Assembly: GCF_011043545.1 (NCBI RefSeq)
Contig: NZ_JAAKGP010000005.1
Span: forward strand, 248,001 to 312,000
From: Rhodobacter sp. SGA-6-6
Lineage (GTDB): Bacteria; Pseudomonadota; Alphaproteobacteria; Rhodobacterales; Rhodobacteraceae
Direction: 5' to 3'
Length of the DNA: 64,000 nucleotides
Shown here: in pieces, positions 1 to 64,000 of the stretch
Layout: every line of letters starts with the position of its first letter
Position numbering within the stretch: position 1 is the first letter of the stretch
The notes under the pieces: generated by a model
What the model was told of the DNA's origin: nothing
Databases searched by the model: none
The model's input: only the letters and a program-made list of their open reading frames with translations
Position numbers and translations under genes: made by a program

Positions 1-2522
1 GCCCGGGAGAGGAGCCGACGGCGATCTTCCTCGTCCGCGACATCACCCGCGAGCAGGCCCTGCGCGAGGAACTGCGCCGGCTGGGCAGCGTGACCCGGGC
101 GATGAGCAACCTGGTGGTGATCGTCGACACCGAACTGCGGGTGACCTGGATCAACCCCGCCTTCGAGCGTCAGGTGGGATGGTCGCTGGACGAGATCCGC
201 GGCAGGAAGATCACCGACCTGGTCCGCTGCGAGGAAAGCGATCCCGAGGTCGTCGCCGCCGTGGCGAAGGCGATCGAGGAGGTGCGGCCCTTCAGCGGCC
301 AGATGATCAACAAGGACCGCCACGGCGGCCGCTACCACGTCGATTTCAACATCCTGCCGCTGCGCGGCGCCGACGGGCGGCTGCAGGGCTTCGTCTCGGT
401 CGAGACCATCGTCACCGAGCTGAAGGAGCAGAAGATCGCGCTGGAGCGGCTGGCGCGCGAGGCGGCGGCGGCGCAGAACCGGCTGGAGAACGCGCTGAAC
501 GCGCTGCCCGACAGCATGATGATCTTCGATGCCGACCGCCGGCTGGTGATCGGCAATCCCGCGCACCGCCATGCCTTCGAGCGGCTGGCCGACATCCTGA
601 AGCCCGGACTTCGGCTGGAAGACCTGCTGCGGATCGCCATGGAGCGGGGCTATTTCGACGGGCCGGCGGACCCGGCCGAGGTCGGCCCCTTCCTGGAAAA
701 CCTGATGCAGCCCTACCGGCAGGCCAGCTACAGCGACGAGTTCCAGCTGAAGGACGGCCGCTGGTTCCGCCGGGTGAACAAGGAGACGGCGGACGGCGGC
801 CTGGTCACCGCGATGATCGACATCACCGCCCGCCAGCGCCACATGGCCGAGCTGGACGCCGCCAACGAACAGCTGTGGCGGTCGCTGGAACAGCGCGAGC
901 TGGCCGAGCGGCGGCTGAGCAGCATCATGGACGCCACCCGCGTCGGCACCTGGACGCTGGACCAGAACACCCATCAGATGTCGGCCTGCGAGCATTGGGC
1001 CCGCATCATCGGGCTGGAGGGGCCGCTGGCGCTGTCCCATGCCGAATTCCTCGACCTGGTGCATCCCGAGGACCGGCCGATGCTGCAGGACGACACGCCG
1101 CAGCAGACCAGCGCGCTGTCGCCCGACGTGTTCGAGCACGAGTTCCGGATGCGCCACCGCGAGGGGCACTGGGTCTGGGTTCTGTCGCGCGGCCGCATCA
1201 TCCGCCGCGACGAGGAAGGGCGGCCGGTGCTGTTCGACGGCGTGGACATCGACATCAGCGAGCAGAAGCGGCTGGAGATGGAGATCCGCCGCAGCGACGC
1301 GCTGCTGAAGTCGGCGCTGGAAAGCAACGTCGCCGCCGTCGCCATCTACGGCAGCGACGACATCCTGCTCTACTGCAACCCCGAGGCCGAGCGGATGTTG
1401 CAATTGCAGCCCGGGCTGCTCTACGGCCGGCGGATGGACCGGCCGCTCTGGACGATGGAGCGGCTGGACGGCCAGCGCCTGTCCTACGAGGAGGGGCCCT
1501 GCAGCATGGCCCGCCGCGCGGGCCGGCTGCTGCGGGGCCTGCGCTTCGCCATCCGCTGGGCCGACGGCCGCCGCCAGGTGCTGACCTGCAACGCCACCCC
1601 CTTCGCCGCCGGCGACGGACAGACCCATACCGCGGTCTCGTTCTGGGACAGCACCGAGGAACTGGCGGTGACCGAGAAGCTGCAGGAGGCGCTGGCCAAT
1701 GCCGAGGCGATGAGCCGGTCGAAGTCGATCTTCCTCGCCAACATGAGCCACGAGATCAGGACGCCGCTGAACGGCGTCCTCGGCCTGGCCGAGGTGCTGA
1801 GCCTGCAGATCAAGGACCCCGAGCAGAGCCGGATGATCGCCACCATCCGCCGCTCGGGCGAGACGCTTTTGTCGGTGCTGAACACTATCCTCGACATGTC
1901 GAAGATCGAGGCCGGCAAGATCGAGCTGGAGCGGATGCCGCTGCGGCTGCTCGACATCCTCCAGCAGGTCGAGGCGGTCTATTCCGTGCTGGCCGAGGAG
2001 AAGGGGCTGGACTTCGAGGTGATCACCTCGGCCGGGGCCGAGCTGACGCGGATCGGCGACCCGCACCGCATCCAGCAGATCCTCGGCAACCTCCTCAGCA
2101 ACGCGATCAAGTTCTCCTCCGAGGGCGGGGTGACGCTGACGGTTTCCTGCCGGCCGGGCCGGCCGGTGGTGTTCTCGGTCGCCGACACCGGCATCGGCAT
2201 GACGCCGGACCAGTGCGCCCGGGTCTTCACCAGCTTCGAGCAGGCCGACGAGAGCGTCAGCCGCAGGTTCGGCGGCACCGGCCTCGGCCTGTCGATCGTG
2301 CGCGAACTGGTGCACCTGATCGGCGGCACCATCGAGCTGGAAAGCGAACCCTGCGTCGGCACCACGGTGCGGGTGACGCTGCCCCTGCCGCCGGCCGACG
2401 CGGAAGGCGCGATTCCGCCGATGCCGCAGCCGGCCAGGGTTCCGCCGGCCGCGGAACCGGCCTTGGTCACAACATTGCCTCAATCTGACCACGATCTTTC
2501 GACAAAGATACCCAAAGGTTGA
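1..2522 (+). CDS. Multi-PAS sensor histidine kinase, 5' end outside the window
   Basis: Sensor kinase that would autophosphorylate on histidine and feed the neighbouring receivers. The frame is open from base 3, and the first in-window codons read as the end of a PAS domain plus linker (DITREQALREELRRL), so the true start lies upstream; the GTG at 90 is only an internal codon. Counting from 90, four PAS-like modules cover about 1-110, 133-230, 275-395 and 405-510. The HisKA H-box MSHEIRTPLNG follows with phospho-His 554, then a HATPase domain with N-box NLLSNAIKF, DTGIGM and GTGLGLSIV. No transmembrane segment is visible in the part seen, and there is no C-terminal receiver, unlike many PAS-rich hybrid kinases. 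A response regulator starts 84 bp downstream on the same strand. Family assignment is certain; signal and partner are unknown. Confidence 0.95.
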   Translation, partial: PGEEPTAIFLVRDITREQALREELRRLGSVTRAMSNLVVIVDTELRVTWINPAFERQVGWSLDEIRGRKITDLVRCEESDPEVVAAVAKAIEEVRPFSGQMINKDRHGGRYHVDFNILPLRGADGRLQGFVSVETIVTELKEQKIALERLAREAAAAQNRLENALNALPDSMMIFDADRRLVIGNPAHRHAFERLADILKPGLRLEDLLRIAMERGYFDGPADPAEVGPFLENLMQPYRQASYSDEFQLKDGRWFRRVNKETADGGLVTAMIDITARQRHMAELDAANEQLWRSLEQRELAERRLSSIMDATRVGTWTLDQNTHQMSACEHWARIIGLEGPLALSHAEFLDLVHPEDRPMLQDDTPQQTSALSPDVFEHEFRMRHREGHWVWVLSRGRIIRRDEEGRPVLFDGVDIDISEQKRLEMEIRRSDALLKSALESNVAAVAIYGSDDILLYCNPEAERMLQLQPGLLYGRRMDRPLWTMERLDGQRLSYEEGPCSMARRAGRLLRGLRFAIRWADGRRQVLTCNATPFAAGDGQTHTAVSFWDSTEELAVTEKLQEALANAEAMSRSKSIFLANMSHEIRTPLNGVLGLAEVLSLQIKDPEQSRMIATIRRSGETLLSVLNTILDMSKIEAGKIELERMPLRLLDILQQVEAVYSVLAEEKGLDFEVITSAGAELTRIGDPHRIQQILGNLLSNAIKFSSEGGVTLTVSCRPGRPVVFSVADTGIGMTPDQCARVFTSFEQADESVSRRFGGTGLGLSIVRELVHLIGGTIELESEPCVGTTVRVTLPLPPADAEGAIPPMPQPARVPPAAEPALVTTLPQSDHDLSTKIPKG

Positions 2523-2605
2523 AACTGTCCGGAAACCGTCAATCTTGGATCGTGCCCCACCGGCTGCCCCCCGATCCGCCGGTTTCCAGATGAAGAGGTG
2601 CGAAG

Positions 2606-3583
2606 ATGAGAATCCTTGCCGTCGATGACGAACCCCTGTTCCTCGAGCTGCTCGAGGCCGCGCTGCGGGATCTCGGCTTCACCGATGTGACGCCGATCTA
2701 TTCGGCGAAGGAGGCGCTGCGCGAGCTGGAAGCGGGCAAGAAGGGGTTCGACTGCATCCTGCTGGACATCCGGATGCCGGGGATGAGCGGGGTCGAGCTG
2801 TGCCGCAACATCCGCGCCATCGCCGGGCACAAGCGCACGCCGATCATGATGGTGACTGCGCTGACCGACCGCGCCTATATCGACGACGCCTTCGCCGCCG
2901 GGGCCTCGGACTACCTGACCAAGCCGCTGGACCCGCTGGAGCTGAAGGTGCGGATGTCGATGATCGAGCGGCTGATCGCCGAGCAGTCGCGCAACATCTT
3001 CCTGGAGCAGAGCGTCGAGGCCTCGGCCGAGGACGACGATGCCGAGGACGACATCGACACGCTGGACTTCGACTTCGCCGCCGCGGTGCCGATGCCGGGG
3101 CTGGACCGGATCATCGACTGGCCGGCGATGGAGAACTATCTCTCCAGCCTGCCGGTCAAGGACAGCTATGCCGCCGCGGTCTTCGCAGTGTCGATCCGCA
3201 ATGCCGCCGCCTTCTTCGCCTGCGCCTCGCGCGTGGACTACATGAACATGCTGCACGACCTGGGCGTCACGCTGGAATCCGTGCTGAAGCGGCACGAGGC
3301 GATGATCTCGCACGCCGGGCGGGGCGTCTTCGTGGTGGCGACCATCGGCACGCAGGAGCCGGACGTGCAGCGGATCGAGGGGCAGATCCGCGAGCGGCTG
3401 GAGGACTACCGGCAGATCTACGACCGGGACGGGCTGCCGATGCCGGAGATCGCGGTGGGACAGGCGGTGCGCAAGTCGCTGTTCTCGCGGCCGAATGCCG
3501 GCGACCTGCTGCGCGCGGCCATGGCCTCGGTCGAACGGCCGGCCGTGCTGTTGCCCGCGGCCGCCGTGCTGCAGACCGCCTGA
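2606..3583 (+). CDS. Response regulator: receiver plus degenerate GGDEF-like domain
   Basis: A receiver (residues 1-120) has acidic pair D8/D9, phospho-acceptor D54 (LLDIRMPG) and K106. An acidic linker (about 140-157) follows, then a ~150-residue domain whose pattern matches a GGDEF fold: a beta strand, a long helix, the turn HAGRGVF where GGDEF would sit (238-242), a helix and a late G-Q-A strand. The catalytic and substrate-binding residues are gone, so cyclase activity is not expected; it may bind nucleotide or act as a protein-interaction module. A paralogue with the same layout lies at 8169-9104. The start is ATG with GAGG 8 nt upstream. It probably belongs with the upstream kinase. The receiver is certain; the GGDEF reading is inference from pattern. 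Confidence 0.85.
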   Translation: MRILAVDDEPLFLELLEAALRDLGFTDVTPIYSAKEALRELEAGKKGFDCILLDIRMPGMSGVELCRNIRAIAGHKRTPIMMVTALTDRAYIDDAFAAGASDYLTKPLDPLELKVRMSMIERLIAEQSRNIFLEQSVEASAEDDDAEDDIDTLDFDFAAAVPMPGLDRIIDWPAMENYLSSLPVKDSYAAAVFAVSIRNAAAFFACASRVDYMNMLHDLGVTLESVLKRHEAMISHAGRGVFVVATIGTQEPDVQRIEGQIRERLEDYRQIYDRDGLPMPEIAVGQAVRKSLFSRPNAGDLLRAAMASVERPAVLLPAAAVLQTA

Positions 3584-3889
3584 AGGGGTCCGGGGAAGGC
3601 GCCGCAAGGCGACAGGGGCATCGGCGGGTTGCGGGCGGGGTGGCGGTTTTTTGCTGTATCTCCGCCGCAGGTTATTGAACCCCCGCCGGGACCTTGTATC
3701 TAGGGCCGGTCGCCCATAGCCTTCCCATTGCCTTGCCTCGGTGCGCGGGTTCCGGCATGGAGGGCCGCCGGAGACCGATCGCCGACCACGCGATGTGCTT
3801 TTGTGACAGTATTTCGTGATGTTGTGGGTCTGGTTTCCGTCCCCTGCGGGGCAGGGCCCTTGGGCAATCGACTTCAGAATGGACCAAAC
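3584..3889. other. Non-coding gap with a candidate promoter
   Basis: 306 bp between two receiver genes. An open frame extends into it from TTG 3728, but its codons lack the GC-rich third positions of real genes here, so I treat it as untranslated leader. A candidate promoter is listed separately; I see no other structure. Confidence 0.5.
3675..3702 (+). promoter_or_regulatory. Candidate sigma70-like promoter
   Basis: TTGAAC (3675-3680), 16 bp, then TATCTA (3697-3702), in a locally AT-richer patch upstream of the receiver gene at 3890. It would give a leader of about 180 nt. Match by eye only. Confidence 0.35.
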
Positions 3890-4705
3890 GTGAGCGCCAG
3901 TTCTTTCAGGCCGGTGGATGTCCTTCGCCAGATCGAGGACGAGTTCGGGGCGAAGGCAGAAAGCGTCGGTGCGACCTTCGAGGCCTTCAGCAGCCTTGGC
4001 AGCGACAGGGGCCGCAAGGGCGACGGCGAGACGCTGGCCCGGATCCTGCGCCAGATCGTCGGGCCGGCGCCCTTCGGCTCGGCCGCCAGCAGCCTGCGGC
4101 TGAAGGTCTCCGCCAAGAGCGGCAAGCCGGTGGTGGTCGAGATCGTCTCGGCCGCCGACCGGCTGACCGTGGGCGCCGAGACCGCGGCGCTGGTGGCGGG
4201 GATGAACGGCACCGTCAGCGAGACCGCCGGCGCGGCCGGCGGCACCGTGCGGGTGACGCTGCCGCTGGACGAGGCCGAGTCCGATGCGGTGGAGCCCGAG
4301 GCCCTGCCGCAGGAAGAGAACGCCAGCCTGGCCGGCACCCGCATCCTGATCGCCGACGACAGCCCGACCAACCGGCTGGTGCTGGAGGAGATGCTGGCCG
4401 ACACCGGGGCCGGGCTGGTCAGCGTCAACGACGGCAAGGAGGCGCTGGACGCCTGGCGCGCCTCGCCCTTCGACCTGCTGCTCCTGGACATCTCGATGCC
4501 GGTGATGGACGGGGTGACCGCGATCCGCGAGATCCGCGCCGCCGAGCAGGAGCGCGGCGTGCCGCCCACCCCCGCCATCGCGGTGACGGCGAATGCGCTG
4601 GTCAACCAGGTCGCCGACTATCTGGTCGCCGGCTTCGACACCCATCTCGCCAAGCCGTTCCGCCGCAAGGACCTGATGCACGCGATCCTGACCCTGCGCC
4701 GGTGA
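3890..4705 (+). CDS. Receiver protein with a decayed histidine-kinase ATPase domain
   Basis: 271 residues. The C-terminal half (150-271) is a complete receiver with DD at 156-157, phospho-acceptor D200 (LLLDISMPV) and a KPF lysine. The N-terminal part (about 45-127) keeps the outline of a HATPase domain, with a TLARILRQIVG helix where the N-box lies and a closing TVRVTLPLDEAE strand. It lacks the N-box asparagine, the DxGxG loop and the GxGLGL loop, and no H-box precedes it. It looks like the tail of a hybrid kinase that has lost dimerisation and ATP binding, leaving a receiver with a structural domain. The start is taken as GTG 3890; upstream codons to TTG 3728 have poor coding character. 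A phosphate sink or relay role is inferred. Confidence 0.8.
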   Translation: MSASSFRPVDVLRQIEDEFGAKAESVGATFEAFSSLGSDRGRKGDGETLARILRQIVGPAPFGSAASSLRLKVSAKSGKPVVVEIVSAADRLTVGAETAALVAGMNGTVSETAGAAGGTVRVTLPLDEAESDAVEPEALPQEENASLAGTRILIADDSPTNRLVLEEMLADTGAGLVSVNDGKEALDAWRASPFDLLLLDISMPVMDGVTAIREIRAAEQERGVPPTPAIAVTANALVNQVADYLVAGFDTHLAKPFRRKDLMHAILTLRR

Positions 4706-4718
4706 CCCGCGCCTCACG

Positions 4719-4740
4719 GATGACATTTTTCTTTGTCATC
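4719..4740. repeat. Inverted repeat between receiver genes
   Basis: GATGACA (4719-4725) and TGTCATC (4734-4740) pair with an 8-nt T-rich spacer. It overlaps the -35 region of the candidate promoter, so it could be an operator or a weak terminator of the upstream gene. Confidence 0.4.
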
Positions 4741-4760
4741 TGGCTGTTGCGCGCTATAGG
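4733..4760 (+). promoter_or_regulatory. Candidate sigma70-like promoter
   Basis: TTGTCA (4733-4738), 16 bp, TATAGG (4755-4760), about 50 nt before the start of the single-domain receiver at 4811. Its -35 overlaps the inverted repeat at 4719-4740, which would allow repression. Confidence 0.45.
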
Positions 4761-4810
4761 GGCGGTGCCTTTCGCCCGCGCCCCCGTAACCTCCTGGAAG
4801 AGGGATCTCG

Positions 4811-5257
4811 ATGCCGGAGAGTGAAAGCCCCGCAGAGGGGCTTGCGGACATGCCCCGGACCGCTGCGCCGCAGCGGCCGCTCAGGATCCTTCTGGCGGAC
4901 GACGACGAGATCAACCGGGCCATCGTCGGCCATCTGCTGGCGCCCGTGCCCCATGCCGTGCTGACCGAGGCCGCCGACGGCCGCACCGCGCTGGAACTGG
5001 CGCAGACCCAGCGGTTCGACCTGCTGATCTTCGACCTGAACATGCCCGAGATCAACGGCGACCGGCTGATCCGCCATTTGCGCGCCAGCCAGTCGCTGAA
5101 CGCGGATTCGCCGATGATCCTGTTCAGCGCCGCCACCGACCGCAACGGCCAGATCGACGGCAACCGCGCCGCCCCGCTGGCCGATCTGGTGCTGCCGAAG
5201 CCGATCCCCGCGGCGGAGTTCCTGTCGGCCATCGAACGGTTGGCGACCCGGCGCTGA
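4811..5257 (+). CDS. Single-domain receiver (CheY-like)
   Basis: 148 residues. A ~22-residue disordered leader precedes a receiver with acidic residues D30-D32, phospho-acceptor D75 (LIFDLNMPE) and the LPKP lysine loop near 130. There is no output domain. The HPt protein at 7794-8156 and two kinases nearby make a shuttle or phosphate-sink role in a multistep relay plausible. GAAGAGGG sits just upstream of the ATG. The gene ends against a convergent kinase, with an intergenic hairpin element between them. Confidence 0.9.
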   Translation: MPESESPAEGLADMPRTAAPQRPLRILLADDDEINRAIVGHLLAPVPHAVLTEAADGRTALELAQTQRFDLLIFDLNMPEINGDRLIRHLRASQSLNADSPMILFSAATDRNGQIDGNRAAPLADLVLPKPIPAAEFLSAIERLATRR

Positions 5258-5270
5258 GACGCTTGGAATG

Positions 5271-5480
5271 ACGAAGGCTATCGCCTTCGTCACATCCCGA
5301 CGTATCCCCCTTGTCCCGGCCGGGCCCCAAAAGGCCCGGCCAGCGCCCGCCCCGCCCCCGGCGGGCGCTTCTCGCCCGCCGGGTCGGGCGCTGGCCTCTC
5401 GGGGTTTGGCGCCGCCATCGTTTCCGGGTGAAGCCATTCGCACGGGCGGGGGCGAGGCAGTGCCTCGCCTTCTCCCGCCC
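5271..5480 (+). repeat. Multi-hairpin intergenic element, copy A
   Basis: Canonical orientation. Hairpin 1 is at 5271-5290 (ACGAAGGC/GCCTTCGT; the G-to-A and C-to-T changes relative to other copies preserve pairing). Hairpin 2 follows with arms GGCCGGGCC/GGCCCGGCC, then a long GCGCCCG-rich hairpin with alternative partners, and hairpin 4 at 5451-5469 (GGCGAGGCA g TGCCTCGCC). It lies between two convergent genes. Confidence 0.9.
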
Positions 5481-5534
5481 GGGCCGGGACAGCGCAGCGG
5501 TTCCGGGCCGATGGCCTCCGCCCGACGTCCCCGC

Positions 5535-7715
5535 TCAGGCCTCTTCCAGCGGCAGGTGGACGCGGATCGTGGTGCCGTCGCCGGGCTCGCTTTCCACCTC
5601 GATCCTGCCGTTCATCATCGAGACCAGCCGGGCGACGATGGCCATGCCCAGGCCGGTGCCGCCGAAGCGGCGGGTGACGCTGCCGTCGGCCTGCTCGAAG
5701 GCGTTGAACATGCGGGCGACCTGCGCCTCGGTCATGCCGATGCCGGTGTCGCGCACCTCGATGACGAAGGGCTTGCCCGGCGGGCAGGAGAACGTGACGG
5801 TGATCTCGCCCGCCTCGGTGAACTTGATGGCGTTGCTGATCAGGTTCTGCAGGATCTGCATCAGCCGGTGCGGGTCGCCGATGCGGGGCAGGTCGGAGCG
5901 GCCGCTGGTGTAGATGTCCAGCTCGATCCCCTTCTCCTCGGCCGAGACGCTGTAGAGGTCCTGCACCCGGGCGGCGATCTGGTCGGGGCGGAACTGCGTC
6001 GCCTCCAGCTCCAGCTTGCCGGCCTCGATCTTCGACATGTCCAGCACGTCGTTCAGGATGCCCAGCAGAAGCTCGCCCGAATGGCGGATGGTGGACAGCA
6101 TCTTCTTCTGCTCGGCGTCGCGCACCAGCCGGTCCAGCACCTCGGCCATGCCGAGCACCCCGTTCAGCGGCGTCCTGATCTCGTGGCTCATGTTGGCGAT
6201 GAACTGCGACTTGCTGCGGCTTTCGGATTCCGACTTCGCCACCATGGCGCGCAGGTCCTGCTCGGTGCGGTGCTGGTCGGTCACGTCGACCAGCGAGACC
6301 ACCACCCGTTCGTCCGACTCCGCCGAGGTCAGCAGCGTGGCGTTGACCGAGATCATCCGCCGCTCGCCGTCGCCGCGGCGCAGGAAGGACAGGCGGCGGT
6401 TGCGCACCGGCTTCTGGTTGACCAGCATCCGGGCGAAGGCGTGCCCCAGCCCCACCGCCGGCGCGCCCTCGGGCGTCTGGAAGCCCCAGGCCGGATCGCC
6501 CAGCGTGACCTCGCGCAGGAGAAGCCCCTCGATCCCCAGGATGCGCCCGGCCTCGGAGTTGATGAACATGATGGTCCCGCGCATGTCCAGCGCGATGATG
6601 CCGGACAGGCTGGTCTCCATCAGCAGGGCGAGGAAGTCGCGCTCGTTCTGCAGCGCGCCGGAGAGGAAGCGCCGCTCGGTCGAATCCTGCAGCCGCACCA
6701 CCCAGCCGACCACCGGCCGCTCGGTGCCGAAGGGCTGGCGCACCGGGAAGACGTCGGGGTCGTAGAAGCGGTTGTGCAGGAACAGCATCTGCCGGGTCGG
6801 CTGGCCCGAAGTGGCGATGATCTCGGCGATGAAGGTCTGCAGCTCGAAGTTCCCCTCGGCCTCGCCCTCGGTCCCGGGGGCCTCGGCGTCGAGCACCGCC
6901 CGCGCCGCGGGGTTGCGGCCGACCTGGTTGCCGGCCAGGTCCAGCACGATCACCGGATCGGGGACGTTGTAGAACAGCAGGTCCTTGGCGATGGCGGCCA
7001 CATCCATCAGCCGGTTCTGCGCGATCATCAGCGACAGGATGATCAGTGTGGCGGAAAAGGCGAAGGGGGTGGGGTCGAAGCCCTTCAGCGTCACGCCGAA
7101 GACGATGTAGAGCAGGTTCGACAGCCCCGGCGCCAGCGTCACCAGCAGAAGCCCGACGAAGAAGGTGCGGTGCTGCGGCGGCGCCAGGACCGAGCTGCGG
7201 ACCGTCACGAAGATCGCCCGCAGCAGGAAGACGTAGATATAGGCCGCCAGCAGGTAGAAGAACGGGCCGTGGTCGAACTGCACCGAGGCCCGGCCCGCGG
7301 TCTCGACCATCCGGGTGTCGGGGCCGTAGAACATGTGGTGCCAGTCGTTGGTGAAGGCGGCCAGCCCTGCCGCCAGCGGGCCGCCGATCAGCGGCAGCAG
7401 GCGCTCGCGCGGCATTTTCCGCGAGATGCCCCGGGCGTAGTCGGTCAGGAAGAAGGCCCAGGCCGTGGGCAAGAGCACGATCACCGGCCAGGCCGCCTTG
7501 GCCCAGAACACCTTGCACTCCAGCCGGGTCATGTTCAGCTCCATGAACACCGCGACCAGCCAGCAGAGCATGGCTATGAGGGCGATCACGAAGTAGCGGC
7601 GGCCGAAGAAATAACCGCGCGAGGTCCAGTAGAGCAGGAAGGCGATTCCCAGCCAGAAGAACAGCGTCACGCCGCCCATCTCGTCGATCCGGGAAACCTC
7701 AAGGCATTCCAGCAT
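5535..7715 (-). CDS. Membrane histidine kinase with 7TM input and PAS domains
   Basis: About 726 residues. The N-terminal ~215 residues form a multi-helix membrane region of the histidine-kinase 7TM type (first segment VTLFFWLGIAFLLYW). Two PAS-like domains follow at roughly 240-360 and 370-490, then HisKA with H511 in MSHEIRTPLNG and a HATPase domain with NLISNAIKF, DTGIGM and GTGLGMAI. There is no receiver. I chose the ATG at 7715 because AGGTGAGG lies 6 nt upstream; a GTG at 7733 is possible. It is the third gene of a minus-strand operon after a response regulator and an HPt protein, so the three probably act together. Confidence 0.93.
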   Translation of the reverse strand: MLECLEVSRIDEMGGVTLFFWLGIAFLLYWTSRGYFFGRRYFVIALIAMLCWLVAVFMELNMTRLECKVFWAKAAWPVIVLLPTAWAFFLTDYARGISRKMPRERLLPLIGGPLAAGLAAFTNDWHHMFYGPDTRMVETAGRASVQFDHGPFFYLLAAYIYVFLLRAIFVTVRSSVLAPPQHRTFFVGLLLVTLAPGLSNLLYIVFGVTLKGFDPTPFAFSATLIILSLMIAQNRLMDVAAIAKDLLFYNVPDPVIVLDLAGNQVGRNPAARAVLDAEAPGTEGEAEGNFELQTFIAEIIATSGQPTRQMLFLHNRFYDPDVFPVRQPFGTERPVVGWVVRLQDSTERRFLSGALQNERDFLALLMETSLSGIIALDMRGTIMFINSEAGRILGIEGLLLREVTLGDPAWGFQTPEGAPAVGLGHAFARMLVNQKPVRNRRLSFLRRGDGERRMISVNATLLTSAESDERVVVSLVDVTDQHRTEQDLRAMVAKSESESRSKSQFIANMSHEIRTPLNGVLGMAEVLDRLVRDAEQKKMLSTIRHSGELLLGILNDVLDMSKIEAGKLELEATQFRPDQIAARVQDLYSVSAEEKGIELDIYTSGRSDLPRIGDPHRLMQILQNLISNAIKFTEAGEITVTFSCPPGKPFVIEVRDTGIGMTEAQVARMFNAFEQADGSVTRRFGGTGLGMAIVARLVSMMNGRIEVESEPGDGTTIRVHLPLEEA

Positions 7716-7793
7716 TCCGGGCCTCACCTGCACCGCCGGGCAGCTGAGGGGCCGGCGCCGTCCATCCTGCGGTTGTCACCCTGCATCCGGCCG

Positions 7794-8156
7794 TCAGCCT
7801 GCTTTCCCGGCCTGGGCATCGTGCAGCGCGGCGTGAAACCGGGCGACGGTCGTGTCGAACTCCCGCACATCCAGCGGGCCGGATTTCAACCCCAGGCTGA
7901 GGCTCTGGTCAAGCTCGGCCGCCACTTCGCCGAGGGAGCGGAAGCCCAGTGTGGCGGCGACGCCCGCCACGCGGTGGGCGATCATCATGATGCCGGTCAG
8001 CGCCTGCTGCCGGCCTGCCGGTTCCTCGGCCGCCCGGCGCAGCAGCGCCAGCTCGAAGATGTGGGATTCGACCGCATCCAGAAAGCGCCGCCGGATCGGG
8101 GCAAGCGCATCGGCGGGCGGGCCGGGAACCCGGTTGTCGGGACCGAGGACAAGCAT
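7794..8156 (-). CDS. HPt (histidine phosphotransfer) protein
   Basis: 120 residues, mostly helical. The HPt signature IAHRVAGVAATLGFRSLG puts the phospho-accepting histidine at 61. HPt proteins pass phosphate between receivers, so its presence beside two kinases and four receivers implies a multistep phosphorelay. The start is 12 nt after the stop of the upstream response regulator, and the kinase starts 78 nt downstream, so the three form one transcription unit. The signature is clear, although the usual lysine after the histidine is replaced (HRVAG rather than HxLKG). Confidence 0.85.
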   Translation of the reverse strand: MLVLGPDNRVPGPPADALAPIRRRFLDAVESHIFELALLRRAAEEPAGRQQALTGIMMIAHRVAGVAATLGFRSLGEVAAELDQSLSLGLKSGPLDVREFDTTVARFHAALHDAQAGKAG

Positions 8157-8168
8157 GGCCGACCCCGC

Positions 8169-9104
8169 TTATCTGACCGCCACCTGGTCCCGGGCGCTCT
8201 GGCGCGCCTCGTGGAACAGGCGTTTGACCGAGGTGCGGGTGAAGAGGCCGGCGCGCTTGACCTCGCCGACCTGGACGCGCGGCAGCGGGATGCCGAGCGC
8301 CTCGTGCATCTGCGCATAGCGGTCCAGCGCCAGCTCGATCTGGTCTTCCAGCAGCTGCGGGTCCAGGTCGCCGCGCTGCACCATGGCGACGAACTCGCCC
8401 TGGCCGGCGAAGGCGATCAGGTGGTTGCCCGGCCGCAGCACGGCGTCGATGACCGCGGCGACATTGGCCATGGTGTCGACATAGCCGATGGCATCGGTCG
8501 AGCAGTAGATCGCCTGGGCATTGGCCACCCGGAAGGCGATGACGCCATGGCCCGACAGCCGCAGCCGCCCCAGGGTCAGCGCATAGTTCTCCAGCGCCAG
8601 CCAGTCCATCACGCTGCCGACTTCGGTCAGCTTGACCGGCTCGTCGAAGGAGATGTTCAGCACCGGCAGGCCGAAGTCGGTGGACATCCGGCTTTCGGCG
8701 GTGGAGCGGCGGCGGCGTTCCTCGATCAGGTCGCCCACCATGCGCAGCCGCGTCTGCATCTCCAGCTCGTCGATGGGCTTGTGCACGTAGTCGTTGGCCC
8801 CGGCGCGGAAGGCCGGCTCCACGAACTCGATCGACTTCATCGCCGTGATCATCACGATCGGCAGGTCGTTGCGCGAGGGCAGGGCGCGGACGCGGCGGCA
8901 CAGCTCGATCCCGTTCATGCCCGGCATCTCGATGTCGAGAAGCAGGCAGTCGAACTTGTGGCGCGGGTCGCGCAGCAGCGCCAGCGCCTCGCTGCCCGAA
9001 TTCACGCAGATCAGGTCCCGGTAGCCGAGCGAGGCCAGCACATGCTGCAGCAGCATCAGGAACACGGGGTCGTCGTCGACTGCCAGTATCCGCATCGGTG
9101 TCAT
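8169..9104 (-). CDS. Response regulator: receiver plus degenerate GGDEF-like domain (paralogue)
   Basis: 311 residues from the ATG at 9104, chosen for GGAG 8 nt upstream; longer frames to 9227 begin in the divergent promoter region. The receiver (1-125) has DDD at 10-12, phospho-acceptor D57 (LLLDIEMPG) and K109. The C-terminal domain resembles a GGDEF domain with GQGEF at 234-238 in place of GGDEF, closer to consensus than the paralogue at 2606-3583 (GRGVF). Other cyclase residues are not evident, so it is probably catalytically inactive. It is the first gene of the operon with HPt and the 7TM kinase. Confidence 0.87.
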   Translation of the reverse strand: MTPMRILAVDDDPVFLMLLQHVLASLGYRDLICVNSGSEALALLRDPRHKFDCLLLDIEMPGMNGIELCRRVRALPSRNDLPIVMITAMKSIEFVEPAFRAGANDYVHKPIDELEMQTRLRMVGDLIEERRRRSTAESRMSTDFGLPVLNISFDEPVKLTEVGSVMDWLALENYALTLGRLRLSGHGVIAFRVANAQAIYCSTDAIGYVDTMANVAAVIDAVLRPGNHLIAFAGQGEFVAMVQRGDLDPQLLEDQIELALDRYAQMHEALGIPLPRVQVGEVKRAGLFTRTSVKRLFHEARQSARDQVAVR

Positions 9105-9342
9105 CTTCGTTACTCCAGCCGGTCCCGATGTTCGCGCGATTGCAGGGGGAGCCGGCACAATCCTTGGGTGTGTCCCGGCCATTAGGGACCCATGATGATG
9201 GCGAAAATTTGACCTTTTCCGGCCCATCGTCGTTCGCCCGGCGACAATCGGCGCGGGGGTGGAGGGATGGATTTGCTTTATTGTATTCTCATACTATAAA
9301 AACGATTGAAGGGCGCCGGGAAGGCGTCCGGGCGGAGGACGG
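9105..9342. promoter_or_regulatory. Divergent control region with AT-rich dyad
   Basis: Intergenic region between the response-regulator operon (minus) and the TetR-hydrolase fusion (plus). A striking AT-rich stretch at about 9271-9300 contains GTAT-TCTC-ATAC (9283-9294) and TACTATAAA, which could hold a promoter and an operator for the fusion protein. This is a pattern reading only. Confidence 0.35.
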
Positions 9343-10890
9343 ATGCCCAAGGTCGGAATGGAGCCGGTGCGCAGGCGCCAGATCATCGCGGCGACGATGG
9401 CCTGCATCCACGAGGAGGGCATCGCCAAGGCCAGCTTCGGCCGCATCGCCCGCAAGGCCGGCGTGGCCCCGGCGCTGATCCAGCACTATTTCGAGGACAA
9501 GGAGACGCTGCTGCTGGAAACCTTCCGCAGCCTCTACCGCGAGTTCACCTCGGGCATCCGGCGGCGGTTGGCGCTGGCGCGCACCCCCGAGGAGAGGGTG
9601 ACCGCACTGATGGAGGCGCAGATCGCGCCCTCGGTGCTGACGCCCGAGGCGGTGAACAGCTGGCTGGCGATCTATGCGCTGATCCGCGAGTTTCCGCTGT
9701 TGCAGCGGATCGAACATGCCTACGACCGCCGCTTCATCTCCAACCTGTCGCACGCGCTGCGCGACATGGGCCTGCCGCCGGAGGAGGCGCGCGAGGTGGC
9801 CGAGGAACTGGCGATCTTCATCGACGGGCTGTGGCAGAATGCGGCCAACCCGGTGACTTTCACCCCCGAACGGTCGCGCGACCTGCTCTACCGGGTGCTG
9901 CACCGCCGGCTGCCCGGCCACAGCTTCACCCCGCCCGCGGACGAGACCCGGCGGCGCGAGGCCGAGGATGCCCGCCTCAGCCCCGAGGCGCGGCAGTTCC
10001 TGCGCGACAACCTGCCGGTCGGGCCGATGAGCGTCTCGGCCGCCAGCCTGCCGGCCTTCCGCGACAACTACCTGCGGCTCAGCCGCCCCGAGGGCCGCGC
10101 CGCCGCGCGCGACCATGCCGTGGCGCTGACCCGGATGCCGGTGGGCGGGGTGGACAGCCTGGTCGTCCGGCCGAAGGACGGGCCGCGGCCGGGTGCGCCG
10201 CGGATCTTCTACCTGTTCGGCGGCGGCTACATCAGCGGCGAGCCCGAGGCCGACCTGCCGATCTCGGCCGCGCTGGCCGCCCGGCTGGGGGCGCGGATCA
10301 CCTCGCCCGCCTACCGGCTGGCACCGGAACATCCCTGGCCCGCCGCGCCGCAGGATGCGCTGGCGGCCTATCGCGCCTTCGTCGCCGATGCCGGGGCGCC
10401 CTTCGCGGTGGTGGGCGAATCCGCCGGCGGCGGGCTGGCGCTGGCGATGCTGCAAGAGGCGCGGCGCGAGGGGCTGGCGATGCCCGCCGCCATGGCGCTG
10501 CTGTCGCCCTGGGTCGATGCCGGGCAGGGCCTGCCCTGCGCCAACGACGGCTGGGACCCGACGGTGACCCGCCGCCACCTGGCCGACGCCGCCCGGCTTT
10601 ACGCCGGGGCCGAGGCGAAGGGGCGCAACCCTTCGGTCTCGCCGCTCCACGGCCCGATGGAGGGGATGCCGCCGGCGCTGATCACCACCGGCAGCCGCGA
10701 CCTGCTGCGCGAGCAGGCCCATGCGCTGGCCGCAGCGCTGGAGCGGGCGGGCATCCCGGTCGTGCTGCGCGACTGGCCCGGCCTCTGGCATGTCTTTGAA
10801 TTCTATCGCGTCCTGCCCGAAGCCGCCGCCTCGCTGGACGAGATCGCCGCCTTCCTGCGCAGCCACCTTTCCCCGGAGACCCGCCCATGA
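9343..10890 (+). CDS. TetR (BetI-like) repressor fused to an alpha/beta hydrolase
   Basis: One uninterrupted 515-residue frame. Residues 1-195 are a TetR repressor strongly reminiscent of BetI: the MPKxGMxxxRRRQxI opening, an HTH ending in HYFEDKETLL, and a C-terminal ligand domain ending in IDGLWQNAA. Residues ~240-510 are a hormone-sensitive-lipase-type esterase with nucleophile S360 (GESAGGG), acid D453 and H483. The oxyanion loop reads FGGGY (292-296) where the family usually has HGGG. The downstream alcohol dehydrogenase overlaps its stop codon (ATGA) and a choline-binding protein follows. I infer autoregulation by a quaternary-amine-type ligand, possibly linked to ester hydrolysis. Both halves look intact and there is no sign of a frameshift. 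Confidence 0.9.
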   Translation: MPKVGMEPVRRRQIIAATMACIHEEGIAKASFGRIARKAGVAPALIQHYFEDKETLLLETFRSLYREFTSGIRRRLALARTPEERVTALMEAQIAPSVLTPEAVNSWLAIYALIREFPLLQRIEHAYDRRFISNLSHALRDMGLPPEEAREVAEELAIFIDGLWQNAANPVTFTPERSRDLLYRVLHRRLPGHSFTPPADETRRREAEDARLSPEARQFLRDNLPVGPMSVSAASLPAFRDNYLRLSRPEGRAAARDHAVALTRMPVGGVDSLVVRPKDGPRPGAPRIFYLFGGGYISGEPEADLPISAALAARLGARITSPAYRLAPEHPWPAAPQDALAAYRAFVADAGAPFAVVGESAGGGLALAMLQEARREGLAMPAAMALLSPWVDAGQGLPCANDGWDPTVTRRHLADAARLYAGAEAKGRNPSVSPLHGPMEGMPPALITTGSRDLLREQAHALAAALERAGIPVVLRDWPGLWHVFEFYRVLPEAAASLDEIAAFLRSHLSPETRP

Positions 10891-11975
10891 AAGCCGCCAT
10901 CTTCCACGGCCCGCACCGGCCGCTGACCCTCGGCGAGGTGCAGGTCGCCGACCCCGGCCCGCGCGAGGTTCTGGTGCGGACCATGGCTGCGGGCCTGTGC
11001 CATTCCGACCTGCATTTCATCGACGGCACCTATGCGCTGGACGCCCCCGCGGTGCTGGGGCACGAGGTTTCGGGCATCGTCGAGAAGGTGGGCGAGGGGG
11101 TGATCGGGCTGCGGCCCGGCGATCACGTCATCGGCTGTCTCTCGGTCTTCTGCGGCCATTGCGGCCATTGCACCAGCGGCCGGCCCTACAGCTGCGACCA
11201 TCAGCACGAGACCCGGCGCGGACCGCAGGAGCCGCCGCGGCTGTCGCAGGCCGGCGCCCCGGTCGGCCAGTTCTACGAGCTGTCGGCCTTCGCCGAGTTG
11301 ATGCTGGTCCACGAACACGCGCTGGTGAAGATCCGCTCCGACATGCCCTTCGACCGCGCCGCGCTGATCGGCTGCGCGGTGACCACCGGCATGGGCGCGG
11401 TGATCAACACCGCAAGAGTGGAGGTCGGCGCCACCGTCGCGGTGATCGGCTGCGGCGGCGTCGGGTTGTCGGCGGTCAACGGCGCCGCCATCGCCGGGGC
11501 CGGGCGGATCATCGCGGTGGACATCAGCGGTGCCAAGCTGGACCTCGCCCGCGACTTCGGCGCCACCGATACTGTCGACGCCTCGGGCTGCGACCCGGTA
11601 GAGGCGGTGCGCGACCTCACGCGGGGCGGGGTGCAGTATTCCTTCGAGGCGCTCGGCCTGAAGCGCACCTCGGAACAGGCCTTCGAGATGCTGGCGCCCT
11701 CGGGCATTGCCACGATCATCGGCATGGTGCCCGAGGGCCAGCGGCTGGAGATCGACCCGGTGTCGCTGCTCTACGACCGCCGGTTGCAGGGGTCGAACAT
11801 GGGGTCGAACCGCTTCCGGGTCGACATGCCGCGCTATGTCGACTTCTACCTCTCCGGCCGGCTGCATCTGGACCGGATGATCTCGCGCCGGCTGCCGCTG
11901 GCCGCCATCAACGAGGGCTTCGACGACCTGCGCGCCGGCCGGGTCGCCCGGTCGGTCATCACCTTCGATCCATGA
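10887..11975 (+). CDS. Zinc-dependent alcohol dehydrogenase
   Basis: 362-residue medium-chain dehydrogenase/reductase. It keeps catalytic zinc ligands (LCHSD cysteine and GHE histidine), the structural-zinc cysteine cluster CGHCGHCTSGRPYSC (about 88-102), and a Rossmann fold with GCGGVG followed by an acidic VDIS, indicating NAD preference. An insert rich in Arg/Pro follows the cysteine cluster, as in class III-like and NDMA-linked alcohol dehydrogenases. The start overlaps the stop of the TetR-hydrolase fusion, so the two are translationally coupled. It may oxidise the alcohol released by that hydrolase; the substrate is not readable from the sequence. Confidence 0.9.
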   Translation: MKAAIFHGPHRPLTLGEVQVADPGPREVLVRTMAAGLCHSDLHFIDGTYALDAPAVLGHEVSGIVEKVGEGVIGLRPGDHVIGCLSVFCGHCGHCTSGRPYSCDHQHETRRGPQEPPRLSQAGAPVGQFYELSAFAELMLVHEHALVKIRSDMPFDRAALIGCAVTTGMGAVINTARVEVGATVAVIGCGGVGLSAVNGAAIAGAGRIIAVDISGAKLDLARDFGATDTVDASGCDPVEAVRDLTRGGVQYSFEALGLKRTSEQAFEMLAPSGIATIIGMVPEGQRLEIDPVSLLYDRRLQGSNMGSNRFRVDMPRYVDFYLSGRLHLDRMISRRLPLAAINEGFDDLRAGRVARSVITFDP

Positions 11976-12004
11976 CTGCCACCACAACCAACGGGGAGAA
12001 GACC

Positions 12005-12934
12005 ATGAAGACGCTTGCCGCCACCCTGATCGCCTGCCTTGCCGCCGGCACCGCGCTTGCCGATGTCGAAAGCTGCAGGACCATCCGCCTGGCCAACCTG
12101 GGCTGGACCGACATCCTGCTGACCGACGCCACCGCCGAGGTGATCCTGAACGCGCTCGGCTACGAGGCGGGCAACACCCAGCTCGGCCTCGGCATCGCCT
12201 ATACCTCGCTGCAGGAGGGGAACATGGACGTGTTCCAGGGCAACTGGCGCCCGGTGCAGGACGAGAACTTCAAGGAGTTCTTCGACAAGGGCTGGGTCGA
12301 GGTCCTGGGCAAGAACCTTGAGGGCGCGAAGTTCACCCTGGCGGTGCCGGCCTATGTCGCCGAGGGCGGGATCAAGACCTTCGCCGACGTGGCCGCCAAC
12401 CGCGAGATGTTCGAGGGCAAGATCTACGGCATCGAGCCGGGGTCGAACGACTACCTGCTGGATATGGTGGCGCAGGGGCTTTACGGCTTCGACGCCAGCT
12501 GGGAGGTGGTGGAGACCAGCGAGACCGGGATGCTGTCGCAGGTGGAGCGCGCGGTGTCGCGCGAGGAGCCGATCGTCTTCCTCGGCTGGGAGCCGCATCC
12601 GATGAACATCGACTACCAGATCGCCTATCTCGGCGGCGGCGACGAGGTGTTCGGCGCGGATTACGGCGGCGCCACGGTCTATACGATCTCGCGCCCCGGC
12701 TTCGCGGCGGAATGTCCGAATGCGGCCAGGCTGTTCTCGCAGCTGGCCTATACGCTGGACTACGAGAACTATGGGATGCGCCGCATCCTGGCCGACGGGC
12801 TGGAGCCGCAGGAGGCCGCCCGCGCCCAGCTGGCCGAGATGCCGCAGCTGCTGGAGGGCTGGCTGGCGGGCGTGACCACCTTCGACGGGCAGGAGGGGCT
12901 GCCGGTGGTGAAGGCGGCGCTCGGGATCGAGTAG
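12005..12934 (+). CDS. choX: ChoX-type choline-binding periplasmic protein
   Basis: 309 residues with a Sec signal peptide ending near ALA. The mature start DVESCRTIRLANLGWTDI, the GNWRP segment and VFLGWEPHPMN closely match the choline-binding ChoX family, including tryptophans that form the aromatic box for trimethylammonium. The start is supported by GGGGAGAAG just upstream. No permease or ATPase accompanies it, so it must work with a transporter elsewhere, possibly the ProVW pair at 35-37 kb. Position behind the BetI-like fusion and the dehydrogenase indicates a choline or related quaternary-amine module. Confidence 0.9.
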   Translation: MKTLAATLIACLAAGTALADVESCRTIRLANLGWTDILLTDATAEVILNALGYEAGNTQLGLGIAYTSLQEGNMDVFQGNWRPVQDENFKEFFDKGWVEVLGKNLEGAKFTLAVPAYVAEGGIKTFADVAANREMFEGKIYGIEPGSNDYLLDMVAQGLYGFDASWEVVETSETGMLSQVERAVSREEPIVFLGWEPHPMNIDYQIAYLGGGDEVFGADYGGATVYTISRPGFAAECPNAARLFSQLAYTLDYENYGMRRILADGLEPQEAARAQLAEMPQLLEGWLAGVTTFDGQEGLPVVKAALGIE

Positions 12935-12945
12935 GGGATGTCGGC

Positions 12946-13134
12946 CGGGCGGGAAAAGGCGAGGCACTGCCTCGCCCCCGCCCGTGCGCAGCGGTTCAAT
13001 CGGAGACGGTGGCGGCACGAGCCCCTGTGAGGCCAGCGCCCGCCGAGGGGCGGGCGGGCGCTGGCCGGGCCTTGGAGGCCCGGCCGGGACAAGGGGAAGC
13101 GGTGCGCTGTGGCGAAGGCACGCGCCTTCGCCAG
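12946..13134 (-). repeat. Multi-hairpin intergenic element, copy B
   Basis: Reverse orientation. Hairpin 4 is at 12958-12976, hairpin 2 has arms GGCCGGGCC/GGCCCGGCC, and hairpin 1 is at 13111-13132 (GGCGAAGGC loop ACGC GCCTTCGCC). It sits between the convergent choX and the DGC-family gene. Confidence 0.9.
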
Positions 13135-13166
13135 AGTGGCCGGGCAGACGAACGCCGAATTCTAAC

Positions 13167-13547
13167 CTAACCCCGCGCAGCCGCTTCCGCCGCCAGCGCT
13201 TCCGCCATCTCCTCCAGCACCCGCTCGGCCTCTTCCGGGTCGAAGTCGGTCTGGTAGCGCTTCCTCACCCCGTGGTCGGACAGCAGGTGATACTCCGAAG
13301 GTGCCACCCCGTGGCGGGCGAGGGTGTTCTTCACGCAGGCCAGCGCGCAGCCGTCGATGGCGATGATCGGGCGGCCGGAGGTGGCCACCCGCACCAGCTT
13401 GGGCACGTCGCCGCCGACGCCGGCGATGCAGGACATCTCGGCCAGCCCGCGCCGGTCCAAGGCGACCGCCAGCCAGTTCGCCATCTGCGCCGCGCTGGAG
13501 CAGCCGGAGCAGGAATAGACCAGGGGCAGATGAGCGCGGGAGGACAT
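13167..13547 (-). CDS. Putative zinc-binding protein, DGC family
   Basis: 126 residues from the ATG at 13547; a GTG at 13583 would add 12. It carries the hallmarks of the DGC putative zinc-binding family: an N-terminal YSCSGCSSAAQ cluster, a central CIAG and the signature IDGCALACVKN. The function of the family is not established; such genes often accompany metal or redox genes. It lies divergent to a MarR regulator whose candidate operator is about 90 bp away. Neither start has a good ribosome binding site, so the exact N-terminus is uncertain. Confidence 0.75.
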   Translation of the reverse strand: MSSRAHLPLVYSCSGCSSAAQMANWLAVALDRRGLAEMSCIAGVGGDVPKLVRVATSGRPIIAIDGCALACVKNTLARHGVAPSEYHLLSDHGVRKRYQTDFDPEEAERVLEEMAEALAAEAAARG

Positions 13548-13637
13548 GGCGGGACCGGAGGTTTGCTGCCGCAATTCCGGCACAGGACCGTCCCGATGTC
13601 GATGGACAAGGCGTCGCAGGGGTAGTCTTGCTATTAG

Positions 13638-13650
13638 TTAGGAATCCTAA
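13638..13650. promoter_or_regulatory. Candidate MarR operator
   Basis: TTAGGA-A-TCCTAA is a perfect 6-bp dyad in an AT-rich island 25 bp before the MarR start. Overlapping TATTAG/CTAATA arms (13632-13652) add further symmetry. It is positioned to control the MarR gene and the divergent DGC gene. Confidence 0.5.
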
Positions 13651-13675
13651 TATAAATGGCGCAGGAGGAGTCGCC

Positions 13676-14299
13676 ATGTCCGCCGCCGCCGAAAACATCG
13701 CCCATGCAATGTCCCGCCTCGCGCTCTACTGGCGCGCGGCGGGGTGGCGGGCGGCGGGGGCGCAGGGGCTGACGCCGACCCAGGCGGAGATCCTGTCGCA
13801 GCTGGCCGCCGGGCCGCTGCGCAGCGGCGATCTGGCCCGCGGACTTGGCGTCTCGGCGCCGACGCTGACCGATGCGGTCTCCACCCTCGCCGCCAAGGGG
13901 CTGGTGGAGCGCCGGCCCGACCCGCAGGACCGCCGCGCCGCGCGGGTGGCGCTGACGCCGCAGGGAGCAGGGGCCGAGGCCCGGCTGCCCGACATGCCCG
14001 AGGCCATCGCCCCGGTGCTGGACGGCCTGTCCGAGCCCGACCGGGCGGGGCTCTTGCGGGGCCTGACGCTGGTGATCCGCGGCTTGCAGGAGGCAGGCGC
14101 GATTCCGGTGCAGCGGATGTGCCTGACCTGCCGCCACTTCCGCCCCCATGCCCATGACGATGCGGCCCGGCCGCATCACTGCGCCTTCGTGGACGCCGCC
14201 TTCGGCGATGCCGCCCTGCGGCTCGCCTGCGCCGACCACGGGGAAGCCGCGGAAGAGGAGCGCGCCCTTGCCTTGGCGCGCTTCGCCGCCGTGGCCTGA
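13676..14299 (+). CDS. MarR-family regulator with C-terminal Cys/His tail
   Basis: 207 residues from the ATG with GGAGGAG upstream. Residues ~1-140 are a MarR winged helix (LTPTQAEIL, then GVSAPTLTDAVSTLAAKGLVERR, with a DPQDRRA wing). The C-terminal ~60 residues hold CLTCRHFRPHAH, HHCAF and a late CADHG, a Cys/His pattern suited to metal or Fe-S binding and absent from ordinary MarR proteins. This suggests redox or metal sensing. Downstream genes encode a secreted protein, a CPGC redoxin and a MOSC protein, which fits a thiol or oxidative stress theme. The ligand is inference. Confidence 0.88.
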   Translation: MSAAAENIAHAMSRLALYWRAAGWRAAGAQGLTPTQAEILSQLAAGPLRSGDLARGLGVSAPTLTDAVSTLAAKGLVERRPDPQDRRAARVALTPQGAGAEARLPDMPEAIAPVLDGLSEPDRAGLLRGLTLVIRGLQEAGAIPVQRMCLTCRHFRPHAHDDAARPHHCAFVDAAFGDAALRLACADHGEAAEEERALALARFAAVA

Positions 14300-14373
14300 G
14301 TTGGGCGCCCGGAGCCGCGGCAACGGCCCGGACGCCCGGTTGCAACCCCTCTGACGAAAGGAAGCCCCTCATC

Positions 14374-15105
14374 ATGTCACGGAAACCGCGCCTGCGCCAT
14401 CTCCTCGCCGTGCCGCTTGCGCTGGCAGGCCCCGCCTTCGCGCACGGGATCGAGACCGAAGCCGGCACCGCCGGGATCGCCGATTTCGACATCGTGGCCG
14501 CCGCCATCGCCACCGAAGGCAACATCGCCACCTTCACCATGGACGTGGCCGGCACCCCGGGCGCCACCGCGCCGGAGGCCACCGGCGACCTCGGCGGTGC
14601 CACGGTCTACTCCTACGTCTGGCCGACCTCGCTGGACCCCGCCGCCGCGGGCTTTGCGCCCGAAGCGGGCATCCTCGCCTTCGCCGTCACCCTCCACCCG
14701 GATTTCGACGACACGCCGCTCTTCGACGAGAACGGCAGCAACGATGCCGGCGACGACGGCGGCAGCTGGCACAGCCACTGGGTGGTGCTGGGGCCCGACG
14801 CGACCTGCGGGGAGGGCGCGCTGAAGGTGATCGACATCCCCGAGGGCGAAACGCCGCCGCTGCCGGCGACATGGCCCGGCCTGCCGATCCTGATCGACAG
14901 CCCCGGCTGGTCGCCGGTGTTCCGGGACCGGACCGTCAGCGTGCGCGTCCCCTTCGCCGACATCGGCGCGGTCAAGGGCGCCAGTTTCGACGGCGTGACC
15001 GCGGCGCTGCGGGTGGACGCCAACATCCATGCGCCGCTTCTCTGCGTGACCGATGTGTTCGACGTGGCCTCGGGCGACCTGAGCCTGCCCGGCAAGGTCG
15101 ACTGA
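14374..15105 (+). CDS. Secreted protein of unknown function
   Basis: 243 residues with a Sec signal peptide (RHLLAVPLALAGPAFAHG). The mature part is beta-rich, acidic and poor in lysine, with an HSHWVVLGPD motif and two cysteines (in DATCGEG and LLCVTD) that could form a disulfide. I do not recognise a named family. It lies between the MarR regulator and a thioredoxin-fold gene on the same strand with short spacers, so it is probably part of that operon and acts in the periplasm. Confidence 0.7.
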   Translation: MSRKPRLRHLLAVPLALAGPAFAHGIETEAGTAGIADFDIVAAAIATEGNIATFTMDVAGTPGATAPEATGDLGGATVYSYVWPTSLDPAAAGFAPEAGILAFAVTLHPDFDDTPLFDENGSNDAGDDGGSWHSHWVVLGPDATCGEGALKVIDIPEGETPPLPATWPGLPILIDSPGWSPVFRDRTVSVRVPFADIGAVKGASFDGVTAALRVDANIHAPLLCVTDVFDVASGDLSLPGKVD

Positions 15106-15154
15106 CCCTTGCGGCCGCGCGTCCCCCGCGCGGCCGTCCAGACAGGAGGACGAC

Positions 15155-15613
15155 ATGACCGACCCCGCGATCCAGGCCTCGGACTGGCTGAACACCGACG
15201 ACCCGCCCAGGCTGGCGGGGCTGAAGGGCCGCGTCGTGGCGGTGGAGGCGTTCCAGATGCTCTGCCCCGGCTGCGTCAGCCACGGCTTGCCGCAGGCGCA
15301 GCGCATCCGCCAGACCTTCCGGCCCGAGGACGTGATGGTGATCGGCCTGCATTCGGTGTTCGAGCATCACGCGGCGATGACTCCGGTGGCGCTGAAGGCC
15401 TTCCTGCACGAATACCGCATCCGCTTTCCGGTGGCGGTGGATGCGGCGGGGCAGGGGCCGATGCCGCGGACCATGGCGGAGTGGGGGCTGGAGGGCACGC
15501 CGACGCTGATCCTGTTCGACCGGCAGGGCCGGATGCGGGCGCGGCACCTCGGGCAGGTCCCGGATATGGCGGTGGGGGCCGAGATCATGCAGCTGATGCT
15601 GGAGGGGGCATGA
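15155..15613 (+). CDS. Thioredoxin-fold redoxin with CPGC motif
   Basis: 152 residues of TlpA/AhpC-like fold. Redox motif FQMLCPGCV lies at about 32-40, and the cis-proline loop GTPTLILF follows near 118. No signal peptide is seen, so it is cytoplasmic. CPGC differs from classical CGPC thioredoxins and is seen in redoxins of uncertain partner. The MOSC gene starts inside its stop codon (ATGA). Role inferred: thiol-disulfide exchange or peroxide handling. Confidence 0.8.
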   Translation: MTDPAIQASDWLNTDDPPRLAGLKGRVVAVEAFQMLCPGCVSHGLPQAQRIRQTFRPEDVMVIGLHSVFEHHAAMTPVALKAFLHEYRIRFPVAVDAAGQGPMPRTMAEWGLEGTPTLILFDRQGRMRARHLGQVPDMAVGAEIMQLMLEGA

Positions 15614-16296
15614 CGGAGTTCACCGTCGCCGAGGTCCGGGTCGGCCCGGCGCGGCCCTTCGGCCCGGGCACCAGCGCCATCGACAAGGCCCCGGTTTCCG
15701 GGCCGGTCATGGCCGGGCCGGAGGGGCTGGCGGGCGACGAGCAGGCCGACCGCGGCCACCACGGCGGGCCGGACAAGGCGCTGCACGCCTATGCCCTGTC
15801 GAACTATCCCCTCTGGGCGGCGGAGATGCCGGACAAGGCCGGGCGGTTCCGCCCCGGAGCCTTCGGCGAGAACCTTGTGGTAGAGGGCGCGGATGAAAGC
15901 GCCGTCTGCCTCGGCGACCGTTTCCGCCTCGGCGGCGCGCTGGTCGAGGTCAGCCAGGGCCGGCAGCCCTGCTGGAAGCTGAACCTGCGCTTCGGCCGCC
16001 CCGACATGGCGCGGCGGGTGCAGGAGAGCGGCCGCTGCGGCTGGTATTTCCGGGTGCTGGAGCCGGGGACCATCACCGCCGGCGACCGCGCCGCGCTGGT
16101 GGCCCGCCCCAACCCGCGCTGGACCTTGGCTCGCACCAGCCACCTGCTCTACCACGACCGGCTGAACCGCGCCGATCTGGCGGAATTCGCCGCGCTGCCC
16201 GGCCTGCCCGACAGCTGGCGCCGTCTCGCGCTGGCCCGGCTGGACAGCGGCCGGACCGAGGACTGGTCGCGCCGCATCGACACGCCGGGGGCGTGA
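15610..16296 (+). CDS. MOSC-domain protein, YiiM-like
   Basis: 228 residues. The MOSC fold (molybdenum cofactor sulfurase C-terminal type) shows GDEQADRGHHGGPDKALHAY, GAFGENL and the signature SQGRQPCWKLNLRF with its conserved cysteine. A 3-alpha C-terminal extension (TLARTSHLLYHDR onward) is the YiiM type, whose E. coli member protects against N-hydroxylated base analogues using molybdenum cofactor. It is translationally coupled to the redoxin, and the Lrp gene converges with only 2 bp between. Confidence 0.88.
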   Translation: MTEFTVAEVRVGPARPFGPGTSAIDKAPVSGPVMAGPEGLAGDEQADRGHHGGPDKALHAYALSNYPLWAAEMPDKAGRFRPGAFGENLVVEGADESAVCLGDRFRLGGALVEVSQGRQPCWKLNLRFGRPDMARRVQESGRCGWYFRVLEPGTITAGDRAALVARPNPRWTLARTSHLLYHDRLNRADLAEFAALPGLPDSWRRLALARLDSGRTEDWSRRIDTPGA

Positions 16297-16298
16297 GG

Positions 16299-16766
16299 TC
16301 AAAGCGGCAGCTCGGTCGTCGCCTTCATCTGCCGCAGCACGAAGCTGGTCGAGGAGGTGCGCGCGATGTCCATTGCCAGCAGATGCCGCATCAAGAATTC
16401 CTCCAGGTCCTCGGTGTTGGTGCAGATCACTTTCAGCATGTAGTCGAAGGCCCCGGCGATGCGGGCGCATTCCAGCACCCGGGGCTGGTCGCGGACGAAG
16501 GCGTCGAACTTCGCCACCGTCGCCTCGACATGGTCGGTCAGGGTGACCTGGACATAGGCCAGCGTCTCCAGCCCCAGCCTGCGCGGGTCCAGCAGCGCGA
16601 CATGGCCGCGGATCACGCCCAGGTCCTCCAGCCGCTTCAGCCGCCGCCAGGCGGGCGAGGTCGACAGGCCGGCGGCCTTGGCCAGGTCCTGGGTCGAGAC
16701 CCGGGCATCGCGTTGCAAAAGCCGCAGCAGGCGGCGGTCGGTCGGGTCCAGATCGACGGCGGGCAT
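16299..16766 (-). CDS. Lrp/AsnC-family regulator, probably of phhAB
   Basis: 155 residues. An N-terminal helix-turn-helix (LDPTDRRLLRLLQRDARVSTQDLA, WRRLKRLEDLGVI) is followed by a RAM ligand domain (LAYVQVTL, GAFDYMLKVICTN). It is transcribed away from phenylalanine hydroxylase with a 123-bp shared intergenic region, the usual arrangement for local Lrp regulators of aromatic amino acid catabolism. Phenylalanine or tyrosine is the likely effector, by analogy only. Confidence 0.9.
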   Translation of the reverse strand: MPAVDLDPTDRRLLRLLQRDARVSTQDLAKAAGLSTSPAWRRLKRLEDLGVIRGHVALLDPRRLGLETLAYVQVTLTDHVEATVAKFDAFVRDQPRVLECARIAGAFDYMLKVICTNTEDLEEFLMRHLLAMDIARTSSTSFVLRQMKATTELPL

Positions 16767-16889
16767 GGGATTCCCCTGTTGGCGATGTTCCGCGAAATCC
16801 TATGCCGGGACGGCGCGGATTTCCAACATCTCCGGCAAGCATTTTCACCCCCGTCGCGGCATCATGATCCCGGAGAGGAGGACCCCGCG

Positions 16890-17681
16890 ATGCCCAAGAA
16901 TACCACCTATCAGGCCCGCCTGCCGGACGCCTCCGGCCATATCCCCTACGATGCCGGGGAAGATGCCGTCTGGCGCGACCTGCTGGCCCGGCAGCTGCCG
17001 GCGGTGCGGCGGCACATGGCCTCGGCCTATCTCGACGGTCTGGCCCGGCTGGCGCTGCCCGCCGACCGGGTGGCGCAATGCGCCGAGGTCTCGGCCACGC
17101 TGCGCGCCGCCACCGGCTGGCGGGTGGAGCCGGTGCCGGCGCTGATCCCCTTCGGCCGCTTCTTCGCCCTGCTGGCGGACCAGGCCTTCCCCGCCGCCTC
17201 GTTCATCCGGCGGCGCGAGCATTTCGACTACATCGAGGAGCCGGACATCTTCCACGAGATCTTCGGCCACACCCCGCTGCTGACCGATCCCCGCTTCGCC
17301 GCCTTCAGTCAGGCGATCGGCCGGGCCGGGCTGGCGGCGGACAAGGCGGATTATGCCTGGCTGATCCGGCTCTACTGGTTCACCATCGAGTTCGGGCTGA
17401 TCCGCGAGGGCGGCGCGATCAAGGGGCTGGGGTCGGGGCTGGCCTCCTCGGTGGCCGAGCTGGACTGGGCGACCTCGGGCAAGCCGGAGCTGCGGCCCTT
17501 CGACGTGCTGGACATCCTGCGCACGCCCTATCGCATCGACATCCTGCAGCCGGTCTATTTCGTGATCGGCGATCTGGACGAGCTGTTCGCCGCCGCCGGC
17601 CGCGACCTGCTGGCCGATGTGGCGCAGGCGCGGAAGCTGGGGCTGCACGCGCCGAAGTTTCCGGCGAAGGCGGCGGGATGA
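16890..17681 (+). CDS. phhA: Phenylalanine-4-hydroxylase
   Basis: 263 residues. Non-haem iron, tetrahydropterin-dependent hydroxylase converting phenylalanine to tyrosine. The iron ligands are visible as H122 and H127 (HEIFGH) and E167 (FTIEFGL), the same facial triad as in the Chromobacterium enzyme. Length matches the bacterial monomeric type, with no regulatory ACT domain. The ATG follows GGAGAGGAG. The dehydratase that recycles its cofactor starts within its stop codon. Confidence 0.97.
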   Translation: MPKNTTYQARLPDASGHIPYDAGEDAVWRDLLARQLPAVRRHMASAYLDGLARLALPADRVAQCAEVSATLRAATGWRVEPVPALIPFGRFFALLADQAFPAASFIRRREHFDYIEEPDIFHEIFGHTPLLTDPRFAAFSQAIGRAGLAADKADYAWLIRLYWFTIEFGLIREGGAIKGLGSGLASSVAELDWATSGKPELRPFDVLDILRTPYRIDILQPVYFVIGDLDELFAAAGRDLLADVAQARKLGLHAPKFPAKAAG

Positions 17682-17983
17682 CCGCCTGTTCCGACGGCCG
17701 CTGCGGCATCGGCGGGGTGCTGGACGATCCCTCGCTGGAGGGGCTGCATCCCGACTGGCGGCTGGACGGTGACCGGCTGTTGCGCCGCTTCACCGTCAAG
17801 GGCTATGCCCGCGCCGTGCAGCTGGCCAATCTGGCGGCCTGGCTGGGCGAGACGCTGGGGCATCACCCGGATGTCGGCTTCGGCTGGGGCTGGTGCGAGA
17901 TCGCCTTCACCAGCCACGAGGCCGGCGGCCTGACCGGCCGCGACCTCGACGCCGCGGCCCGGCTGGACCGTATCCTGGCCTGA
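17678..17983 (+). CDS. phhB: Pterin-4a-carbinolamine dehydratase
   Basis: 101 residues. It regenerates the tetrahydrobiopterin-type cofactor used by phenylalanine hydroxylase. The family signature is present: GHHPDV, then a strand ending in FTSHEAGGLTGRDLDAA. The N-terminus carries an unusual CSDGRCGIGG segment with two cysteines. The ATGA overlap with phhA indicates coupled translation. The next gene converges with a 2-bp gap. Confidence 0.95.
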   Translation: MTACSDGRCGIGGVLDDPSLEGLHPDWRLDGDRLLRRFTVKGYARAVQLANLAAWLGETLGHHPDVGFGWGWCEIAFTSHEAGGLTGRDLDAAARLDRILA

Positions 17984-17985
17984 GA

Positions 17986-18285
17986 TCAGCCGCAGGAGGC
18001 GCGGATGATCCGGGTGCCGCTGTCGTCGGTCACCACGGTGACGCGGAAGGGCAGGTAGTCCATCGTCAGCGCTTGGCCCTCCGTCGCCCGGCGGACGGTG
18101 CTGGCGCCGGTCAGTTCCATGATCTTCGCGTCGCTCGGCGCGGCCTTGCCGTCCAGCTTGGCGGCATCGTCGGGCCGGCAGGCGGCGGTGGGGTCCGGGG
18201 TAGCCGGGCTGTCTTCGACGCAGCCGGCAAGGGCGGCGGTGGCGGCGGCGGCAAGGGCCAGGGCGGCAAGGCGATCCGGTTTCAT
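17986..18285 (-). CDS. Peptidase inhibitor I78-family lipoprotein
   Basis: 99 residues. The signal peptide ends in a lipobox (AALAGC, lipidated Cys 22), so the protein is membrane-anchored in the periplasm. The mature part matches the I78 inhibitor family: a cysteine near 36, LTGASTVRRATEGQALTMDY and a C-terminal ASCG that probably forms a disulfide. AAGGAA precedes the ATG. It probably protects against serine peptidases; the target is unknown. Confidence 0.85.
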   Translation of the reverse strand: MKPDRLAALALAAAATAALAGCVEDSPATPDPTAACRPDDAAKLDGKAAPSDAKIMELTGASTVRRATEGQALTMDYLPFRVTVVTDDSGTRIIRASCG

Positions 18286-18395
18286 CGGTCGGTTCCTTTG
18301 CTGTGCAGGAGGTTTCCGGGCAACAGATAGAAGCCGGGGCAGGGGCGGGCAATGCCGGGGGGCCGTGGCGTGGGGTCGAACCGGCAGCTGCCCGC

Positions 18396-18821
18396 CTATT
18401 CCGCCAGCGCGAAGCCCCGCGCCGGGGCGGCGATCTGCGCCAGGGTGGAGCGGTTCAGGTCGCGCAGGAAGCCTTCCTCGGCGGCGCGCAGCCGGTGCTT
18501 CAGCCGGCAGTCGCCGGTCAGCACGCAATCGCCGCCACCCTCGGCGAAGCATTCCACCAGCGCCTGCCCGTGCTCCAGCAGTCGCACCAGATCGCCCAGC
18601 CGTATCTCGCCGGCCGGGCGGGCCAGCATCGCCCCGCCGCCGCCGCCCCGCCGGGTGGCGACATAACCCGCCCGCGCCAGCACCTGCATGATCTTGCCGA
18701 GGTGGTGGCGCGAGATCCGCAGCTCGGCCGCCAGTTCGGCGGTGGACAGCATCTGCTCCGGCGCGGCGGCCATCCGCATCAGCGCCCGCAGCCCGTAGTC
18801 GGTGAAGGAGGTCAGCCGCAT
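18396..18821 (-). CDS. nsrR: NsrR-like Rrf2-family nitric-oxide-responsive repressor
   Basis: 141 residues. The opening MRLTSFTDYGLRALMRMA and recognition helix RISRHHLGKIMQVLARAGYV follow NsrR closely. Three cysteines in CFAEGGGDCVLTGDC (about 91-105) match the Fe-S ligands of NsrR. AGGGGA precedes the ATG. It faces the DUF488-nitronate monooxygenase operon across a 27-bp palindrome, so autoregulation and control of that operon are likely. NO sensing is inferred from family. Confidence 0.85.
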   Translation of the reverse strand: MRLTSFTDYGLRALMRMAAAPEQMLSTAELAAELRISRHHLGKIMQVLARAGYVATRRGGGGGAMLARPAGEIRLGDLVRLLEHGQALVECFAEGGGDCVLTGDCRLKHRLRAAEEGFLRDLNRSTLAQIAAPARGFALAE

Positions 18822-18832
18822 CTTCGGTCCCC

Positions 18833-18859
18833 TGAATGGGTATTTACAATACCTATTCA
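18833..18859. promoter_or_regulatory. Candidate NsrR operator
   Basis: A 27-bp dyad whose core GGTATT-TAC-AATACC is perfect and whose outer arms TGAAT/ATTCA also pair, with one mismatched pair. It lies 12 bp from the nsrR start, on the divergent promoter region. Confidence 0.6.
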
Positions 18860-18923
18860 TCGGCCTACCCCTTGGGCAACCCCCGAGTTTCCCTGCGGCG
18901 CAGGGCCGGGGAAGGAGGAGGAT

Positions 18924-18977
18924 ATGCTGTCCCTCAGCCACCCTTCCTGTGGTGCCTACCGGCGGGGCAGGCGATGA
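18924..18977 (+). CDS. 17-codon leader ORF
   Basis: ATG preceded by a near-perfect ribosome binding site (GGAGGAGGA, spacing 1-7 nt). It encodes MLSLSHPSCGAYRRGRR, and its stop overlaps the DUF488 start (ATGA). The DUF488 ATG has only a weaker GGGGCAGG of its own. The arrangement implies translational coupling. The C-terminal Arg-rich tail and lone cysteine may or may not matter. Confidence 0.55.
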   Translation: MLSLSHPSCGAYRRGRR

Positions 18978-19348
18978 CCCTGCGCTTCCCGATCCATCTG
19001 GCCCGGGTCTACGACGCCGATCTCCCCGCAGGCGCGCGGCTTCTCGTGGACCGGCTCTGGCCCCGCGGCATTGCCAAGGCCGAGTTGCATCTGGACGGCT
19101 GGCCGAAGCAGGTCACCCCCGACAGCGAATTGCGCAAGTGGTTCCACGCCGAGCCCGAGGCCCGCTGGCCGGACTTCCGCAAGCGCTACCGGGACCAGCT
19201 GGAGTCGATGCCCGAGGCGGTGGCGCACTGCCTCGACTGGTGCCGCAAGGGGCCGGTGGTGCTGCTGACCGCGGCGCGCGACCCCGAACGCAGCCATGCC
19301 GCCGTGCTGCGCGATGTCCTGACCGACGCGATGGAGACCAGCCGATGA
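18974..19348 (+). CDS. DUF488 protein, YeaO-like
   Basis: 124 residues. The family motif VDRLWPRGIAK lies near 27-37, and the domain continues through LRKWFHAEP, RYRDQL and VVLLTAARD to the end. Biochemical function is unknown. It is the first full-length gene of an operon (leader ORF, DUF488, nitronate monooxygenase, 5-formyl-THF cycloligase) in which every junction is an ATGA-type overlap, downstream of the putative NsrR operator. A nitrosative or nitro-compound stress role is inferred from context. Confidence 0.85.
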   Translation: MTLRFPIHLARVYDADLPAGARLLVDRLWPRGIAKAELHLDGWPKQVTPDSELRKWFHAEPEARWPDFRKRYRDQLESMPEAVAHCLDWCRKGPVVLLTAARDPERSHAAVLRDVLTDAMETSR

Positions 19349-20358
19349 CCCCGCATCCCCGCCTGAAGACCCCGCTTTGCGACCTGCTGGGCTGCGAGGT
19401 GCCGGTGATGCTGGCCGGGATGGGCGGCGTCTCCCGCTGGGAACTGGCGGCGGCGGTGGCCAATGCCGGCGGCTATGCCCAGTTGGGCATGGTGCGCGAG
19501 GACCCGGGCCTGATCGCAAGCGAAATCAAGGCGCTGCGGGCGGCCACGACGCGCCCCTTCGCGGTGAACGTGATCCCCTCGGCCACCGAGCCGGGGCTCC
19601 TGGACCGCCAGATCGGCACCTGCCTGGACCTTGGCGTCACCGATTTCTCCTTCTTCTGGGACGTGGTGCCCGCGGTGATCGCCCGCGTCATCGCGCAGGG
19701 TGCCCGGGTGATCCATCAGGTCGGCACCTTGGAGGCCGCGCGTCAGGCCGAGGATGCCGGCGCCGCGATGCTGGTGGCGCAGGGGGTGGAGGCGGGGGGC
19801 CATGTCCATGGCACCACCGGGATGCTGCAACTGGTGGAACTGGTCGCCCGCGCGGCGAAGGTGCCGGTGGTGGCCTCGGGCGGCATCGCCTCGGGCGCCG
19901 GGCTGGTGGCGGCGCTGGCGGCGGGGGCGCAGGGGGTGCATCTCGGCACCGCCTTCCTCGCCACGCAGGAGTCCTTCGCGCACGACTACCACAAGCAGCG
20001 GGTGGCGGAGGCCGGGCCGGCGGATACCGTCTATACCGACATCTACGTGCTGAATTGGCCCGCCCATGCCGCCGTCCGCGTCATCGCCAACAGCGTGACC
20101 CGGGCGCTCGGCTTCGACCTGACCGGCCACGATCCCGACCGCCTGCCGAGGGAACCCATCGCCGACGAGGGCGGAAGGCCGATCCTGCGCTACAGCACCG
20201 ACTCGCCGCTGCGGATCACCACCGGCGACCTGGAGGCGATGGCGCTGTTCGCGGGGCAGGGGGTGGGGGCGATCACCGACATCCCCCCCGCCGCCGAACG
20301 GCTGCGGCGGATCGTGGCCGAGGCCGGGGCGGTGCTGGACCGGCTGGAGGGAAAATGA
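19345..20358 (+). CDS. Nitronate monooxygenase
   Basis: 337 residues, FMN-dependent TIM barrel of the 2-nitropropane dioxygenase family. Visible features are PVMLAGMGGVS at the N-terminus, QGVEAGGHVHG with the catalytic histidine, and the phosphate-binding ASGGIASG and GAQGVHLGTAF. It oxidises alkyl nitronates such as propionate 3-nitronate. Linkage to an NsrR-like repressor suggests induction by reactive nitrogen. The start overlaps the DUF488 stop and the end overlaps the next gene. Confidence 0.93.
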   Translation: MTPHPRLKTPLCDLLGCEVPVMLAGMGGVSRWELAAAVANAGGYAQLGMVREDPGLIASEIKALRAATTRPFAVNVIPSATEPGLLDRQIGTCLDLGVTDFSFFWDVVPAVIARVIAQGARVIHQVGTLEAARQAEDAGAAMLVAQGVEAGGHVHGTTGMLQLVELVARAAKVPVVASGGIASGAGLVAALAAGAQGVHLGTAFLATQESFAHDYHKQRVAEAGPADTVYTDIYVLNWPAHAAVRVIANSVTRALGFDLTGHDPDRLPREPIADEGGRPILRYSTDSPLRITTGDLEAMALFAGQGVGAITDIPPAAERLRRIVAEAGAVLDRLEGK

Positions 20359-21044
20359 TGAGTGACGACAAGCCGCAATCCTCCTACGCTTCGCCGCCCT
20401 GCATGGCGGGCGAGGTGGCGCCGGATTACTTCGACCCGCTGGCGGTGGACCCGCAGCAGGCGGTGGACGTGGCGCGCTGGCGGAAGGCGAAACGTGCCGA
20501 ATTGCTGGCGATGCGCGCCGCGCTGCCGGTGACGGAACTCCAGGCCATCGCGAAGGGCATCGCCGCCGGGCTGGACCGGGTGCTGGAGGAGCTGCTGCCC
20601 GATGTGCGCGGCAAGGTGATCTCCGGCTTCTGGCCGATCAAGGCCGAGCCCGACCTGCGCTTCTGGCTGGCATCGCTGGCGGAGCGCGGCGCGATCACCG
20701 CCCTGCCGGTGGTGGAGACCCGCTTCGCGCCGCTGGTCTTCCGCCCGTGGAAGCCCGGCGACCCGATGGTGCGCGGCGACTGGAACATTCCGGTGCCGAC
20801 GACCACCGAGACGGTGCAGCCCGACCTTGCCCTTGCGCCTCTGGTCGGCTGGGACCGGCAGGGGTATCGGCTCGGCTACGGCGGCGGCTATTTCGACCGC
20901 ACGCTGGCGGCGCGGAAGCCGATGGCCGTGGGCATCGGCCTGTCCGCCGCGCGGATCGGCAGCATCTTCCCGCAGCCGCACGACATCCCGCTGGACCGCA
21001 TCGTCACCGAGGAGGGGGTGCAGGAGATTTCCCGGCCGGGTTGA
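20355..21044 (+). CDS. 5-formyltetrahydrofolate cyclo-ligase family protein
   Basis: 229 residues (start ATG 20355 or 20358). The core has the ligase features: K-R-K near 43-47 for substrate and ATP, VISGFWPIKAEPD, and the signature YRLGYGGGYFDRTL. It would convert 5-formyl-THF to 5,10-methenyl-THF using ATP. An extra ~40-residue N-terminal segment with YASPPCMAGEV and DYFDP precedes the usual start and is not part of the known fold. It is last in the operon, before intergenic element C. Confidence 0.9.
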   Translation: MMSDDKPQSSYASPPCMAGEVAPDYFDPLAVDPQQAVDVARWRKAKRAELLAMRAALPVTELQAIAKGIAAGLDRVLEELLPDVRGKVISGFWPIKAEPDLRFWLASLAERGAITALPVVETRFAPLVFRPWKPGDPMVRGDWNIPVPTTTETVQPDLALAPLVGWDRQGYRLGYGGGYFDRTLAARKPMAVGIGLSAARIGSIFPQPHDIPLDRIVTEEGVQEISRPG

Positions 21045-21369
21045 GGCCGGGGCTGCGGCCATGGCGAAGGCCATCGCCTTCGCCACAGCGCACCATCTCA
21101 ACCTGGCCCGGCCGGGCCTCAATGGCCCGGCCAGCGCCCGCCCGCCCCCTGGCGGGCGCTTCTCGCCCGCCCGGGCGGACGCTGGCCTCTCCCGGTCTCG
21201 TGCCGCCAATGTCTCCGGGTGAACCCATCCGCACGGGCGGGGGCGAGGCAGTGCCTCGCCTGATCCCGCCCGGACGCACAGCGGCGGAAAGGTCTTGCGC
21301 GGGGTCGCCGGGCGGGCTCACATGGGCGGCGGAACGCGCGGCCTTCGCCGCCACGACAGGGAAATCGGA
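21045..21369. other. Intergenic region holding element C
   Basis: 325 bp. Element C fills 21061-21272. The remaining ~95 bp to the FAH-family start is GC-rich, contains AGGGAAATCGGA as ribosome binding site, and shows no clear promoter. Confidence 0.7.
21061..21272 (+). repeat. Multi-hairpin intergenic element, copy C
   Basis: Canonical orientation. Hairpin 1 is at 21063-21084 (loop CATC), hairpin 2 has GGCCGGGCC/GGCCCGGCC, and hairpin 4 is at 21242-21260. It lies between two genes on the same strand. Confidence 0.9.
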
Positions 21370-22209
21370 ATGAAACTGCTGCGTTACGGGCCCCGCGGGG
21401 CGGAGAAGCCGGGGATTCTGGATGGCGAGGGCCGCATCCGCGACCTCAGCGGCATCGTCGGCGACATCGCCGGCGAGGTGCTGGTGCATCTGGACCGCCT
21501 CGCCGCGCTGGACCCGGAGACGCTGCCGCTGGTGGAAGGGAACCCGCGCCTCGGTGCTTGCGTCGGCGGGACGGGGAAGTTCATGTGCATCGGCCTCAAC
21601 TACGCCGACCACGCCGCCGAAAGCGGGCTGAAGGTGCCGCCCGAGCCGGTGCTGTTCCTGAAGGCCAATTCGGCGATCTGCGGCCCCGACGACCCGATCA
21701 TCATCCCCCGCGGCTCGGTCAAGACCGACTGGGAGGTGGAGCTTGCCGTCGTCATCGGCAAGCCGGCGAAATACGTGACCGAGGCCGAGGCGATGGACCA
21801 TGTCGCCGGCTATTGCGTGGTGAACGACGTGTCGGAGCGGTCCTATCAGGCCGAACGCGCGGGCCAGTGGACCAAGGGGAAAAGCTGCGACAACTTCGGC
21901 CAGACCGGCCCCTGGCTGGTGACGAAGGACGAGGTGCCGGACCCGCAGGCGCTGGACATGTGGCTGACCGTGGACGGCCGGACCATGCAGCAGGGATCGA
22001 CCAGGACCATGGTCTACGGCGTGGCCTTCCTGGTCTCCTATCTCAGCCAGTTCTTCACCCTGCATCCGGGCGACATCATCTCGACCGGCACGCCCCCCGG
22101 GGTGGGGCTGGGGATGAAGCCGCCGCGCTACCTGAAGCCCGGCGAGGTGGTGGAGCTGGGGATCGAGGGCCTGGGCCGGCAAAGGCAGCTTTGCGTGGCG
22201 GACGGGTGA
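21370..22209 (+). CDS. Fumarylacetoacetate hydrolase-family protein
   Basis: 279 residues. FAH-family fold with metal-binding acidic residues in the DWEVELAVVIGK strand, the C-IGLNYADHAAES helix, KANSAICGPDD and STGTPPGVGLGM. Members hydrolyse or decarboxylate 2-oxo acids with a beta-diketone-like bond (acylpyruvases, fumarylpyruvate hydrolase, ureidoglycolate-lyase-like). The exact substrate cannot be read here. It is monocistronic, flanked by elements C and D. Confidence 0.9.
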   Translation: MKLLRYGPRGAEKPGILDGEGRIRDLSGIVGDIAGEVLVHLDRLAALDPETLPLVEGNPRLGACVGGTGKFMCIGLNYADHAAESGLKVPPEPVLFLKANSAICGPDDPIIIPRGSVKTDWEVELAVVIGKPAKYVTEAEAMDHVAGYCVVNDVSERSYQAERAGQWTKGKSCDNFGQTGPWLVTKDEVPDPQALDMWLTVDGRTMQQGSTRTMVYGVAFLVSYLSQFFTLHPGDIISTGTPPGVGLGMKPPRYLKPGEVVELGIEGLGRQRQLCVADG

Positions 22210-22223
22210 GGGGACGCAGCGTC

Positions 22224-22286
22224 GGCGGGGTGAACCCCGCCCTACGCTCACGGTGGAAAGCCCGTAGGGCGGGGTTTCACCCCGCC
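22224..22286. repeat. Long hairpin, short-family repeat
   Basis: GGCGGGGTGAACCCCGCC plus CTACG (22224-22246) pairs with CGTAGGGCGGGG-TTTCACCCCGCC (22263-22286). Each arm is itself a small palindrome. The same sequence occurs at 54499-54549 and as a half copy at 43261-43278. It probably acts as a bidirectional terminator or REP-like element. Confidence 0.85.
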
Positions 22287-22301
22287 ATCCGCGGTGTCCT
22301 T

Positions 22302-22511
22302 GGCGAAGGCCGTCGCCTTCGCCACAGCGCGACGTTGCAACCCTCCCGGCCGGGCCCCAAAGGCCCGGCCAGCGCACGCCCCGCCCTTGGGCCAAGCGCT
22401 TCTCGCCCGCCGGGTCGGGCGCTGGCCTCTCGGGGTTCAGGGCTGCCACCGTCTCCGGTTGACATGTCCCGCACGGGCGGGGCGAGGCAGTGCCTCGCCT
22501 GTCCCCGCCCG
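22302..22511 (+). repeat. Multi-hairpin intergenic element, copy D
   Basis: Canonical orientation. Hairpin 1 is at 22302-22323 (loop CGTC) and hairpin 4 at 22481-22499. The middle hairpin is the CTTGGGCCAAG variant shared with copies E and G. Confidence 0.9.
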
Positions 22512-22514
22512 AGC

Positions 22515-23960
22515 CTACCGCGCCAATCCCAGCAGCCTGCCCACATCCAGATGCGCCTCCAGATGGTCGGCGAGATCGTCCAGCACCGCCTCCACCCCCG
22601 CCGCATAGGCCAGGCCCGAGGCCGAGGCGCCGAGGCCGGCGAGGAAGGCCGCGCGGAAGCTGTCGTCGGCGAACATCCCGTGCAGGTAGCTGCCGGTCAC
22701 CCGCCCGTCGGGCGAGGTGGCGCCCTCGGGCCTCCCCTCCAGCAGGGCGAAGGGGCGGGCGCAGTCCGGGCCTTCGGTGCGGCCGATGTGGATCTCGTAG
22801 CCCGAGACCGGCAGCCCGCTGGCGCGATGCACGGCGGCCGATCGGGTCAGCCGCTTGTCCGCCGTCATCACCGTCGCCACGTCCAGCAACCCGAGGCCCG
22901 GCGTCTCGCCCGCCGGCCCCTCGATCCCCCCGGGGTCCGAGACCGAGCGCCCCAGCATCTGGTAGCCGCCGCAGATGCCGAGGATGTGGCCGCCCCGCCG
23001 CCGATGCGCCAGCAGGTCGATGTCCCAGCCCTGCTGGTGCAGGAAGGCGAGGTCGCCGCGGGTGGATTTCGACCCCGGCACGATCACCAGCCGGGCGTCG
23101 CCCGGGATGGCGCGGCCGGGCAGCACCATCTCCACCGCCAGCCCCGGCTCCTGCTTCAGCGGATCGAGATCGTCGAAATTGGCGATCCGCGACAGGGCGA
23201 GGCAGGCCACCTTGACCGGCCCGCCGATGCCGTTGCCGGCGAGGTCCAGCGCATCCTCGGCCGGCAGGCGGGCGGCGCCAGGGAACCACGGCACCACGCC
23301 GAAGCCCGGCCAGCCGGTGCGGTCGGCGATCATCCGATAACCGTCGTCGAAGAGCCGCGGGTCGCCGCGGAACTTGTTGACGAAGAAGCCCGCGACCAAC
23401 GCGGCATCCTGCGGGTCGAGGATGGCTTGCGTCCCCACGATCTGCGCGATCACCCCGCCGCGGTCGATGTCGCCCGCCAGCACCACCGGCACCCCGGCCG
23501 CCCGGGCGAAGCCCATGTTGGCGATGTCGTTCGCCCGCAGGTTCACCTCGGCCGGGCTGCCCGCGCCCTCGACGATCACCAGATCGGCGCGCGCCTGAAG
23601 CCGCCGGAAGCTTTCCAGCACCGATCCCATCAGGCCGGGCTTCAGCGCCGCATACTCCGCCGCCCGGGTGGTGGTCAGCCGCTTGCCCTGCACCACCACC
23701 TGCGCGCCGACGTCGGTTTCCGGCTTCAGCAGCACCGGGTTCATGTCGGTGTGCGGGGCGACGCCGCAGGCCAGCGCCTGCAATGCCTGCGCCCGGCCGA
23801 TCTCGCCGCCGTCCTCGGTCACCGCGGCGTTGTTCGACATGTTCTGCGGCTTGAAGGGCAGCACCTTCAGCCCCCGCCGCAGGGCGGCCCGGCAGAGCCC
23901 GGCCACGATCAGCGACTTGCCGACATTGGAGCCGGTCCCCTGGATCATCAGCGCGGGCAT
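22515..23960 (-). CDS. cobQ: Cobyric acid synthase
   Basis: 481 residues. ATP-dependent amidation of adenosylcobyrinic acid a,c-diamide side chains using glutamine. It has the N-terminal P-loop-like ATPase GTGSNVGKS followed by [12 protein letters not shown], and a C-terminal triad-type glutaminase with the cysteine in [11 protein letters not shown] and SYLHGMF histidine. Full length. GGAGGGG precedes the ATG. No other cobalamin genes adjoin it, but a cobalamin-type methyltransferase (MttB family) lies at 46.8 kb. Confidence 0.97.
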
Positions 23961-24079
23961 GTCCCCTCCGTGGCGGCGCGGGGCCTTTCTGGACCGGAAG
24001 CCGGGCGCTGTCCATGGCGGGAGGGCGGAAACGCGAACGGCGGCGCCGGGGCGCCGCCGTCGGGGGCCGCGTCGGGCCC

Positions 24080-25330
24080 TTACTTGATCTTGGCCTTCAC
24101 CGCCTCGATGTCGTCCGTGGACATCTCGCCCACCGTGGTCACCACGCCGTCGACGATCTGCCACAGCCGGAACGGCCCGGCGATGTCGCCGTAGTCGTCG
24201 AAATGCACCGGGCCGATGACGCCCTCGTAGCGGATCGGCTTGCCCTCGGCGATCAGCGCCAGCGCCTTGGCGAATTCCTCCTTGCCGGCATAGATCGGCT
24301 CGCCCGCCGGATCGACGGCGGCGCGCAGCGCGTCGGGCAGCTTGGCCCGGTCCGGCCCGCCGGCGATGGCGATGGCCAGGCCCACCAGCGCGCCCGCGTC
24401 ATAGGAGCGGTCGGCGGCCGGCGCGGCGGGGTCGATGCCGGAGAAGTCCTTGTAATTGGCGTTGAAATATTCCGTCGAGGCGGTCGGATCGGTGCCCGAG
24501 GAGGTGCCGAAGGCCTCGCCCAGGTATTCCTTGCCGACCGCGCCGATGAAGTCTTCGCTGTTCATGCCGTCGTTCAGCAGGAACTTCTGCACCCCGCCCT
24601 GGCTGATCCAGGTCCGGGCGATGGTGGCGCCGTCCACCGGGTCCGACACCAGGTAAAGCGCGTCGATCTCGCCCGCCGCCATCGCCGCGGTGACTTCGGA
24701 GGCATAGGAGGACTGCTTGCCGTTGTAGGGCGTGACCGAGACCACGGTGCCGCCCATGGCGGTGAAGGGGTCGGAGAATTCCTTCACCATGTTCACGCCG
24801 AAGTCGTTGTTCTGGTGGATGATGGCGATCTTCTTGAAGCCGCGGTCGATGGCGAACTGCGCCGCCGCCACGCCCTGCAGCGCGTCCGAGGTGATGGTGC
24901 GGAAGAAGACGCCGCCGGTCTTGCCCTCGCGGCCGAGCGCGGTCAGCGTCGGCGAGGAGGAGGCGGGCGAGACCTGCAGCACCCCGGCCGGCGCGGTGAC
25001 CGAGGTCAGGATCGGGATCGACATCGGGCTGATCACGCCGCCGATGATGGCGGGGACCTTCTCGACCTGCACCAGTTGCGTCGCCGCGTCCACGGCGACA
25101 TTGGCCTGGGTCTGGCTGTCGCGGGTATCGGTCTTCAGGGTGCAGCCGGCGACGCCGCCGGCCTCGTTCAGGTCGCGGAAGGCCATCTCGACCGATTTCG
25201 CGCTGGCCTGGCCGTATTCGCCGGCCGGGCCGGTCAGTTCCAGCACCAGGCCCACGGTGATCTCGCAGGCTGCTGCCAGCCCGGGCGTCAGCGCCAGCGC
25301 GGCGGCGCTGGCGAGAAGGATGCGTTTCAT
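24080..25330 (-). CDS. Branched-chain-amino-acid-type ABC substrate-binding protein
   Basis: 416 residues with a Sec signal peptide ([16 protein letters not shown]). Periplasmic type-1 binding protein: [18 protein letters not shown] at the N-terminus, [13 protein letters not shown] and [12 protein letters not shown] in the cleft. The matching ATPases and permeases are at 28.1-31.4 kb on the opposite strand, driven from the same GntR divergon. It is last of the five-gene minus-strand arm, 85 bp after the aldo/keto reductase. The substrate is unknown; LivK-type proteins also bind non-amino-acid ligands. Confidence 0.93.
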
Positions 25331-25415
25331 GGGGTCGTCCTCTCTCGTTGGATTTCGGGTCTCGGCCCTTGTTCGATGCGCCGCCGCGGCCGGGCCTGGC
25401 CGGGCGGCTGATGGC

Positions 25416-26468
25416 TCAGGCTTCGGCGTTGAGGTTGTATTTGATGATCTGGCCGTGGCGGCCGTGGCGGTCGCGCTCCAGCGTGTAGGTGTCGCCCTCG
25501 GGGATGTGCCCCTGGGCCAGCACCGCGGCGATCTCGGCCCGGTCGGCATCGGTCAGCCGCAGCGCGCAGATGGCGAGGTTGCGGGGCAGGTGGTCGCGGT
25601 TCCTGGCCCCGACGATGACCCCCGCCACCGCCGGCCGGTCCAGCATGGCGGCCGAGGCGACGGTGGCGATGTCGCTGCCGTGGCGGTCGGCGATGCGGCG
25701 CAGGGTTTGCAGCAGCGCTTGGAACAGCTCCCACCCGCCGAAATCGTCGATGATCAGCTTGTATTTGGTCAGTGAGCGGTTCTCCAACTCGCCCTTCGGC
25801 TCCGGTTTCCCCAGCCAGCGGTCGCCGAGGAAGCCGCCCGCCACGGTGCCGTAGCAGAGGATCCAGAAGCCGTTCCTCTGCGCCGACTGCGCCAGCAGCC
25901 CCTCGGCCCGGCGGTCGATCAGCGAATACTGCACCTGCATCGACAGCAAGGGAACCCCGGCGGCGATGATCTCCTCGGTCCGCGCGGTGTCGAAATTGGT
26001 GCCGCCGATGTTGGCGACCTTGCCTTCGACCCGCAGCTCGTCCAGCCAGCCGACGGCATCCAGGTAGCGCGGCACGGCATAGTCCCACCAGTGGAACTGC
26101 ACCAGATCCAGCCGCTCCATCCGCAGCCGCTTCAAGGAGGTCTCGACGATGCCGCGGACGTAAGCGCGGTCGCAATCGGCCAGCCGTGACAGGTCGGGGA
26201 CCAGTTTGGTGTGGACCCTGATCCGCGCCAGCGCCTCGGCGCCGTGGCGGTTGCCGTATTCCGTGCGGAAGGCGCCGATCATCTCCTCGACGCCGGTGTA
26301 GATGTCGGCGCAGTCGAAGGTGGTGATCCCGGCCTCGGCGAAGGCGATCATGTCCTCGACGGCGGCCTTCGGGTCCACCGCGCCATGGCCGCCCGCCAGC
26401 TGCCAACCGCCGCGCAGCACGCGCGAGATGTCGTATCCGGGGCGGAGGGTGATCGTCGGCACGGTCAT
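25416..26468 (-). CDS. Aldo/keto reductase
   Basis: 350-residue TIM-barrel oxidoreductase. FDCADIYTG gives the catalytic D and Y, followed by VHTKLVPDLS (catalytic Lys) and LDLVQFHWWDY (His). A C-terminal GVIVGARNRDHL phosphate-binding loop indicates NADP(H). The start overlaps the TIGR04076 stop by 4 bp, so it is in the GntR-DUF3830 operon. It would reduce or oxidise a carbonyl in the catabolic route for the imported substrate. Confidence 0.92.
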   Translation of the reverse strand: MTVPTITLRPGYDISRVLRGGWQLAGGHGAVDPKAAVEDMIAFAEAGITTFDCADIYTGVEEMIGAFRTEYGNRHGAEALARIRVHTKLVPDLSRLADCDRAYVRGIVETSLKRLRMERLDLVQFHWWDYAVPRYLDAVGWLDELRVEGKVANIGGTNFDTARTEEIIAAGVPLLSMQVQYSLIDRRAEGLLAQSAQRNGFWILCYGTVAGGFLGDRWLGKPEPKGELENRSLTKYKLIIDDFGGWELFQALLQTLRRIADRHGSDIATVASAAMLDRPAVAGVIVGARNRDHLPRNLAICALRLTDADRAEIAAVLAQGHIPEGDTYTLERDRHGRHGQIIKYNLNAEA

Positions 26469-26809
26469 TCTTGCGGTCCTTCGGGCAGGGGAACTGCGGT
26501 GGTCTCGGCATGGCTGAAGCGGCGCTTGCCCAGCCGGGTGATCCGCAGCCGCGAGGGGCAGTTGGGGTCGGGGCAGGCGACCTCGGCGTCCGACGTCATC
26601 CAGTCGTTGGGATGGGTGACGCGCTGCTTGGCGGGCAGCAGCGGCAGGATCGCCGACAGCGAATAGATCGAGAAGCTCTGCCCCGGCGGCAGGTGCAGCT
26701 GCTCGCCCCGCAGCTCGAACCAGTCGCCGGGGGTGCCGCAGTAGATATGCGCGCCCTCGGGGGCGGTGATCTCGACCCGCAGGTCGTAAAGCTCGAACTC
26801 GTCGGTCAT
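26465..26809 (-). CDS. TIGR04076-like small protein
   Basis: 114 residues. Small beta-rich protein opening with ELYDLRVEI, with a GTPGDWFEL loop and a C-terminal CPDPNCPSRLRIT cluster. I read it as a TIGR04076-family conserved protein; no function is established. It overlaps both neighbours by 4 bp, so its stoichiometry and role are tied to DUF3830 and the aldo/keto reductase. The identification is moderately sure. Confidence 0.65.
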   Translation of the reverse strand: MTDEFELYDLRVEITAPEGAHIYCGTPGDWFELRGEQLHLPPGQSFSIYSLSAILPLLPAKQRVTHPNDWMTSDAEVACPDPNCPSRLRITRLGKRRFSHAETTAVPLPEGPQE

Positions 26810-27279
26810 TCCGCCCTCCGATAGGTGATCTCGCAAGCCCCCGTCTGGCGGATGCGGCCGCAGGCGGCGGCCAGCGCGGCGCGGTCCTCCGCCGCGACCT
26901 GCGCCACCACCGAGCCCGCCAGCCAGCCGATCGGGAACAGCATCCGCGCGCCGGGGCCGTAGAAGAGGCCGATGTCGAAGACCGGGTCCGGGTTGCCGCC
27001 CCACATCCGCGCCGGCACATAGGCCAGCACCACGTCGCCCGGCTGCGGGTGCAGGGTGGCGTTCTCGGGCGGCAGGGCAGGCTCGTCGCCCAGATGCGAG
27101 GGCGGGATCGGGCAGGAGATTTCCGGGCCGGTCCAGATCGCATGGATCGAGGGCACCACCCGGGGCGTTTCCAGATAGCGCCAGAGGAAGGCGGCATTGG
27201 CCGGGGCCTTGTCCTCCAGCAGGGCGGCGGCGACGGAGAGGCCGCTTTTCGCTTCGGAAATCAGGATGCTGCGGGTCAT
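26806..27279 (-). CDS. DUF3830 (cyclophilin-like fold) protein
   Basis: 157 residues. It matches the DUF3830 pattern: VAAALLEDKAPANAAFLW, a WTGPEISCPIP strand, a HPQPGDVVLAY turn and GARMLFPIGWLAGSVVAQV. The family is predicted to have a cyclophilin-like barrel and usually neighbours transporters and amidohydrolases, but its activity is unknown. The ATG overlaps the stop of the GntR gene by 4 bp. Confidence 0.75.
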   Translation of the reverse strand: MTRSILISEAKSGLSVAAALLEDKAPANAAFLWRYLETPRVVPSIHAIWTGPEISCPIPPSHLGDEPALPPENATLHPQPGDVVLAYVPARMWGGNPDPVFDIGLFYGPGARMLFPIGWLAGSVVAQVAAEDRAALAAACGRIRQTGACEITYRRAE

Positions 27280-27980
27280 GCCATCTCTCCGGTCCTTGCC
27301 AGCTTCTCGCGCAGATAGGCGAAGGGGCGGCTGATGTCGGCCACCAGCGCCGCCCGCGCCGCCGCGGCGTCGCCCCGTTCCAGCGCCGACAGCAGGGCGC
27401 GGTGGAAGCTGGCGGTGTCGTGCTCGCCGGCCTCGGAGAAGGCGAAGATCGCCGCGCGGGTGCAGGGGCCGGATTGCAGCCAGAGGCTTTCGATCATCGG
27501 CAGCAGCACCTCCGAGCCGCAGGCGCGGTAGATGGTGAAGTGGAAGGCCTGGTTCAGCGCCGCCTCGCGGTCCATCGTCTCGGGGCTGGTGGTCAGCCGC
27601 AGCGCCTCCCATTCCCGCAGATGGCCGCGCAGGGTGGCGATCAGGTCCGGGGTCATCCGCGGCGCGGCCATCGCCACCGCCTCGCCCTCGATCAGGATGC
27701 GGGCGCGCAGGATGTCGTCCAGCCGCCCGGGCGTCGCCTCCGGCACCCGGATCTGCCGGCTGGGCAGCGCCTCCAGCGCCTGTTCGGTGATCAGCCGGCC
27801 GAGCGCCTCGCGCACGGGCATAGTGGAGGTCATCAGCGCATCGGCCAGCTGGCGGATGGTCAGCACCTGCCCGGGCGCGAACAGCCCGGTGATCAGCGCG
27901 CGGCGCAGTTCGGTATAGACCCGGTCCTGCACGGTTTCCCGCCCCACCGGCGCCAGGGCGATCCCGGCCTCCTGTCCCAT
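27276..27980 (-). CDS. GntR-family regulator (FCD type) of the ABC/DUF3830 locus
   Basis: 234 residues from the ATG at 27980, chosen for GGAGGG upstream; an ATG at 28010 has no ribosome binding site. An N-terminal winged helix (LITGLFAPGQVLTIRQLADAL, STMPVREALGRL) is followed by an FCD ligand domain with metal-type histidines (FHFTIYRACGS, ASFHRALL). It faces the ABC operon across a 25-bp dyad and leads the enzyme operon. It probably represses both until the substrate or an acidic catabolite binds. Confidence 0.9.
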   Translation of the reverse strand: MGQEAGIALAPVGRETVQDRVYTELRRALITGLFAPGQVLTIRQLADALMTSTMPVREALGRLITEQALEALPSRQIRVPEATPGRLDDILRARILIEGEAVAMAAPRMTPDLIATLRGHLREWEALRLTTSPETMDREAALNQAFHFTIYRACGSEVLLPMIESLWLQSGPCTRAAIFAFSEAGEHDTASFHRALLSALERGDAAAARAALVADISRPFAYLREKLARTGEMA

Positions 27981-28028
27981 CCGACCCTCCAACGAATCGT
28001 CTTGTCTCATCGGATTACACGTCCATAC

Positions 28029-28053
28029 TGTGATCAAAGCAAGAGTGATCACA
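28029..28053. promoter_or_regulatory. Candidate GntR operator
   Basis: TGTGATCA (28029-28036), 9 bp, TGATCACA (28046-28053): a perfect 8-bp inverted repeat in the divergent region, 23 bp before the ABC ATPase start. Confidence 0.65.
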
Positions 28054-28075
28054 GATCAAACATCAGGGACGGACG

Positions 28076-28849
28076 ATGACGACACCCCCGATACTGGAGG
28101 CTCAGGCGCTGACCAAACGCTTCGGCGGCGTGACGGCGGTGAATGGGATGTCGCTGGCCGTGGGGCAGGGCGAAATTCTCGGCCTGATCGGCCCCAACGG
28201 CGCCGGCAAGACCACGATGTTCGACCTGCTGGCCGGATCGGTGACGCCGACCTCGGGCCGCATCCTGCTGGCCGGGCGCGAGGTGACCGCCGATCCCGCG
28301 CATCGCCGGCTGTCGCGCGGGCTGGGGCGGACCTTCCAGATCCCGCGGCCCTTCCCGGAACTCTCGCTGGTCGACAACCTGCTGCTGGCGCGGCAAGGCC
28401 AGACCGGCGAGCATATCTGGGCCAGCTTCCTGTCGCCCCGCCGCATCGCCGCAGAAGAGCGGGCGGCGGCGGAGAAGGCCCGCGAGATCCTGTCGATGAT
28501 GCTGCTGGACAAGTTGGCCGACCAGCCGGCGCGGGTGCTGTCGGGCGGGCAGCGCAAGCTGCTGGAACTGGCGCGGGTGATGATGGCCGACCCGCAGGTG
28601 ATCCTGCTGGATGAGCCGGCGGCCGGGGTGAACCCCTCGCTGCTGGAGGTGCTGATCGACCGCATCCGCGCCATCAACGCCACCGGCGTGACCTTCCTGT
28701 TGATCGAGCACAACATCGACATGGTGACCCGGCTCTGCCACCGGATCGTGGTCATGGCCTCCGGCGCGCATCTCTGCGAGGGCACGGCCGAGCAGGTCTC
28801 GCGCGACCCCCGGGTGATCGAAGCCTATCTCGGGGGGGCGGCGGCATGA
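28076..28849 (+). CDS. ABC transporter ATPase, LivG type
   Basis: 257 residues. Walker A GPNGAGKTT, signature LSGGQRKLLELARVMM, Walker B VILLDEPAAG and the switch histidine in LLIEHNID. The long insert between Walker A and signature (PRPFPELSLVDNLL) is typical of LivG. It is first of five overlapping genes: two ATPases, two permeases and an FAD oxidoreductase. Confidence 0.95.
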   Translation: MTTPPILEAQALTKRFGGVTAVNGMSLAVGQGEILGLIGPNGAGKTTMFDLLAGSVTPTSGRILLAGREVTADPAHRRLSRGLGRTFQIPRPFPELSLVDNLLLARQGQTGEHIWASFLSPRRIAAEERAAAEKAREILSMMLLDKLADQPARVLSGGQRKLLELARVMMADPQVILLDEPAAGVNPSLLEVLIDRIRAINATGVTFLLIEHNIDMVTRLCHRIVVMASGAHLCEGTAEQVSRDPRVIEAYLGGAAA

Positions 28850-29568
28850 GCCTGTTGACCGTCAGCCAATTGGAAGCGGGCTACGAGCCGGGCTTGTCCA
28901 TCGTCAAAGGCGCCTCGATCCATGCCGACAAGGGCGAGATCGTGGTGATCCTCGGTCCCAACGGCGCCGGGAAATCCAGCCTGATCAAGGCCATCGCCGG
29001 CATCGTTCCAGTGACCGGCGGCAGCGTCGTGCTGGACGGCGAGGACATCACCGCGGTGCCGGCGCATCTGAAGATCCGCAAGGGCCTGGCCTTCGTGCCG
29101 CAGACCGAGAACGTCTTCCCGCTGATGAGCGTGGAGGAGAACCTCGCCGTCGCCGCCGGGGTGTTCCGCGGCGCCGCCGCGCCCATCGAAGAGATGTTCG
29201 CCCTCTTCCCCGACCTCGCCCGCCAGCGCCGGCTGGCCGCGGGCAGCCTGTCGGGCGGGCAGCGGCAGATGCTGGCCTGCGCCCGGGCCCTGATCGTGCG
29301 TCCCGGGGTGCTGATGCTGGACGAGCCCTCCGCCGGCCTGTCGCCGAAATTCGTCGAGCAGGTCTTCGCAAGGCTGGTGGAGATCCGCGCCTCCGGCGTG
29401 ACCATCGTGCTGGTGGAGCAGAACGCCCGCGCCGCGCTGGCCATCGGCGACCGCGCCTATGTGCTGGTCGAGGGGCGCGAGGCGCATGAGGGGCCGGCGA
29501 AGACCCTCTGGGACGATCCGCTGATCGCCGAGCTTTACCTCGGCCACCGCAAGGAGGGCGTGCAATGA
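28846..29568 (+). CDS. ABC transporter ATPase, LivF type
   Basis: 240 residues. Walker A GPNGAGKSS, PQTENVFPLMSVEENL, signature LSGGQRQMLACARALI, Walker B VLMLDEPSAGL and switch VLVEQN. It pairs with the LivG-type subunit to energise uptake through the two membrane subunits downstream. Its ATG overlaps the upstream stop by 4 bp. Confidence 0.95.
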   Translation: MSLLTVSQLEAGYEPGLSIVKGASIHADKGEIVVILGPNGAGKSSLIKAIAGIVPVTGGSVVLDGEDITAVPAHLKIRKGLAFVPQTENVFPLMSVEENLAVAAGVFRGAAAPIEEMFALFPDLARQRRLAAGSLSGGQRQMLACARALIVRPGVLMLDEPSAGLSPKFVEQVFARLVEIRASGVTIVLVEQNARAALAIGDRAYVLVEGREAHEGPAKTLWDDPLIAELYLGHRKEGVQ

Positions 29569-30464
29569 GCCTGCAATTCCTGCTCGACGGGCTGATTTCC
29601 GGCGCGATGATCGGATTGGGCGCCATCGGGGTGACGCTGACCTATTCGATCCTGCGCTTCTCCAACTTCGCGCATGGCGACCTGATGGCCTGGGGCGCCT
29701 ATGCCGCGCTGGTGGCGGTGGGGGTGGTCGGCGGCTTGGCCGGGCCGATCGCGCCCCTGTCCTTCGGCCTGCCGCTGATCCTTGCCACGCTTTTCGCCAT
29801 GGGGTTCACCGCCGGGCTGGCGCTGCTGCTGGACTGGCTGCTGTTCGCCCGGCTGCGGGCGCGGGGGCAGGCGATCATCGTCGTCATGGCCTCCTTCGGC
29901 GCCTCGATGGCCTTGCGGAACCTGTTGGAGTTCCTGTTCTCCTCCAGCCCCGCCTATTACTCGCGCGCGCTTCAGATCGCGCAGCCGGTGGGCTTCGGCA
30001 TCCGCATCACCCCCGACCAGGGGGCGCTCCTGGTGATGACCGTGGCGCTGGTGACCGGGATGCACCTGTTCCTGACCCGCAGCCAGCGGGGGCGCGAGAT
30101 GCGGGCCTACAGCCAGAACCCGGCGCTGGCCCGCGTCACCGGCATCGACGTGTCCCGGGTGGTGCGGACGACATGGATCATCGGCGCGGCGCTGGCCGCC
30201 GCCGCCGGGGTGATGGTCGGCACACTGGTGCAGATCCGGCCGCTGATGGGGCTGGACCTGCTGCTGCCGATGTTCGCGGCCGCCATCCTGGGCGGCATCG
30301 GCTCGGTCCCCGGGGCGGTGCTGGCCGGGCTGATCATCGGCTTGTCCGAGGCCGCCGCGGTGATGTTCATCGGCGCGGAATGGCGGGCCGGGGTGGCCTT
30401 CGTGATCCTGATGGCGGTGCTGCTGGTCCGCCCCACCGGCCTGTTCGGAGTGACCGAGAGATGA
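29565..30464 (+). CDS. ABC transporter permease, LivH type
   Basis: 299 residues with about eight hydrophobic segments. It carries the LivH opening (GLISGAMIGLGAIGVTLTYS, RFSNFAHGDLMAWGAY) and the cytoplasmic coupling segment SQRGREMRAYSQNPALARVTGID. It forms the inner-membrane channel with the LivM-type partner, which overlaps its stop by 4 bp. Confidence 0.94.
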   Translation: MSLQFLLDGLISGAMIGLGAIGVTLTYSILRFSNFAHGDLMAWGAYAALVAVGVVGGLAGPIAPLSFGLPLILATLFAMGFTAGLALLLDWLLFARLRARGQAIIVVMASFGASMALRNLLEFLFSSSPAYYSRALQIAQPVGFGIRITPDQGALLVMTVALVTGMHLFLTRSQRGREMRAYSQNPALARVTGIDVSRVVRTTWIIGAALAAAAGVMVGTLVQIRPLMGLDLLLPMFAAAILGGIGSVPGAVLAGLIIGLSEAAAVMFIGAEWRAGVAFVILMAVLLVRPTGLFGVTER

Positions 30465-31399
30465 TCGACCTCATCGGCTACGGCGCCTTCTTCCTGTCCA
30501 CCGCGCTGATCTTCGCCATCATCACCCTGGGCCTGAACCTGCAATGGGGGCTGACGGGGTTGTTCAACGTCGGCATCGCCGGTTTCGTGGCGATCGGGGC
30601 CTATACCTCCGCCATCCTGACCACGCCGGACACGCCCGACCGGATCGGCGGTTTCGGCTGGCCGATCCTGGCTGGCTGGGCGGCGGCGATGGCGCTGACC
30701 GCGGCGGCGGCGGGTTTCACCGGCTTCGCCACGCTGCGGTTGAAGTCGGACTATCTGGCGATCACCACCTTCGGCGTGGCGGTGGTGGTGCAGCTTGCCG
30801 CGCTGAACGCCGTCGGCCTGACCGGAGGGCCCTTCGGCGTCGCCTTCATCCCGCGCCCTTTCGCCGGGCTGCAATCCGACCCGCTGGCCTTCAACCTTGT
30901 CAACCTCGGCATCATCGCCGCGGTGACGCTCGCCTGCTACCTGGCGCTTGAACGCCTCTCGCGCAGCCCCTGGGGCCGGGTGCTGCGGGCTTTGCGCGAG
31001 GACGAACGCGCCGCCATTTCGCTGGGCAAAAGCGCGCGCAGCTACCGCATTCAGGCCTTCGCCGTGGGCGGGGCGGTGATGGGGCTGGCGGGCGCGGTGC
31101 AGGCGCATTTCATCGGCTTCATCGCGCCGGACAACTACATCCCGACGTTGACCTTCCAGGTCTGGGCGATGCTGATGGTCGGCGGGTCCGGCTCCAACCG
31201 CGGGGCGGTGATGGGCGCCGTCGTGGTCTGGGCGGTCTGGATCGGCGCGGGCTGGCTGACCTCGGCGCTGGTGCCGGTGGACTGGCAGGCGCGGGCGGCC
31301 TCGCTGCAGATCGTCGCCATCGGGGTGATGCTCTGCCTGATCCTGCTGGGACGGCCGCAGGGCTTCTTCGGGCCGCGGCGGGGCAGGGGGATGGAATGA
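30461..31399 (+). CDS. ABC transporter permease, LivM type
   Basis: 312 residues, multi-spanning. LivM motifs are LGLNLQWGLTGLFNVGIAGF, TLRLKSDYLAITT and the coupling helix SPWGRVLRALREDERAA. It ends in a short basic tail (PRRGRGME). The next gene, an FAD oxidoreductase, starts in its stop codon, which links transport directly to oxidation of the substrate. Confidence 0.94.
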   Translation: MIDLIGYGAFFLSTALIFAIITLGLNLQWGLTGLFNVGIAGFVAIGAYTSAILTTPDTPDRIGGFGWPILAGWAAAMALTAAAAGFTGFATLRLKSDYLAITTFGVAVVVQLAALNAVGLTGGPFGVAFIPRPFAGLQSDPLAFNLVNLGIIAAVTLACYLALERLSRSPWGRVLRALREDERAAISLGKSARSYRIQAFAVGGAVMGLAGAVQAHFIGFIAPDNYIPTLTFQVWAMLMVGGSGSNRGAVMGAVVVWAVWIGAGWLTSALVPVDWQARAASLQIVAIGVMLCLILLGRPQGFFGPRRGRGME

Positions 31400-32694
31400 C
31401 GCCTGTCCCGGAGACCCTCTGGCACGCCACCGCCGCCGCGATCCCGCCCTTCCCGCCGCTGGCAGGGGGGGCGGAGGCCGATCTGCTGGTCGTCGGCGGC
31501 GGCTTCACCGGCCTCTCCGCCGCGCTTCATGCCGCCGAGGCCGGGCTGCGGGTGGTGCTGGTGGAAGCCGAGGGCATCGCCTTCGGTGCGACCGGCCGCA
31601 ACGCCGGCTTCGTGGTGCCGAACTTCGCCAAGGTCGACCCCGACGACGTGCGCGCGAAGCTGGGCGAGCCCCGCGCCGCCCGGTTGCTGGCGATGGCCGC
31701 CGGCAGCGCCGATCTGGTCTTCGCACTGATCCGCCGCCATGGCATCGCCTGCGAGGCGCTGCAATCGGGCTGGATACAACCGTCCCACTCCGACGCCGCG
31801 CTGGCCCGGGCGCGGGAGAGGGTGCGGCAATGGCAGGCGCTGGACCGGCCGGCGGAGCTGCTGGACGCCGAGGCGGTGCAGGCGCTGACCGGGGTGAGGG
31901 GCTGGCGCGGCGGCTGGATCGACCGCTCGGGCGGGGTGCTGAACCCGGTGGCCTATGCCCGCGGGCTGGCGCTGGCCGCCGCCGCGGCGGGGGCGGCGAT
32001 CCACGAGGGCACGCCCGTCACCGCGCTGGAGCGGGAGGGGCAGGGCTGGCGCGCCGCCACCCCGGGCGGAGACATCCGGGCCACGAAGGTATTGCTGGCG
32101 ACCAATGCCCATGCCGGCGGGCTCTGGCCGCGGCTGGCCCGCAGCTTCTTCCCGCTGAAGGTGTTCCAGATCGCCACCGAGCCGCTTGCCCCGTCCGTCC
32201 GCGACCGCCTGCTGCCCGGCGGGCAATGCGTCTCGGACAGCCGCCGCAACCTCTTCACCTTCCGCTTCGACGCCGGGAACCGGCTGATCACCGGCGGAAT
32301 GCACATCCTCGGCCCCGGTGCGGCGACCCGGGTGCCGCGGGCGATCCTGGCCCGCATGGCGCGGGCGCTGGACCTGCCGGAGGCCCCGCGGCTGCAATTT
32401 TCCTGGTCCGGCATGGCCGCCGTCACCCCCGACTTCCTGCCGCGGCTGATCGAGCCCGCCCCGGGCCTGCTGGCCGCCTTCGCCTGCAACGCCCGCGGCA
32501 TCGCCCTGACCACCGCCCTGGGGCCGGAGCTGGCCCGCTGGGCGGCGGGAGAGCCCGCCGACAATCTGGCCCCGCCGCTGGCGCCCTTGCGGGCGATCCC
32601 CTTCCACGGGCTGGCGAGGATGGCGCCGAATGCGCTGTTGCCGCTGAGCATCCTGCGCGACCGCCGCGAAAGCCCGCCGGGGCTGGCGCGGTAG
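31396..32694 (+). CDS. FAD-dependent amine/amino-acid oxidoreductase (DAO family)
   Basis: 432 residues. An N-terminal dinucleotide fold (ADLLVVGGGFTGLSAALHAA, then VVLVEAE) and ATGRNAGFVVPNF fit the gamma-glutamylputrescine-oxidase/DadA group. The C-terminal part (FACNARGIALTTALG) closes the FAD site. Such enzymes oxidise secondary or primary amines. Translational coupling to the LivM permease makes it likely that the imported compound is an amine or amino acid. The substrate is otherwise unknown. Confidence 0.9.
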   Translation: MTPVPETLWHATAAAIPPFPPLAGGAEADLLVVGGGFTGLSAALHAAEAGLRVVLVEAEGIAFGATGRNAGFVVPNFAKVDPDDVRAKLGEPRAARLLAMAAGSADLVFALIRRHGIACEALQSGWIQPSHSDAALARARERVRQWQALDRPAELLDAEAVQALTGVRGWRGGWIDRSGGVLNPVAYARGLALAAAAAGAAIHEGTPVTALEREGQGWRAATPGGDIRATKVLLATNAHAGGLWPRLARSFFPLKVFQIATEPLAPSVRDRLLPGGQCVSDSRRNLFTFRFDAGNRLITGGMHILGPGAATRVPRAILARMARALDLPEAPRLQFSWSGMAAVTPDFLPRLIEPAPGLLAAFACNARGIALTTALGPELARWAAGEPADNLAPPLAPLRAIPFHGLARMAPNALLPLSILRDRRESPPGLAR

Positions 32695-32708
32695 TCCGCG
32701 GCCTCGTT

Positions 32709-32923
32709 CGGGCGGGATCAGGCAAGGCACTGCCTTGCCCCCGCCCGTGCGCGGGGGTTGCACCCGGAGACGGTGCGGCACGAGACCCCGAGAGGCCAGC
32801 GCCCGACCCGGCGGGCGAGAAGCGCCTGGCCCAAGGGCGGGGCGGGCGCTGGCCGGGCCTTGAGGGCCCGGCCGGGACAAGGGGAAGCGTTGTGCTGTGG
32901 CGAAGGCACGCGCCTTCGCCATG
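32709..32923 (-). repeat. Multi-hairpin intergenic element, copy E
   Basis: Reverse orientation. Hairpin 4 (32721-32739) reads GGCAAGGCA c TGCCTTGCC, a compensated change from GGCGAGGCA/TGCCTCGCC. Hairpin 1 is at 32899-32920. The middle variant is shared with D and G. It lies between convergent genes. Confidence 0.9.
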
Positions 32924-32954
32924 GAGGCCGAGCGGAGGCCCGCCCCTCAGCCCC

Positions 32955-33911
32955 TCAGTTCAGCGTCGCGCGCTGCGACAGCGGGGTCCGGCCGTAGAAG
33001 GCGCGGAAGGTCTTGGTGAAATGCGAGGTCGACTTGAAGCCGCAAGCCATGGCGATCTCGGTGATCGACTGGTCGGTCTGCACCAAGAGGTTCCGCGCCC
33101 GGTGCAGCCGCAGCTCCATGAAGTAATGCTTCGGCGTGGAGTTCAGGTAGCGGCCGAACAGCCGCTCCAGCTGGCGGGTGGAAATCCGCAGCGTCTCGGC
33201 AATGCAGCTGGGCGAGCGCGGCTCCTCGATGCTCTGCTCCATCAGGCTGATCGCCCGCACCAGATGGGCGTTGCGCATCCCGTGGCGCGATTGCAGCGAC
33301 ACCCGTTGCGGCGCCGTCCCCTCGCGCACGGCGTTGTAGCACATCTGGTCGGCGACGGCGATGGCGAGGTCGGCGCCGTGCTGCTTGCCGATCAGGTGCA
33401 GCATCAGGTCGGCGGCGGCGGTGCCGCCCGAGGCGGTGATGATGCGTCGGTCGCAGAAGACGCTGGGCACCAGCCTCACCTCGGGGAATTCCTCGGCGAA
33501 GCTGTCGTGGTAGTCCCAGTGGATCGCGGCCTCCATCCCGTCCAGCATCCCCGCCCGCGCCAGCACATAGGCGCCCGAGCAGATCGCGCCGAGCGCGGTG
33601 CCGCGCGCCCTTTCGCGGCGCAGGAAGGTGAGGATCTCGGGCGAGCAATGCGCCTGCATGTTGATGCCGGAGATGACGAACAGCCGGTCCACGCCCTTCG
33701 ACGGCTCCAGCCCGGCATCGACCAGCGTCACCGTGCCGTTGGAGCAGGCGGCGGTCCTGCCGTCGGCGCTGACCAGCGACCAGCGGTAGAGCGGCCGGCC
33801 CGAGACCAGGTTGGCGATGCGCAGCGGCTCCAGCGCGCAGGAAAAGGCGAGGTGCGAGAAATCCTGCAGCAGCAGGAAGGCGAAATGGGTGGTGGTCGTG
33901 GCTGGCGTCAT
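32955..33911 (-). CDS. GlxA-type AraC regulator with DJ-1/PfpI domain
   Basis: About 318 residues from the ATG at 33911 (a GTG at 33956 is an alternative). The N-terminal DJ-1/PfpI-like domain shows ALEPLRIANLVSG and LGAICSGAYVLARAG, with a cysteine at the nucleophile elbow. The C-terminal AraC domain has SITEIAMACGFKSTSHFTKTF. The group includes GbdR-like activators of betaine and carnitine catabolism. It lies 66 bp downstream of proX in the same direction, so it is probably co-transcribed with the ProVWX transporter and may sense its substrate. Confidence 0.9.
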   Translation of the reverse strand: MTPATTTTHFAFLLLQDFSHLAFSCALEPLRIANLVSGRPLYRWSLVSADGRTAACSNGTVTLVDAGLEPSKGVDRLFVISGINMQAHCSPEILTFLRRERARGTALGAICSGAYVLARAGMLDGMEAAIHWDYHDSFAEEFPEVRLVPSVFCDRRIITASGGTAAADLMLHLIGKQHGADLAIAVADQMCYNAVREGTAPQRVSLQSRHGMRNAHLVRAISLMEQSIEEPRSPSCIAETLRISTRQLERLFGRYLNSTPKHYFMELRLHRARNLLVQTDQSITEIAMACGFKSTSHFTKTFRAFYGRTPLSQRATLN

Positions 33912-33977
33912 GGCTGCAACGGCGAAAAGGGGGTGGTCGGGGGTAGGGGGCGGCACCCGGGCCGCCCCCTTGCCGGG

Positions 33978-34973
33978 TCATTCCGCGGCGGCGCGCGCCT
34001 CGGCCAGCCAGCCGTCGAAGGTGGCGCGGTTGTCCACGATCCACTTGTCGGCCAGGCCCCAGATCGCCTCGGTCGAGTTGGCGCCGTTGGCGATCTCCAG
34101 CGCCTGCGCGGAGACGTCGTTCACCGGGATCTTGGCGACCTCGAACAGCTTCGCCGCGGCCGGGTTGGCTTCGAGGAAGTCGTTGCGGGCCAGCACGCCG
34201 ACGCTTTCGACCCCGAAGCCCACGTTCTTGCCGTCGACGATGGTGTTCAGGCCCTCGCTGCCCTCGGGCAGGGCGGTGTAGGGCACCGACAGCCATTCCA
34301 CGTCCTTGCCCGGGACCAGCACGCCCGAGACCCAGTAGGGCGTCCAGGTGTAGTAGATGATCGACTCGCCGTTCTCGTGGCGGGCGATGGCATCGCCGAT
34401 GATCGCCTGATAGGCGCCCTGGTTGTGGGTCACGGTGTCGCGCAGGCCGTATTCCGTCAGCTGGAACTCGATCGCCCGCTCGCAGCCCCAGCCGGGGGTG
34501 CAGCCGACCAGGTCGGCCTTGCCGTCGCCGTCGGCGTCGAAGCGCTTGGCGATCTCGGGGTCCTTCAGCATGGTGAAATCGGTGATGCCGGCGTCATAGC
34601 TGGCCTTGTCGACCAGATAGCCCTGCAGCGCGCCCTCGATCAGCACGCCGACCTTGGTCATCACCTCGGCGCCGCCGGATTCCTCGTAGAAGGCGGCGTG
34701 CAGCGCGTGCCAGTGGTTGGCGGTGAAGTCGGCGTCGCCGCCGCCGATGGCGATGTGCATGGTCTGGTATTCGGCCTCGGCCGGCTCGGCGGTCTCGTAG
34801 CCCAGTTCCTGCAGCGCGCGCAGCAGGATGTAGTGGTGGAAATGCTCTTCGATCTGCGCCGGCATCACCACGCGGACCGCGGGCTTGCCCTCGCCCGGCT
34901 TGTCGTTGGCGAAGAGCGGCGAGGCCAGCGACAGCGACATCGCCAGCGCGGTGGTCAGGGTGAACAGTTTCAT
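33978..34973 (-). CDS. proX: Glycine betaine/proline-type ABC binding protein
   Basis: 331 residues with a Sec signal peptide (ALAMSLSLASPLFA). ProX features are ANHWHALHAAFYEE, the DADGDGKADLVGCTPGWGCE segment with paired cysteines, and YYTWTPYWVSGVLVPGKDV with the aromatic residues that box quaternary ammonium. It belongs with ProV and ProW upstream in the same operon. The ligand may be glycine betaine, proline betaine or hydroxyproline betaine; the catabolic genes nearby favour the latter two. Confidence 0.93.
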   Translation of the reverse strand: MKLFTLTTALAMSLSLASPLFANDKPGEGKPAVRVVMPAQIEEHFHHYILLRALQELGYETAEPAEAEYQTMHIAIGGGDADFTANHWHALHAAFYEESGGAEVMTKVGVLIEGALQGYLVDKASYDAGITDFTMLKDPEIAKRFDADGDGKADLVGCTPGWGCERAIEFQLTEYGLRDTVTHNQGAYQAIIGDAIARHENGESIIYYTWTPYWVSGVLVPGKDVEWLSVPYTALPEGSEGLNTIVDGKNVGFGVESVGVLARNDFLEANPAAAKLFEVAKIPVNDVSAQALEIANGANSTEAIWGLADKWIVDNRATFDGWLAEARAAAE

Positions 34974-35036
34974 CGGTGTCTCCTTGTTGGTCTGGATGGT
35001 CTTGCGGTTTCTTCTTGTCGTTGAAGTCTGAGCGGC

Positions 35037-35972
35037 TCAGCCCTTGGTGGTGAAGAGGCCGGTCACCAGCCCCACCGGGCCGGTCTGCCACCAGTGGCGG
35101 TGGCCGCGGTTGCGCCCCGACCGGCCCAACCCTTGCGTGATCCGGTCCAGCACGATGGCCAGCATGACGATGCCGAGGCCGCCGACGATGGCCTTGCCGG
35201 CGTCGAGCCGCCCCATCGCCCGCAGCACCTCGTTCCCCAGCCCCTTGACCGAGATCATCGAGGCGATCACCACCATCGACAGCGACAGCATGATGGTCTG
35301 GTTCAGCCCGGCCAGGATGGTGGGGGTGGCGAGCGGCAGTTCCACCTTGAACAGGATCTGCCGCGGCGTGGCACCGAAGGCGCGCGCCGCCTCGACCACG
35401 CCGGGGTTGACGGTGCGGATGCCGAGGCTGGTCAGCCGCACCAGCGGAGCGAGTGCGAAGATGATCGTCACGATCACGCCCGAGACGTTGCCGATGCCGA
35501 TCATCATCACCACCGGCACCAGATAGACGAAGGCCGGGATGGTCTGCATGGTGTCCAGCACCGGGCGCACCGCGGCCTCGAACCTGTCGCTTTTCCCGGC
35601 CAGCACGCCGAGCGGCAGGCCGATCAGCACGCAGAGGATCACCGAGGCGATCACGATGGCCAGCGTGGTCATCGCCAGCGACCAGGCGTCGGGGGCCAGC
35701 AGGCCGAGGATCATCAGGCAGAAGAACACCAGGATGGCGACGCGCCGCCCGGCCGCCTGCCAGGCGATCAGCACCAGGATCACCAGCATGACCAGCGGCG
35801 GCACCGAATGCAGCCCCTTCTCGATGCCGGTGATCACCCCGTCGAAGAAGTTCTTCAGCGGCTGGATCACGCTGCGGTTGGACATCGCCCAACCCTTGAT
35901 GCCGTCGGCCCATTTGCCGATGCCGAGGTCGATCGAGGCGAAGGGGTTCAGCCAGTCGAAGCTCTTGTCCAT
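35037..35972 (-). CDS. proW: Glycine betaine/proline-type ABC permease
   Basis: 311 residues. A long N-terminal segment (WLNPFASIDLGIGKWAD, as in ProW) precedes about six membrane helices and the EAA coupling loop (EAARAFGATPRQILFKVELP). It closes with a basic C-terminus. It starts within the proV stop (ATGA) and is followed by proX after 63 bp. Confidence 0.95.
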   Translation of the reverse strand: MDKSFDWLNPFASIDLGIGKWADGIKGWAMSNRSVIQPLKNFFDGVITGIEKGLHSVPPLVMLVILVLIAWQAAGRRVAILVFFCLMILGLLAPDAWSLAMTTLAIVIASVILCVLIGLPLGVLAGKSDRFEAAVRPVLDTMQTIPAFVYLVPVVMMIGIGNVSGVIVTIIFALAPLVRLTSLGIRTVNPGVVEAARAFGATPRQILFKVELPLATPTILAGLNQTIMLSLSMVVIASMISVKGLGNEVLRAMGRLDAGKAIVGGLGIVMLAIVLDRITQGLGRSGRNRGHRHWWQTGPVGLVTGLFTTKG

Positions 35973-37060
35973 CACACCGCCTCCGCTGCCGGTTCCCGGG
36001 TTTCCTCGCGGCCCTGGATGCCGCGCAGGAGCGCGCGTTTCGACACCACGCCCACCGGCGCGCCGTTCTCGGCGATCAGGATCGGGTGTTCGGTGCCCAC
36101 GGCCAGGTCGACCAGCGCGTTCAGCTTGTCGCCCGGCGCCGCGACCGGCCAGGCGGCGGTGTCGGCGGGGCCGTTCTTCTGCCGGTATTGCTCCAGCGGC
36201 TGCATGATCCGCGCCGCGGTCACCAGGTCCAGCTTGCTGATGCCCGCCACGAATTCCGCCACGTAGTCGTCCGCGGGCTCGGTGACGATCTGCTCGGGCG
36301 TGCCGGTCTGCACCAGCACGCCGTCCTTCATGATGGCGATGCGGTCGCCGATGCGGATTGCCTCGTCCAGGTCGTGGGTGATGAAGACCGTGGTCTTGTG
36401 CAGTTCCGCCGAGAGCTGCATGAAGGTGGTCTGCAACTGCCGCCGGATCAGCGGGTCGAGCGCCGAGAACGGCTCGTCCATCAGCAGGATGGTCGGGTCG
36501 GCGGCGATGGCGCGGGCCAGGCCGACGCGCTGCTGCATCCCGCCCGACAGCTCGTCGGGGTATTTCCTTTCCCACCCGGTCAGGTCCACCGCGTCGATGG
36601 CCTGTCCGGCGATCTTCATCCGCTGCTCTTCCGGCATCCCCCGGACCTCCAGCGAGAAGGCCACGTTCTCGCGCACGGTCCGGTGCGGCATCAGCGCCAT
36701 CGACTGGAACACCATGCCGATGCGCTCGGCCCTCAAGCTGCGCAATTCGCGCGGGTTCATCGCGCTGACGTTCTGCCCCTCGATGTAGACGGTGCCTGCG
36801 GTCGGCTCGATCAGCCGGTTGATGTGGCGGATCAGGGTGGATTTGCCGGAACCGGAAAGGCCCATGATGCAGAAGATCTCGCCGCGGCCGACGCTGAAGC
36901 TGGCGTCCTGCACGCCGACCACGCAATCGAACTGCTCGCGGATGTCCTTCTTGGACAGGCCGCTGCTGCGCACGGCCTCCATCGCCTGGCGCGACCTGTC
37001 GCCGAAGATCTTCCAGATCCCCTCGCAGCGAATGACATCCTCTCGCGGGCTTTCTGTCAT
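35972..37060 (-). CDS. proV: Glycine betaine/proline-type ABC ATPase with CBS region
   Basis: 362 residues from the ATG at 37060 (GGGGGAA upstream; the longer frame to 37135 runs through the AT-rich promoter). Walker A GLSGSGKST, signature LSGGMQQRVGLARAI, Walker B ILLMDEPFSALDP and switch FITHD. The C-terminal ~110 residues are a CBS-like regulatory segment, as in ProV/OpuAA, where they sense ionic strength. It is the first gene of the minus arm of the GntR divergon. Confidence 0.95.
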   Translation of the reverse strand: MTESPREDVIRCEGIWKIFGDRSRQAMEAVRSSGLSKKDIREQFDCVVGVQDASFSVGRGEIFCIMGLSGSGKSTLIRHINRLIEPTAGTVYIEGQNVSAMNPRELRSLRAERIGMVFQSMALMPHRTVRENVAFSLEVRGMPEEQRMKIAGQAIDAVDLTGWERKYPDELSGGMQQRVGLARAIAADPTILLMDEPFSALDPLIRRQLQTTFMQLSAELHKTTVFITHDLDEAIRIGDRIAIMKDGVLVQTGTPEQIVTEPADDYVAEFVAGISKLDLVTAARIMQPLEQYRQKNGPADTAAWPVAAPGDKLNALVDLAVGTEHPILIAENGAPVGVVSKRALLRGIQGREETREPAAEAV

Positions 37061-37100
37061 GCGGTTCCCCCCTCTTTTGGCGAAACAAACACAGATTTTT

Positions 37101-37112
37101 ATTGTAGACAAT
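37101..37112. promoter_or_regulatory. Candidate GntR operator
   Basis: ATTGT-AG-ACAAT is a perfect dyad of the TTGTnnACAA kind common for FCD-type GntR regulators, in an AT-rich patch between proV and the GntR gene. Confidence 0.6.
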
Positions 37113-37194
37113 ATGTATTTTGTGCGGCTACACATTGGTCACGCTACTTGAGTCCCGGCCGGACAGCCGGCGGTTCAGGAATGGGAGAGCGCGC

Positions 37195-37914
37195 GTGGAA
37201 ACCGAGACCAGGAGCAGGAAGGCGCTGTGCCTCGAGGATCTTCGCAGGAAGATCCTGACCGAGGAGCTGGCGCCCGGTTCCTACATCGACGAGATCGAAG
37301 CCGCGGAAATCTATGGAGTTTCCCGCCCGCCGCTGCGCGAGGTGCTGCGCCTGCTGGCCGGCGAGGGCTATATCGTCCTGCACGAGAACCGCGGCGCGCA
37401 GGTGGCGCCGATGACCCACAAGACCCTGCGGAATTTCTTCATGGCGGCGCCGATGATCTATTCGGCGGTGACCCGGCTGGCGGCCGAACATGCGACGCCG
37501 GCGCAGATCGTCAAGCTGAAGGAATGCCAGTGGTCGTTCCGCCAGGCGATTCGCAATGGCGATGCGGCGGAGCGGGCGCTGGAGAACGAACGCTTCCATT
37601 CGATCATCGGCGAGATGGCGGACAACGAGTTCCTGACCCCCTCGCTGCGCCGGCTGCTGATCGACCACACCCGCATCGGCATGACCTTCTACAGCCCGCG
37701 CAAGCCCCAGCTGGCGGCCGAGCGCGAGATCGCCGCCGACCAGCACGACCAGTTCATCGACCTGATCGAGGCCGGCGACGCCGATGCCGCCGCCGCGCTG
37801 GCCGTGGCGCATTGGGAGCTGTCGCGGGCGCAGATCGAAAGTTTCGTCACACCCGAGGGGATGCAGATCCCGCTGGGCCGCGCGCCCGGAGCAGACCGCA
37901 GAGGAGTCTCATGA
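37195..37914 (+). CDS. GntR-family regulator of the ProVWX/DHDPS/ALDH locus
   Basis: 239 residues from GTG 37195, supported by GGGAGAG upstream. A winged helix (AAEIYGVSRPPLREVLRLLAGEGYI) and an FCD-type helical domain (ENERFHSIIGEMADNEFLTPSLRRLL; ADQHDQFIDLIEAGD) are clear. It overlaps the DHDPS-family gene by 4 bp and faces proV across the ATTGTAGACAAT dyad, so it probably coordinates uptake and catabolism of one compound. Confidence 0.92.
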   Translation: METETRSRKALCLEDLRRKILTEELAPGSYIDEIEAAEIYGVSRPPLREVLRLLAGEGYIVLHENRGAQVAPMTHKTLRNFFMAAPMIYSAVTRLAAEHATPAQIVKLKECQWSFRQAIRNGDAAERALENERFHSIIGEMADNEFLTPSLRRLLIDHTRIGMTFYSPRKPQLAAEREIAADQHDQFIDLIEAGDADAAAALAVAHWELSRAQIESFVTPEGMQIPLGRAPGADRRGVS

Positions 37915-38813
37915 AGTTCGAGGGAATCTACACGCCCGTCATCACGCCCCACCGCGAGGACGGCAGCATCGACCGCGACGCCTTTGCGGCGATGATCGAC
38001 CATCTGATCGGGGCAGGGGTGCATGGCCTGATCAACGGCGGCTCCACCGGCGAATACTACGCCCAGTCGATGGAGGAGCGGGTCGAGATGGCCGCCTTCG
38101 CCAAGGAGGTGATCGGCGACCGGGTGCCGCTGATCGTCGGCACCGTGGCGATTCGGTTGGAGGATTCGCTGCGCATGGCCGAACACGCGGGGAAGATCGG
38201 CGCGGCGGCGCTGCTGGTGGGGTCTCCGCCCTATTCGGTGCCGACCGAGCGCGAGAACGCGCTGAACGCGCTGGCGATCGACCGGGCGGCCGACCTGCCG
38301 ATCATGCTTTACAACTACCCCGGCCGGATGGGCATCATGATGGGCGAGGAATTCCTCGACCGCGTGGGCCGCAGCCGCAACTTCTGCGCCATCAAGGAAA
38401 GCTCGGGCGACATCAACCGGGTGCACCTGCTGGCCCGCGACTACCCGCATGTGCAGCTGTCCTGCGGCATGGACGACCAGGCGCTGGAATTCTTCGCCTG
38501 GGGCGCGCGTTCCTGGGTCTGCGGCGGCTCCAACTTCCTGCCGAAGGAGCATCTCGCGCTTTACCGCGCCTGCGCCGTCGAGGGCAATTTCGACAAGGGC
38601 CGCCGGATCATGTCGGCACTGATGCCGCTGATGCGGGTCTTGGAGCAGGGCGGCAAGTTCATCCAGTGCATCAAGCACGGCTGCGAGATGGGCGGCCATT
38701 ACGCCGGCCCGCCGCGCCCGCCGCTGAAGGGCCTGAACAAGGACGACAAGCGGCAGCTGGAACAGGTGGTGCGCGTGCTGCAGCGCACCGTGGCCGAGAT
38801 CGAAGCGGAGTGA
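37911..38813 (+). CDS. DHDPS/NAL-family enzyme
   Basis: 300-residue TIM-barrel Schiff-base enzyme. NGGSTGEYY, the catalytic tyrosine in LYNYPGR and Schiff-base lysine K162 (AIKESSG) are all present, so it is active in type. The family covers dihydrodipicolinate synthases, sugar-acid aldolases/dehydratases and the deaminase of 4-hydroxyproline catabolism (pyrroline-4-hydroxy-2-carboxylate deaminase). Neighbouring aldehyde dehydrogenase, FAD oxidoreductase and betaine transporter make the last an attractive but unproven reading. Confidence 0.9.
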   Translation: MKFEGIYTPVITPHREDGSIDRDAFAAMIDHLIGAGVHGLINGGSTGEYYAQSMEERVEMAAFAKEVIGDRVPLIVGTVAIRLEDSLRMAEHAGKIGAAALLVGSPPYSVPTERENALNALAIDRAADLPIMLYNYPGRMGIMMGEEFLDRVGRSRNFCAIKESSGDINRVHLLARDYPHVQLSCGMDDQALEFFAWGARSWVCGGSNFLPKEHLALYRACAVEGNFDKGRRIMSALMPLMRVLEQGGKFIQCIKHGCEMGGHYAGPPRPPLKGLNKDDKRQLEQVVRVLQRTVAEIEAE

Positions 38814-38818
38814 CGACG

Positions 38819-40312
38819 ATGACCCTTCTGACCACCGAGGAATACAAGGCCATCGCCGCCGGGCTCTCCTTTCCGACCCAGGCCTTCATCGACGGCAGCT
38901 TCCGGCCGGCCAAGTCCGGCAAGACCTTCGACACCCTGAACCCGGCGACGGGCGAGGTGCTGGCGAAGGTGGCGGCCTGCGATGCGGCCGATGTCGATTT
39001 CGCCGTGCAGAAGGCCCGCGACGCTTTCGAGGACGGCCGCTGGTCGCGCCTGCACCCGCGCGAGCGCAAGGAGGTGCTGATCCGGCTGGCGAAGCTGATC
39101 AAGCGCAACGCCCGGGAACTGGCGGTGATGGAATCGCTGGATGCCGGCAAGACCATCTACGACTGCGAGACGGTCGATGTGCCCGAGACCATCAACTGCC
39201 TGACCTGGCACGCCGAGCTGATCGACAAGATCTACGACCAGGTGTCCCCGGCTTCGGACGACCATATCGCCATGGTGGTGCGCGAGCCGGTGGGCGTTGT
39301 CGGCCTCGTCCTGCCCTGGAACTTTCCGCTTCTGATGCTGGCCTGGAAGATCGGCCCTGCGCTGGCCGCCGGTTGCTCGGTGATCGTGAAGCCCGCGATG
39401 GAGACCAGCCTGACCGCGCTGCGCGTCGCCGAACTGGCGATGGAGGCCGGGGTGCCTGCGGGCGTCTTCAACGTGCTGCCCGGCGGCGGGGCCGAGGTGG
39501 GCGAGCCCATCGGCCGCCATATGGACATCGACGCGGTGTCCTTCACCGGGTCCACCGCCACGGGGCGGCGCTTCCTGGCCTATGCCAGCGAGTCGAACCT
39601 GAAGGAGGTGACGCTGGAGATGGGCGGCAAGAATCCGGCGGTGGTGCTGGACGATGCCGAGAACCTCGACCGGGTGGCGGCGCATGTCGTCAACGGCGCC
39701 TTCTGGAACATGGGCGAGAACTGCTCGGCCTCCTCGCGCCTGATCGTGCAGAAAGGGGTCAAGGACGCGCTTTTGGAGCGCATCTGCGCCCATGCCCGCG
39801 AATGGCCGATGGGCGACCCGCTGGACCCGGTGAACCGGGTGGGCGCTCTGGTCTCGAAGGCGCATTTCGACAAGGTTTCCGGCTATTTGGCGAAAGGTCC
39901 TAAAGTTCTGCTCGGCGGCACCGCCAAGGACGGTTTCGTCGAACCCACCATCCTCGACGTGACCGACCGCGAGGCGAAGCAGGTGCGGGAAGAGATCTTC
40001 GGCCCGGTGCTCTCGGTCCTGACGGTGGAGACCTTCGACGAGGCCATCGCGCTGGCGAACGACACCCAATACGGCCTTGCCGCCTCGATCTTCACCGCCA
40101 ACGTCAAGCGCGCCATCCGCGGCGCCCGCGCCATCCGCGCCGGCACCGTCACCGTGAACAGCTTCGGCGAGGGCGACATCTCCACCCCCTTCGGCGGCTA
40201 CAAGCAATCGGGCTTCGGCGGGCGCGACAACGGCATCCATGCCCATGACCAGTATACCCAGCTGAAGACGATCTGGGTCGACCTGGCCGACGACCGCGAC
40301 GAGGCGGTGTGA
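38819..40312 (+). CDS. NAD(P)-dependent aldehyde dehydrogenase
   Basis: 497 residues. PWNFPLLMLAWKIGPALAAG, FTGSTATGR, LEMGGKNP with the general-base Glu, and catalytic C302 in GENCSASSRL (family usual: GQxCSAGSR). Closest by pattern to gamma-aminobutyraldehyde/betaine-aldehyde-type dehydrogenases (PuuC-like). It lies 5 bp after the DHDPS-family gene and overlaps the next FAD oxidoreductase. In a hydroxyproline-type pathway it would oxidise 2-oxoglutarate semialdehyde; other aldehydes are possible. Confidence 0.94.
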   Translation: MTLLTTEEYKAIAAGLSFPTQAFIDGSFRPAKSGKTFDTLNPATGEVLAKVAACDAADVDFAVQKARDAFEDGRWSRLHPRERKEVLIRLAKLIKRNARELAVMESLDAGKTIYDCETVDVPETINCLTWHAELIDKIYDQVSPASDDHIAMVVREPVGVVGLVLPWNFPLLMLAWKIGPALAAGCSVIVKPAMETSLTALRVAELAMEAGVPAGVFNVLPGGGAEVGEPIGRHMDIDAVSFTGSTATGRRFLAYASESNLKEVTLEMGGKNPAVVLDDAENLDRVAAHVVNGAFWNMGENCSASSRLIVQKGVKDALLERICAHAREWPMGDPLDPVNRVGALVSKAHFDKVSGYLAKGPKVLLGGTAKDGFVEPTILDVTDREAKQVREEIFGPVLSVLTVETFDEAIALANDTQYGLAASIFTANVKRAIRGARAIRAGTVTVNSFGEGDISTPFGGYKQSGFGGRDNGIHAHDQYTQLKTIWVDLADDRDEAV

Positions 40313-41658
40313 TGCAGGCCCTGACCGCGCGGCGCACCCCGGTGCATCGCGGCCCGGCCGGCTGGTCGGCGATCCTTCCGGGGCAGCCCGCCCCGGAGGT
40401 GCTGGAGGGCGACCTGACCGCCGATTTCGCAGTGGTCGGCGGCGGCTTCGCCGGCCTCTCGGCCGCGCGGCGCCTGCACCAGCTGAACCCGCAGGCGCGG
40501 ATCGTGGTGCTGGAGGCGACCCGCATCGCCGAGGGCGCGGCGGGCCGCAACTCCGGCTTCATGATCGACCTGCCGCACGACATCTCCTCGGACGACTATT
40601 CCGGCCACGGCGCCGGCTCGGATGCGGCGATCATCGCGCTGAACCGTCACGCCATCGGCTTTGCCCGCGAGGCGGCGGCGGACTACGGCATCGACGCCAA
40701 TTACTTCGACCCGGCGGGCAAGGTGAACGGCGCCGCTTCGGCCAAGGCCGATGCGCTGAACCGCAGCTATGCGCAGCACCTCACCAGCCTGGGCGAAGCC
40801 AGCGAGCATCTGGACGGGCAGCAGATGTTCGACCTGACCGGCAGCCGCCACTACGTCTCGGGCCTCTATACCCCCGGCACGGTGATGCTGCAGCCGGCGG
40901 GCTATATCCGCGGGCTGGCGGCGGGACTGCGGCGCGATGGTGTCAGGGTGTTCGAGAACAGCCCCGTCACCGGCTTGGCCCGCAAGGGCCGCGGCTGGGA
41001 GATCGCCACCCCGCGCGGCAAGGTCGGCGCGGCCTATGTGATCCTGGCCAACAACGGCCATCTGGAAAGCTTCGGCTTCGCCCGCGGCCGGCTGATGCAT
41101 GTCTTCCTCTATGCCTCGATGACCGTCGACCTGGACGCGGCGGCGCTGGCCGCGCTCGGCGGCCAGCCGCGGTGGGGGATCACCCCTTCGGACCCGATGG
41201 GCACCACCATGCGCCGGATCGACACCGGGCAGGGCGGCAACCGCATCGTCACCCGCACCTGCGCCACCTACGAGCCGGGGATGGAGGCGTCGGAGGCCTC
41301 CCTCCGCCGCACCGCTGCCGTCCACCGCGAGAAATTCGCCGAGCGCTTCCCGCAGATCGCCGATGTGCCGATGGAATACGCCTGGGCCGGGCACCTGTGC
41401 CTGACGCGCAACGGCGTCTCGGTGATGCGGCGGCTGGACGAGGGCCTGTTCGCCGCCTGCGTCTGCAACGGGTTGGGCACCGCCCGCAGCACCCTGACCG
41501 GCATCGGCGCGGCAGAGCTGGCCTCCGGCGTGGAAAGCGACGTGACCCGCCACTTCACCGCCGAGGTGCAGCCCCCCCGCCTGCCGCCGCCGCCGTTCTC
41601 GACCATCGGCGCGAATGTGTTCCTGCGCTGGAAGGAATGGCGGGCGGGGGAGGAGTAG
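40312..41658 (+). CDS. FAD-dependent amine oxidoreductase (PuuB-like)
   Basis: 448 residues. A dinucleotide fold ADFAVVGGGFAGLSAARRLHQ, VVLEATRIAEGAAGRNSGF and the C-terminal VCNGLGTARSTLTGIG place it with gamma-glutamylputrescine-oxidase-like flavoproteins acting on amines. Its start shares a base with the aldehyde dehydrogenase stop, so it is the last gene of this catabolic arm. It resembles the oxidoreductase at 31396-32694 in layout, suggesting two parallel amine-oxidation modules. Confidence 0.9.
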   Translation: MQALTARRTPVHRGPAGWSAILPGQPAPEVLEGDLTADFAVVGGGFAGLSAARRLHQLNPQARIVVLEATRIAEGAAGRNSGFMIDLPHDISSDDYSGHGAGSDAAIIALNRHAIGFAREAAADYGIDANYFDPAGKVNGAASAKADALNRSYAQHLTSLGEASEHLDGQQMFDLTGSRHYVSGLYTPGTVMLQPAGYIRGLAAGLRRDGVRVFENSPVTGLARKGRGWEIATPRGKVGAAYVILANNGHLESFGFARGRLMHVFLYASMTVDLDAAALAALGGQPRWGITPSDPMGTTMRRIDTGQGGNRIVTRTCATYEPGMEASEASLRRTAAVHREKFAERFPQIADVPMEYAWAGHLCLTRNGVSVMRRLDEGLFAACVCNGLGTARSTLTGIGAAELASGVESDVTRHFTAEVQPPRLPPPPFSTIGANVFLRWKEWRAGEE

Positions 41659-41715
41659 GGGGCGAGGTCGGCGCGGGAAAAACCCCGAGAGGCCGGCACC
41701 GCCGAGGCTGGAGCC

Positions 41716-42960
41716 CTACCAGAGCCGGTTCCCGGCCAATCCCTCCCCGAACCGCGAAATCCCCGGCGCCAGCGGGAAGAGGTCGGCCTGCAGGGCGTGG
41801 TAGATGTCGGGCTTGCCGTCGAACTGGCCGGTTGCCGGGGTTCCGTCTTCGCCGACCTCGGGGAACCAGCCGCCGCGGGCGTGGTCGATGAAGGCGGCGT
41901 CGGCGGAGGTCCAGAGGCGGCGATACCAGGCCTCGTCCTCGGCCCGCCGCTCCAGCTTGACCAGCGCGGCCATCACCCCGATCGCCTCGGTCACCGGCCA
42001 CCAGTAGCGCGAGCGGATCGCCGGCCGGCCGTCGAAATCCAGCGTGTAGTGGATGCCGCCGCGGGCTTCGTCCCAGCCGTCGCGCAGCGCGGCCTCGGCG
42101 ATGCTGCGGGCCAGGACGGGGGAGCCGTCCTGCGGCCGCCCGCACAGGTCCCACCAGTGCAAGAGCAGCCGGGCCAGCTCGAAGCTGTGACCGGGGGTGG
42201 TGCCGGCGGGGCGGAACATCGGGTTGCCGGAATAGCCGCGGTCGATGGACCAGTCCTCGCGGTAATGCTCCGGGATGCGCCAGCGGTTCTCCGGCGCGAT
42301 GCGGCGCAGGAAGAAGTCCAGGATGCGGCCGGCGCGGTCGAGGTAGACCTGCCGCCCCGTCGCCTCATGGGCCGCCAGCAGCGCCTCCACCCCGTGCATG
42401 TTGGCGTTCATGCCGCGGTAGCTGGAGAAGGGCGTCCAGTCGCGGTTCCATTCGTCGGCGAAAAGGCCGGGGCCTTCCTCCCAGAAATGCCGGTCCAGGA
42501 TGGCGGTGGCCTCGTCGATCAGCGCCTGCGCCTCCGGGTGGCCGGCGAGCTTGGCCGAAGACGCCGCCAGCAGCACGAAGACATGGCCATAGGCCAGCTT
42601 GCGGCTGTCGTGGATGGCGTCGCCCTCCAGCGCCCAGAGCCAGCCGCCATGGGCGCGGTCGCGGTGGTGGCTGGCGAGGTAGCGCATCCCCTGGTCGATG
42701 ATCGCATCGCAGCCCGGCCAGCCGGCCAGCTTTGCCAGCGCGTAGGAATGGATCAGCCGGGTGGTGGTGTGCAGTTCCTGCACTCGGCTGGCCAGCGGGG
42801 CGCCGTCGGGACCGAGGGTATGGAAGCCGCCTTCCGCGGCCGGGCTGGCGGCGAAGAAGCGCAGGGCGGCGGCGGCATCGCCGGCCAGAAAGGCGCGGTG
42901 GCCGGGATCGTCCAGCCAGAACCCCGTTGCCGCCTGATCTCCGGGTCCGTGCCGAGCCAT
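41716..42960 (-). CDS. N-acylglucosamine 2-epimerase / mannose isomerase-family protein
   Basis: 414 residues from the ATG at 42960, which has AAAGGAGG upstream. (alpha/alpha)6-barrel AGE family: paired Trp/His-rich helices, RLIHSYALAKLAG, NANMHGVEALLAAHEATG, TPGHSFELARLLLHWWDL and RYWWPVTEA. Catalytic histidines of the family are visible in NMHG and GHSFE. It would interconvert aldose and ketose or epimerise at C2. No sugar genes adjoin it; it stands alone after intergenic element F. Confidence 0.9.
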   Translation of the reverse strand: MARHGPGDQAATGFWLDDPGHRAFLAGDAAAALRFFAASPAAEGGFHTLGPDGAPLASRVQELHTTTRLIHSYALAKLAGWPGCDAIIDQGMRYLASHHRDRAHGGWLWALEGDAIHDSRKLAYGHVFVLLAASSAKLAGHPEAQALIDEATAILDRHFWEEGPGLFADEWNRDWTPFSSYRGMNANMHGVEALLAAHEATGRQVYLDRAGRILDFFLRRIAPENRWRIPEHYREDWSIDRGYSGNPMFRPAGTTPGHSFELARLLLHWWDLCGRPQDGSPVLARSIAEAALRDGWDEARGGIHYTLDFDGRPAIRSRYWWPVTEAIGVMAALVKLERRAEDEAWYRRLWTSADAAFIDHARGGWFPEVGEDGTPATGQFDGKPDIYHALQADLFPLAPGISRFGEGLAGNRLW

Positions 42961-43033
42961 CCATGCCTCCTTTGCCTGTGCCCGACTTATAGGCCGGAGG
43001 CGTCCTGTCCCGCCAGCCCACTCTGAGGTCGGG

Positions 43034-43246
43034 TTGGGCGGGAGAAGGCGAGGCACTGCCTCGCCCCGCCCGTGCGCGGCGACTCAACCGGAGACGGTGG
43101 CGTCACGAGACCCGGAGAGGCCAGCGCCCGACCGGGCGGGCGAGAAGCGCCCGCCGAGGGCGGGGCGGGCGCTGGCCGGGTGCTTTGAGCACCCGGCCGG
43201 AAAAGGTGAAGCGTTGCGCTGTGGCGAAGGCGATGGCCTTCGCCAG
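43034..43246 (-). repeat. Multi-hairpin intergenic element, copy F
   Basis: Reverse orientation. Hairpin 4 is at 43047-43065 and hairpin 1 at 43223-43244. Hairpin 2 (43174-43198) has arms GGCCGGGTGC/GCACCCGGCC, altered from the usual GGCCGGGCC yet fully complementary. Confidence 0.9.
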
Positions 43247-43260
43247 GGAAACCGGGATGT

Positions 43261-43278
43261 GGCGGGGTTCACCCCGCC
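43261..43278. repeat. Half copy of the GGCGGGG hairpin
   Basis: GGCGGGGTTCACCCCGCC, a single palindrome equal to one arm of the hairpins at 22224 and 54499, next to the stop of the FAD/NAD(P) gene. Confidence 0.7.
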
Positions 43279-43281
43279 CCC

Positions 43282-44658
43282 TCACGCCACCGCCAGTTCC
43301 GTCGCCAGCCGCTGCACCTGGTCGCGGATGTCGGGGATGGCGGTGATCTCCCAGAAGGCGGCGCGGGAGACCGGGCCGATGGCCAGCAGGCGGTCCGCCG
43401 GGCGGCCCCGGCCATCGACCAGGCGGCAGCGCGTGTCCACCTCCAGCCCGATCCGCAGCGGATCGACCCGCGCCCGGCCCCGCGCCAGCAGGTCGGCGAT
43501 CAGGGCCGAGGCATTGCGGCCGGGATCGCGCCGGATGCCGCGGCAGTCGAAGATGCGGGCGGCGGGGATCGAGGCGCCGACCTCGCCGCCGAAAAGGCGG
43601 ATGCGGGCCACCGGACCCGAGGGCAGCAGCTCCGCCCCCAGGAATTCCGCCCGTTGCAGCCGCAGCTGGCCCGAGGCCAGCGCCGCATGGACCACCGCTT
43701 CCGAGGCCGGCGGCACCCGGTGGCGATGCACGTCCCACCAGGCCGCGGCATGGCGCAGGAAGCGGGCGCGCTCCACCGGCGGCAGGCTGCGCCAGATCGC
43801 CTGCACATGCGGGCGGATGCCGTCCACCGCGTCGCGCCAGCTGCCGCCCTGCGCCTCGGCCCGCCGCACCAGGGCCCTTGCCCAGCCGGCCAGCGCGCTG
43901 ACCGGCGCGCCGAAGGGCACCTCGGCGCGCGACACCGGCAGCGGGGCCCCGGCGGCATGGGCGCGCGGGACCAGGCCGCGGCGCGAGACCGCCAGGATCT
44001 CGCCGCGATGGCCGGATTTCAGCAGCGTCACCACCCGGTCCACCATGGAAAGGCCGGAGCCGACGAGGATCACCCTGCCGTCGGGATCGGGCGGCGCCGG
44101 CGCGTCCCAGGCCCCGCTCAGCCCCGGGGCGGGCGCCTCGTGGACATGGCCGGTCGCCAGCACGGCGAGGTCGCCGATCACGGTCTGGCCGTCGGCCAGG
44201 CGGACCACCACGCCGCGGGCGCTGTCCTGCAGCCGCAGCGCCTCCTGCCGGACGATGCGCAGCCGCTGCGGCACCGCCTCGCCGGCCCAGGGGGCCAGGA
44301 GGTCGGCGAGATAGGCGCCATAGGTGGCGCGGCTGACGAAACATTCGGGCGTCGCGCCCTCCGCCCGCGCCGCCAGCCAGTCGTGGAAATGCCCGGGCCG
44401 GTCGGGAAAGGCGCTCATGTTGCGCACCCGGGTGTTCAGCAGGTGGTCCGGGTCGGCGGTGGCATAGGCAAGGCCGGGGCCGGGCAGCCGGGCGGGCTCC
44501 AGGAGCGTCACCCGGAAGGCGCGGTCGGGGCGCGACAGCAGCTGCACCGCCATCAGCACCCCGCTGGCCCCGCCGCCGATCACCACCACATGCGGCTGCG
44601 GCGGCAGCCAGCCCAGGCCCGGCGGCCGGGCGGCGGCGGGCTGGTCCGGCCGGGTCAT
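43282..44658 (-). CDS. FAD/NAD(P)-binding protein (COG4529-like)
   Basis: 458 residues. An N-terminal FAD-binding fold (HVVVIGGGASGVLMAVQLL, VTLLEPA), a second dinucleotide site (RVILVGSGLSMVDRVVTLL) and FDCRGIRRDPGRN near the end match the NAD-binding_9/COG4529 flavoprotein group. Several members are induced by nutrient or redox stress; the substrate is unknown. Its ATG overlaps the stop of a 48-residue membrane protein gene, suggesting the two work together, perhaps membrane recruitment of the flavoprotein. Confidence 0.85.
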   Translation of the reverse strand: MTRPDQPAAARPPGLGWLPPQPHVVVIGGGASGVLMAVQLLSRPDRAFRVTLLEPARLPGPGLAYATADPDHLLNTRVRNMSAFPDRPGHFHDWLAARAEGATPECFVSRATYGAYLADLLAPWAGEAVPQRLRIVRQEALRLQDSARGVVVRLADGQTVIGDLAVLATGHVHEAPAPGLSGAWDAPAPPDPDGRVILVGSGLSMVDRVVTLLKSGHRGEILAVSRRGLVPRAHAAGAPLPVSRAEVPFGAPVSALAGWARALVRRAEAQGGSWRDAVDGIRPHVQAIWRSLPPVERARFLRHAAAWWDVHRHRVPPASEAVVHAALASGQLRLQRAEFLGAELLPSGPVARIRLFGGEVGASIPAARIFDCRGIRRDPGRNASALIADLLARGRARVDPLRIGLEVDTRCRLVDGRGRPADRLLAIGPVSRAAFWEITAIPDIRDQVQRLATELAVA

Positions 44659-44801
44659 GGCAGCACCGCGAAACAGGCCAGCAGGGCTAGGCCGATCAGC
44701 ACCGCGGCCAGAAGCACCGGGCCGGTGGCGGAGCCCGGCGGGCCTTTCTCGCGGCCGGCGAAGATTTCCATGAAATGCTGGTCGAAGCGTCCGTCGATCA
44801 T
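44655..44801 (-). CDS. 48-residue single-span membrane protein
   Basis: Starts MIDGRFDQHFMEIFAGREKG and ends in one hydrophobic helix (VLLAAVLIGLALLACFAVLP) at the very C-terminus, a tail-anchor-like layout with the charged part cytoplasmic. The ribosome binding site AAGGAGG is excellent, and the stop overlaps the FAD/NAD(P) gene start (ATGA), both strong signs of a real gene. No family is recognised. Confidence 0.75.
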   Translation of the reverse strand: MIDGRFDQHFMEIFAGREKGPPGSATGPVLLAAVLIGLALLACFAVLP

Positions 44802-44822
44802 CTTTCCATCCTCCTTGCAGGG

Positions 44823-45383
44823 TCAGAGGGCCAGCCGCTGCGGCTCGGCCCGGCGAAGCGGGGCCTGCACCAGCAGCCCGTCGCGCAGCGCCTTGCCGCG
44901 GGGCCAGGGACCGAAGCCGGAGGCGACGTTGACATGCCCCGCCTGGCCCATGTCGACGAAGCCGCCGCCCCAGGCCGCCGCCAGTCCGCGCGCGCGGGAG
45001 AAATCCATCCAGGGATCGTTGCGGCTGGCGACCACCAGCGTCGGGATGTCGAGCCGCTGCTCCGGGATCGGGCCGAAATGGCCGATGCGGTCGCTGCCTG
45101 CGGTCTCGGCCGGGGCGACCAGCAGCGCCGCCCGCACCCGCAGATGCGGCCAGGTCGTCAGCAGCCGGGCGATCAGCACCGCCCCCAGCGAATGGCCGAC
45201 CAGCACGGAGTCGGGGTGGTGCAGGATCATCGAGGCCAGTTCCACCTCCCACAAGTGCGGCATCGGCCGGCCGGGGTTGGTCAGCTCCACGGTCAAGGCG
45301 CGCGGGTCGGTTGCGGCCCACCAGTGCTGCCAATGCGGCTCGGGCGAGCCGTCGAGCCCGGGAACGATCAGCGTCTTGGTCAT
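44823..45383 (-). CDS. RBBP9/YdeN-type alpha/beta hydrolase
   Basis: 186 residues. LIVPGLDGSPEPHWQHWW is the hallmark opening of the RBBP9/YdeN serine hydrolases. The nucleophile is in VLVGHSLGAVL, the acid in SRNDPW and the histidine in GQAGHVN, so the catalytic triad is complete. Substrate unknown. It lies 21 bp upstream of the small membrane protein gene, in one three-gene operon with it and the FAD/NAD(P) protein, and is divergent from an Rrf2 regulator. Confidence 0.9.
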   Translation of the reverse strand: MTKTLIVPGLDGSPEPHWQHWWAATDPRALTVELTNPGRPMPHLWEVELASMILHHPDSVLVGHSLGAVLIARLLTTWPHLRVRAALLVAPAETAGSDRIGHFGPIPEQRLDIPTLVVASRNDPWMDFSRARGLAAAWGGGFVDMGQAGHVNVASGFGPWPRGKALRDGLLVQAPLRRAEPQRLAL

Positions 45384-45534
45384 GTCCTTGCTCCTGCTGC
45401 GGTCGATGATTAAATCTAGCAGGTGTGTCGTGATTTCGGTTTCCAAAGAGCGGGACGGGAAGGGAAGATCCTTCTCCGCTTTTGGCGACAAACCCGACAT
45501 TGATTCCCGGGGTTGCAGGGCGTAACGCTGATCC

Positions 45535-45999
45535 ATGATCACGCAGAAGATGAAATACGCGCTGAAGGCGCTTCTGGCGCTGGCCGACGAGGCGGCGAAG
45601 GAGAAGCCGCAGGCGCTGACCATCGAGGAGATCGCCCGCCGCTCCGGCACGCCGAAGCGGTTCCTGGAGCATATCCTGCTGGAGGTGCGCAATGCCGGCG
45701 TGATCGCCTCCACCCGCGGCAGGGCCGGCGGCTACAGCCTGATCAAGAAGCCGGCGGAGATTTCCATCTCCGAACTGCTGCGCACCATCGACGGCCCGAT
45801 CGCGCCGCTGCCCTGCCTGTCGCGCCGGGCCTACCAGCGCTGCGAGGATTGCTCCGACGAGGCCGCCTGCCGCATCCGCAAGGTCTTCGCCGAGGTGTTC
45901 TGGTCCTACCTGCTGATCATCGACTCGCTGACCCTGGAGGACATGCTCCGCCAGGGCAGCATCGCAGATCAGGTCCTCGGCGTGGAAGCGCAGGGGTAA
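45535..45999 (+). CDS. Rrf2-family transcriptional regulator
   Basis: 154 residues. A winged helix (MKYALKALLALADEA, SGTPKRFLEHILLEVRNAGV, STRGRAGGYSL) is followed by a cysteine set PCLSRRAYQRCEDCSDEAACRIR. Four cysteines would support an Fe-S cluster or thiol switch, but the spacing differs from IscR and NsrR. It is divergent from the hydrolase/membrane protein/flavoprotein operon with a 151-bp shared region, so it probably controls it. Confidence 0.9.
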   Translation: MITQKMKYALKALLALADEAAKEKPQALTIEEIARRSGTPKRFLEHILLEVRNAGVIASTRGRAGGYSLIKKPAEISISELLRTIDGPIAPLPCLSRRAYQRCEDCSDEAACRIRKVFAEVFWSYLLIIDSLTLEDMLRQGSIADQVLGVEAQG

Positions 46000-46022
46000 C
46001 ATTCCCCGGAGCCAAGGGGCGG

Positions 46023-46238
46023 CCGGGCGGGAACAGGCGAGGCACTGCCTCGCCCCCGCCCGTGCGGGACAATTGCACCCGGAAACGGTTGCAGTCCTAG
46101 ACCCGGGGAGGCCAGCGCCCGACCCGGCGGGCGAGAAGCGCCTGGCCCAAGGGCGGGGCGGGCGCTGGCCGGGCCTTTGGGGCCCGGCCGGATGGGTGGA
46201 AGCGTTGCACGGTGGCGAAGGCGATGGCCTTCGCCAAA
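46023..46238 (-). repeat. Multi-hairpin intergenic element, copy G
   Basis: Reverse orientation. Hairpin 4 is at 46036-46054 and hairpin 1 at 46214-46235 (loop GATG). The middle hairpin is of the D/E type. It follows the Rrf2 gene on the same strand. Confidence 0.9.
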
Positions 46239-46323
46239 GAGAGGCGGGAGAAGGTTTGCGCGAAATCACGACTATATTTAGCGTGAATATTCCCTTGCGC
46301 CGGAGCCTGCCCTGTGGCGCAAT

Positions 46324-46356
46324 CGGCGGCAGGCGGGACCGAAGTCCCGGCCGCCG
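46324..46356 (+). promoter_or_regulatory. Leader hairpin before the 82-residue gene
   Basis: CGGCGG (46324-46329) pairs with CCGCCG (46351-46356), enclosing GGGAC/GTCCC around a CGAA loop. It ends a few bases before the AAAGGAG ribosome binding site, so it could gate translation or stabilise the mRNA. Confidence 0.5.
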
Positions 46357-46369
46357 TGAAAGGAGACGG

Positions 46370-46618
46370 ATGATGACCGCAGCGACGACCTTCCCCCGCA
46401 GCCCCCTCGGGCAGGCCGGACGGGCCATTCCCGCCGCTGGACAGCTGCTTCCCACCTGCGCCGTGCGGCTGATCGACCGCCGCACCGGCCGGCCGCACCG
46501 GATCAACGGCAGCCCGCTGGTGCTGTTCACCCGCCGCCCCGAGGAAGCCGCCGCCGAACTGCTGGACGGCCGCGACCCCGCCGTCTGGGAGGCGAGGGTG
46601 GAGCCGATGGGAACCTGA
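46370..46618 (+). CDS. 82-residue conserved-looking protein of unknown function
   Basis: Starts MMTAATTFPRSPLGQAGRAI; the ribosome binding site AAAGGAG is good. The middle part CAVRLIDRRTGRPHRINGSPLVLFTRRPEEAA reads as a compact beta-alpha domain, and the chain ends in WEARVEPMGT. There is no signal peptide or membrane helix. It has its own leader hairpin and a strong terminator, so it is a monocistronic unit that may be highly expressed. No family is recognised. Confidence 0.75.
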   Translation: MMTAATTFPRSPLGQAGRAIPAAGQLLPTCAVRLIDRRTGRPHRINGSPLVLFTRRPEEAAAELLDGRDPAVWEARVEPMGT

Positions 46619-46650
46619 GCCTTCCTTCTCAGAATACTGATCTGAAACGG

Positions 46651-46686
46651 AAACCCCCGGGAGCCGCCAAGGCTGCCGGGGGTTTT
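46651..46686 (+). terminator. Rho-independent terminator
   Basis: AACCCCCGG and CCGGGGGTT form the stem with an inner AGC/GCT pair and loop CGCCAAG, followed by TTTTC. It ends the transcript of the 82-residue gene. Confidence 0.85.
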
Positions 46687-46853
46687 CAGGTCCCGCCGCT
46701 GCGGCGGACAGCAGCCTCTCTTCCCCCCGGCGGCCAGCCAGCCCCTGTCCGGCGATGTCGCAAAATCGCCAATCCGCTTCGCCAATGTTACTGTCGGCCT
46801 GCGCCCTTCGCCGCCTTATGCGCGCAAAGTCCATGCTTTCAGGGGCCGACGAG

Positions 46854-48407
46854 ATGAACGAGACCACCCTCCGGCAAGGCCGCGCAGGCGGGCGCGGCGC
46901 AAGGCGAGCGATGCGCTCCGCCCCGGATTTCGAGATGCTGCCCGCCCTGAAGCGCGGGCTGCCGCTCTGCGAGCCGATGACGCCCGAGCAGGTCGAGCGC
47001 ATCGACGATGCCTCGATGGCGATCCTCGAAGAGGTGGGCGTGATCTTCCGCGACGAGATCGCGCTGGCGGACTGGAAACGCGCCGGCGCCGATGTCCGCG
47101 GCGAGCGGGTCCATCTGGACCGGCATCTGGTGCGCGAGCTGATCGCCAGCATCCCCTCGACCTGGACCTACCGGGCGCGCAACCCCGACCGCTCCTTGCC
47201 CTTCGGCGGCAAGCATTCGATCTTCGTGCCGATGACCGGCGCGCCCTTCATCCGCGACCTGGACGACGTGCGGCGCTGGCCGACGATTGCCGACCTGAAC
47301 GACTTCCACAAGCTCAGCCACATGTCGCCGGCGCTGCATTCGACCGCGCATCACATCGTCGAGCCGATGGACATGAAGGTCAGCCACCGGCACCTGCACA
47401 TCACCTATTCCTCGATGAAACACTCGGACAAGACCTTCATGGGCATGACCACCTCGGGCAAGAACGCCGAGGACGTGATGGCGATGTGCGAGATCCTGTT
47501 CGGCAAGGATGTGATGGAGGAAACGCCGGTAACCACCGGGAACTGCAACGGAAACTCGCCCCTGGTCTGGGACGAGACCATGCTTTCGGCGATGCGCGCC
47601 TTCGTCAGGCGGCGTCAGCCGGTGCTGTGCTCGCCCTTCGTGCTCGGCGGCGCCAACACGCCGGCCTCGGTCGCCCCCGCGGTGGCGCAGCTGAACGCCG
47701 AGGCCCTCAGCGCGCTGGCCTATACCCAGGTCATCCGCAAGGGTGCGCCGGCGATCTACGGCCATTACCTCTCGACCGTCAGCATGAAATCCGGCGCGCC
47801 GATGGCGGGGACGCCGGAGATTTCCCTGATGAACTTCATGATCGGCCAGATGGCGCGGTTCTACGACGTGCCGTGGCGGACCAGCAACCTGCTCGGCGGG
47901 GCCAAGACCTTCGACGCGCAGGCCGGCTATGAAAGCGCCATGACGATGAACGCCGTCCTCCACGCCGGGGCCAATTACATCTGGCACTCGGCCGGCTGGA
48001 ACGAGGCCGGGATGCATTGCTCGATGGCGAAATTCGTGGTCGATGCCGAGATGTGCGCCATGGGCTACCGCATGGCCGAAGGCCCCCGCTGGGACGACTT
48101 CGACGAAGGGCTGGCGGCGGTGCGCGATGTCGGCCCGGGCGGCCATTACCTCGGCCATCCGCATACGCTGGAGAACTTCGAGCGCGCCTTCTTCATGCCG
48201 AAGCTGTTCGACAACAACTCGATCGAGCAATGGCAGGCCGAGGGCTCGGTCGAGATCACCCGAAGGGCGCTGGACCATGCGAGGAAGCTGCTCGGCGACT
48301 ACGAGGAGCCGAAGCTGGACCCGGGCGTGGACGAGGCGCTCCGCGACTATATCGCCCGGCGCGAGCGCGAGATCCCGGCCGAGGACGCGCTGAACACCGA
48401 ATACTGA
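46854..48407 (+). CDS. MttB-family (trimethylamine methyltransferase-like) protein
   Basis: About 517 residues from the ATG at 46854; an in-frame ATG at 46833 is possible. It belongs to the MttB superfamily of corrinoid-dependent methyltransferases, with [59 protein letters not shown] split over the barrel and [14 protein letters not shown]. There is no in-frame amber codon, so it is the non-pyrrolysine type, whose characterised members demethylate glycine betaine or proline betaine rather than trimethylamine. No corrinoid-protein gene is in the window. With HpbD directly downstream, N-demethylation of a proline-type betaine is the best guess. Confidence 0.88.
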
Positions 48408-48420
48408 AACCTCCCCGACT

Positions 48421-48447
48421 GGCCGCCCTCCCGGCGGCCGCTTTTTT
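48421..48447 (+). terminator. Rho-independent terminator between the MttB-family gene and hpbD
   Basis: GGCCGCC, loop CTCCC, GGCGGCC, then GCTTTTTT. It lies in the 55-bp gap between two same-strand genes and may attenuate hpbD and the SDR genes. Confidence 0.8.
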
Positions 48448-48462
48448 CCGCATGAGCATGAA

Positions 48463-49566
48463 ATGAAGATCACGGAGATCCACGTCTACGCCCACGACCT
48501 GCCGGTGAAGAACGGCCCCTATACCATGGCCAACGCCAAGGTCTGGTCGCTGGACACCACGCTGGTGAAGATCGTCACCGATACCGGCCTGGTCGGCTGG
48601 GGCGAGACCTGCCCGGTCGGCCCGACCTATCAGCCGCACCATGCCAGGGGCGCGCGGGCGGCGCTGGAGGAGATGGCGCCGGGGCTGATCGGCAGCACGC
48701 TGCATCCCGTCGCGCTGCGGCGCCGGATGGACGGCCTCCTGAACGGCCACCGCTATGCCAAGGCCGCGGTGGACATCGCCGCCCACGACCTGCTGGGCAA
48801 GGCTTGGGGCGTGCGGGTGGCCGACCTGCTGGGCGGCGCGGTGACGGAAAACGTGCCCTCCTACTACGCCACCGGGGTGGGAGAACCGGAGGAGATCGCC
48901 CGCATCGCCGCCGAGAAGGTGGCCGAGGGCTATCCCCGGCTTCAGGTCAAGATCGGCGGCCGCCCGGTCGAGGTGGACATCGAGGTCCTGCGCCGGGTCT
49001 GGGAGGTGATCCGCGGCAAGGGCGTGCGGCTGGCCGCCGACGGCAACCGCGGCCTGCCCACCCGCGACGCGCTGCGGCTGAGCCGCGAATGCCCCGACAT
49101 CCCCTTCACTATGGAGCAGCCCTGCAACTCCATCGAGGAGATCGCCGCCATCCGCGGGCAGGTGCAGCATGGCATCTACATCGACGAGGCCGGCGAGGAC
49201 CTGGCCACGGTGATCCGCGCCGCGGGACAGGGGCTCTGCGACGGCTTCGGCATGAAGGTGACGCGGATCGGCGGCTTGCAGCAGATGGCCGCCTTCCGCG
49301 ACATCTGCGAGGCCCGCACGCTGCCCCACACCTGCGACGACGCCTGGGGCGGCGACATCATCGCCGCCGCCTGCACCCATATCGGCGCCACCGTCAGCCC
49401 GCGGCTGATGGAGGGCGTCTGGCTGGCGCAGCCCTATATCGAAGGCAACTACGACAAGGCGGGCGTGAACATCGTCGGCGGCCATATCCGGCTGCCGGAA
49501 GGCCCCGGCCTGGGTGTGGTGCCCGACGAAGGCATCTTCGGCGCGCCGGTCGCGTCTTTCGGATGA
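48463..49566 (+). CDS. hpbD: 4-hydroxyproline betaine 2-epimerase
   Basis: 367-residue enolase-superfamily enzyme of the MLE subgroup. From memory of the characterised Pelagibaca HpbD it is nearly collinear (opening [16 protein letters not shown]). Key residues fall at the same numbers: acid/base lysines K163 and K265, metal ligands D193, E218 and D241, and Y56 plus W320, which sandwich the quaternary ammonium by cation-pi contacts. It epimerises C2 of trans-4-hydroxy-L-proline betaine and also acts on proline betaine. It is the first step of betaine catabolism and may be kept silent at high osmolarity. The ribosome binding site is weak, and a terminator sits just upstream. Confidence 0.94.
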
Positions 49567-49574
49567 GGGGAACC

Positions 49575-50309
49575 ATGGGACGTTTTCAGGACAAGACCGC
49601 GCTGGTGACCGGCGCGGCGGGCGGCATCGGCGCCGCGGTGGTGCGGATGCTGCGGGCGGAAGGCGCCCGCGTGGCGGCGGCCGACCGCGATGTCTCGGCC
49701 GTCGAGGCCGAGGCGCATCTGCCGGGCAACCTGCTGGAGCCCGCCTATGCCGACGGCCTGCCCGCGGCGGCGGCAAGGGCGCTCGGCCGGCTGGACATCG
49801 TGGTGAACAACGCCGGGGTGATCACCCGCGGCAAGGTGACCGAGACCTCGGACGAGGACTGGGCCCTGACCCTCGGCGTCAACATCGAGGCGCCGTTCCG
49901 CATCACCCGCGCCGCGATCCCGCTGATGGCGGCGCAGGGCGGCGGTTCCATCGTCAACACCGCATCGTGCTGGGGGCTGCGGCCGGGGCCAGGCCATGCG
50001 GTCTACTGCATGTCCAAGGCCGCGCTCGCCAGCCTGACGCAATGCATGGGCATGGACCACGCGGCGCAAGGCATCCGCATCAACGCCGTCGCCCCGAACG
50101 AGGTCAACACGCCGATGCTGCGGACGGGCTTCGCCAAACGCGGCTTCGACCCGGATACCGCAGTGGCGGAACTCGGCAAGACCGTCCCCTTGGGCCGCAT
50201 CGCCGAGCCGGAAGACATCGCCGAGGTGATCCTCTTCCTCGCCTCCGACGCCGCCCGTTATGTCTGCGGCGCGGTCTACGAGGTCAACGGCGCCAAGGCG
50301 GTGGCATGA
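49575..50309 (+). CDS. SDR-family oxidoreductase 1
   Basis: 244 residues. Classical short-chain dehydrogenase with TGAAGGIG cofactor loop, AADRDVS acidic residue favouring NAD, NNAG, catalytic Ser in NTASCWG and Tyr/Lys in YCMSKAAL. GAGGGG precedes the ATG, 8 bp after hpbD. It is likely to oxidise a hydroxyl or keto intermediate from the same pathway, for example the 4-hydroxyl of the hydroxyproline moiety; the substrate is inferred only from position. Confidence 0.92.
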   Translation: MGRFQDKTALVTGAAGGIGAAVVRMLRAEGARVAAADRDVSAVEAEAHLPGNLLEPAYADGLPAAAARALGRLDIVVNNAGVITRGKVTETSDEDWALTLGVNIEAPFRITRAAIPLMAAQGGGSIVNTASCWGLRPGPGHAVYCMSKAALASLTQCMGMDHAAQGIRINAVAPNEVNTPMLRTGFAKRGFDPDTAVAELGKTVPLGRIAEPEDIAEVILFLASDAARYVCGAVYEVNGAKAVA

Positions 50310-51040
50310 TGCGGTTCTCGGGAAAGGTCGCCCTCGTCACCGGGGGCCGGATGGGCATCGGCCTCGCCATCGCGCGGCGGCTGCGGGCCGAGGGCGCGCG
50401 CGTCTTCACCGCGCAGCGCGGCATGGACCCGGAGTTCGAGAGCTTCCCCGCCGATTTCGCCGACCCGGACTGCCCGGCCACGGTGATCGGCCAGGTGGTC
50501 GCCGCGGCGGGCCGGCTGGACGTGCTGGTCAACAACGCCGGCTTCATGCAGGAGGCCCGCGCCGAGGACATGGCGCCGGAGGACTGGAACCGGATGATCG
50601 CGGTCAACCTGACCGCGCCTTTCCTGCTGATCCGGGCCGCGCTGCCGCATCTGCGGGCGACGAAGGGCGCCATCGTCAACATCGGCAGCATCGAGGGCAT
50701 CGGCTGCAACCCGCACCACGCCGCCTATTCCGCCACCAAGGCCGGGCTGCACGGGTTGACCCGCGCCATCGCCGTGGATCACGGCGCCGAGGGCATCCGC
50801 TGCAACGCCGTGGCACCGGGCTGGATCGACACCGAGCTGTCCGAGGTCTACATCGACTCGATGCCCGACCCCGCCGCCTTCCGCGCCAACATCGGCCGCA
50901 TCCATCCTGTCGGCCGCACCGGCAAGCCCGAGGACGTGGCCGCCCTGGTCGCCTGGCTGGCGTCGGAGGAGTCCGCCTTCGTGGCGGGGCAGGTCTGGAC
51001 CATCGACGGCGGCAGGATGACAAAGCTCAGCCTGCCGTGA
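50306..51040 (+). CDS. SDR-family oxidoreductase 2
   Basis: 244 residues. TGGRMGIG loop, NNAG, Ser in NIGSIEG and catalytic YSATK. AQRG in the second strand lacks the NAD-selective aspartate, so NADP is possible. It starts in the stop codon of SDR 1. The two SDRs differ enough not to be a recent duplication and may handle successive steps or opposite stereoisomers made available by the epimerase. Confidence 0.92.
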   Translation: MMRFSGKVALVTGGRMGIGLAIARRLRAEGARVFTAQRGMDPEFESFPADFADPDCPATVIGQVVAAAGRLDVLVNNAGFMQEARAEDMAPEDWNRMIAVNLTAPFLLIRAALPHLRATKGAIVNIGSIEGIGCNPHHAAYSATKAGLHGLTRAIAVDHGAEGIRCNAVAPGWIDTELSEVYIDSMPDPAAFRANIGRIHPVGRTGKPEDVAALVAWLASEESAFVAGQVWTIDGGRMTKLSLP

Positions 51041-51068
51041 GACGCCGGCCCGACCGCGGCAGAAGGGG

Positions 51069-51947
51069 TCACTCCGCCGCCGCCTCCAGACAGGCGAGCA
51101 GAGCCCGCGCCGGGGCCGAAAGCCGCCGGGCGGGCGTCGAAAGGTAATATCCCCAGGGGCAGGGCCAGCTTTCCGCAAAGGGCGCCACCAGCGCGCCGCG
51201 GGCCAGATAGGGCCGGGCCAGCGTCTTCACCGCCAGCGTCACCCCCAAGCCGGCCGCCGCCAGTTCCAGCGAGACGTTGCTGCTGTTGGTGCGCATCACC
51301 TCGGCCGGCGGGGCATCCTCCAGCCCGTGGGCGGCGGCGAAGATGGCGAAATACTCCTGCCGTCCCGCTACCCGGATCTGCGGAAGCGCCAGCGCCGCCT
51401 CCGGCCCCGTCACCCGCGCCGCCACAGAGGGCGCGCAGACCAGCATCAGGTCTTCGCGCAGCAGCAGCCGGCAGTCCGGCGGCACCTCGTCGTCGCGGCG
51501 GACCGAGATCACCACATCGGCCGGATCGGTCTCGTCGCGGTCCCAGATCGTCGCCTGCACCAGCACCTCCACCCCCGGATGCGCCGCCCGGAATCCGGCC
51601 AGCACCGGCGGCAGCCAGCCCTCCGCCAGGCTGATCGGGCAGGAGAGCACCACGCTGCGCTCGCGCGCCGACTTGGCGATGGCCTCCGCCGCGCCGTCGA
51701 TCTGCCGCAGCGCCTGCCGCAAGGTCGGCAGCAAGGCCTCGCCGACCTCGGTCAGATCCAGGCTGCGGGCGTTGCGGCGGAAGAGCCGCTGGCCGAGATG
51801 CGCCTCGAGGCCCCGGATATGGGTGCTGACGGCGGCCTGGGTATAGCCCAGGTCCTCCGCCGCCCGGGTGAAGGACAGGTGCCGCGCCGCCGCCTCGAAG
51901 GAGCGCACGAAGTTCAGCGGCGGCGGCGCGCGGCGCTTGGGGGCCAT
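51069..51947 (-). CDS. LysR-family regulator
   Basis: 292 residues from the ATG at 51947 (AGGAGA upstream). N-terminal HTH (PPPLNFVRSFEAAARHLSFTRAAEDLGYTQ spans it, in two parts: the helix pair and AAVSTHIRGLE) and a type-2 periplasmic-binding-like effector domain (CPISLAEGWLPPVLAGF, AAGLGVTLAVKTL) as in GcvA-type regulators. It is divergent from the DMGDH-like flavoprotein across 121 bp, which it probably activates, and converges with the SDR operon. Confidence 0.92.
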   Translation of the reverse strand: MAPKRRAPPPLNFVRSFEAAARHLSFTRAAEDLGYTQAAVSTHIRGLEAHLGQRLFRRNARSLDLTEVGEALLPTLRQALRQIDGAAEAIAKSARERSVVLSCPISLAEGWLPPVLAGFRAAHPGVEVLVQATIWDRDETDPADVVISVRRDDEVPPDCRLLLREDLMLVCAPSVAARVTGPEAALALPQIRVAGRQEYFAIFAAAHGLEDAPPAEVMRTNSSNVSLELAAAGLGVTLAVKTLARPYLARGALVAPFAESWPCPWGYYLSTPARRLSAPARALLACLEAAAE

Positions 51948-52068
51948 TCCACATCTCCTGCAAATCCGCCCCATCCATAACATTCCCGCCGCCAATGGCA
52001 TCGAAATATTTATGCGACAGCCTCGCGCGCCCCGGCTAGCTTGCCGGTGGAAACAGGCGGAGACGAAG
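51948..52068. promoter_or_regulatory. Divergent LysR/flavoprotein control region
   Basis: 121 bp. GCAT-N10-ATGC (51998-52015) encloses AAATATTT, a dyad of the size expected for a LysR box, close to the flavoprotein start. Binding is unproven. Confidence 0.35.
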
Positions 52069-54480
52069 ATGCGGAGCCATGCGCAGGCGGTGGTGATCGG
52101 CGGGGGGGTGATCGGCTGCTCGATCCTCTACCACTTGGCGAAACTCGGCTGGACCGAGGTGGTGCTGCTGGAACGGTCGGAGCTGACCTCCGGCTCCACC
52201 TGGCACGCGGCGGCCAATATCCACGGCCTGCATGACGTGACCAACATCAGCCGGCTGCAGCACTACACCATGCAGCTTTACAAGGAACTGGAGGCCGAGA
52301 CCGGGCAGGGCTGCGGCGTGTTCCAGCCCGGCAGCCTGTATCTGGCGCAGACCGAGGCGCGCGAGCAGCAGTTGCGGCTGCAGGAGGCCAAGGCGCGGCG
52401 CTACGGGATGAACTTCCACGAGGTCTCGCGGGCGGAGGCGGAGCGGCTGCACCCGCTGGTCGATTTCGACGGCATCCGCTGCATCATGTATGAACCCGAC
52501 GGCGGCAACGTCGACCCTTCGGGCGTGACGCAAGCCTATGCGGCGGGCGCGCGGGCAAGGGGCGCCGAAATCCACCGCTTCACCCCCGTGACGGCGACGG
52601 AACGCCAGCCGGACGGCAGCTGGATCGTGCGGACGGAAAAGGGCGAGATCCGCACCCCCTGGGTGATCAACGCCGCCGGTCTCTGGGCGCGCGAGGTGGG
52701 CGCCATGGCGGGGCTGGCGCTGCCGCTGATCCCGACCGAGCACCAGTATTTCGTCACGGAGACCATCGGCGAGATCGCCGCGCTGGACCGCCGGTTGCCG
52801 TCCGTGGCCGACCGCGACGGCGAATACTACCTGCGGCAGGAAGGGCAGGGGCTGCTGGTCGGCGCCTATGAGCGCGACATGAAGTTCTGGGCCGAGGAGG
52901 GCACGCCGCCCGGCTTCGGCCACGAGCTTTTCGCCGACGACCTCGACCGCATCACGGACAACATGATGCGCGCCATCGCCCGGGTGCCGGCGGTGGGGAC
53001 GGCGGGGATCAAGCGGGTGATCAACGGCCCGATGATCTGGTCGCCCGATTCGGCGGCCTTGTTCGGCCCGGTGCCGGAACTGCCGGGCTATTTCTGCTGC
53101 TGCGGCATCATCCCGGGCTTCTCGCAGAGCGGCGGCCTCGGCCGGCTGGCGGCGGAGTGGATGGTGGAGGGCGAGCCCTCGCTGGACCTGTTCGGCTGGG
53201 ACCTCGCCCGTTTCGGGGATTGGGCGGACCGCGCCTTCACCAAAGCCCGCGTGCAGGACCAGTATTCCCACCGCTTCAAGATCCATTTCCCCGGCGAGGA
53301 ACGCGCCGCCGGCCGCCCCGCCCGCACCCGCCCGGTCTACAAGCTGCAGAAGGACCTCGGCGCGGTGTTCGGGCTGAACACCGGCTGGGAGCATCCGCTC
53401 TATTTCGACGCCGCCACCCCGGATTCCGCCGGCTTCACCCGCCAGCCCTGGTGGGACAGCGTCGGCCGCGAGGCGCGGATGCTGCGCGAGCGGGCGGGGA
53501 TCATCGACATCTCCAACTTCGCCCGCTATCGCGTCGCCGGGCCGGGGGCGGAGGACTGGCTGAACGGGCTTTTCGCCAACCGGATGCCGCGCCAGACCGG
53601 CCGCTCCTGCCTGACCCCGCTGATCGGCAAGCGCGGCGGCATTGCGGGGGATTTCACCGTCACCCGGCTGGGGCCGGAGGAGTTCTGGGTCATCGGCTCC
53701 GGCATGGCCGAGCGTTTCCACCAGCGCTGGTTCCGCGCGGTGCCGCTGCCGGAAGGGACCAGCTTCGAGTCGCTGACCGAGGCCACCGCGGGCTTCAATA
53801 TCGCCGGGCCGCAGTCGCGCAAGCTGCTCGGCCGCCTGACCAATGCCGACCTCTCCGACGACACCTTCCCCTTCTTCCGCTCGGCCCGGATCGCCGTGGC
53901 CGGGGTGGATTGCGTGGCGCTGCGGGTCTCCTTCACCGGCGACCTGGGGTGGGAGCTGCACTGCGCCGAGGCCGACCAGCAGGCGCTGTATCTGGCGCTC
54001 TTGGAGGCCGGGCGGGACCTCGGCGCCGGGCCGGTGGGCAGCCGCGCACTGATGAGCCTGCGTGTGGAAAAGGGCTACGGCTCCTGGGGCCGGGACTATT
54101 CGCCCGAATACTGGCCGCAGGAATCCGGGCTGGCCGGGCTGATCCGCGACGACAAGCCCTTCCTGAACCGGGAGGCATGGCTGGCGGTGAAGGACAAGGC
54201 GCCGCGCGACCTGATGGTGATGCTGGAGATCGGCGAGACCGGCGCCGATGCGCTCGGCGGCGAGCCGGTGTTCCTGCCGGACGGCACCCCGGCCGGGCAG
54301 GTCAGCTCCGGCGCCTATGGCTATACGGTCGGCAAGCCGCTGGCGATCGCCTATCTGAAGGCCGGCCTCGCCGCGCCGGGGACGGAGCTGCGGGTGGCGA
54401 TCCTCGGCGGCTCGGTCCCGGCCCGGGTGCTGGAGCGGCCGCCCTTCGACCCGGAGGGCCGGCGGCTGCGCGGGGGGTGA
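52069..54480 (+). CDS. Dimethylglycine/sarcosine dehydrogenase-like flavoprotein with GcvT domain
   Basis: 803 residues. Residues 1-380 are a DAO-type FAD domain (VVIGGGVIGCSILYHLAKLGW, ERSELTSGSTWHAA with the flavin-linking histidine region). An FAO_M linker (about 380-430) follows, then GcvT-type folate-binding domains to the end (DISNFARYRVAGPGAEDWL, GDLGWELHC, RVEKGYGSWGRD). Such enzymes oxidise N-methyl groups and pass the one-carbon unit to tetrahydrofolate. Here it could remove the second N-methyl from N-methylproline or act on dimethylglycine. GGAGA precedes the ATG. Confidence 0.93.
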   Translation: MRSHAQAVVIGGGVIGCSILYHLAKLGWTEVVLLERSELTSGSTWHAAANIHGLHDVTNISRLQHYTMQLYKELEAETGQGCGVFQPGSLYLAQTEAREQQLRLQEAKARRYGMNFHEVSRAEAERLHPLVDFDGIRCIMYEPDGGNVDPSGVTQAYAAGARARGAEIHRFTPVTATERQPDGSWIVRTEKGEIRTPWVINAAGLWAREVGAMAGLALPLIPTEHQYFVTETIGEIAALDRRLPSVADRDGEYYLRQEGQGLLVGAYERDMKFWAEEGTPPGFGHELFADDLDRITDNMMRAIARVPAVGTAGIKRVINGPMIWSPDSAALFGPVPELPGYFCCCGIIPGFSQSGGLGRLAAEWMVEGEPSLDLFGWDLARFGDWADRAFTKARVQDQYSHRFKIHFPGEERAAGRPARTRPVYKLQKDLGAVFGLNTGWEHPLYFDAATPDSAGFTRQPWWDSVGREARMLRERAGIIDISNFARYRVAGPGAEDWLNGLFANRMPRQTGRSCLTPLIGKRGGIAGDFTVTRLGPEEFWVIGSGMAERFHQRWFRAVPLPEGTSFESLTEATAGFNIAGPQSRKLLGRLTNADLSDDTFPFFRSARIAVAGVDCVALRVSFTGDLGWELHCAEADQQALYLALLEAGRDLGAGPVGSRALMSLRVEKGYGSWGRDYSPEYWPQESGLAGLIRDDKPFLNREAWLAVKDKAPRDLMVMLEIGETGADALGGEPVFLPDGTPAGQVSSGAYGYTVGKPLAIAYLKAGLAAPGTELRVAILGGSVPARVLERPPFDPEGRRLRGG

Positions 54481-54498
54481 GGGCGCCTTTGGGGAAGC

Positions 54499-54549
54499 GG
54501 CGGGGTGAACCCCGCCCTACGCCATCGGTAGGGCGGGGTTCACCCCGCC
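54499..54549. repeat. Long hairpin, short-family repeat
   Basis: GGCGGGGTGAACCCCGCC plus CTAC pairs over 22 bases with GTAGGGCGGGGTTCACCCCG plus CC around a GCCATCG loop. It lies between two convergent gene ends and is a candidate bidirectional terminator. Confidence 0.85.
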
Positions 54550-54561
54550 GTTCCTGCCGCT

Positions 54562-55614
54562 TCAGGCCAGCGCGACCAGATGGTTGTCCCAGGACAGGTT
54601 GTGTCGAGCCAGAAGCCGCAGCCCTTCCGGCTCCACCGCCCAGATGCCGCCCTGGCCGTCGGTGGCGACCAGTCCCTCCGGCCCCGGCGCCACGCCGGAC
54701 AGGTCGGCCCGGCGGTGCACCGCCAAGGGCGCGCCGGCTGCGTCGAAGACCATCAGCACCCCGCCCGGCGGCGAGGTCAGCGCCACCAGCCCCTGCGCCG
54801 CGGCGATGGAGCCGGCATAGCCCTTCATCGCGAAGGCCTCGGCCTCCCCCGGCGGGCACAGCCACGGCGCCTGCCCGGGCTGCCAGAGGCCCAGCTGGGG
54901 CACCGGCTCGGCCGGGTCGCCCTCCCATTGCATGGCGAAGGCCACCCGGTTGCCCATCAGCGCCAGATGGCGGATCGAATTGGTGTGCAGGTCCTCCTCC
55001 AGCACCGCCTGTTCCAGCACCGCGCCCTCGGGCGACAGCAGCGTCAGGTTCGGCCGCATGGTGGCGATGTTCAGCTTGCTGCGGTCCTTCGGATCGGTCT
55101 CGATGCCGCCGTTCGCCACCACCAGCCGCCCGTCCGCCAGCCGCTTCATGTCATGCGGGCCGATGCCGCCCGAGTCCCATTCGCCGATGCGGGTGTAGGT
55201 TTCGGTCTCCCACAGCCCGATCCGGCCGAGCGAGCCTTCCGCCACCACTTCCGAGGTCATCAGCAGCCCGCCCTCGGCGGTGAAGACGCCGTGACCGTTG
55301 AACTGCCGCCCCTCGGGCGGGGTGAGCCGGGCCTTCACGGTGCCGGCCACGCAGTCGATCACCAGCGCGAAGGTGCCGGGGCGGCGGGCGAAGGCGACGG
55401 CCTCGGCCCGCACCGGATGGGCGGCGGCGGCATGGCCGCGGGCGGGCAGGGGGATGGCGAAGAGGCTGTCGCCCGCGGCGGTCAGCCCGTGCAATTCGTA
55501 GGCCTCGCCCGCCTTGGCGGCGGCGAGGAAATCCGGGCTGCCCGCCGCGGCCCAGCCGATGCGGGGCAGGCCCGCCGCCATCATCCCCGCCAGAAAGCCC
55601 CGCCGTGTCGCCAT
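54562..55614 (-). CDS. DUF1513 secreted beta-propeller-like protein
   Basis: 350 residues, with a Tat-like N-terminus (MATRRGFLAGMMAAGLPRIGWAAAG, RR followed by a hydrophobic stretch), then repeated blades. DUF1513 features are HPVRAEAVAFARRPG, FNGHGVFTAEGGLL, GIGPHDMKRLADGRLVVANGG and SWDNHLVAL at the end. It is the last gene of the iron operon after imelysin 2 (2-bp gap). In other proteobacteria the same set (imelysins, di-haem oxidoreductase, DUF1513) is iron-repressed. Its role in periplasmic iron handling is not defined. Confidence 0.9.
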   Translation of the reverse strand: MATRRGFLAGMMAAGLPRIGWAAAGSPDFLAAAKAGEAYELHGLTAAGDSLFAIPLPARGHAAAAHPVRAEAVAFARRPGTFALVIDCVAGTVKARLTPPEGRQFNGHGVFTAEGGLLMTSEVVAEGSLGRIGLWETETYTRIGEWDSGGIGPHDMKRLADGRLVVANGGIETDPKDRSKLNIATMRPNLTLLSPEGAVLEQAVLEEDLHTNSIRHLALMGNRVAFAMQWEGDPAEPVPQLGLWQPGQAPWLCPPGEAEAFAMKGYAGSIAAAQGLVALTSPPGGVLMVFDAAGAPLAVHRRADLSGVAPGPEGLVATDGQGGIWAVEPEGLRLLARHNLSWDNHLVALA

Positions 55615-55616
55615 GG

Positions 55617-56585
55617 TCAGTCCCCGTCCGCCGAGTTGAAGCCCACGCTCACCCCCAGCTGGCCGCCGAGTTCGGCGATCACCGCCTGCCGCAGGCTGCG
55701 GATCGACTGTTGCAGGATCTCCACCTTCAGGTGGCCTGAGGGATCTGCGACGCCGGCGAAGACCGGGTCCTCCAGCGCCTCGGCCCGGGCGATGGCGCGG
55801 TCGAAGGCGGCCAGGCTTTGCGGCAGGTCGGGCGAGAGTGTCTGCGCGAAATCCCGCAGCGCCTGCAAGGACAGCACCAGATTGCGCAAGGACCGGCCGG
55901 AGGCCGCGGCCTCCGCCCGTTCCGGCCGCGGCTTGTCGAAGGTGCCGAGGGGGCGGCCGAGCCGCTGGTCGGCATCGAATTCCAGCGCGGTCGCCAGTTG
56001 GGTGAAGAGGGCCTGCTTCGCCTCCTCGGCGGTCAGGTAGGTGGTGTTGCCGGCCTCGCCCGCCGTCAGCAGCACCTCGGCGAAACCGTCCTGCCAGCCG
56101 GCCTGCACCTCCCCGGCCATGCGGGCCAGGTCGGCGGCGGTGGCGCGGATCAGCGGGCAGGGATCGGCGGGCAGGTCGCCGGCGGGGTAGAGCAGCCGCT
56201 CCAGCCCGAACAACCCGCGCGCGGCGACCGACTGGTCGGCGAAGGCCGCGGGCTCCAGCGCCGCCGGGTCGCCCGCCATCAGCGCCTGCTGGTGCTTCCA
56301 CCCCAGCCCCTTGGGATCGGGCCAGAAGGCGATGGCGAGGCCGCGGCCGTCCTCCTCCACCGGGCCGAGATGCAGGTGCGAAACGCCCATCCAGGCGTCG
56401 AAGGCGGCGTTCCAGGCCGGGCGCAGCACCTGCGGGTCGCAGGAGGTTTCCGCCGCCTGCGCCAGTTCCCCTGCGGCCTCGGCGAAAGCGGCATAGCCGG
56501 GCAGGATGTGGTCGCGCAGGGCATCGGCCACGTCGGCCTGCGCCGGGGTGGCCAGAAGGGCGAACAGGGCCAGGGTCTTGCGCAT
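55617..56585 (-). CDS. Imelysin-family protein 2
   Basis: 322 residues with a signal peptide (LALFALLATPAQA). Helical imelysin (M75) fold: ALRDHILPGYAAFAEAAGEL and HLGPVEEDGRGLAIAFWPD. Where family members have GxHxxE this one reads GLFGLERLLYP, so the histidine is missing. Such members accompany a complete imelysin and probably have a changed ligand. The start overlaps the stop of the di-haem oxidoreductase by one base. Confidence 0.9.
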   Translation of the reverse strand: MRKTLALFALLATPAQADVADALRDHILPGYAAFAEAAGELAQAAETSCDPQVLRPAWNAAFDAWMGVSHLHLGPVEEDGRGLAIAFWPDPKGLGWKHQQALMAGDPAALEPAAFADQSVAARGLFGLERLLYPAGDLPADPCPLIRATAADLARMAGEVQAGWQDGFAEVLLTAGEAGNTTYLTAEEAKQALFTQLATALEFDADQRLGRPLGTFDKPRPERAEAAASGRSLRNLVLSLQALRDFAQTLSPDLPQSLAAFDRAIARAEALEDPVFAGVADPSGHLKVEILQQSIRSLRQAVIAELGGQLGVSVGFNSADGD

Positions 56586-58126
56586 CAAAGGCTCTCCAGG
56601 AAGGCGATCAGCGCCTCGCGGTCCTCCTTGGGCAGGCCAACCACGCCGTCGCGCGCGCCTTGGGCCTCGCCGCCGTGCCAGAGCACCGCTTCGAGAAGGT
56701 TGCGCGCCCTTCCATCATGCAGGAACTGGGTGTGGCCGGAAACATGCTTCGTCAGCCCGATGCCCCAGAGCGGCGGCGTCTTCCACTCCGACCCCGAGGC
56801 GCGGCCCTCGGGCCGGTCGTCGGCCAGCCCCGGGCCCATGTCGTGCAGCAGAAGGTCGGTATAGGGCCAGATCAGCTGGAAGCTCTGTTCCGGCTGGCCC
56901 TCCAGCCGGTGGGTGACGAATTTCGGGTGGTGGCAGGACTGGCACCCCAGCCCGTAGAACACGTCCTTGCCGCGCAGCACCTGCGGGTCGTCGACCCTGC
57001 GCCGCTCGGGCACGCCGAGGTTGCGGGAGTAGAAGGCCACCATTTCCAGGCTCTCGCGGTCCACCTCCAGCCCGTCGCGGCTGCCGTCCTCCTGCCCGTT
57101 GGGGGCGGCGCGGCAGGCGGATTCGGCCCCGGTGCAGTCGCCCCAGGGATCGGGATGCAGCACGGTGGACAGCCCCATGTCGCCGGAGAAGGCGCCCGAG
57201 GACTGCTCCTTCACCGTCGGCGCCCCGGCCTTCCAGCCGAAGCGCCCCAGCATCGGCACGCCGAATTCGACCGAAGGCACGATCTGCGCCCGGCCGGAGA
57301 TGCCGTCGCCATCGGCATCCCCGGGGTCGGCCAGCGCCAGGATGTCGGCGGCGGGGATCGCCTCCAGCAGGCCGAGGCCGATCATCTGCGGCGCCACCCG
57401 CGGGCTGATCATCAGGTCGGCGGAGGGCGCGCCATAGCCGGGATCGGCGAAGGCATAGGTCGGCGCGCGGAGCGAGACGACCGTTCCGTCCGAAAGGGTT
57501 ACCGGCTGTTCCTCATACGTCACCTCCATCCGCCCCTCGGCGGCATGGCCGGGGGCGGCGAGGTCCTGCAACTGGCCGCCGTAGACCGGATCGGGCTGAG
57601 TCGCCAGCCACTCGGCGATCCCCTCCGGGTCCGGCCCGCCGGGGATGGAAAGGCGCAGGAACATCGACACCCGGCCGTCCTCCGGCCCCTCGGGCGGGTG
57701 GCCGCGGCCGTCCTTCAGGTGGCAGTCCTGGCAAGCGCGGGCGTTGTAGAACGGCCCCAGCCCGTCGGAGGCCAGCGTGGAGGAGGGCGAGGCGACCCAG
57801 GTCTTGCGGAACAAGGCATTGCCCAGCTTGAAGGTCATCTCCGAAGAGAAGGGCATGTTGCCGGAGAACTGGCTGAAGGCATCGCGGTTCGGCCGCGCCC
57901 GCACCGAGGCCGCGCCGCCCGGCATGGCCTCGAAGGCCTCGGGCTTGGAGAAATCCGTGGGCGGGGCCAGCACGCCGGCGATCCTTGCGGCCTCGTCCTC
58001 CGTCCGGGCGACGATGGCCAGGTGGCGGTCGTCCAGAGCGGCATCCGGGGGGGCGGCCGCCGCGACGCGGGTTTCCTGCGCAAGGGCAGGGGCGGCGGCA
58101 AGGCAGAGGAAAGCGGCGAGACGCAT
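56585..58126 (-). CDS. Di-haem oxidoreductase (DUF1111)
   Basis: 513 residues with a signal peptide (MRLAAFLCLAAAPALAQ). Two c-type haem sites, CQDCH (about 134) and CQSCH (about 397), with NARACQDCHLKDGRG and GLGCQSCHHPKFVTH. TPPLWGIGLT and FLHDGRARNLLEAVLWHGG are typical of the family. It is periplasmic and often found with imelysins in iron-regulated operons, where it may help reduce or release iron. It requires cytochrome c maturation. The 201-bp gap upstream contains two hairpins. Confidence 0.95.
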   Translation of the reverse strand: MRLAAFLCLAAAPALAQETRVAAAAPPDAALDDRHLAIVARTEDEAARIAGVLAPPTDFSKPEAFEAMPGGAASVRARPNRDAFSQFSGNMPFSSEMTFKLGNALFRKTWVASPSSTLASDGLGPFYNARACQDCHLKDGRGHPPEGPEDGRVSMFLRLSIPGGPDPEGIAEWLATQPDPVYGGQLQDLAAPGHAAEGRMEVTYEEQPVTLSDGTVVSLRAPTYAFADPGYGAPSADLMISPRVAPQMIGLGLLEAIPAADILALADPGDADGDGISGRAQIVPSVEFGVPMLGRFGWKAGAPTVKEQSSGAFSGDMGLSTVLHPDPWGDCTGAESACRAAPNGQEDGSRDGLEVDRESLEMVAFYSRNLGVPERRRVDDPQVLRGKDVFYGLGCQSCHHPKFVTHRLEGQPEQSFQLIWPYTDLLLHDMGPGLADDRPEGRASGSEWKTPPLWGIGLTKHVSGHTQFLHDGRARNLLEAVLWHGGEAQGARDGVVGLPKEDREALIAFLESL

Positions 58127-58231
58127 GGCAATGCTCCTTGCCGCCGAGATAGCGCCCCTTTCCTTACGGTTTCAATCGGAAAGCGGGCACTTCCCCGCGA
58201 CCCCGCGCCGCGCCCCTCCGCGCAAGCCAAA

Positions 58232-58312
58232 GGGCAAGGCCCGATGCCTTGCCCCTTCGTCCCGGTCCGGGTCCCGCGCGAGAAGGTCCGGAGGGGCGCG
58301 AGGCCCCTCCGG
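58232..58312 (-). repeat. Two hairpins between bfr and the di-haem oxidoreductase
   Basis: GGGCAAGGC/GCCTTGCCC (58232-58254), which resembles hairpin 4 of element E, and CCGGAGGGGC/GCCCCTCCGG (58288-58312). Possibly a decayed element remnant or a processing/attenuation site. Confidence 0.55.
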
Positions 58313-58327
58313 TCACGGCTGCGATGG

Positions 58328-58813
58328 CTATTCCGCCTGGTCGGCGGGCTTGGCGTTCAGCAGGCCGTATTTCTCTTCGCCCAGCTTGTCGAACAGGCCC
58401 AGCTGGGTTTCGAGGAAGTCGATATGGCCTTCCTCGTCCTGGATCAGGTCGTCGAAGAGGGCGCGGGAGACGTAATCGCCGACCGCATCGCAATGCCGCC
58501 GCGCCTCGATATACAGCGTGCGGGCGTCATGCTCGCCGGCCAGGTCGCATTCCAGCGTCTCGCGGATGGTCTGGCCGATGCGCAACGGGTCCAGCTTCTG
58601 CAGGTTCGGATGGCCCTCCAGGAAGATGATCCGGGCGATCAGCCGGTCGGCGTGGTGCATCTCCTCGATCGACTCGGCGCGCGACTTGGCGGCGAGGTGA
58701 CCGAATCCCCAATCCTCCTGCAGCCGGAAGTGCAGCCAGTATTGGCTGACCGCCGTCAGCTCGGACCGGAGTGCAGCGTTCAGATATTCAATGACTTTCG
58801 CGTCGCCCTTCAT
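58328..58813 (-). CDS. bfr: Bacterioferritin
   Basis: 161 residues. All ferroxidase ligands sit at canonical numbers: E18, E51, H54, E94, E127 and H130. M52 is the haem-binding methionine, so it is a haem-containing bacterioferritin assembling as a 24-mer for iron storage. The usual N-terminal [12 protein letters not shown] fixes the start at 58813. Its ferredoxin partner Bfd is upstream on the same strand, separated by intergenic element H. Confidence 0.97.
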
Positions 58814-59231
58814 GGCCGTTCCTTTCGCGCTGTGCAGGACTGTTCCCCGGCTTCGGCAGTCCGCCGTGGCTTGGATGGCGCGAAAGTAATCGCGCCGCCC
58901 GCCCTTGTCCATGGGGCGGCGACGACAATCGTAGATTTTTCAATACCTTAGCAAAGAAGTAAGGTTTGTCGGCGGAAGTTCCGCGGTCTGGCCGGGCGGG
59001 AAAAGGCGAGGCACTGCCTCGCCCCGCCCGTGCGGACGGGGTCACCCGGAGACAGTGGTGACGCAAGACCATGAGAGGCCAGCGCCCGTCCGGGCGGGCG
59101 AGAAGCGCCCGCCAGGGGGCGGGCGGGCGCTGGCCGGGCCTTTGGGGCCCGGCCGGGACAAGGGGAAGCGTTGCGCCATGGCGAAGGCACGCGCCTTCGC
59201 CAGAGGGGCCGTCGCAATCAGGAATACATCC
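58814..59231. other. Intergenic region: bfr promoter area plus element H
   Basis: 418 bp. Element H covers 58991-59203. An AT-rich patch at 58931-58968 includes ACCTTA (58945-58950), 9 bp, TAAGGT (58960-58965), a candidate operator or promoter region for bfr. Iron control is expected but no known Fur, Irr or RirA box is certain by eye. Confidence 0.5.
58991..59203 (-). repeat. Multi-hairpin intergenic element, copy H
   Basis: Reverse orientation. Hairpin 4 is at 59005-59023, hairpin 1 at 59180-59201 (loop ACGC), and hairpin 2 has the standard arms. It lies between bfd and bfr inside the iron gene cluster. Confidence 0.9.
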
Positions 59232-59483
59232 CTAGCGCCGGGCGATCACCGCCAGCCGGTTGCGCAGCATCGGCGGCGCCTCTCCGGCGGGGACGGGGAA
59301 GCTGTCGCGCGCCCGCATCGTGTCCAGAAGCAGCGGCATGCAGCCGCCGCAATCGGCCCGCTTGCCGAGCGCATGGTAGATCTTGCCCGGGGTGATGACG
59401 GTATCGGGGTCCGAGGCGCGCATCCAGTCCACCGCGGCGCGGATGTCGTGGTCGGTGATGCTCTGGCAGTGGCAGACGATCAT
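59232..59483 (-). CDS. bfd: Bacterioferritin-associated ferredoxin
   Basis: 83 residues. [2Fe-2S] protein with ligands in MIVCHCQ and ADCGGCMPLL. It docks on bacterioferritin and reduces the stored ferric core so iron can leave. A C-terminal extension (~25 residues, PVPAGEAPPMLRNRLAVIARR in part) goes beyond the E. coli length. It starts 19 bp after the stop of imelysin 1. Confidence 0.93.
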   Translation of the reverse strand: MIVCHCQSITDHDIRAAVDWMRASDPDTVITPGKIYHALGKRADCGGCMPLLLDTMRARDSFPVPAGEAPPMLRNRLAVIARR

Positions 59484-59502
59484 CTCGGGCCCCGGGGTTC
59501 GC

Positions 59503-60768
59503 TTACTGGAAGACGGCGGAAGGGTTGTCGAGGCTGTCCGAACCCTCGAAGTCGATCTTCGACAGGCCGAGCGCCGCCACCGCCCGCTCGATGGATTTGG
59601 TCTGGGTGACCAGCGCGTCCACGCCGCCCATGATCAGCGCCTCGCCCTCCTTGTTGCCGGGGGCCAGCATCATGTCATAGGCGAAGCCGCCCTCGGCCGC
59701 CGCCTTGATCGCGCCGAGCGCGGCGACGGTGGCGTCCAGTTCGGCCTTCAGCTGGGTATCGACGGCGGCGTCCTTCGCGGCCACCAGCTCCGACAGCGAG
59801 GGGCCGGAGACGACCGAGCCGTCCACGCGGGTATAGCTGCCCAGATAGACATTCCGCACCCCGAGACCATCGTAGTAATGGCTGTTGTGGGTGTTGTCCG
59901 AGAAGCAGTCGTGCTCTTCCTCGGGGTCGTTCAGCATCAGGCCCAGCTTCATCCGCTCGCCCGCCTGCTCGCCGTAGGAGAGGCTGCCCATGCCGGTCAG
60001 CATCGCCAGCAGCCCGGCGTTCGGGTCGGCGGTGACCGTGGCGCGGCCCTCGCCGCCCTCGGCCCATTGGGCGGCCATGAATTCCAGGTCGCTGACCAGC
60101 AGGTCGGTCGCCGCCTTCAGATAGGCGGCGCGGCGGTCGCAGTTGCCGCCGGTGCAGCCGTCGCCCTGGACGTAATCGGTATAGGGACGGTTGCCGGCGC
60201 CGGCCTCGGTGCCGTTCAGGTCCTGGCCCCAGAGCAGGAATTCGATGGCATGGTAGCCCGAGGCGACATTGGCCTCGATCCCGTCGGCTTCCTGCAGGGT
60301 GTCGGAGATCAGGTCGGGGGTGATCTGCGTCGCATCGACCTCGGTGCCCGACAGGGTGAACTTCGGCGTGGCGATCACGTTCAGCCCGGCCAGCGCGTTC
60401 TCCTCGTTCTCGGCGGTGCCCTGCGCCACGTAGTCGATCAGCCCCTCGTCCAGCGGCCAGGCGTTCACCTTGCCTTCCCAGTCGTCGACGATGGCATTGC
60501 CGAAGCGGAAGACCTCGGTCTGCTGGTAGGGCGCGCGGGCGGCGAGCCAGGCGTCGCGGGCGGCCTTCAGGGTTTCGTCCGAGGGCGTGGCGATCAGCGC
60601 ATCCACCGCGGCCTGCAGCGCCTTGGCGGTGGACAGGCTATCGGCATAGCCCGCGGCGGCGATGTCGGCATAGGTCCTGACCACGTCGGCCGGATCGGCG
60701 GCGCGGGCCGTGGCGGGCAGGATCAGCGCCAGGGCGGTCGACAGGGCAAGCATCTTGACGCGGGTCAT
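59503..60768 (-). CDS. Imelysin-family periplasmic iron protein 1
   Basis: 421 residues, with a signal peptide (LALSTALALILPATARAA). Two helical halves; the family motif GxHxxE is intact in GYHAIEFLLWGQDLNG. Other conserved segments are FRFGNAIVDDWEGKVNAWPLDEGLIDY and YTDYVQGDGCTGGNCDRR with a cysteine pair. IrpA/ICMP-type proteins are induced by iron starvation and bind iron at or near the cell surface. It lies 42 bp after hemP, in the same transcript. Confidence 0.94.
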   Translation of the reverse strand: MTRVKMLALSTALALILPATARAADPADVVRTYADIAAAGYADSLSTAKALQAAVDALIATPSDETLKAARDAWLAARAPYQQTEVFRFGNAIVDDWEGKVNAWPLDEGLIDYVAQGTAENEENALAGLNVIATPKFTLSGTEVDATQITPDLISDTLQEADGIEANVASGYHAIEFLLWGQDLNGTEAGAGNRPYTDYVQGDGCTGGNCDRRAAYLKAATDLLVSDLEFMAAQWAEGGEGRATVTADPNAGLLAMLTGMGSLSYGEQAGERMKLGLMLNDPEEEHDCFSDNTHNSHYYDGLGVRNVYLGSYTRVDGSVVSGPSLSELVAAKDAAVDTQLKAELDATVAALGAIKAAAEGGFAYDMMLAPGNKEGEALIMGGVDALVTQTKSIERAVAALGLSKIDFEGSDSLDNPSAVFQ

Positions 60769-60810
60769 TGCAGGGGCCTCGGTATGGAACGGGGAGGGAA
60801 CGGAAACGGG

Positions 60811-61002
60811 TCATTTGGTCAGGATCAGCTTGCCGGCCCGGGTGATGCGCAGGGCATAGACCTGATCGCCCAAGAGGATGCGGGCGGAGCTGCCGCCACC
60901 CGTCAGGACCCGCGCATCGTGGCAGGGCTCGCTGCCGAAGGGTTTCGGCGCGGCGGGGGGCAGGGCCGGTTCGGCGGCCGGGTCGGCCTCCTTGCGGTCC
61001 AT
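60811..61002 (-). CDS. hemP: HemP, hemin uptake regulator-like protein
   Basis: 63 residues. The C-terminal half SSARILLGDQVYALRITRAG is the HemP/HmuP signature; the N-terminal half is a Pro/Ala-rich linker. HmuP in related bacteria is needed for expression of haem uptake genes. GGAGG precedes the ATG. It leads the iron operon, a position consistent with iron-responsive control. Confidence 0.92.
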   Translation of the reverse strand: MDRKEADPAAEPALPPAAPKPFGSEPCHDARVLTGGGSSARILLGDQVYALRITRAGKLILTK

Positions 61003-61312
61003 GTCTCACCTCCATCAAGGGCATGTCGCTTGCTTGCCTTCCGGGGCTGGCTGCGGATTGCCCTATAGGTGACAAAATCAGTCGGAAGTGTAAAGCCGAT
61101 TTTTCGGTAAGGTATCTTTCCGGCCTTTTGCCGCAGGCCCTGCCGCCAAGGTGAATTGACAGAATCACGAGGCGCAGGCGTAAGCTGCGGCCACAGGCGC
61201 CTGCCCGGCGCCGCTTCCTTGTGTTCCCTTTCGCGCGGCATCCGGGCGGACCAAGACCTGACGGGACGGAATGGTCCGGTCCCGGATAACATCGCAATCA
61301 GGGAATACGGAA
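61003..61312. other. Divergent region between hemP and the first PotD-like gene
   Basis: 310 bp. A possible minus-strand promoter for hemP is TTTACA (61094-61089) with ACCTAT (61070-61065), 18 bp apart. The region around 61070-61115 is unusually AT-rich and is where an iron box would be expected. I cannot assign one by eye. Confidence 0.4.
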
Positions 61313-62437
61313 TTGACCCAATCCTCCACCCTCAGCCGCCGCCGCTTCCTGAAGGCCTCGGCGGCCGGCGCCGGCCTGCTGGCCGCGCCCGCGCTCGTCT
61401 CCTCCCGCGTGCTCGCCTCTTCGGGCGAGCTGAACTTCGTCGGCTGGGCGGGCTATCCCGTGCTGGCCGAGAAGGTCTTCCCCGCCTTCACCGCCGCCAC
61501 CGGCATCACGGTGAACTTCAAGGAACTGCCCGACCAGGACACCATGTTCGGCGAGGCCAAGGTGGCGCTGCAGTCGGGCGGCATCGACGTGATCGAGCCG
61601 ACGATCGACCGCGTCGGGGCCTGGGCATCGAACGGCTTGCTCGGCGCCTTCGACGAATCGAAGCTGGCGATGGACAACTACCTGCCCGGCCTGGCCGACG
61701 GCGCCGCGGGCGAGCGCAGCCGGGTCGACGGCCAGCTGGTCTATGTGCCGTCGAACTGGGGCACCGAGTCGCTGGTGGTCAACGAGGCCGATGCCAAACT
61801 GTCCGACCCGCCCTCGCTGGGCGACCTCTTCAACCCCGAGAACCCCAGCGTGGTGCGCCCGCATTCGGCGCTGGCGGCGATGGGGCGCTGGCTGGATGCG
61901 CAGGGCAAGCTGCCGCGGCCCTGGATCGACGGCTACAGCGACATGGGCGCCATGGTCGAGCTGTGGGACATCGCGCTGGCCGAGGCGATCAAGGTCAAGG
62001 GCAACATCGTGCAGTGGTGGACCGGCGAGAACGACGCCAACGCCGGCTTCACCGCCAACGGCGCCACCATCGGCCTGTGCTGGGACGCCACCGGCTACAA
62101 CCTGCGCAAGGACGGCTACCGCTATGTCGCCCCGACCGAGGGCGCCTTCGCCTGGCATCAGGGCTTCATCATGATGAAGAACGCCACCAACGTCGACCAG
62201 TCGCATGAGTTCGTCAAATGGGTCTCCACCCCGGAAGGGGCGGCGCATTGGGCCTCGGCCTTCTCGTCCAACCCGGTGGGCAAGGGCGCGTCGGACCTGC
62301 TCGATCCCGAAGTGGCCGCCTATTACAACGGCACCTTCAACGACGAGGCGCTGTCGAAGCTGTGGTGGTGGCCCGACCAGTCGGCCGACTTCCTGGCCAA
62401 GCGGGCCGAGTATTCGGACAAATACAAGGCGGCGTAA
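61313..62437 (+). CDS. Tat-exported PotD-like ABC binding protein 1
   Basis: 374 residues if translation starts at TTG 61313, which aligns it with its paralogue; an ATG at 61271 would add 14 residues. Twin-arginine signal SRRRFLKASAAGAGLLAAPA. The mature part is a type-2 binding protein (GELNFVGWAGYPVLAEKVFP, GTESLVVNEADAKLSDPPSLG, ATIGLCWDATGYN, KLWWWPDQSADFL) of the spermidine/putrescine group. A folded, Tat-exported binding protein is unusual for this group. No permease or ATPase is nearby downstream in the window. Confidence 0.88.
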   Translation: MTQSSTLSRRRFLKASAAGAGLLAAPALVSSRVLASSGELNFVGWAGYPVLAEKVFPAFTAATGITVNFKELPDQDTMFGEAKVALQSGGIDVIEPTIDRVGAWASNGLLGAFDESKLAMDNYLPGLADGAAGERSRVDGQLVYVPSNWGTESLVVNEADAKLSDPPSLGDLFNPENPSVVRPHSALAAMGRWLDAQGKLPRPWIDGYSDMGAMVELWDIALAEAIKVKGNIVQWWTGENDANAGFTANGATIGLCWDATGYNLRKDGYRYVAPTEGAFAWHQGFIMMKNATNVDQSHEFVKWVSTPEGAAHWASAFSSNPVGKGASDLLDPEVAAYYNGTFNDEALSKLWWWPDQSADFLAKRAEYSDKYKAA

Positions 62438-62822
62438 GCGGACGCAGGGTCCGGGCGGGAGAAGGCGAGGCATTGCCTCGCCCCGCCCGTGCGGACGGGT
62501 TCACCCGGAAACGGTGTCCGCGAGAAACCCGGTGAGGCCAGCGCCCGACCGGGCGGGCGAGAAGCGCCCCGCCAGGGGGCGGGCGGGCGCTGGCCGGGAC
62601 TTATGGTCCCGGCCGGGAAGGTTGAACCGTTGCGATGTGGCGAAGGCACGCGCCTTCGCCAGACCGTTCCTTTCAGGTCAGTGTCGGCCAATGCATCGAC
62701 GGCGGGCGGCGGGGATTCCCCCGCCGCCCGTTTTTCGTTCACCGTTCCGCCATCGGCGCGTTACACAGGACTGGCAAGGCTGCGCCCACCCGCGCGCCGT
62801 TGCGCAGATGAAGGAGAGCGTG
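62438..62822. other. Intergenic region holding element I
   Basis: 385 bp between two tandem paralogues. Element I covers 62452-62662. The rest includes GGCGGGCGGCGGGG-rich sequence and a GGAGAG ribosome binding site before the second gene; a TTACACAGGACTGGCAAGGC stretch (62761-62780) may be promoter. Confidence 0.6.
62452..62662 (-). repeat. Multi-hairpin intergenic element, copy I
   Basis: Reverse orientation. Hairpin 4 is at 62464-62482 (loop T) and hairpin 1 at 62639-62660. Hairpin 2 (62590-62612) has arms GGCCGGGAC/GTCCCGGCC, a compensated variant. Confidence 0.9.
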
Positions 62823-63941
62823 ATGACCACCCGACTGAACCGCCGCAGATTCCTGCAGACCTCCGCCGCCGGGGCGGGCCTTCTGGCCGCGCCCGCGCTG
62901 GTCTCCTCCCGCGCGCTCGCCTCTTCGGGCGAGCTGAATTTCGTCGGCTGGGCGGGCTACCCGGACCTGGCCGAGAAGATCCTGCCCGCCTTCGAGGCCG
63001 CGACCGGGATCAAGGTCAACTTCAAGGAGGTCCCCGACCACGAGACGATGTATGCCGAGACCAAGATCTCGATGGAGACCGGCGGCATCGACCTGATCGA
63101 GACCACCATCGACCGCTGGGGCAGCTACAACGCCAACGGCCTCTTGCAGCCCTGGGACGAGACCAGGGCCGACCTGAACGCCTATCTGCCGGGGATGCTG
63201 GACGGCGAGGCGGGCGAGATGTCGCGGCTGGAAGGCGCGCTGATGATCCTGCCCTCGGTCTGGGGCACCGAGTCGCTGGTGGCCTCGGAGGCCGACGCCA
63301 AGCTGTCGTCGCCGCCCTCGCTGGGCGACCTGTTCAACCCCGAGAACCCCGCCGTGCTGCGCCCGCATTCGACGCTGGCCGCCATGGGCCGCTGGCTGGA
63401 GGCGCAGGGCAAGCTGCCGAAGCCCTGGCGCGAGGGCTACCGCGACATGGCGGTGATGACCGAGCTGTGGGACATCGCGCTGGCCGAGGCGATCAAGGCC
63501 AAGGGCAACGTGGTGCAATGGTGGTCGGGCGAGAACGAGGCGGTGGCCGGCTTCCAGGCCAACGGCGCGGTGATCGGCCTGTGCTGGGATTCGACCGGCT
63601 TCAACGTCCGCAACGACGGCTACAAATACATCGCCCCGGTCGAGGGCGCCTTCGCCTGGAACCAGGGCTTCTCGCTGGTGAAGGGGGCGAAGAACGCCGA
63701 TGCCGCGCTGGAGCTGGCGAAGTTCGTCGCCACCCCGCGGGCCTCGGCCGACTGGGCCACCGCGTTCAAGGCCAACCCGGTGGCCAAGGGCGGGCCGGAG
63801 CTGATGGAGCCGGAGATCGCCGCCTATTACGCCGGCACCTTCGACGAGGCGGCGCTGAAGTCGCTGTGGTGGTGGCCCGAGCAGGGCGCCGAATTCGTCG
63901 CCAAGCGCGGCGAATATGCCGACAAATACAAGGCGGCCTGA
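62823..63941 (+). CDS. Tat-exported PotD-like ABC binding protein 2 (paralogue)
   Basis: 372 residues. Twin-arginine signal LNRRRFLQTSAAGAGLLAAP, and a mature part clearly paralogous to the protein ending at 62437: identical stretches such as ASSGELNFVGWAGYP, PSLGDLFNPENP and the C-terminal ADKYKAA-type end. Differences cluster in the ligand cleft (for example EPTIDRVGAWASNG versus ETTIDRWGSYNANG), so the ligands may differ. AAGGAGAG precedes the ATG. It is probably the result of a tandem duplication; the rest of the transporter may lie just beyond the window. Confidence 0.92.
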   Translation: MTTRLNRRRFLQTSAAGAGLLAAPALVSSRALASSGELNFVGWAGYPDLAEKILPAFEAATGIKVNFKEVPDHETMYAETKISMETGGIDLIETTIDRWGSYNANGLLQPWDETRADLNAYLPGMLDGEAGEMSRLEGALMILPSVWGTESLVASEADAKLSSPPSLGDLFNPENPAVLRPHSTLAAMGRWLEAQGKLPKPWREGYRDMAVMTELWDIALAEAIKAKGNVVQWWSGENEAVAGFQANGAVIGLCWDSTGFNVRNDGYKYIAPVEGAFAWNQGFSLVKGAKNADAALELAKFVATPRASADWATAFKANPVAKGGPELMEPEIAAYYAGTFDEAALKSLWWWPEQGAEFVAKRGEYADKYKAA

Positions 63942-63964
63942 ACGGGTGACGAAGACGGTTTGCC

Positions 63965-64000
63965 GTGGCGAAGGCCATCGCCTTCGCCACAGTGCGATCT
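63965..64000 (+). repeat. Multi-hairpin intergenic element, copy J (cut by window end)
   Basis: Canonical orientation. Hairpin 1 is at 63967-63988 (loop CATC), followed by the usual ACAGTGCGA spacer; the rest is outside the window. Confidence 0.85.

Follow-up and report, generated by a model that had tools for sequence, protein, structure and literature searches.

A four-hairpin intergenic repeat family in Rhodobacter sp. SGA-6-6 with distant sites at linkage equilibrium among its copies

What is a sequence of about 211 bp, folded into four hairpins, that recurs ten times within 64,000 nucleotides of bacterial DNA, and how did it come to be there? The stretch analysed, referred to as the window, belongs to the genome of Rhodobacter sp. 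SGA-6-6 (Rhodobacteraceae). The original prediction claimed ten copies, and all ten are present at near-identical coordinates (Table 1).

Table 1. Copies of the four-hairpin element in the window.
Copy	Position	Strand	Sequence features	Gene context
A	5269–5481	+	Full element; H1 5269–5292, H2 5318–5341, H3 5338–5396, H4 5443–5481	Between convergent genes 4811–5257 (+, response regulator) and 5535–7715 (−, histidine kinase)
B	12946–13133	−	Without H3 tip	Between 11972–12934 (+) and 13167–13547 (−, DGC domain)
C	21062–21272	+		17 nt past stop of 20403–21044 (+)
D	22301–22510	+	GGGCC-AAGCGC subtype	Between 21370–22209 (+, FAA hydrolase) and 22515–23960 (−, CobB/CobQ-like)
E	32709–32921	−	GGGCC-AGGCGC subtype; compensated H4 stem GGCAAGGCA/TGCCTTGCC	14 nt past stop of 31396–32694 (+, FAD oxidoreductase)
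F	43036–43245	−	H2 subtype GGCCGGGTGC/GCACCCGGCC	Between tandem genes 41716–42960 (−) and 43282–44658 (−)
G	46024–46236	−	GGGCC-AGGCGC subtype	24 nt past stop of 45535–45999 (+, Rrf2)
H	58993–59202	−		Between 58328–58813 (−, ferritin-like) and 59232–59483 (−)
I	62452–62661	−	H2 subtype GGCCGGGAC/GTCCCGGCC	14 nt past stop of 61313–62437 (+, solute-binding protein)
J	63966–64000	+	Initial 35 nt, with H1 and a part of spacer 1	Follows stop of 62808–63941 (+)

A conserved and paired repeat family

The ten copies are members of a family of about 220 in this genome. The H1 motif, searched for with up to two mismatches allowed, occurs at 213–214 places in 4.29 Mb, and chance is excluded by the reversed pattern, which served as control (214 versus 0). 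Copy J runs past the edge of the window, but the contig contains it in full. The element ends are sharp, with 105 of 117 matches being full-length, and the hairpin order is fixed as H1–H2/H3–H4. The four hairpins are in general common to the copies, as had been claimed, with the exception of the H3 tip that is missing in copy B.

The fold of copy A beats 200 out of 200 dinucleotide shuffles (z −6.4 as RNA and −7.4 as DNA), and folding is strong on both strands of the element. In 105 copies, 98.4% of the stem cells are paired, as opposed to 40–46% when the partners are slid. Double changes are found in 26 stem cells; shuffles give 3.7, and no slid version gives more than 9. Paired columns differ between copies by 2.8% and unpaired columns by 27.9%, a tenfold lower variability of the stems. 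All of the compensated stems cited in the original prediction (H1 in A, H4 in E, and H2 in both F and I) were found; those of H2 in F and I are compensated, but represent recurrent subtypes common to many copies rather than private changes. In other genomes, whole stems have been replaced and yet remain paired, i.e., they are compensated, and the paired H3 columns 94/95–125/129 remain linked (r2 0.40–0.75) against a background of linkage equilibrium. Selection on the structure of the element, at the RNA or DNA level, is supported by the pairing, the double changes, the linked H3 columns, and the swapped stems in relatives. Compensation within the source genome is modest, however, because 86 of the 132 stem cells that depart from the consensus are broken (the other 46 still pair), and because a structure version slid by three columns equals both the covariation score of 0.023 and the 20 pair types in the 105 copies. 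The subtype ascribed to D, E, and G exists, and breaks the H3-tip pair columns 107–121, which are unpaired in 14/105 copies. The sequence is also compatible with alternative folds, in which H2 and H3 would compete for the shared GGCC/GGGC.

Gene context, relatives, and orientation

Gene context was assigned with a gene caller trained on four window genes having Pfam matches, and all ten predicted genes checked in the window carry such matches. In a sample of 1,258 kb, the midpoints of 81 out of 81 copies lie outside predicted genes, with 38 copies for 177 convergent gene pairs, 40 for 829 tandem pairs, and 3 for 178 divergent pairs (chi-square p 2e-16). The copies are enriched between convergent genes and mostly placed directly 3′ of stop codons, the median distance being 32 nt to the neighbouring stop and 120 nt to the neighbouring start. 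A core of about 85 nt is present in 28 of 59 other Rhodobacteraceae genomes and in none of 40 outside the family, and in other genera it is also located 3′ of genes (21 loci, of which 7 are convergent, 4 tandem, 0 divergent, and 10 not judged). A canonical intrinsic terminator at the element ends was considered and rejected: the GC stem has no U tract at either outer end, and a run of at least four T within 10 nt of these ends was seen in 0/73 copies, the count covering the outer ends only.

High copy number is found only in the source species, and congeners have few copies or none, with the H1 motif at 0–2 places in each of 12 genomes. Four orthologous gene pairs were found in congener G011, and all four are without the element. 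The flanks of these empty sites are only 74–86% identical to the source genome, and the source regions are also longer by roughly 65–190 bp outside the element, which makes exact insertion junctions unreadable. L063, with an 82% identical oxidoreductase, has no element behind the gene for it; this case is omitted from the count of empty sites because a match of the following gene was not established. Searches for plasmid and phage homologues gave no match at E 1e-5, and an exact-pattern scan of IMG/VR gave 0 matches to the element, with records near the source genome possibly absent from both sets.

With GC skew computed per contig and the elements masked, H1 to H4 runs on the G-richer strand of the contig in 92 of 111 copies (p 1e-12 if copies are taken as independent). 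With contigs as the unit, 7/8 follow the rule (p 0.07); it is violated in C44, the contig that contains the window, where 7/16 copies conform. Among 40 tandem cases, orientation shows no association with the direction of the genes (23 versus 17, p 0.43). Orientation hence tracks GC skew, not gene direction, and for that reason probably follows replication, the direction of which was read from the skew.

One explanation for these observations is a cis-acting RNA element, i.e., a host 3′-end module (an mRNA 3′ stabiliser or a bidirectional terminator free of a U tract) that is kept site by site and whose spread is incidental. The position of the copies past stop codons and between convergent gene pairs, the low stem variation together with strong folding on both strands, and the placement of the core behind genes in other genera all agree with such a role. 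The lack of T runs near the outer ends, the dependence of orientation on skew instead of gene direction, the four empty sites in G011, and the near absence of the H1 motif in congeners speak against it, and we consider this explanation unlikely.

Variation among copies and a proposed mode of spread

Within the source genome, sites at least 15 nt apart are at linkage equilibrium (r2 0.0130 versus 0.0126 after permutation), whereas neighbouring sites are linked, with an observed r2 of 0.275 at 1–2 nt. The spacers share recurrent variants in many combinations, which weakens the idea that stems were kept and spacers mutated after the spread. The notion that loops vary freely is not fully accurate, since neighbouring loop and spacer positions co-vary in recurrent multi-base variants. 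The 10-mer TTCCCCTTGT is common to 37/105 copies, 49 columns have two alleles, and by our count transversions account for 28 of the 51 columns that vary. We infer that the copies are mosaics, formed via exchange of tracts between them.

Linkage equilibrium could also be obtained without exchange, if an ancient simultaneous spread produced a star tree in which sites changed independently, and neighbours together via multi-base mutation or local constraint. The absence of a recent pair among 73 copies and the uncorrelated distant sites are in line with this history. The shared 10-mer had been taken to exclude it, but that argument fell since the first simulations were too divergent; in divergence-matched star simulations the commonest 10-mer is found in 13–21 of 105 copies on average, and in up to 37 in one run, so the observed sharing is not decisive. 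When the transition bias is strong and rates differ between sites, the star simulations yield 44 two-allele columns on average in 106, close to the observed number. In these same simulations, neighbouring-site r2 only reaches 0.009–0.017, and the many transversions are not predicted by strong transition bias. Short-range linkage is the main remaining point against a star tree, which we judge improbable, if slightly less so in light of the matched simulations, which also lowered our confidence in the preferred explanation by a small amount. A chromosome-architecture element, i.e., a polar site for a replication, segregation, nucleoid, or topoisomerase factor with its direction selected along the replichore, would fit the orientation bias, the strong conserved hairpins, and the dispersed intergenic copies, but is highly improbable given the high copy number in one species only, the contrary contig C44, and the fact that insertion polarity gives the same bias without function.

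The explanation that we favour, with moderate confidence, is that of a non-autonomous, replication-coupled mobile palindromic intergenic repeat, made mosaic by inter-copy exchange and perhaps acting as a 3′-end hairpin. The element would have inserted at about 220 sites in one Rhodobacteraceae lineage through a replication-coupled, probably single-stranded process on the lagging-strand template that makes no target duplication, with surviving insertions almost all at gene 3′ ends. Its hairpins would be maintained through selection on pairing, and short tracts would be swapped between copies by ectopic recombination or template switching to give mosaics. Behind genes, and in either orientation, the hairpins would probably form 3′-end structures of Rho-terminated or trimmed mRNAs. 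Counted against this explanation are the lack of a match to a mobilising enzyme, the lack of terminal inverted repeats, the lack of a young copy, the C44 exception, and the imprecise junctions of the empty sites. The highest identity between any two of 73 compared copies is 0.914; copies of recent origin are absent among them, the burst is not recent, and present mobility is therefore not demonstrated. A recent burst in one strain, which the original prediction had set against its own reading, is thus half borne out: high copy number occurs only here, but the copies are old and the core is family-wide.

More tentatively, the roughly 220 structured mobile elements might constitute a recombining population at linkage equilibrium that exchanges tracts of about 10 bases, where, past immediate neighbours, chiefly paired positions stay linked, and where exchange and insertion are both fork-coupled and carried out by a non-Y1 enzyme or by host replication and repair alone. 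Self-copying repeats are expected to inherit whole haplotypes, and in the copies of this 211-bp repeat, statistical linkage is gone past about 15 nt. Such copies offer a direct handle on the amount of ectopic exchange among dispersed bacterial repeats, and make covariation unusually clean as structural evidence because shared ancestry confounds less among them. The orientation bias, combined with the missing transposase, poses a testable question as to what moves such elements.

Comparison with known systems

No match above the gathering threshold of Rfam release 15 was obtained in the window, and a literature search, partial in depth, found no description of this family. The RT-15 RNA (RF03018) was rejected, as copies A and C score 24.3 and 25.3 bits against a gathering score of 82; the alignment shown, for copy C only, skips 111 model positions, and eight other element or core loci had no match at E ≤ 1 in a search that was larger and more tightly filtered. 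Mobilisation by a reverse transcriptase was considered: the source genome has one such enzyme, in a 3.6 kb locus without the element motif, and none was found in G010 or G011, though both carry the element. The Y1_Tnp profile (PF01797) has no match in the source genome or its 12 congeners; the control search was positive in 5/14 known genomes, E. coli included. A classical MITE was also rejected: judged by eye, the ends are mutually unrelated hairpins without terminal inverted repeats, and target-site duplication is absent, since exact flank matches of 2–9 nt do not exceed those in shuffles (73 copies).

PATE-type elements are miniature elements derived from IS200/IS605. The miniature elements resemble ours in having a hairpin at either end and in lacking a target duplication. 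A lagging-strand insertion mechanism is described for IS200/IS605 in PMC6006769, and the orientation expected from insertion into the lagging-strand template would fit the skew bias of our element (92 of 111 copies, 7 of 8 contigs), with C44 as the exception. Unlike these, our element has two extra internal hairpins, and its host genome lacks the Y1 match.

As described in PMC3116915 and PMC3733652, REP and REPIN (BIME) sequences (see also PMC8266576), which occur with REP-associated tyrosine transposases, are likewise palindromic, extragenic, and of high copy number, with a 3′-flank preference and conserved paired parts; REPs mostly occupy the gaps between genes that converge or run the same way, and positions downstream of coding regions (PMC3733652). 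They are palindromes of 20–40 bp or inverted doublets, as compared with 211 bp and four hairpins here. Membership in the RAYT/REPIN group was rejected because there is neither a Y1 transposase match nor the GTAG/CGTC foot, both parts of which are lacking in the element consensus; GTAG/CTAC occurs anywhere in 7/73 copies, and CGTC/GACG at an element end in 4/73. Neither a polarity along GC skew nor a lack of linkage between sites was found described for REPs in the parts of the literature consulted.

The mosaics known as RIME are built from palindrome modules. The Rhizobium-specific intergenic mosaic elements are dispersed repeats of unknown function (Osteras 1995, cited in PMC2573895) and come from the Rhizobiales, a different order than that of our host. 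By their description in PMC2573895, they resemble the present family as intergenic, dispersed alphaproteobacterial repeats with conserved sequence and secondary structure.

Anatomy, abundance and conservation of the repeat

The ten copies of a multi-hairpin element reported in the original prediction proved genuine and belong to one family with sharp ends and a consensus of ~211 bp. With up to two mismatches allowed, the H1 motif occurs at 214 places in the genome (4.29 Mb in 67 contigs, the window lying at C44:248001-312000), and its reversed control at none. In 1.65 Mb of this genome, we found 117 elements (105 full length) together with 114 H1 motifs, 111 of which fall within model-detected elements. 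Scaling up these counts gives ~220 elements genome-wide; a second batch of stretches (393 kb) was picked where copies were already known, and is unusable for element density. On contig C1 (674 kb) the density is uneven, with 31 of 37 copies in the initial 350 kb.

Parts of the element, with hairpins in the orientation of copy A, and features around copies I and J
Feature	Window position	Sequence or placement
Copy A	5269..5481 (+)	
H1		TGGCGAAGGC-loop-GCCTTCGCCA
Spacer 1		between H1 and H2
H2		GGCCGGGCC/GGCCCGGCC
H3		outer AGCGCCCG/CGGGCGCT, inner GGCGGGCGCTTCTCGCCCGCC
Spacer 2		between H3 and H4
H4		CGGGCGGG-GGCGAGGCA/TGCCTCGCC-bulge-CCCGCCCG
Solute-binding-protein gene, first	61313-62437	
Copy I	62452..62661 (-)	between the two genes
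Solute-binding-protein gene, second	62808-63941	adjoins the first
Copy J	63966.. (+)	behind the second gene

Two stretches align at the DNA level between the two solute-binding-protein genes, one of 300 nt at 79% and one of 282 nt at 83% similarity, a resemblance that makes a tandem duplication likely. The FAD-dependent oxidoreductase of the window has its closest relatives in Rhodobacteraceae among 21 loci, a comparison from which the genome's own records may be absent.

The folding z-score of copy A is -6.4 as RNA and -7.4 as DNA, and that of its opposite strand as RNA is -6.7. A GGCC between H2 and H3 is common to both hairpins, so that three strands compete for it. The alternative fold proposed originally, in which AGCGCCCGCC pairs with the adjacent downstream GGCGGGCGCT, is a possible fold compatible with the sequence.

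Across the 105 full copies, 98.4% of the stem cells in the alignment are paired, and divergence between copies is 27.9% in unpaired and 2.8% in paired columns. The same copies hold 26 double-change cells in 7 pairs, compared with 3.7 in shuffles and at most 9 in slid versions of the structure, most of the 26 stemming from recurrent H2 subtypes. The covariation score of 0.023 and the 20 pair types are equalled by a version slid by three columns. Of 132 stem cells that depart from consensus, 86 are unpaired and 46 still paired, and plain mismatches therefore exceed compensations within this genome.

A covariance model of the H2–H3 core, run with strict filters and at most 43 candidates scored per genome, matches 29 of 100 genomes including our own, i.e., 28 of 59 other family genomes and 0 of 40 outside. 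Among 119 other family genomes, 12 match a strict core pattern exactly, and a short DNA match occurs in one genome outside Rhodobacteraceae. Four-hairpin copies were found in three other genomes (G011, 3; G010, 1; G024, 2). In these copies the H4 inner stem is replaced by GGAAACGCA/TGCGTTTCC or GGAAAAGCA/TGCTTTTCC, and the H1 stem by GGCGGCGAC/GTCGCCGCC or TGCCTCGGC/GCCGAGGCA, with compensation, though some of the replacement stems contain mismatches. One copy in our genome (L223:11290) carries a G011-like H4 with a mismatch. Across the family, H2 assumes many different stems that remain paired (25 loci, one from our genome and three from congeners; 17 loci misfitting the core expression were dropped and each locus was counted once). 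A longer variant of the H2–H3 core, with apparently extra bases inside, gives matches of ~140–150 nt in several genera (genomes G015, G016, and G021).

Genomic position, orientation and mobility

All 81 copies in 1,258 kb of the genome (C1, C23:1-400000, and C44:128001-312000) have their midpoints outside genes as predicted in this analysis, and Pfam matches were obtained for 10 of 10 predicted window genes checked. Among the gene pairs of this sample, elements occupy 38 of the 177 that are convergent, 40 of the 829 in tandem, and 3 of the 178 that are divergent (chi-square p = 2e-16); another 36 copies came from the second batch, of which 34 were classifiable (11 convergent, 22 tandem, and 1 divergent). 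The median distance is 32 nt to a neighbouring stop and 120 nt to a neighbouring start. A small palindrome, GGCGGGGTTCACCCCGCC or GGCGGGGTGAACCCCGCC, has 30 exact occurrences in the 1,258 kb, 0 inside predicted genes and 23 within 150 bp of an element, as in the flanks of C1:68039-68248 (L087) and C1:262051-262260 (L097); it could represent a further 3'-end repeat or a favoured neighbour of the element.

Element orientation does not track gene direction (23 same and 17 opposite among 40 tandem cases, p = 0.43). With elements masked in the skew computation and six short matches excluded, H1→H4 lies on the G>C strand of the contig in 92 of 111 copies (C1, 33/36; C23, 22/26; C12, 7/7; C33, 6/8; C55, 7/7; C66, 5/6; C65, 5/5; C44, 7/16), giving p = 1e-12 on the assumption that copies are independent. 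Taken by itself, the first batch has 62 of 78 copies so placed (p = 1.5e-7), and 7 of the 8 contigs conform (p = 0.07); when the second batch was chosen, the strands of some copies were known, the skew not. Because leading strands are normally the G-rich ones, H1→H4 would, with GC skew as proxy, sit on the lagging-strand template. A 2014 study reportedly had replication and transposon orientation as its subject. Among the eight contigs sampled, only C44 (128001-312000) has mixed orientation despite positive skew. Inversions might explain this, as might a terminus region or a separate replicon.

For 116 elements, we looked for matches to the flanking DNA in stretches of the congener G011 (~470 kb) and in L251 and L063–L083 of other genomes. 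Any flank match was obtained for 17 elements and both flanks together for 4, all in G011, which lacks the element at all four sites (gaps of 92, 125, 117, and 76 bp vs 406, 449, 394, and 477 bp). Because the excess beyond the element is ~65–190 bp and flank identity 74–86%, exact junctions are unreadable there. Target duplications did not exceed shuffles, and no Y1 transposase was found in the genome or its 12 congeners. Pairwise identity among 73 first-set copies averages 0.80 with a maximum of 0.914, and these copies thus show no recent burst.

Linkage between variable sites

For variable sites separated by 15 nt or more (900 pairs, with H3 columns 94, 95, 125, and 129 excluded), mean r2 is 0.0130, compared with 0.0126 (sd 0.0007) in 30 column permutations. 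When clonal families equal in size and of comparable divergence are simulated, the mean is 0.21 under growth and 0.49 at constant size, with 0.136 in the lowest run. Short-range linkage is present (r2 of 0.275 at 1–2 nt), and recurrent multi-base variants occur in spacers. By the four-gamete criterion, the 59 biallelic sites require at least 38 events, a count that recurrent mutation can inflate. We read this pattern as exchange between copies, the comparison being with simple simulated families only.

A star tree, i.e., an ancient simultaneous spread after which sites changed independently and copies did not exchange, also reproduces the missing long-range linkage in simulation. Divergence-matched runs yield shared 10-mers as well (up to 37/105 in one run), and transition bias with unequal site rates produces many two-allele columns. 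These results shift weight from exchange towards the star tree; neighbour r2 in its simulations, however, is only 0.009–0.017, and we consider it an unlikely explanation.

Testing 2,748 column pairs gave seven that lie at least 12 nt apart and have p < 1e-5. Four join H3 columns 94/95 with 125/129 (squared association 0.40–0.75), and in this reading of the fold C94-G125 turns into G94-C125. The weaker pairs 33–47, 42–89, and 148–166 (alignment A2) fall outside the four-hairpin model, and may be further pairing or chance.

Relation to known systems

No Rfam family exceeds threshold in the window, and a weak RT-15 match in two copies, far below threshold, was rejected. Canonical intrinsic termination at the element ends fails since the T run is absent.

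The copies make up a real, structured, and mobile Rhodobacteraceae repeat family. On balance, we lean towards its spread by replication-coupled insertion, with copies made mosaic by exchange between them. Rather doubtful is the further proposal that the ~220 copies form a recombining population at linkage equilibrium, with exchange and insertion coupled to the fork through a non-Y1 enzyme or host replication and repair.

Judged by the transposase and by the GTAG/CGTC tags, the element does not belong to the REPs or REPINs. REPINs are described as non-autonomous, with RAYTs as their presumed means of movement (PMC3116915), and for IS200/IS605 elements insertion into the lagging-strand template is reported (PMC6006769). 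According to one account, REPs lie mostly between convergent and same-direction genes (PMC3733652), and the way of life of our element is similar to that of REPs.
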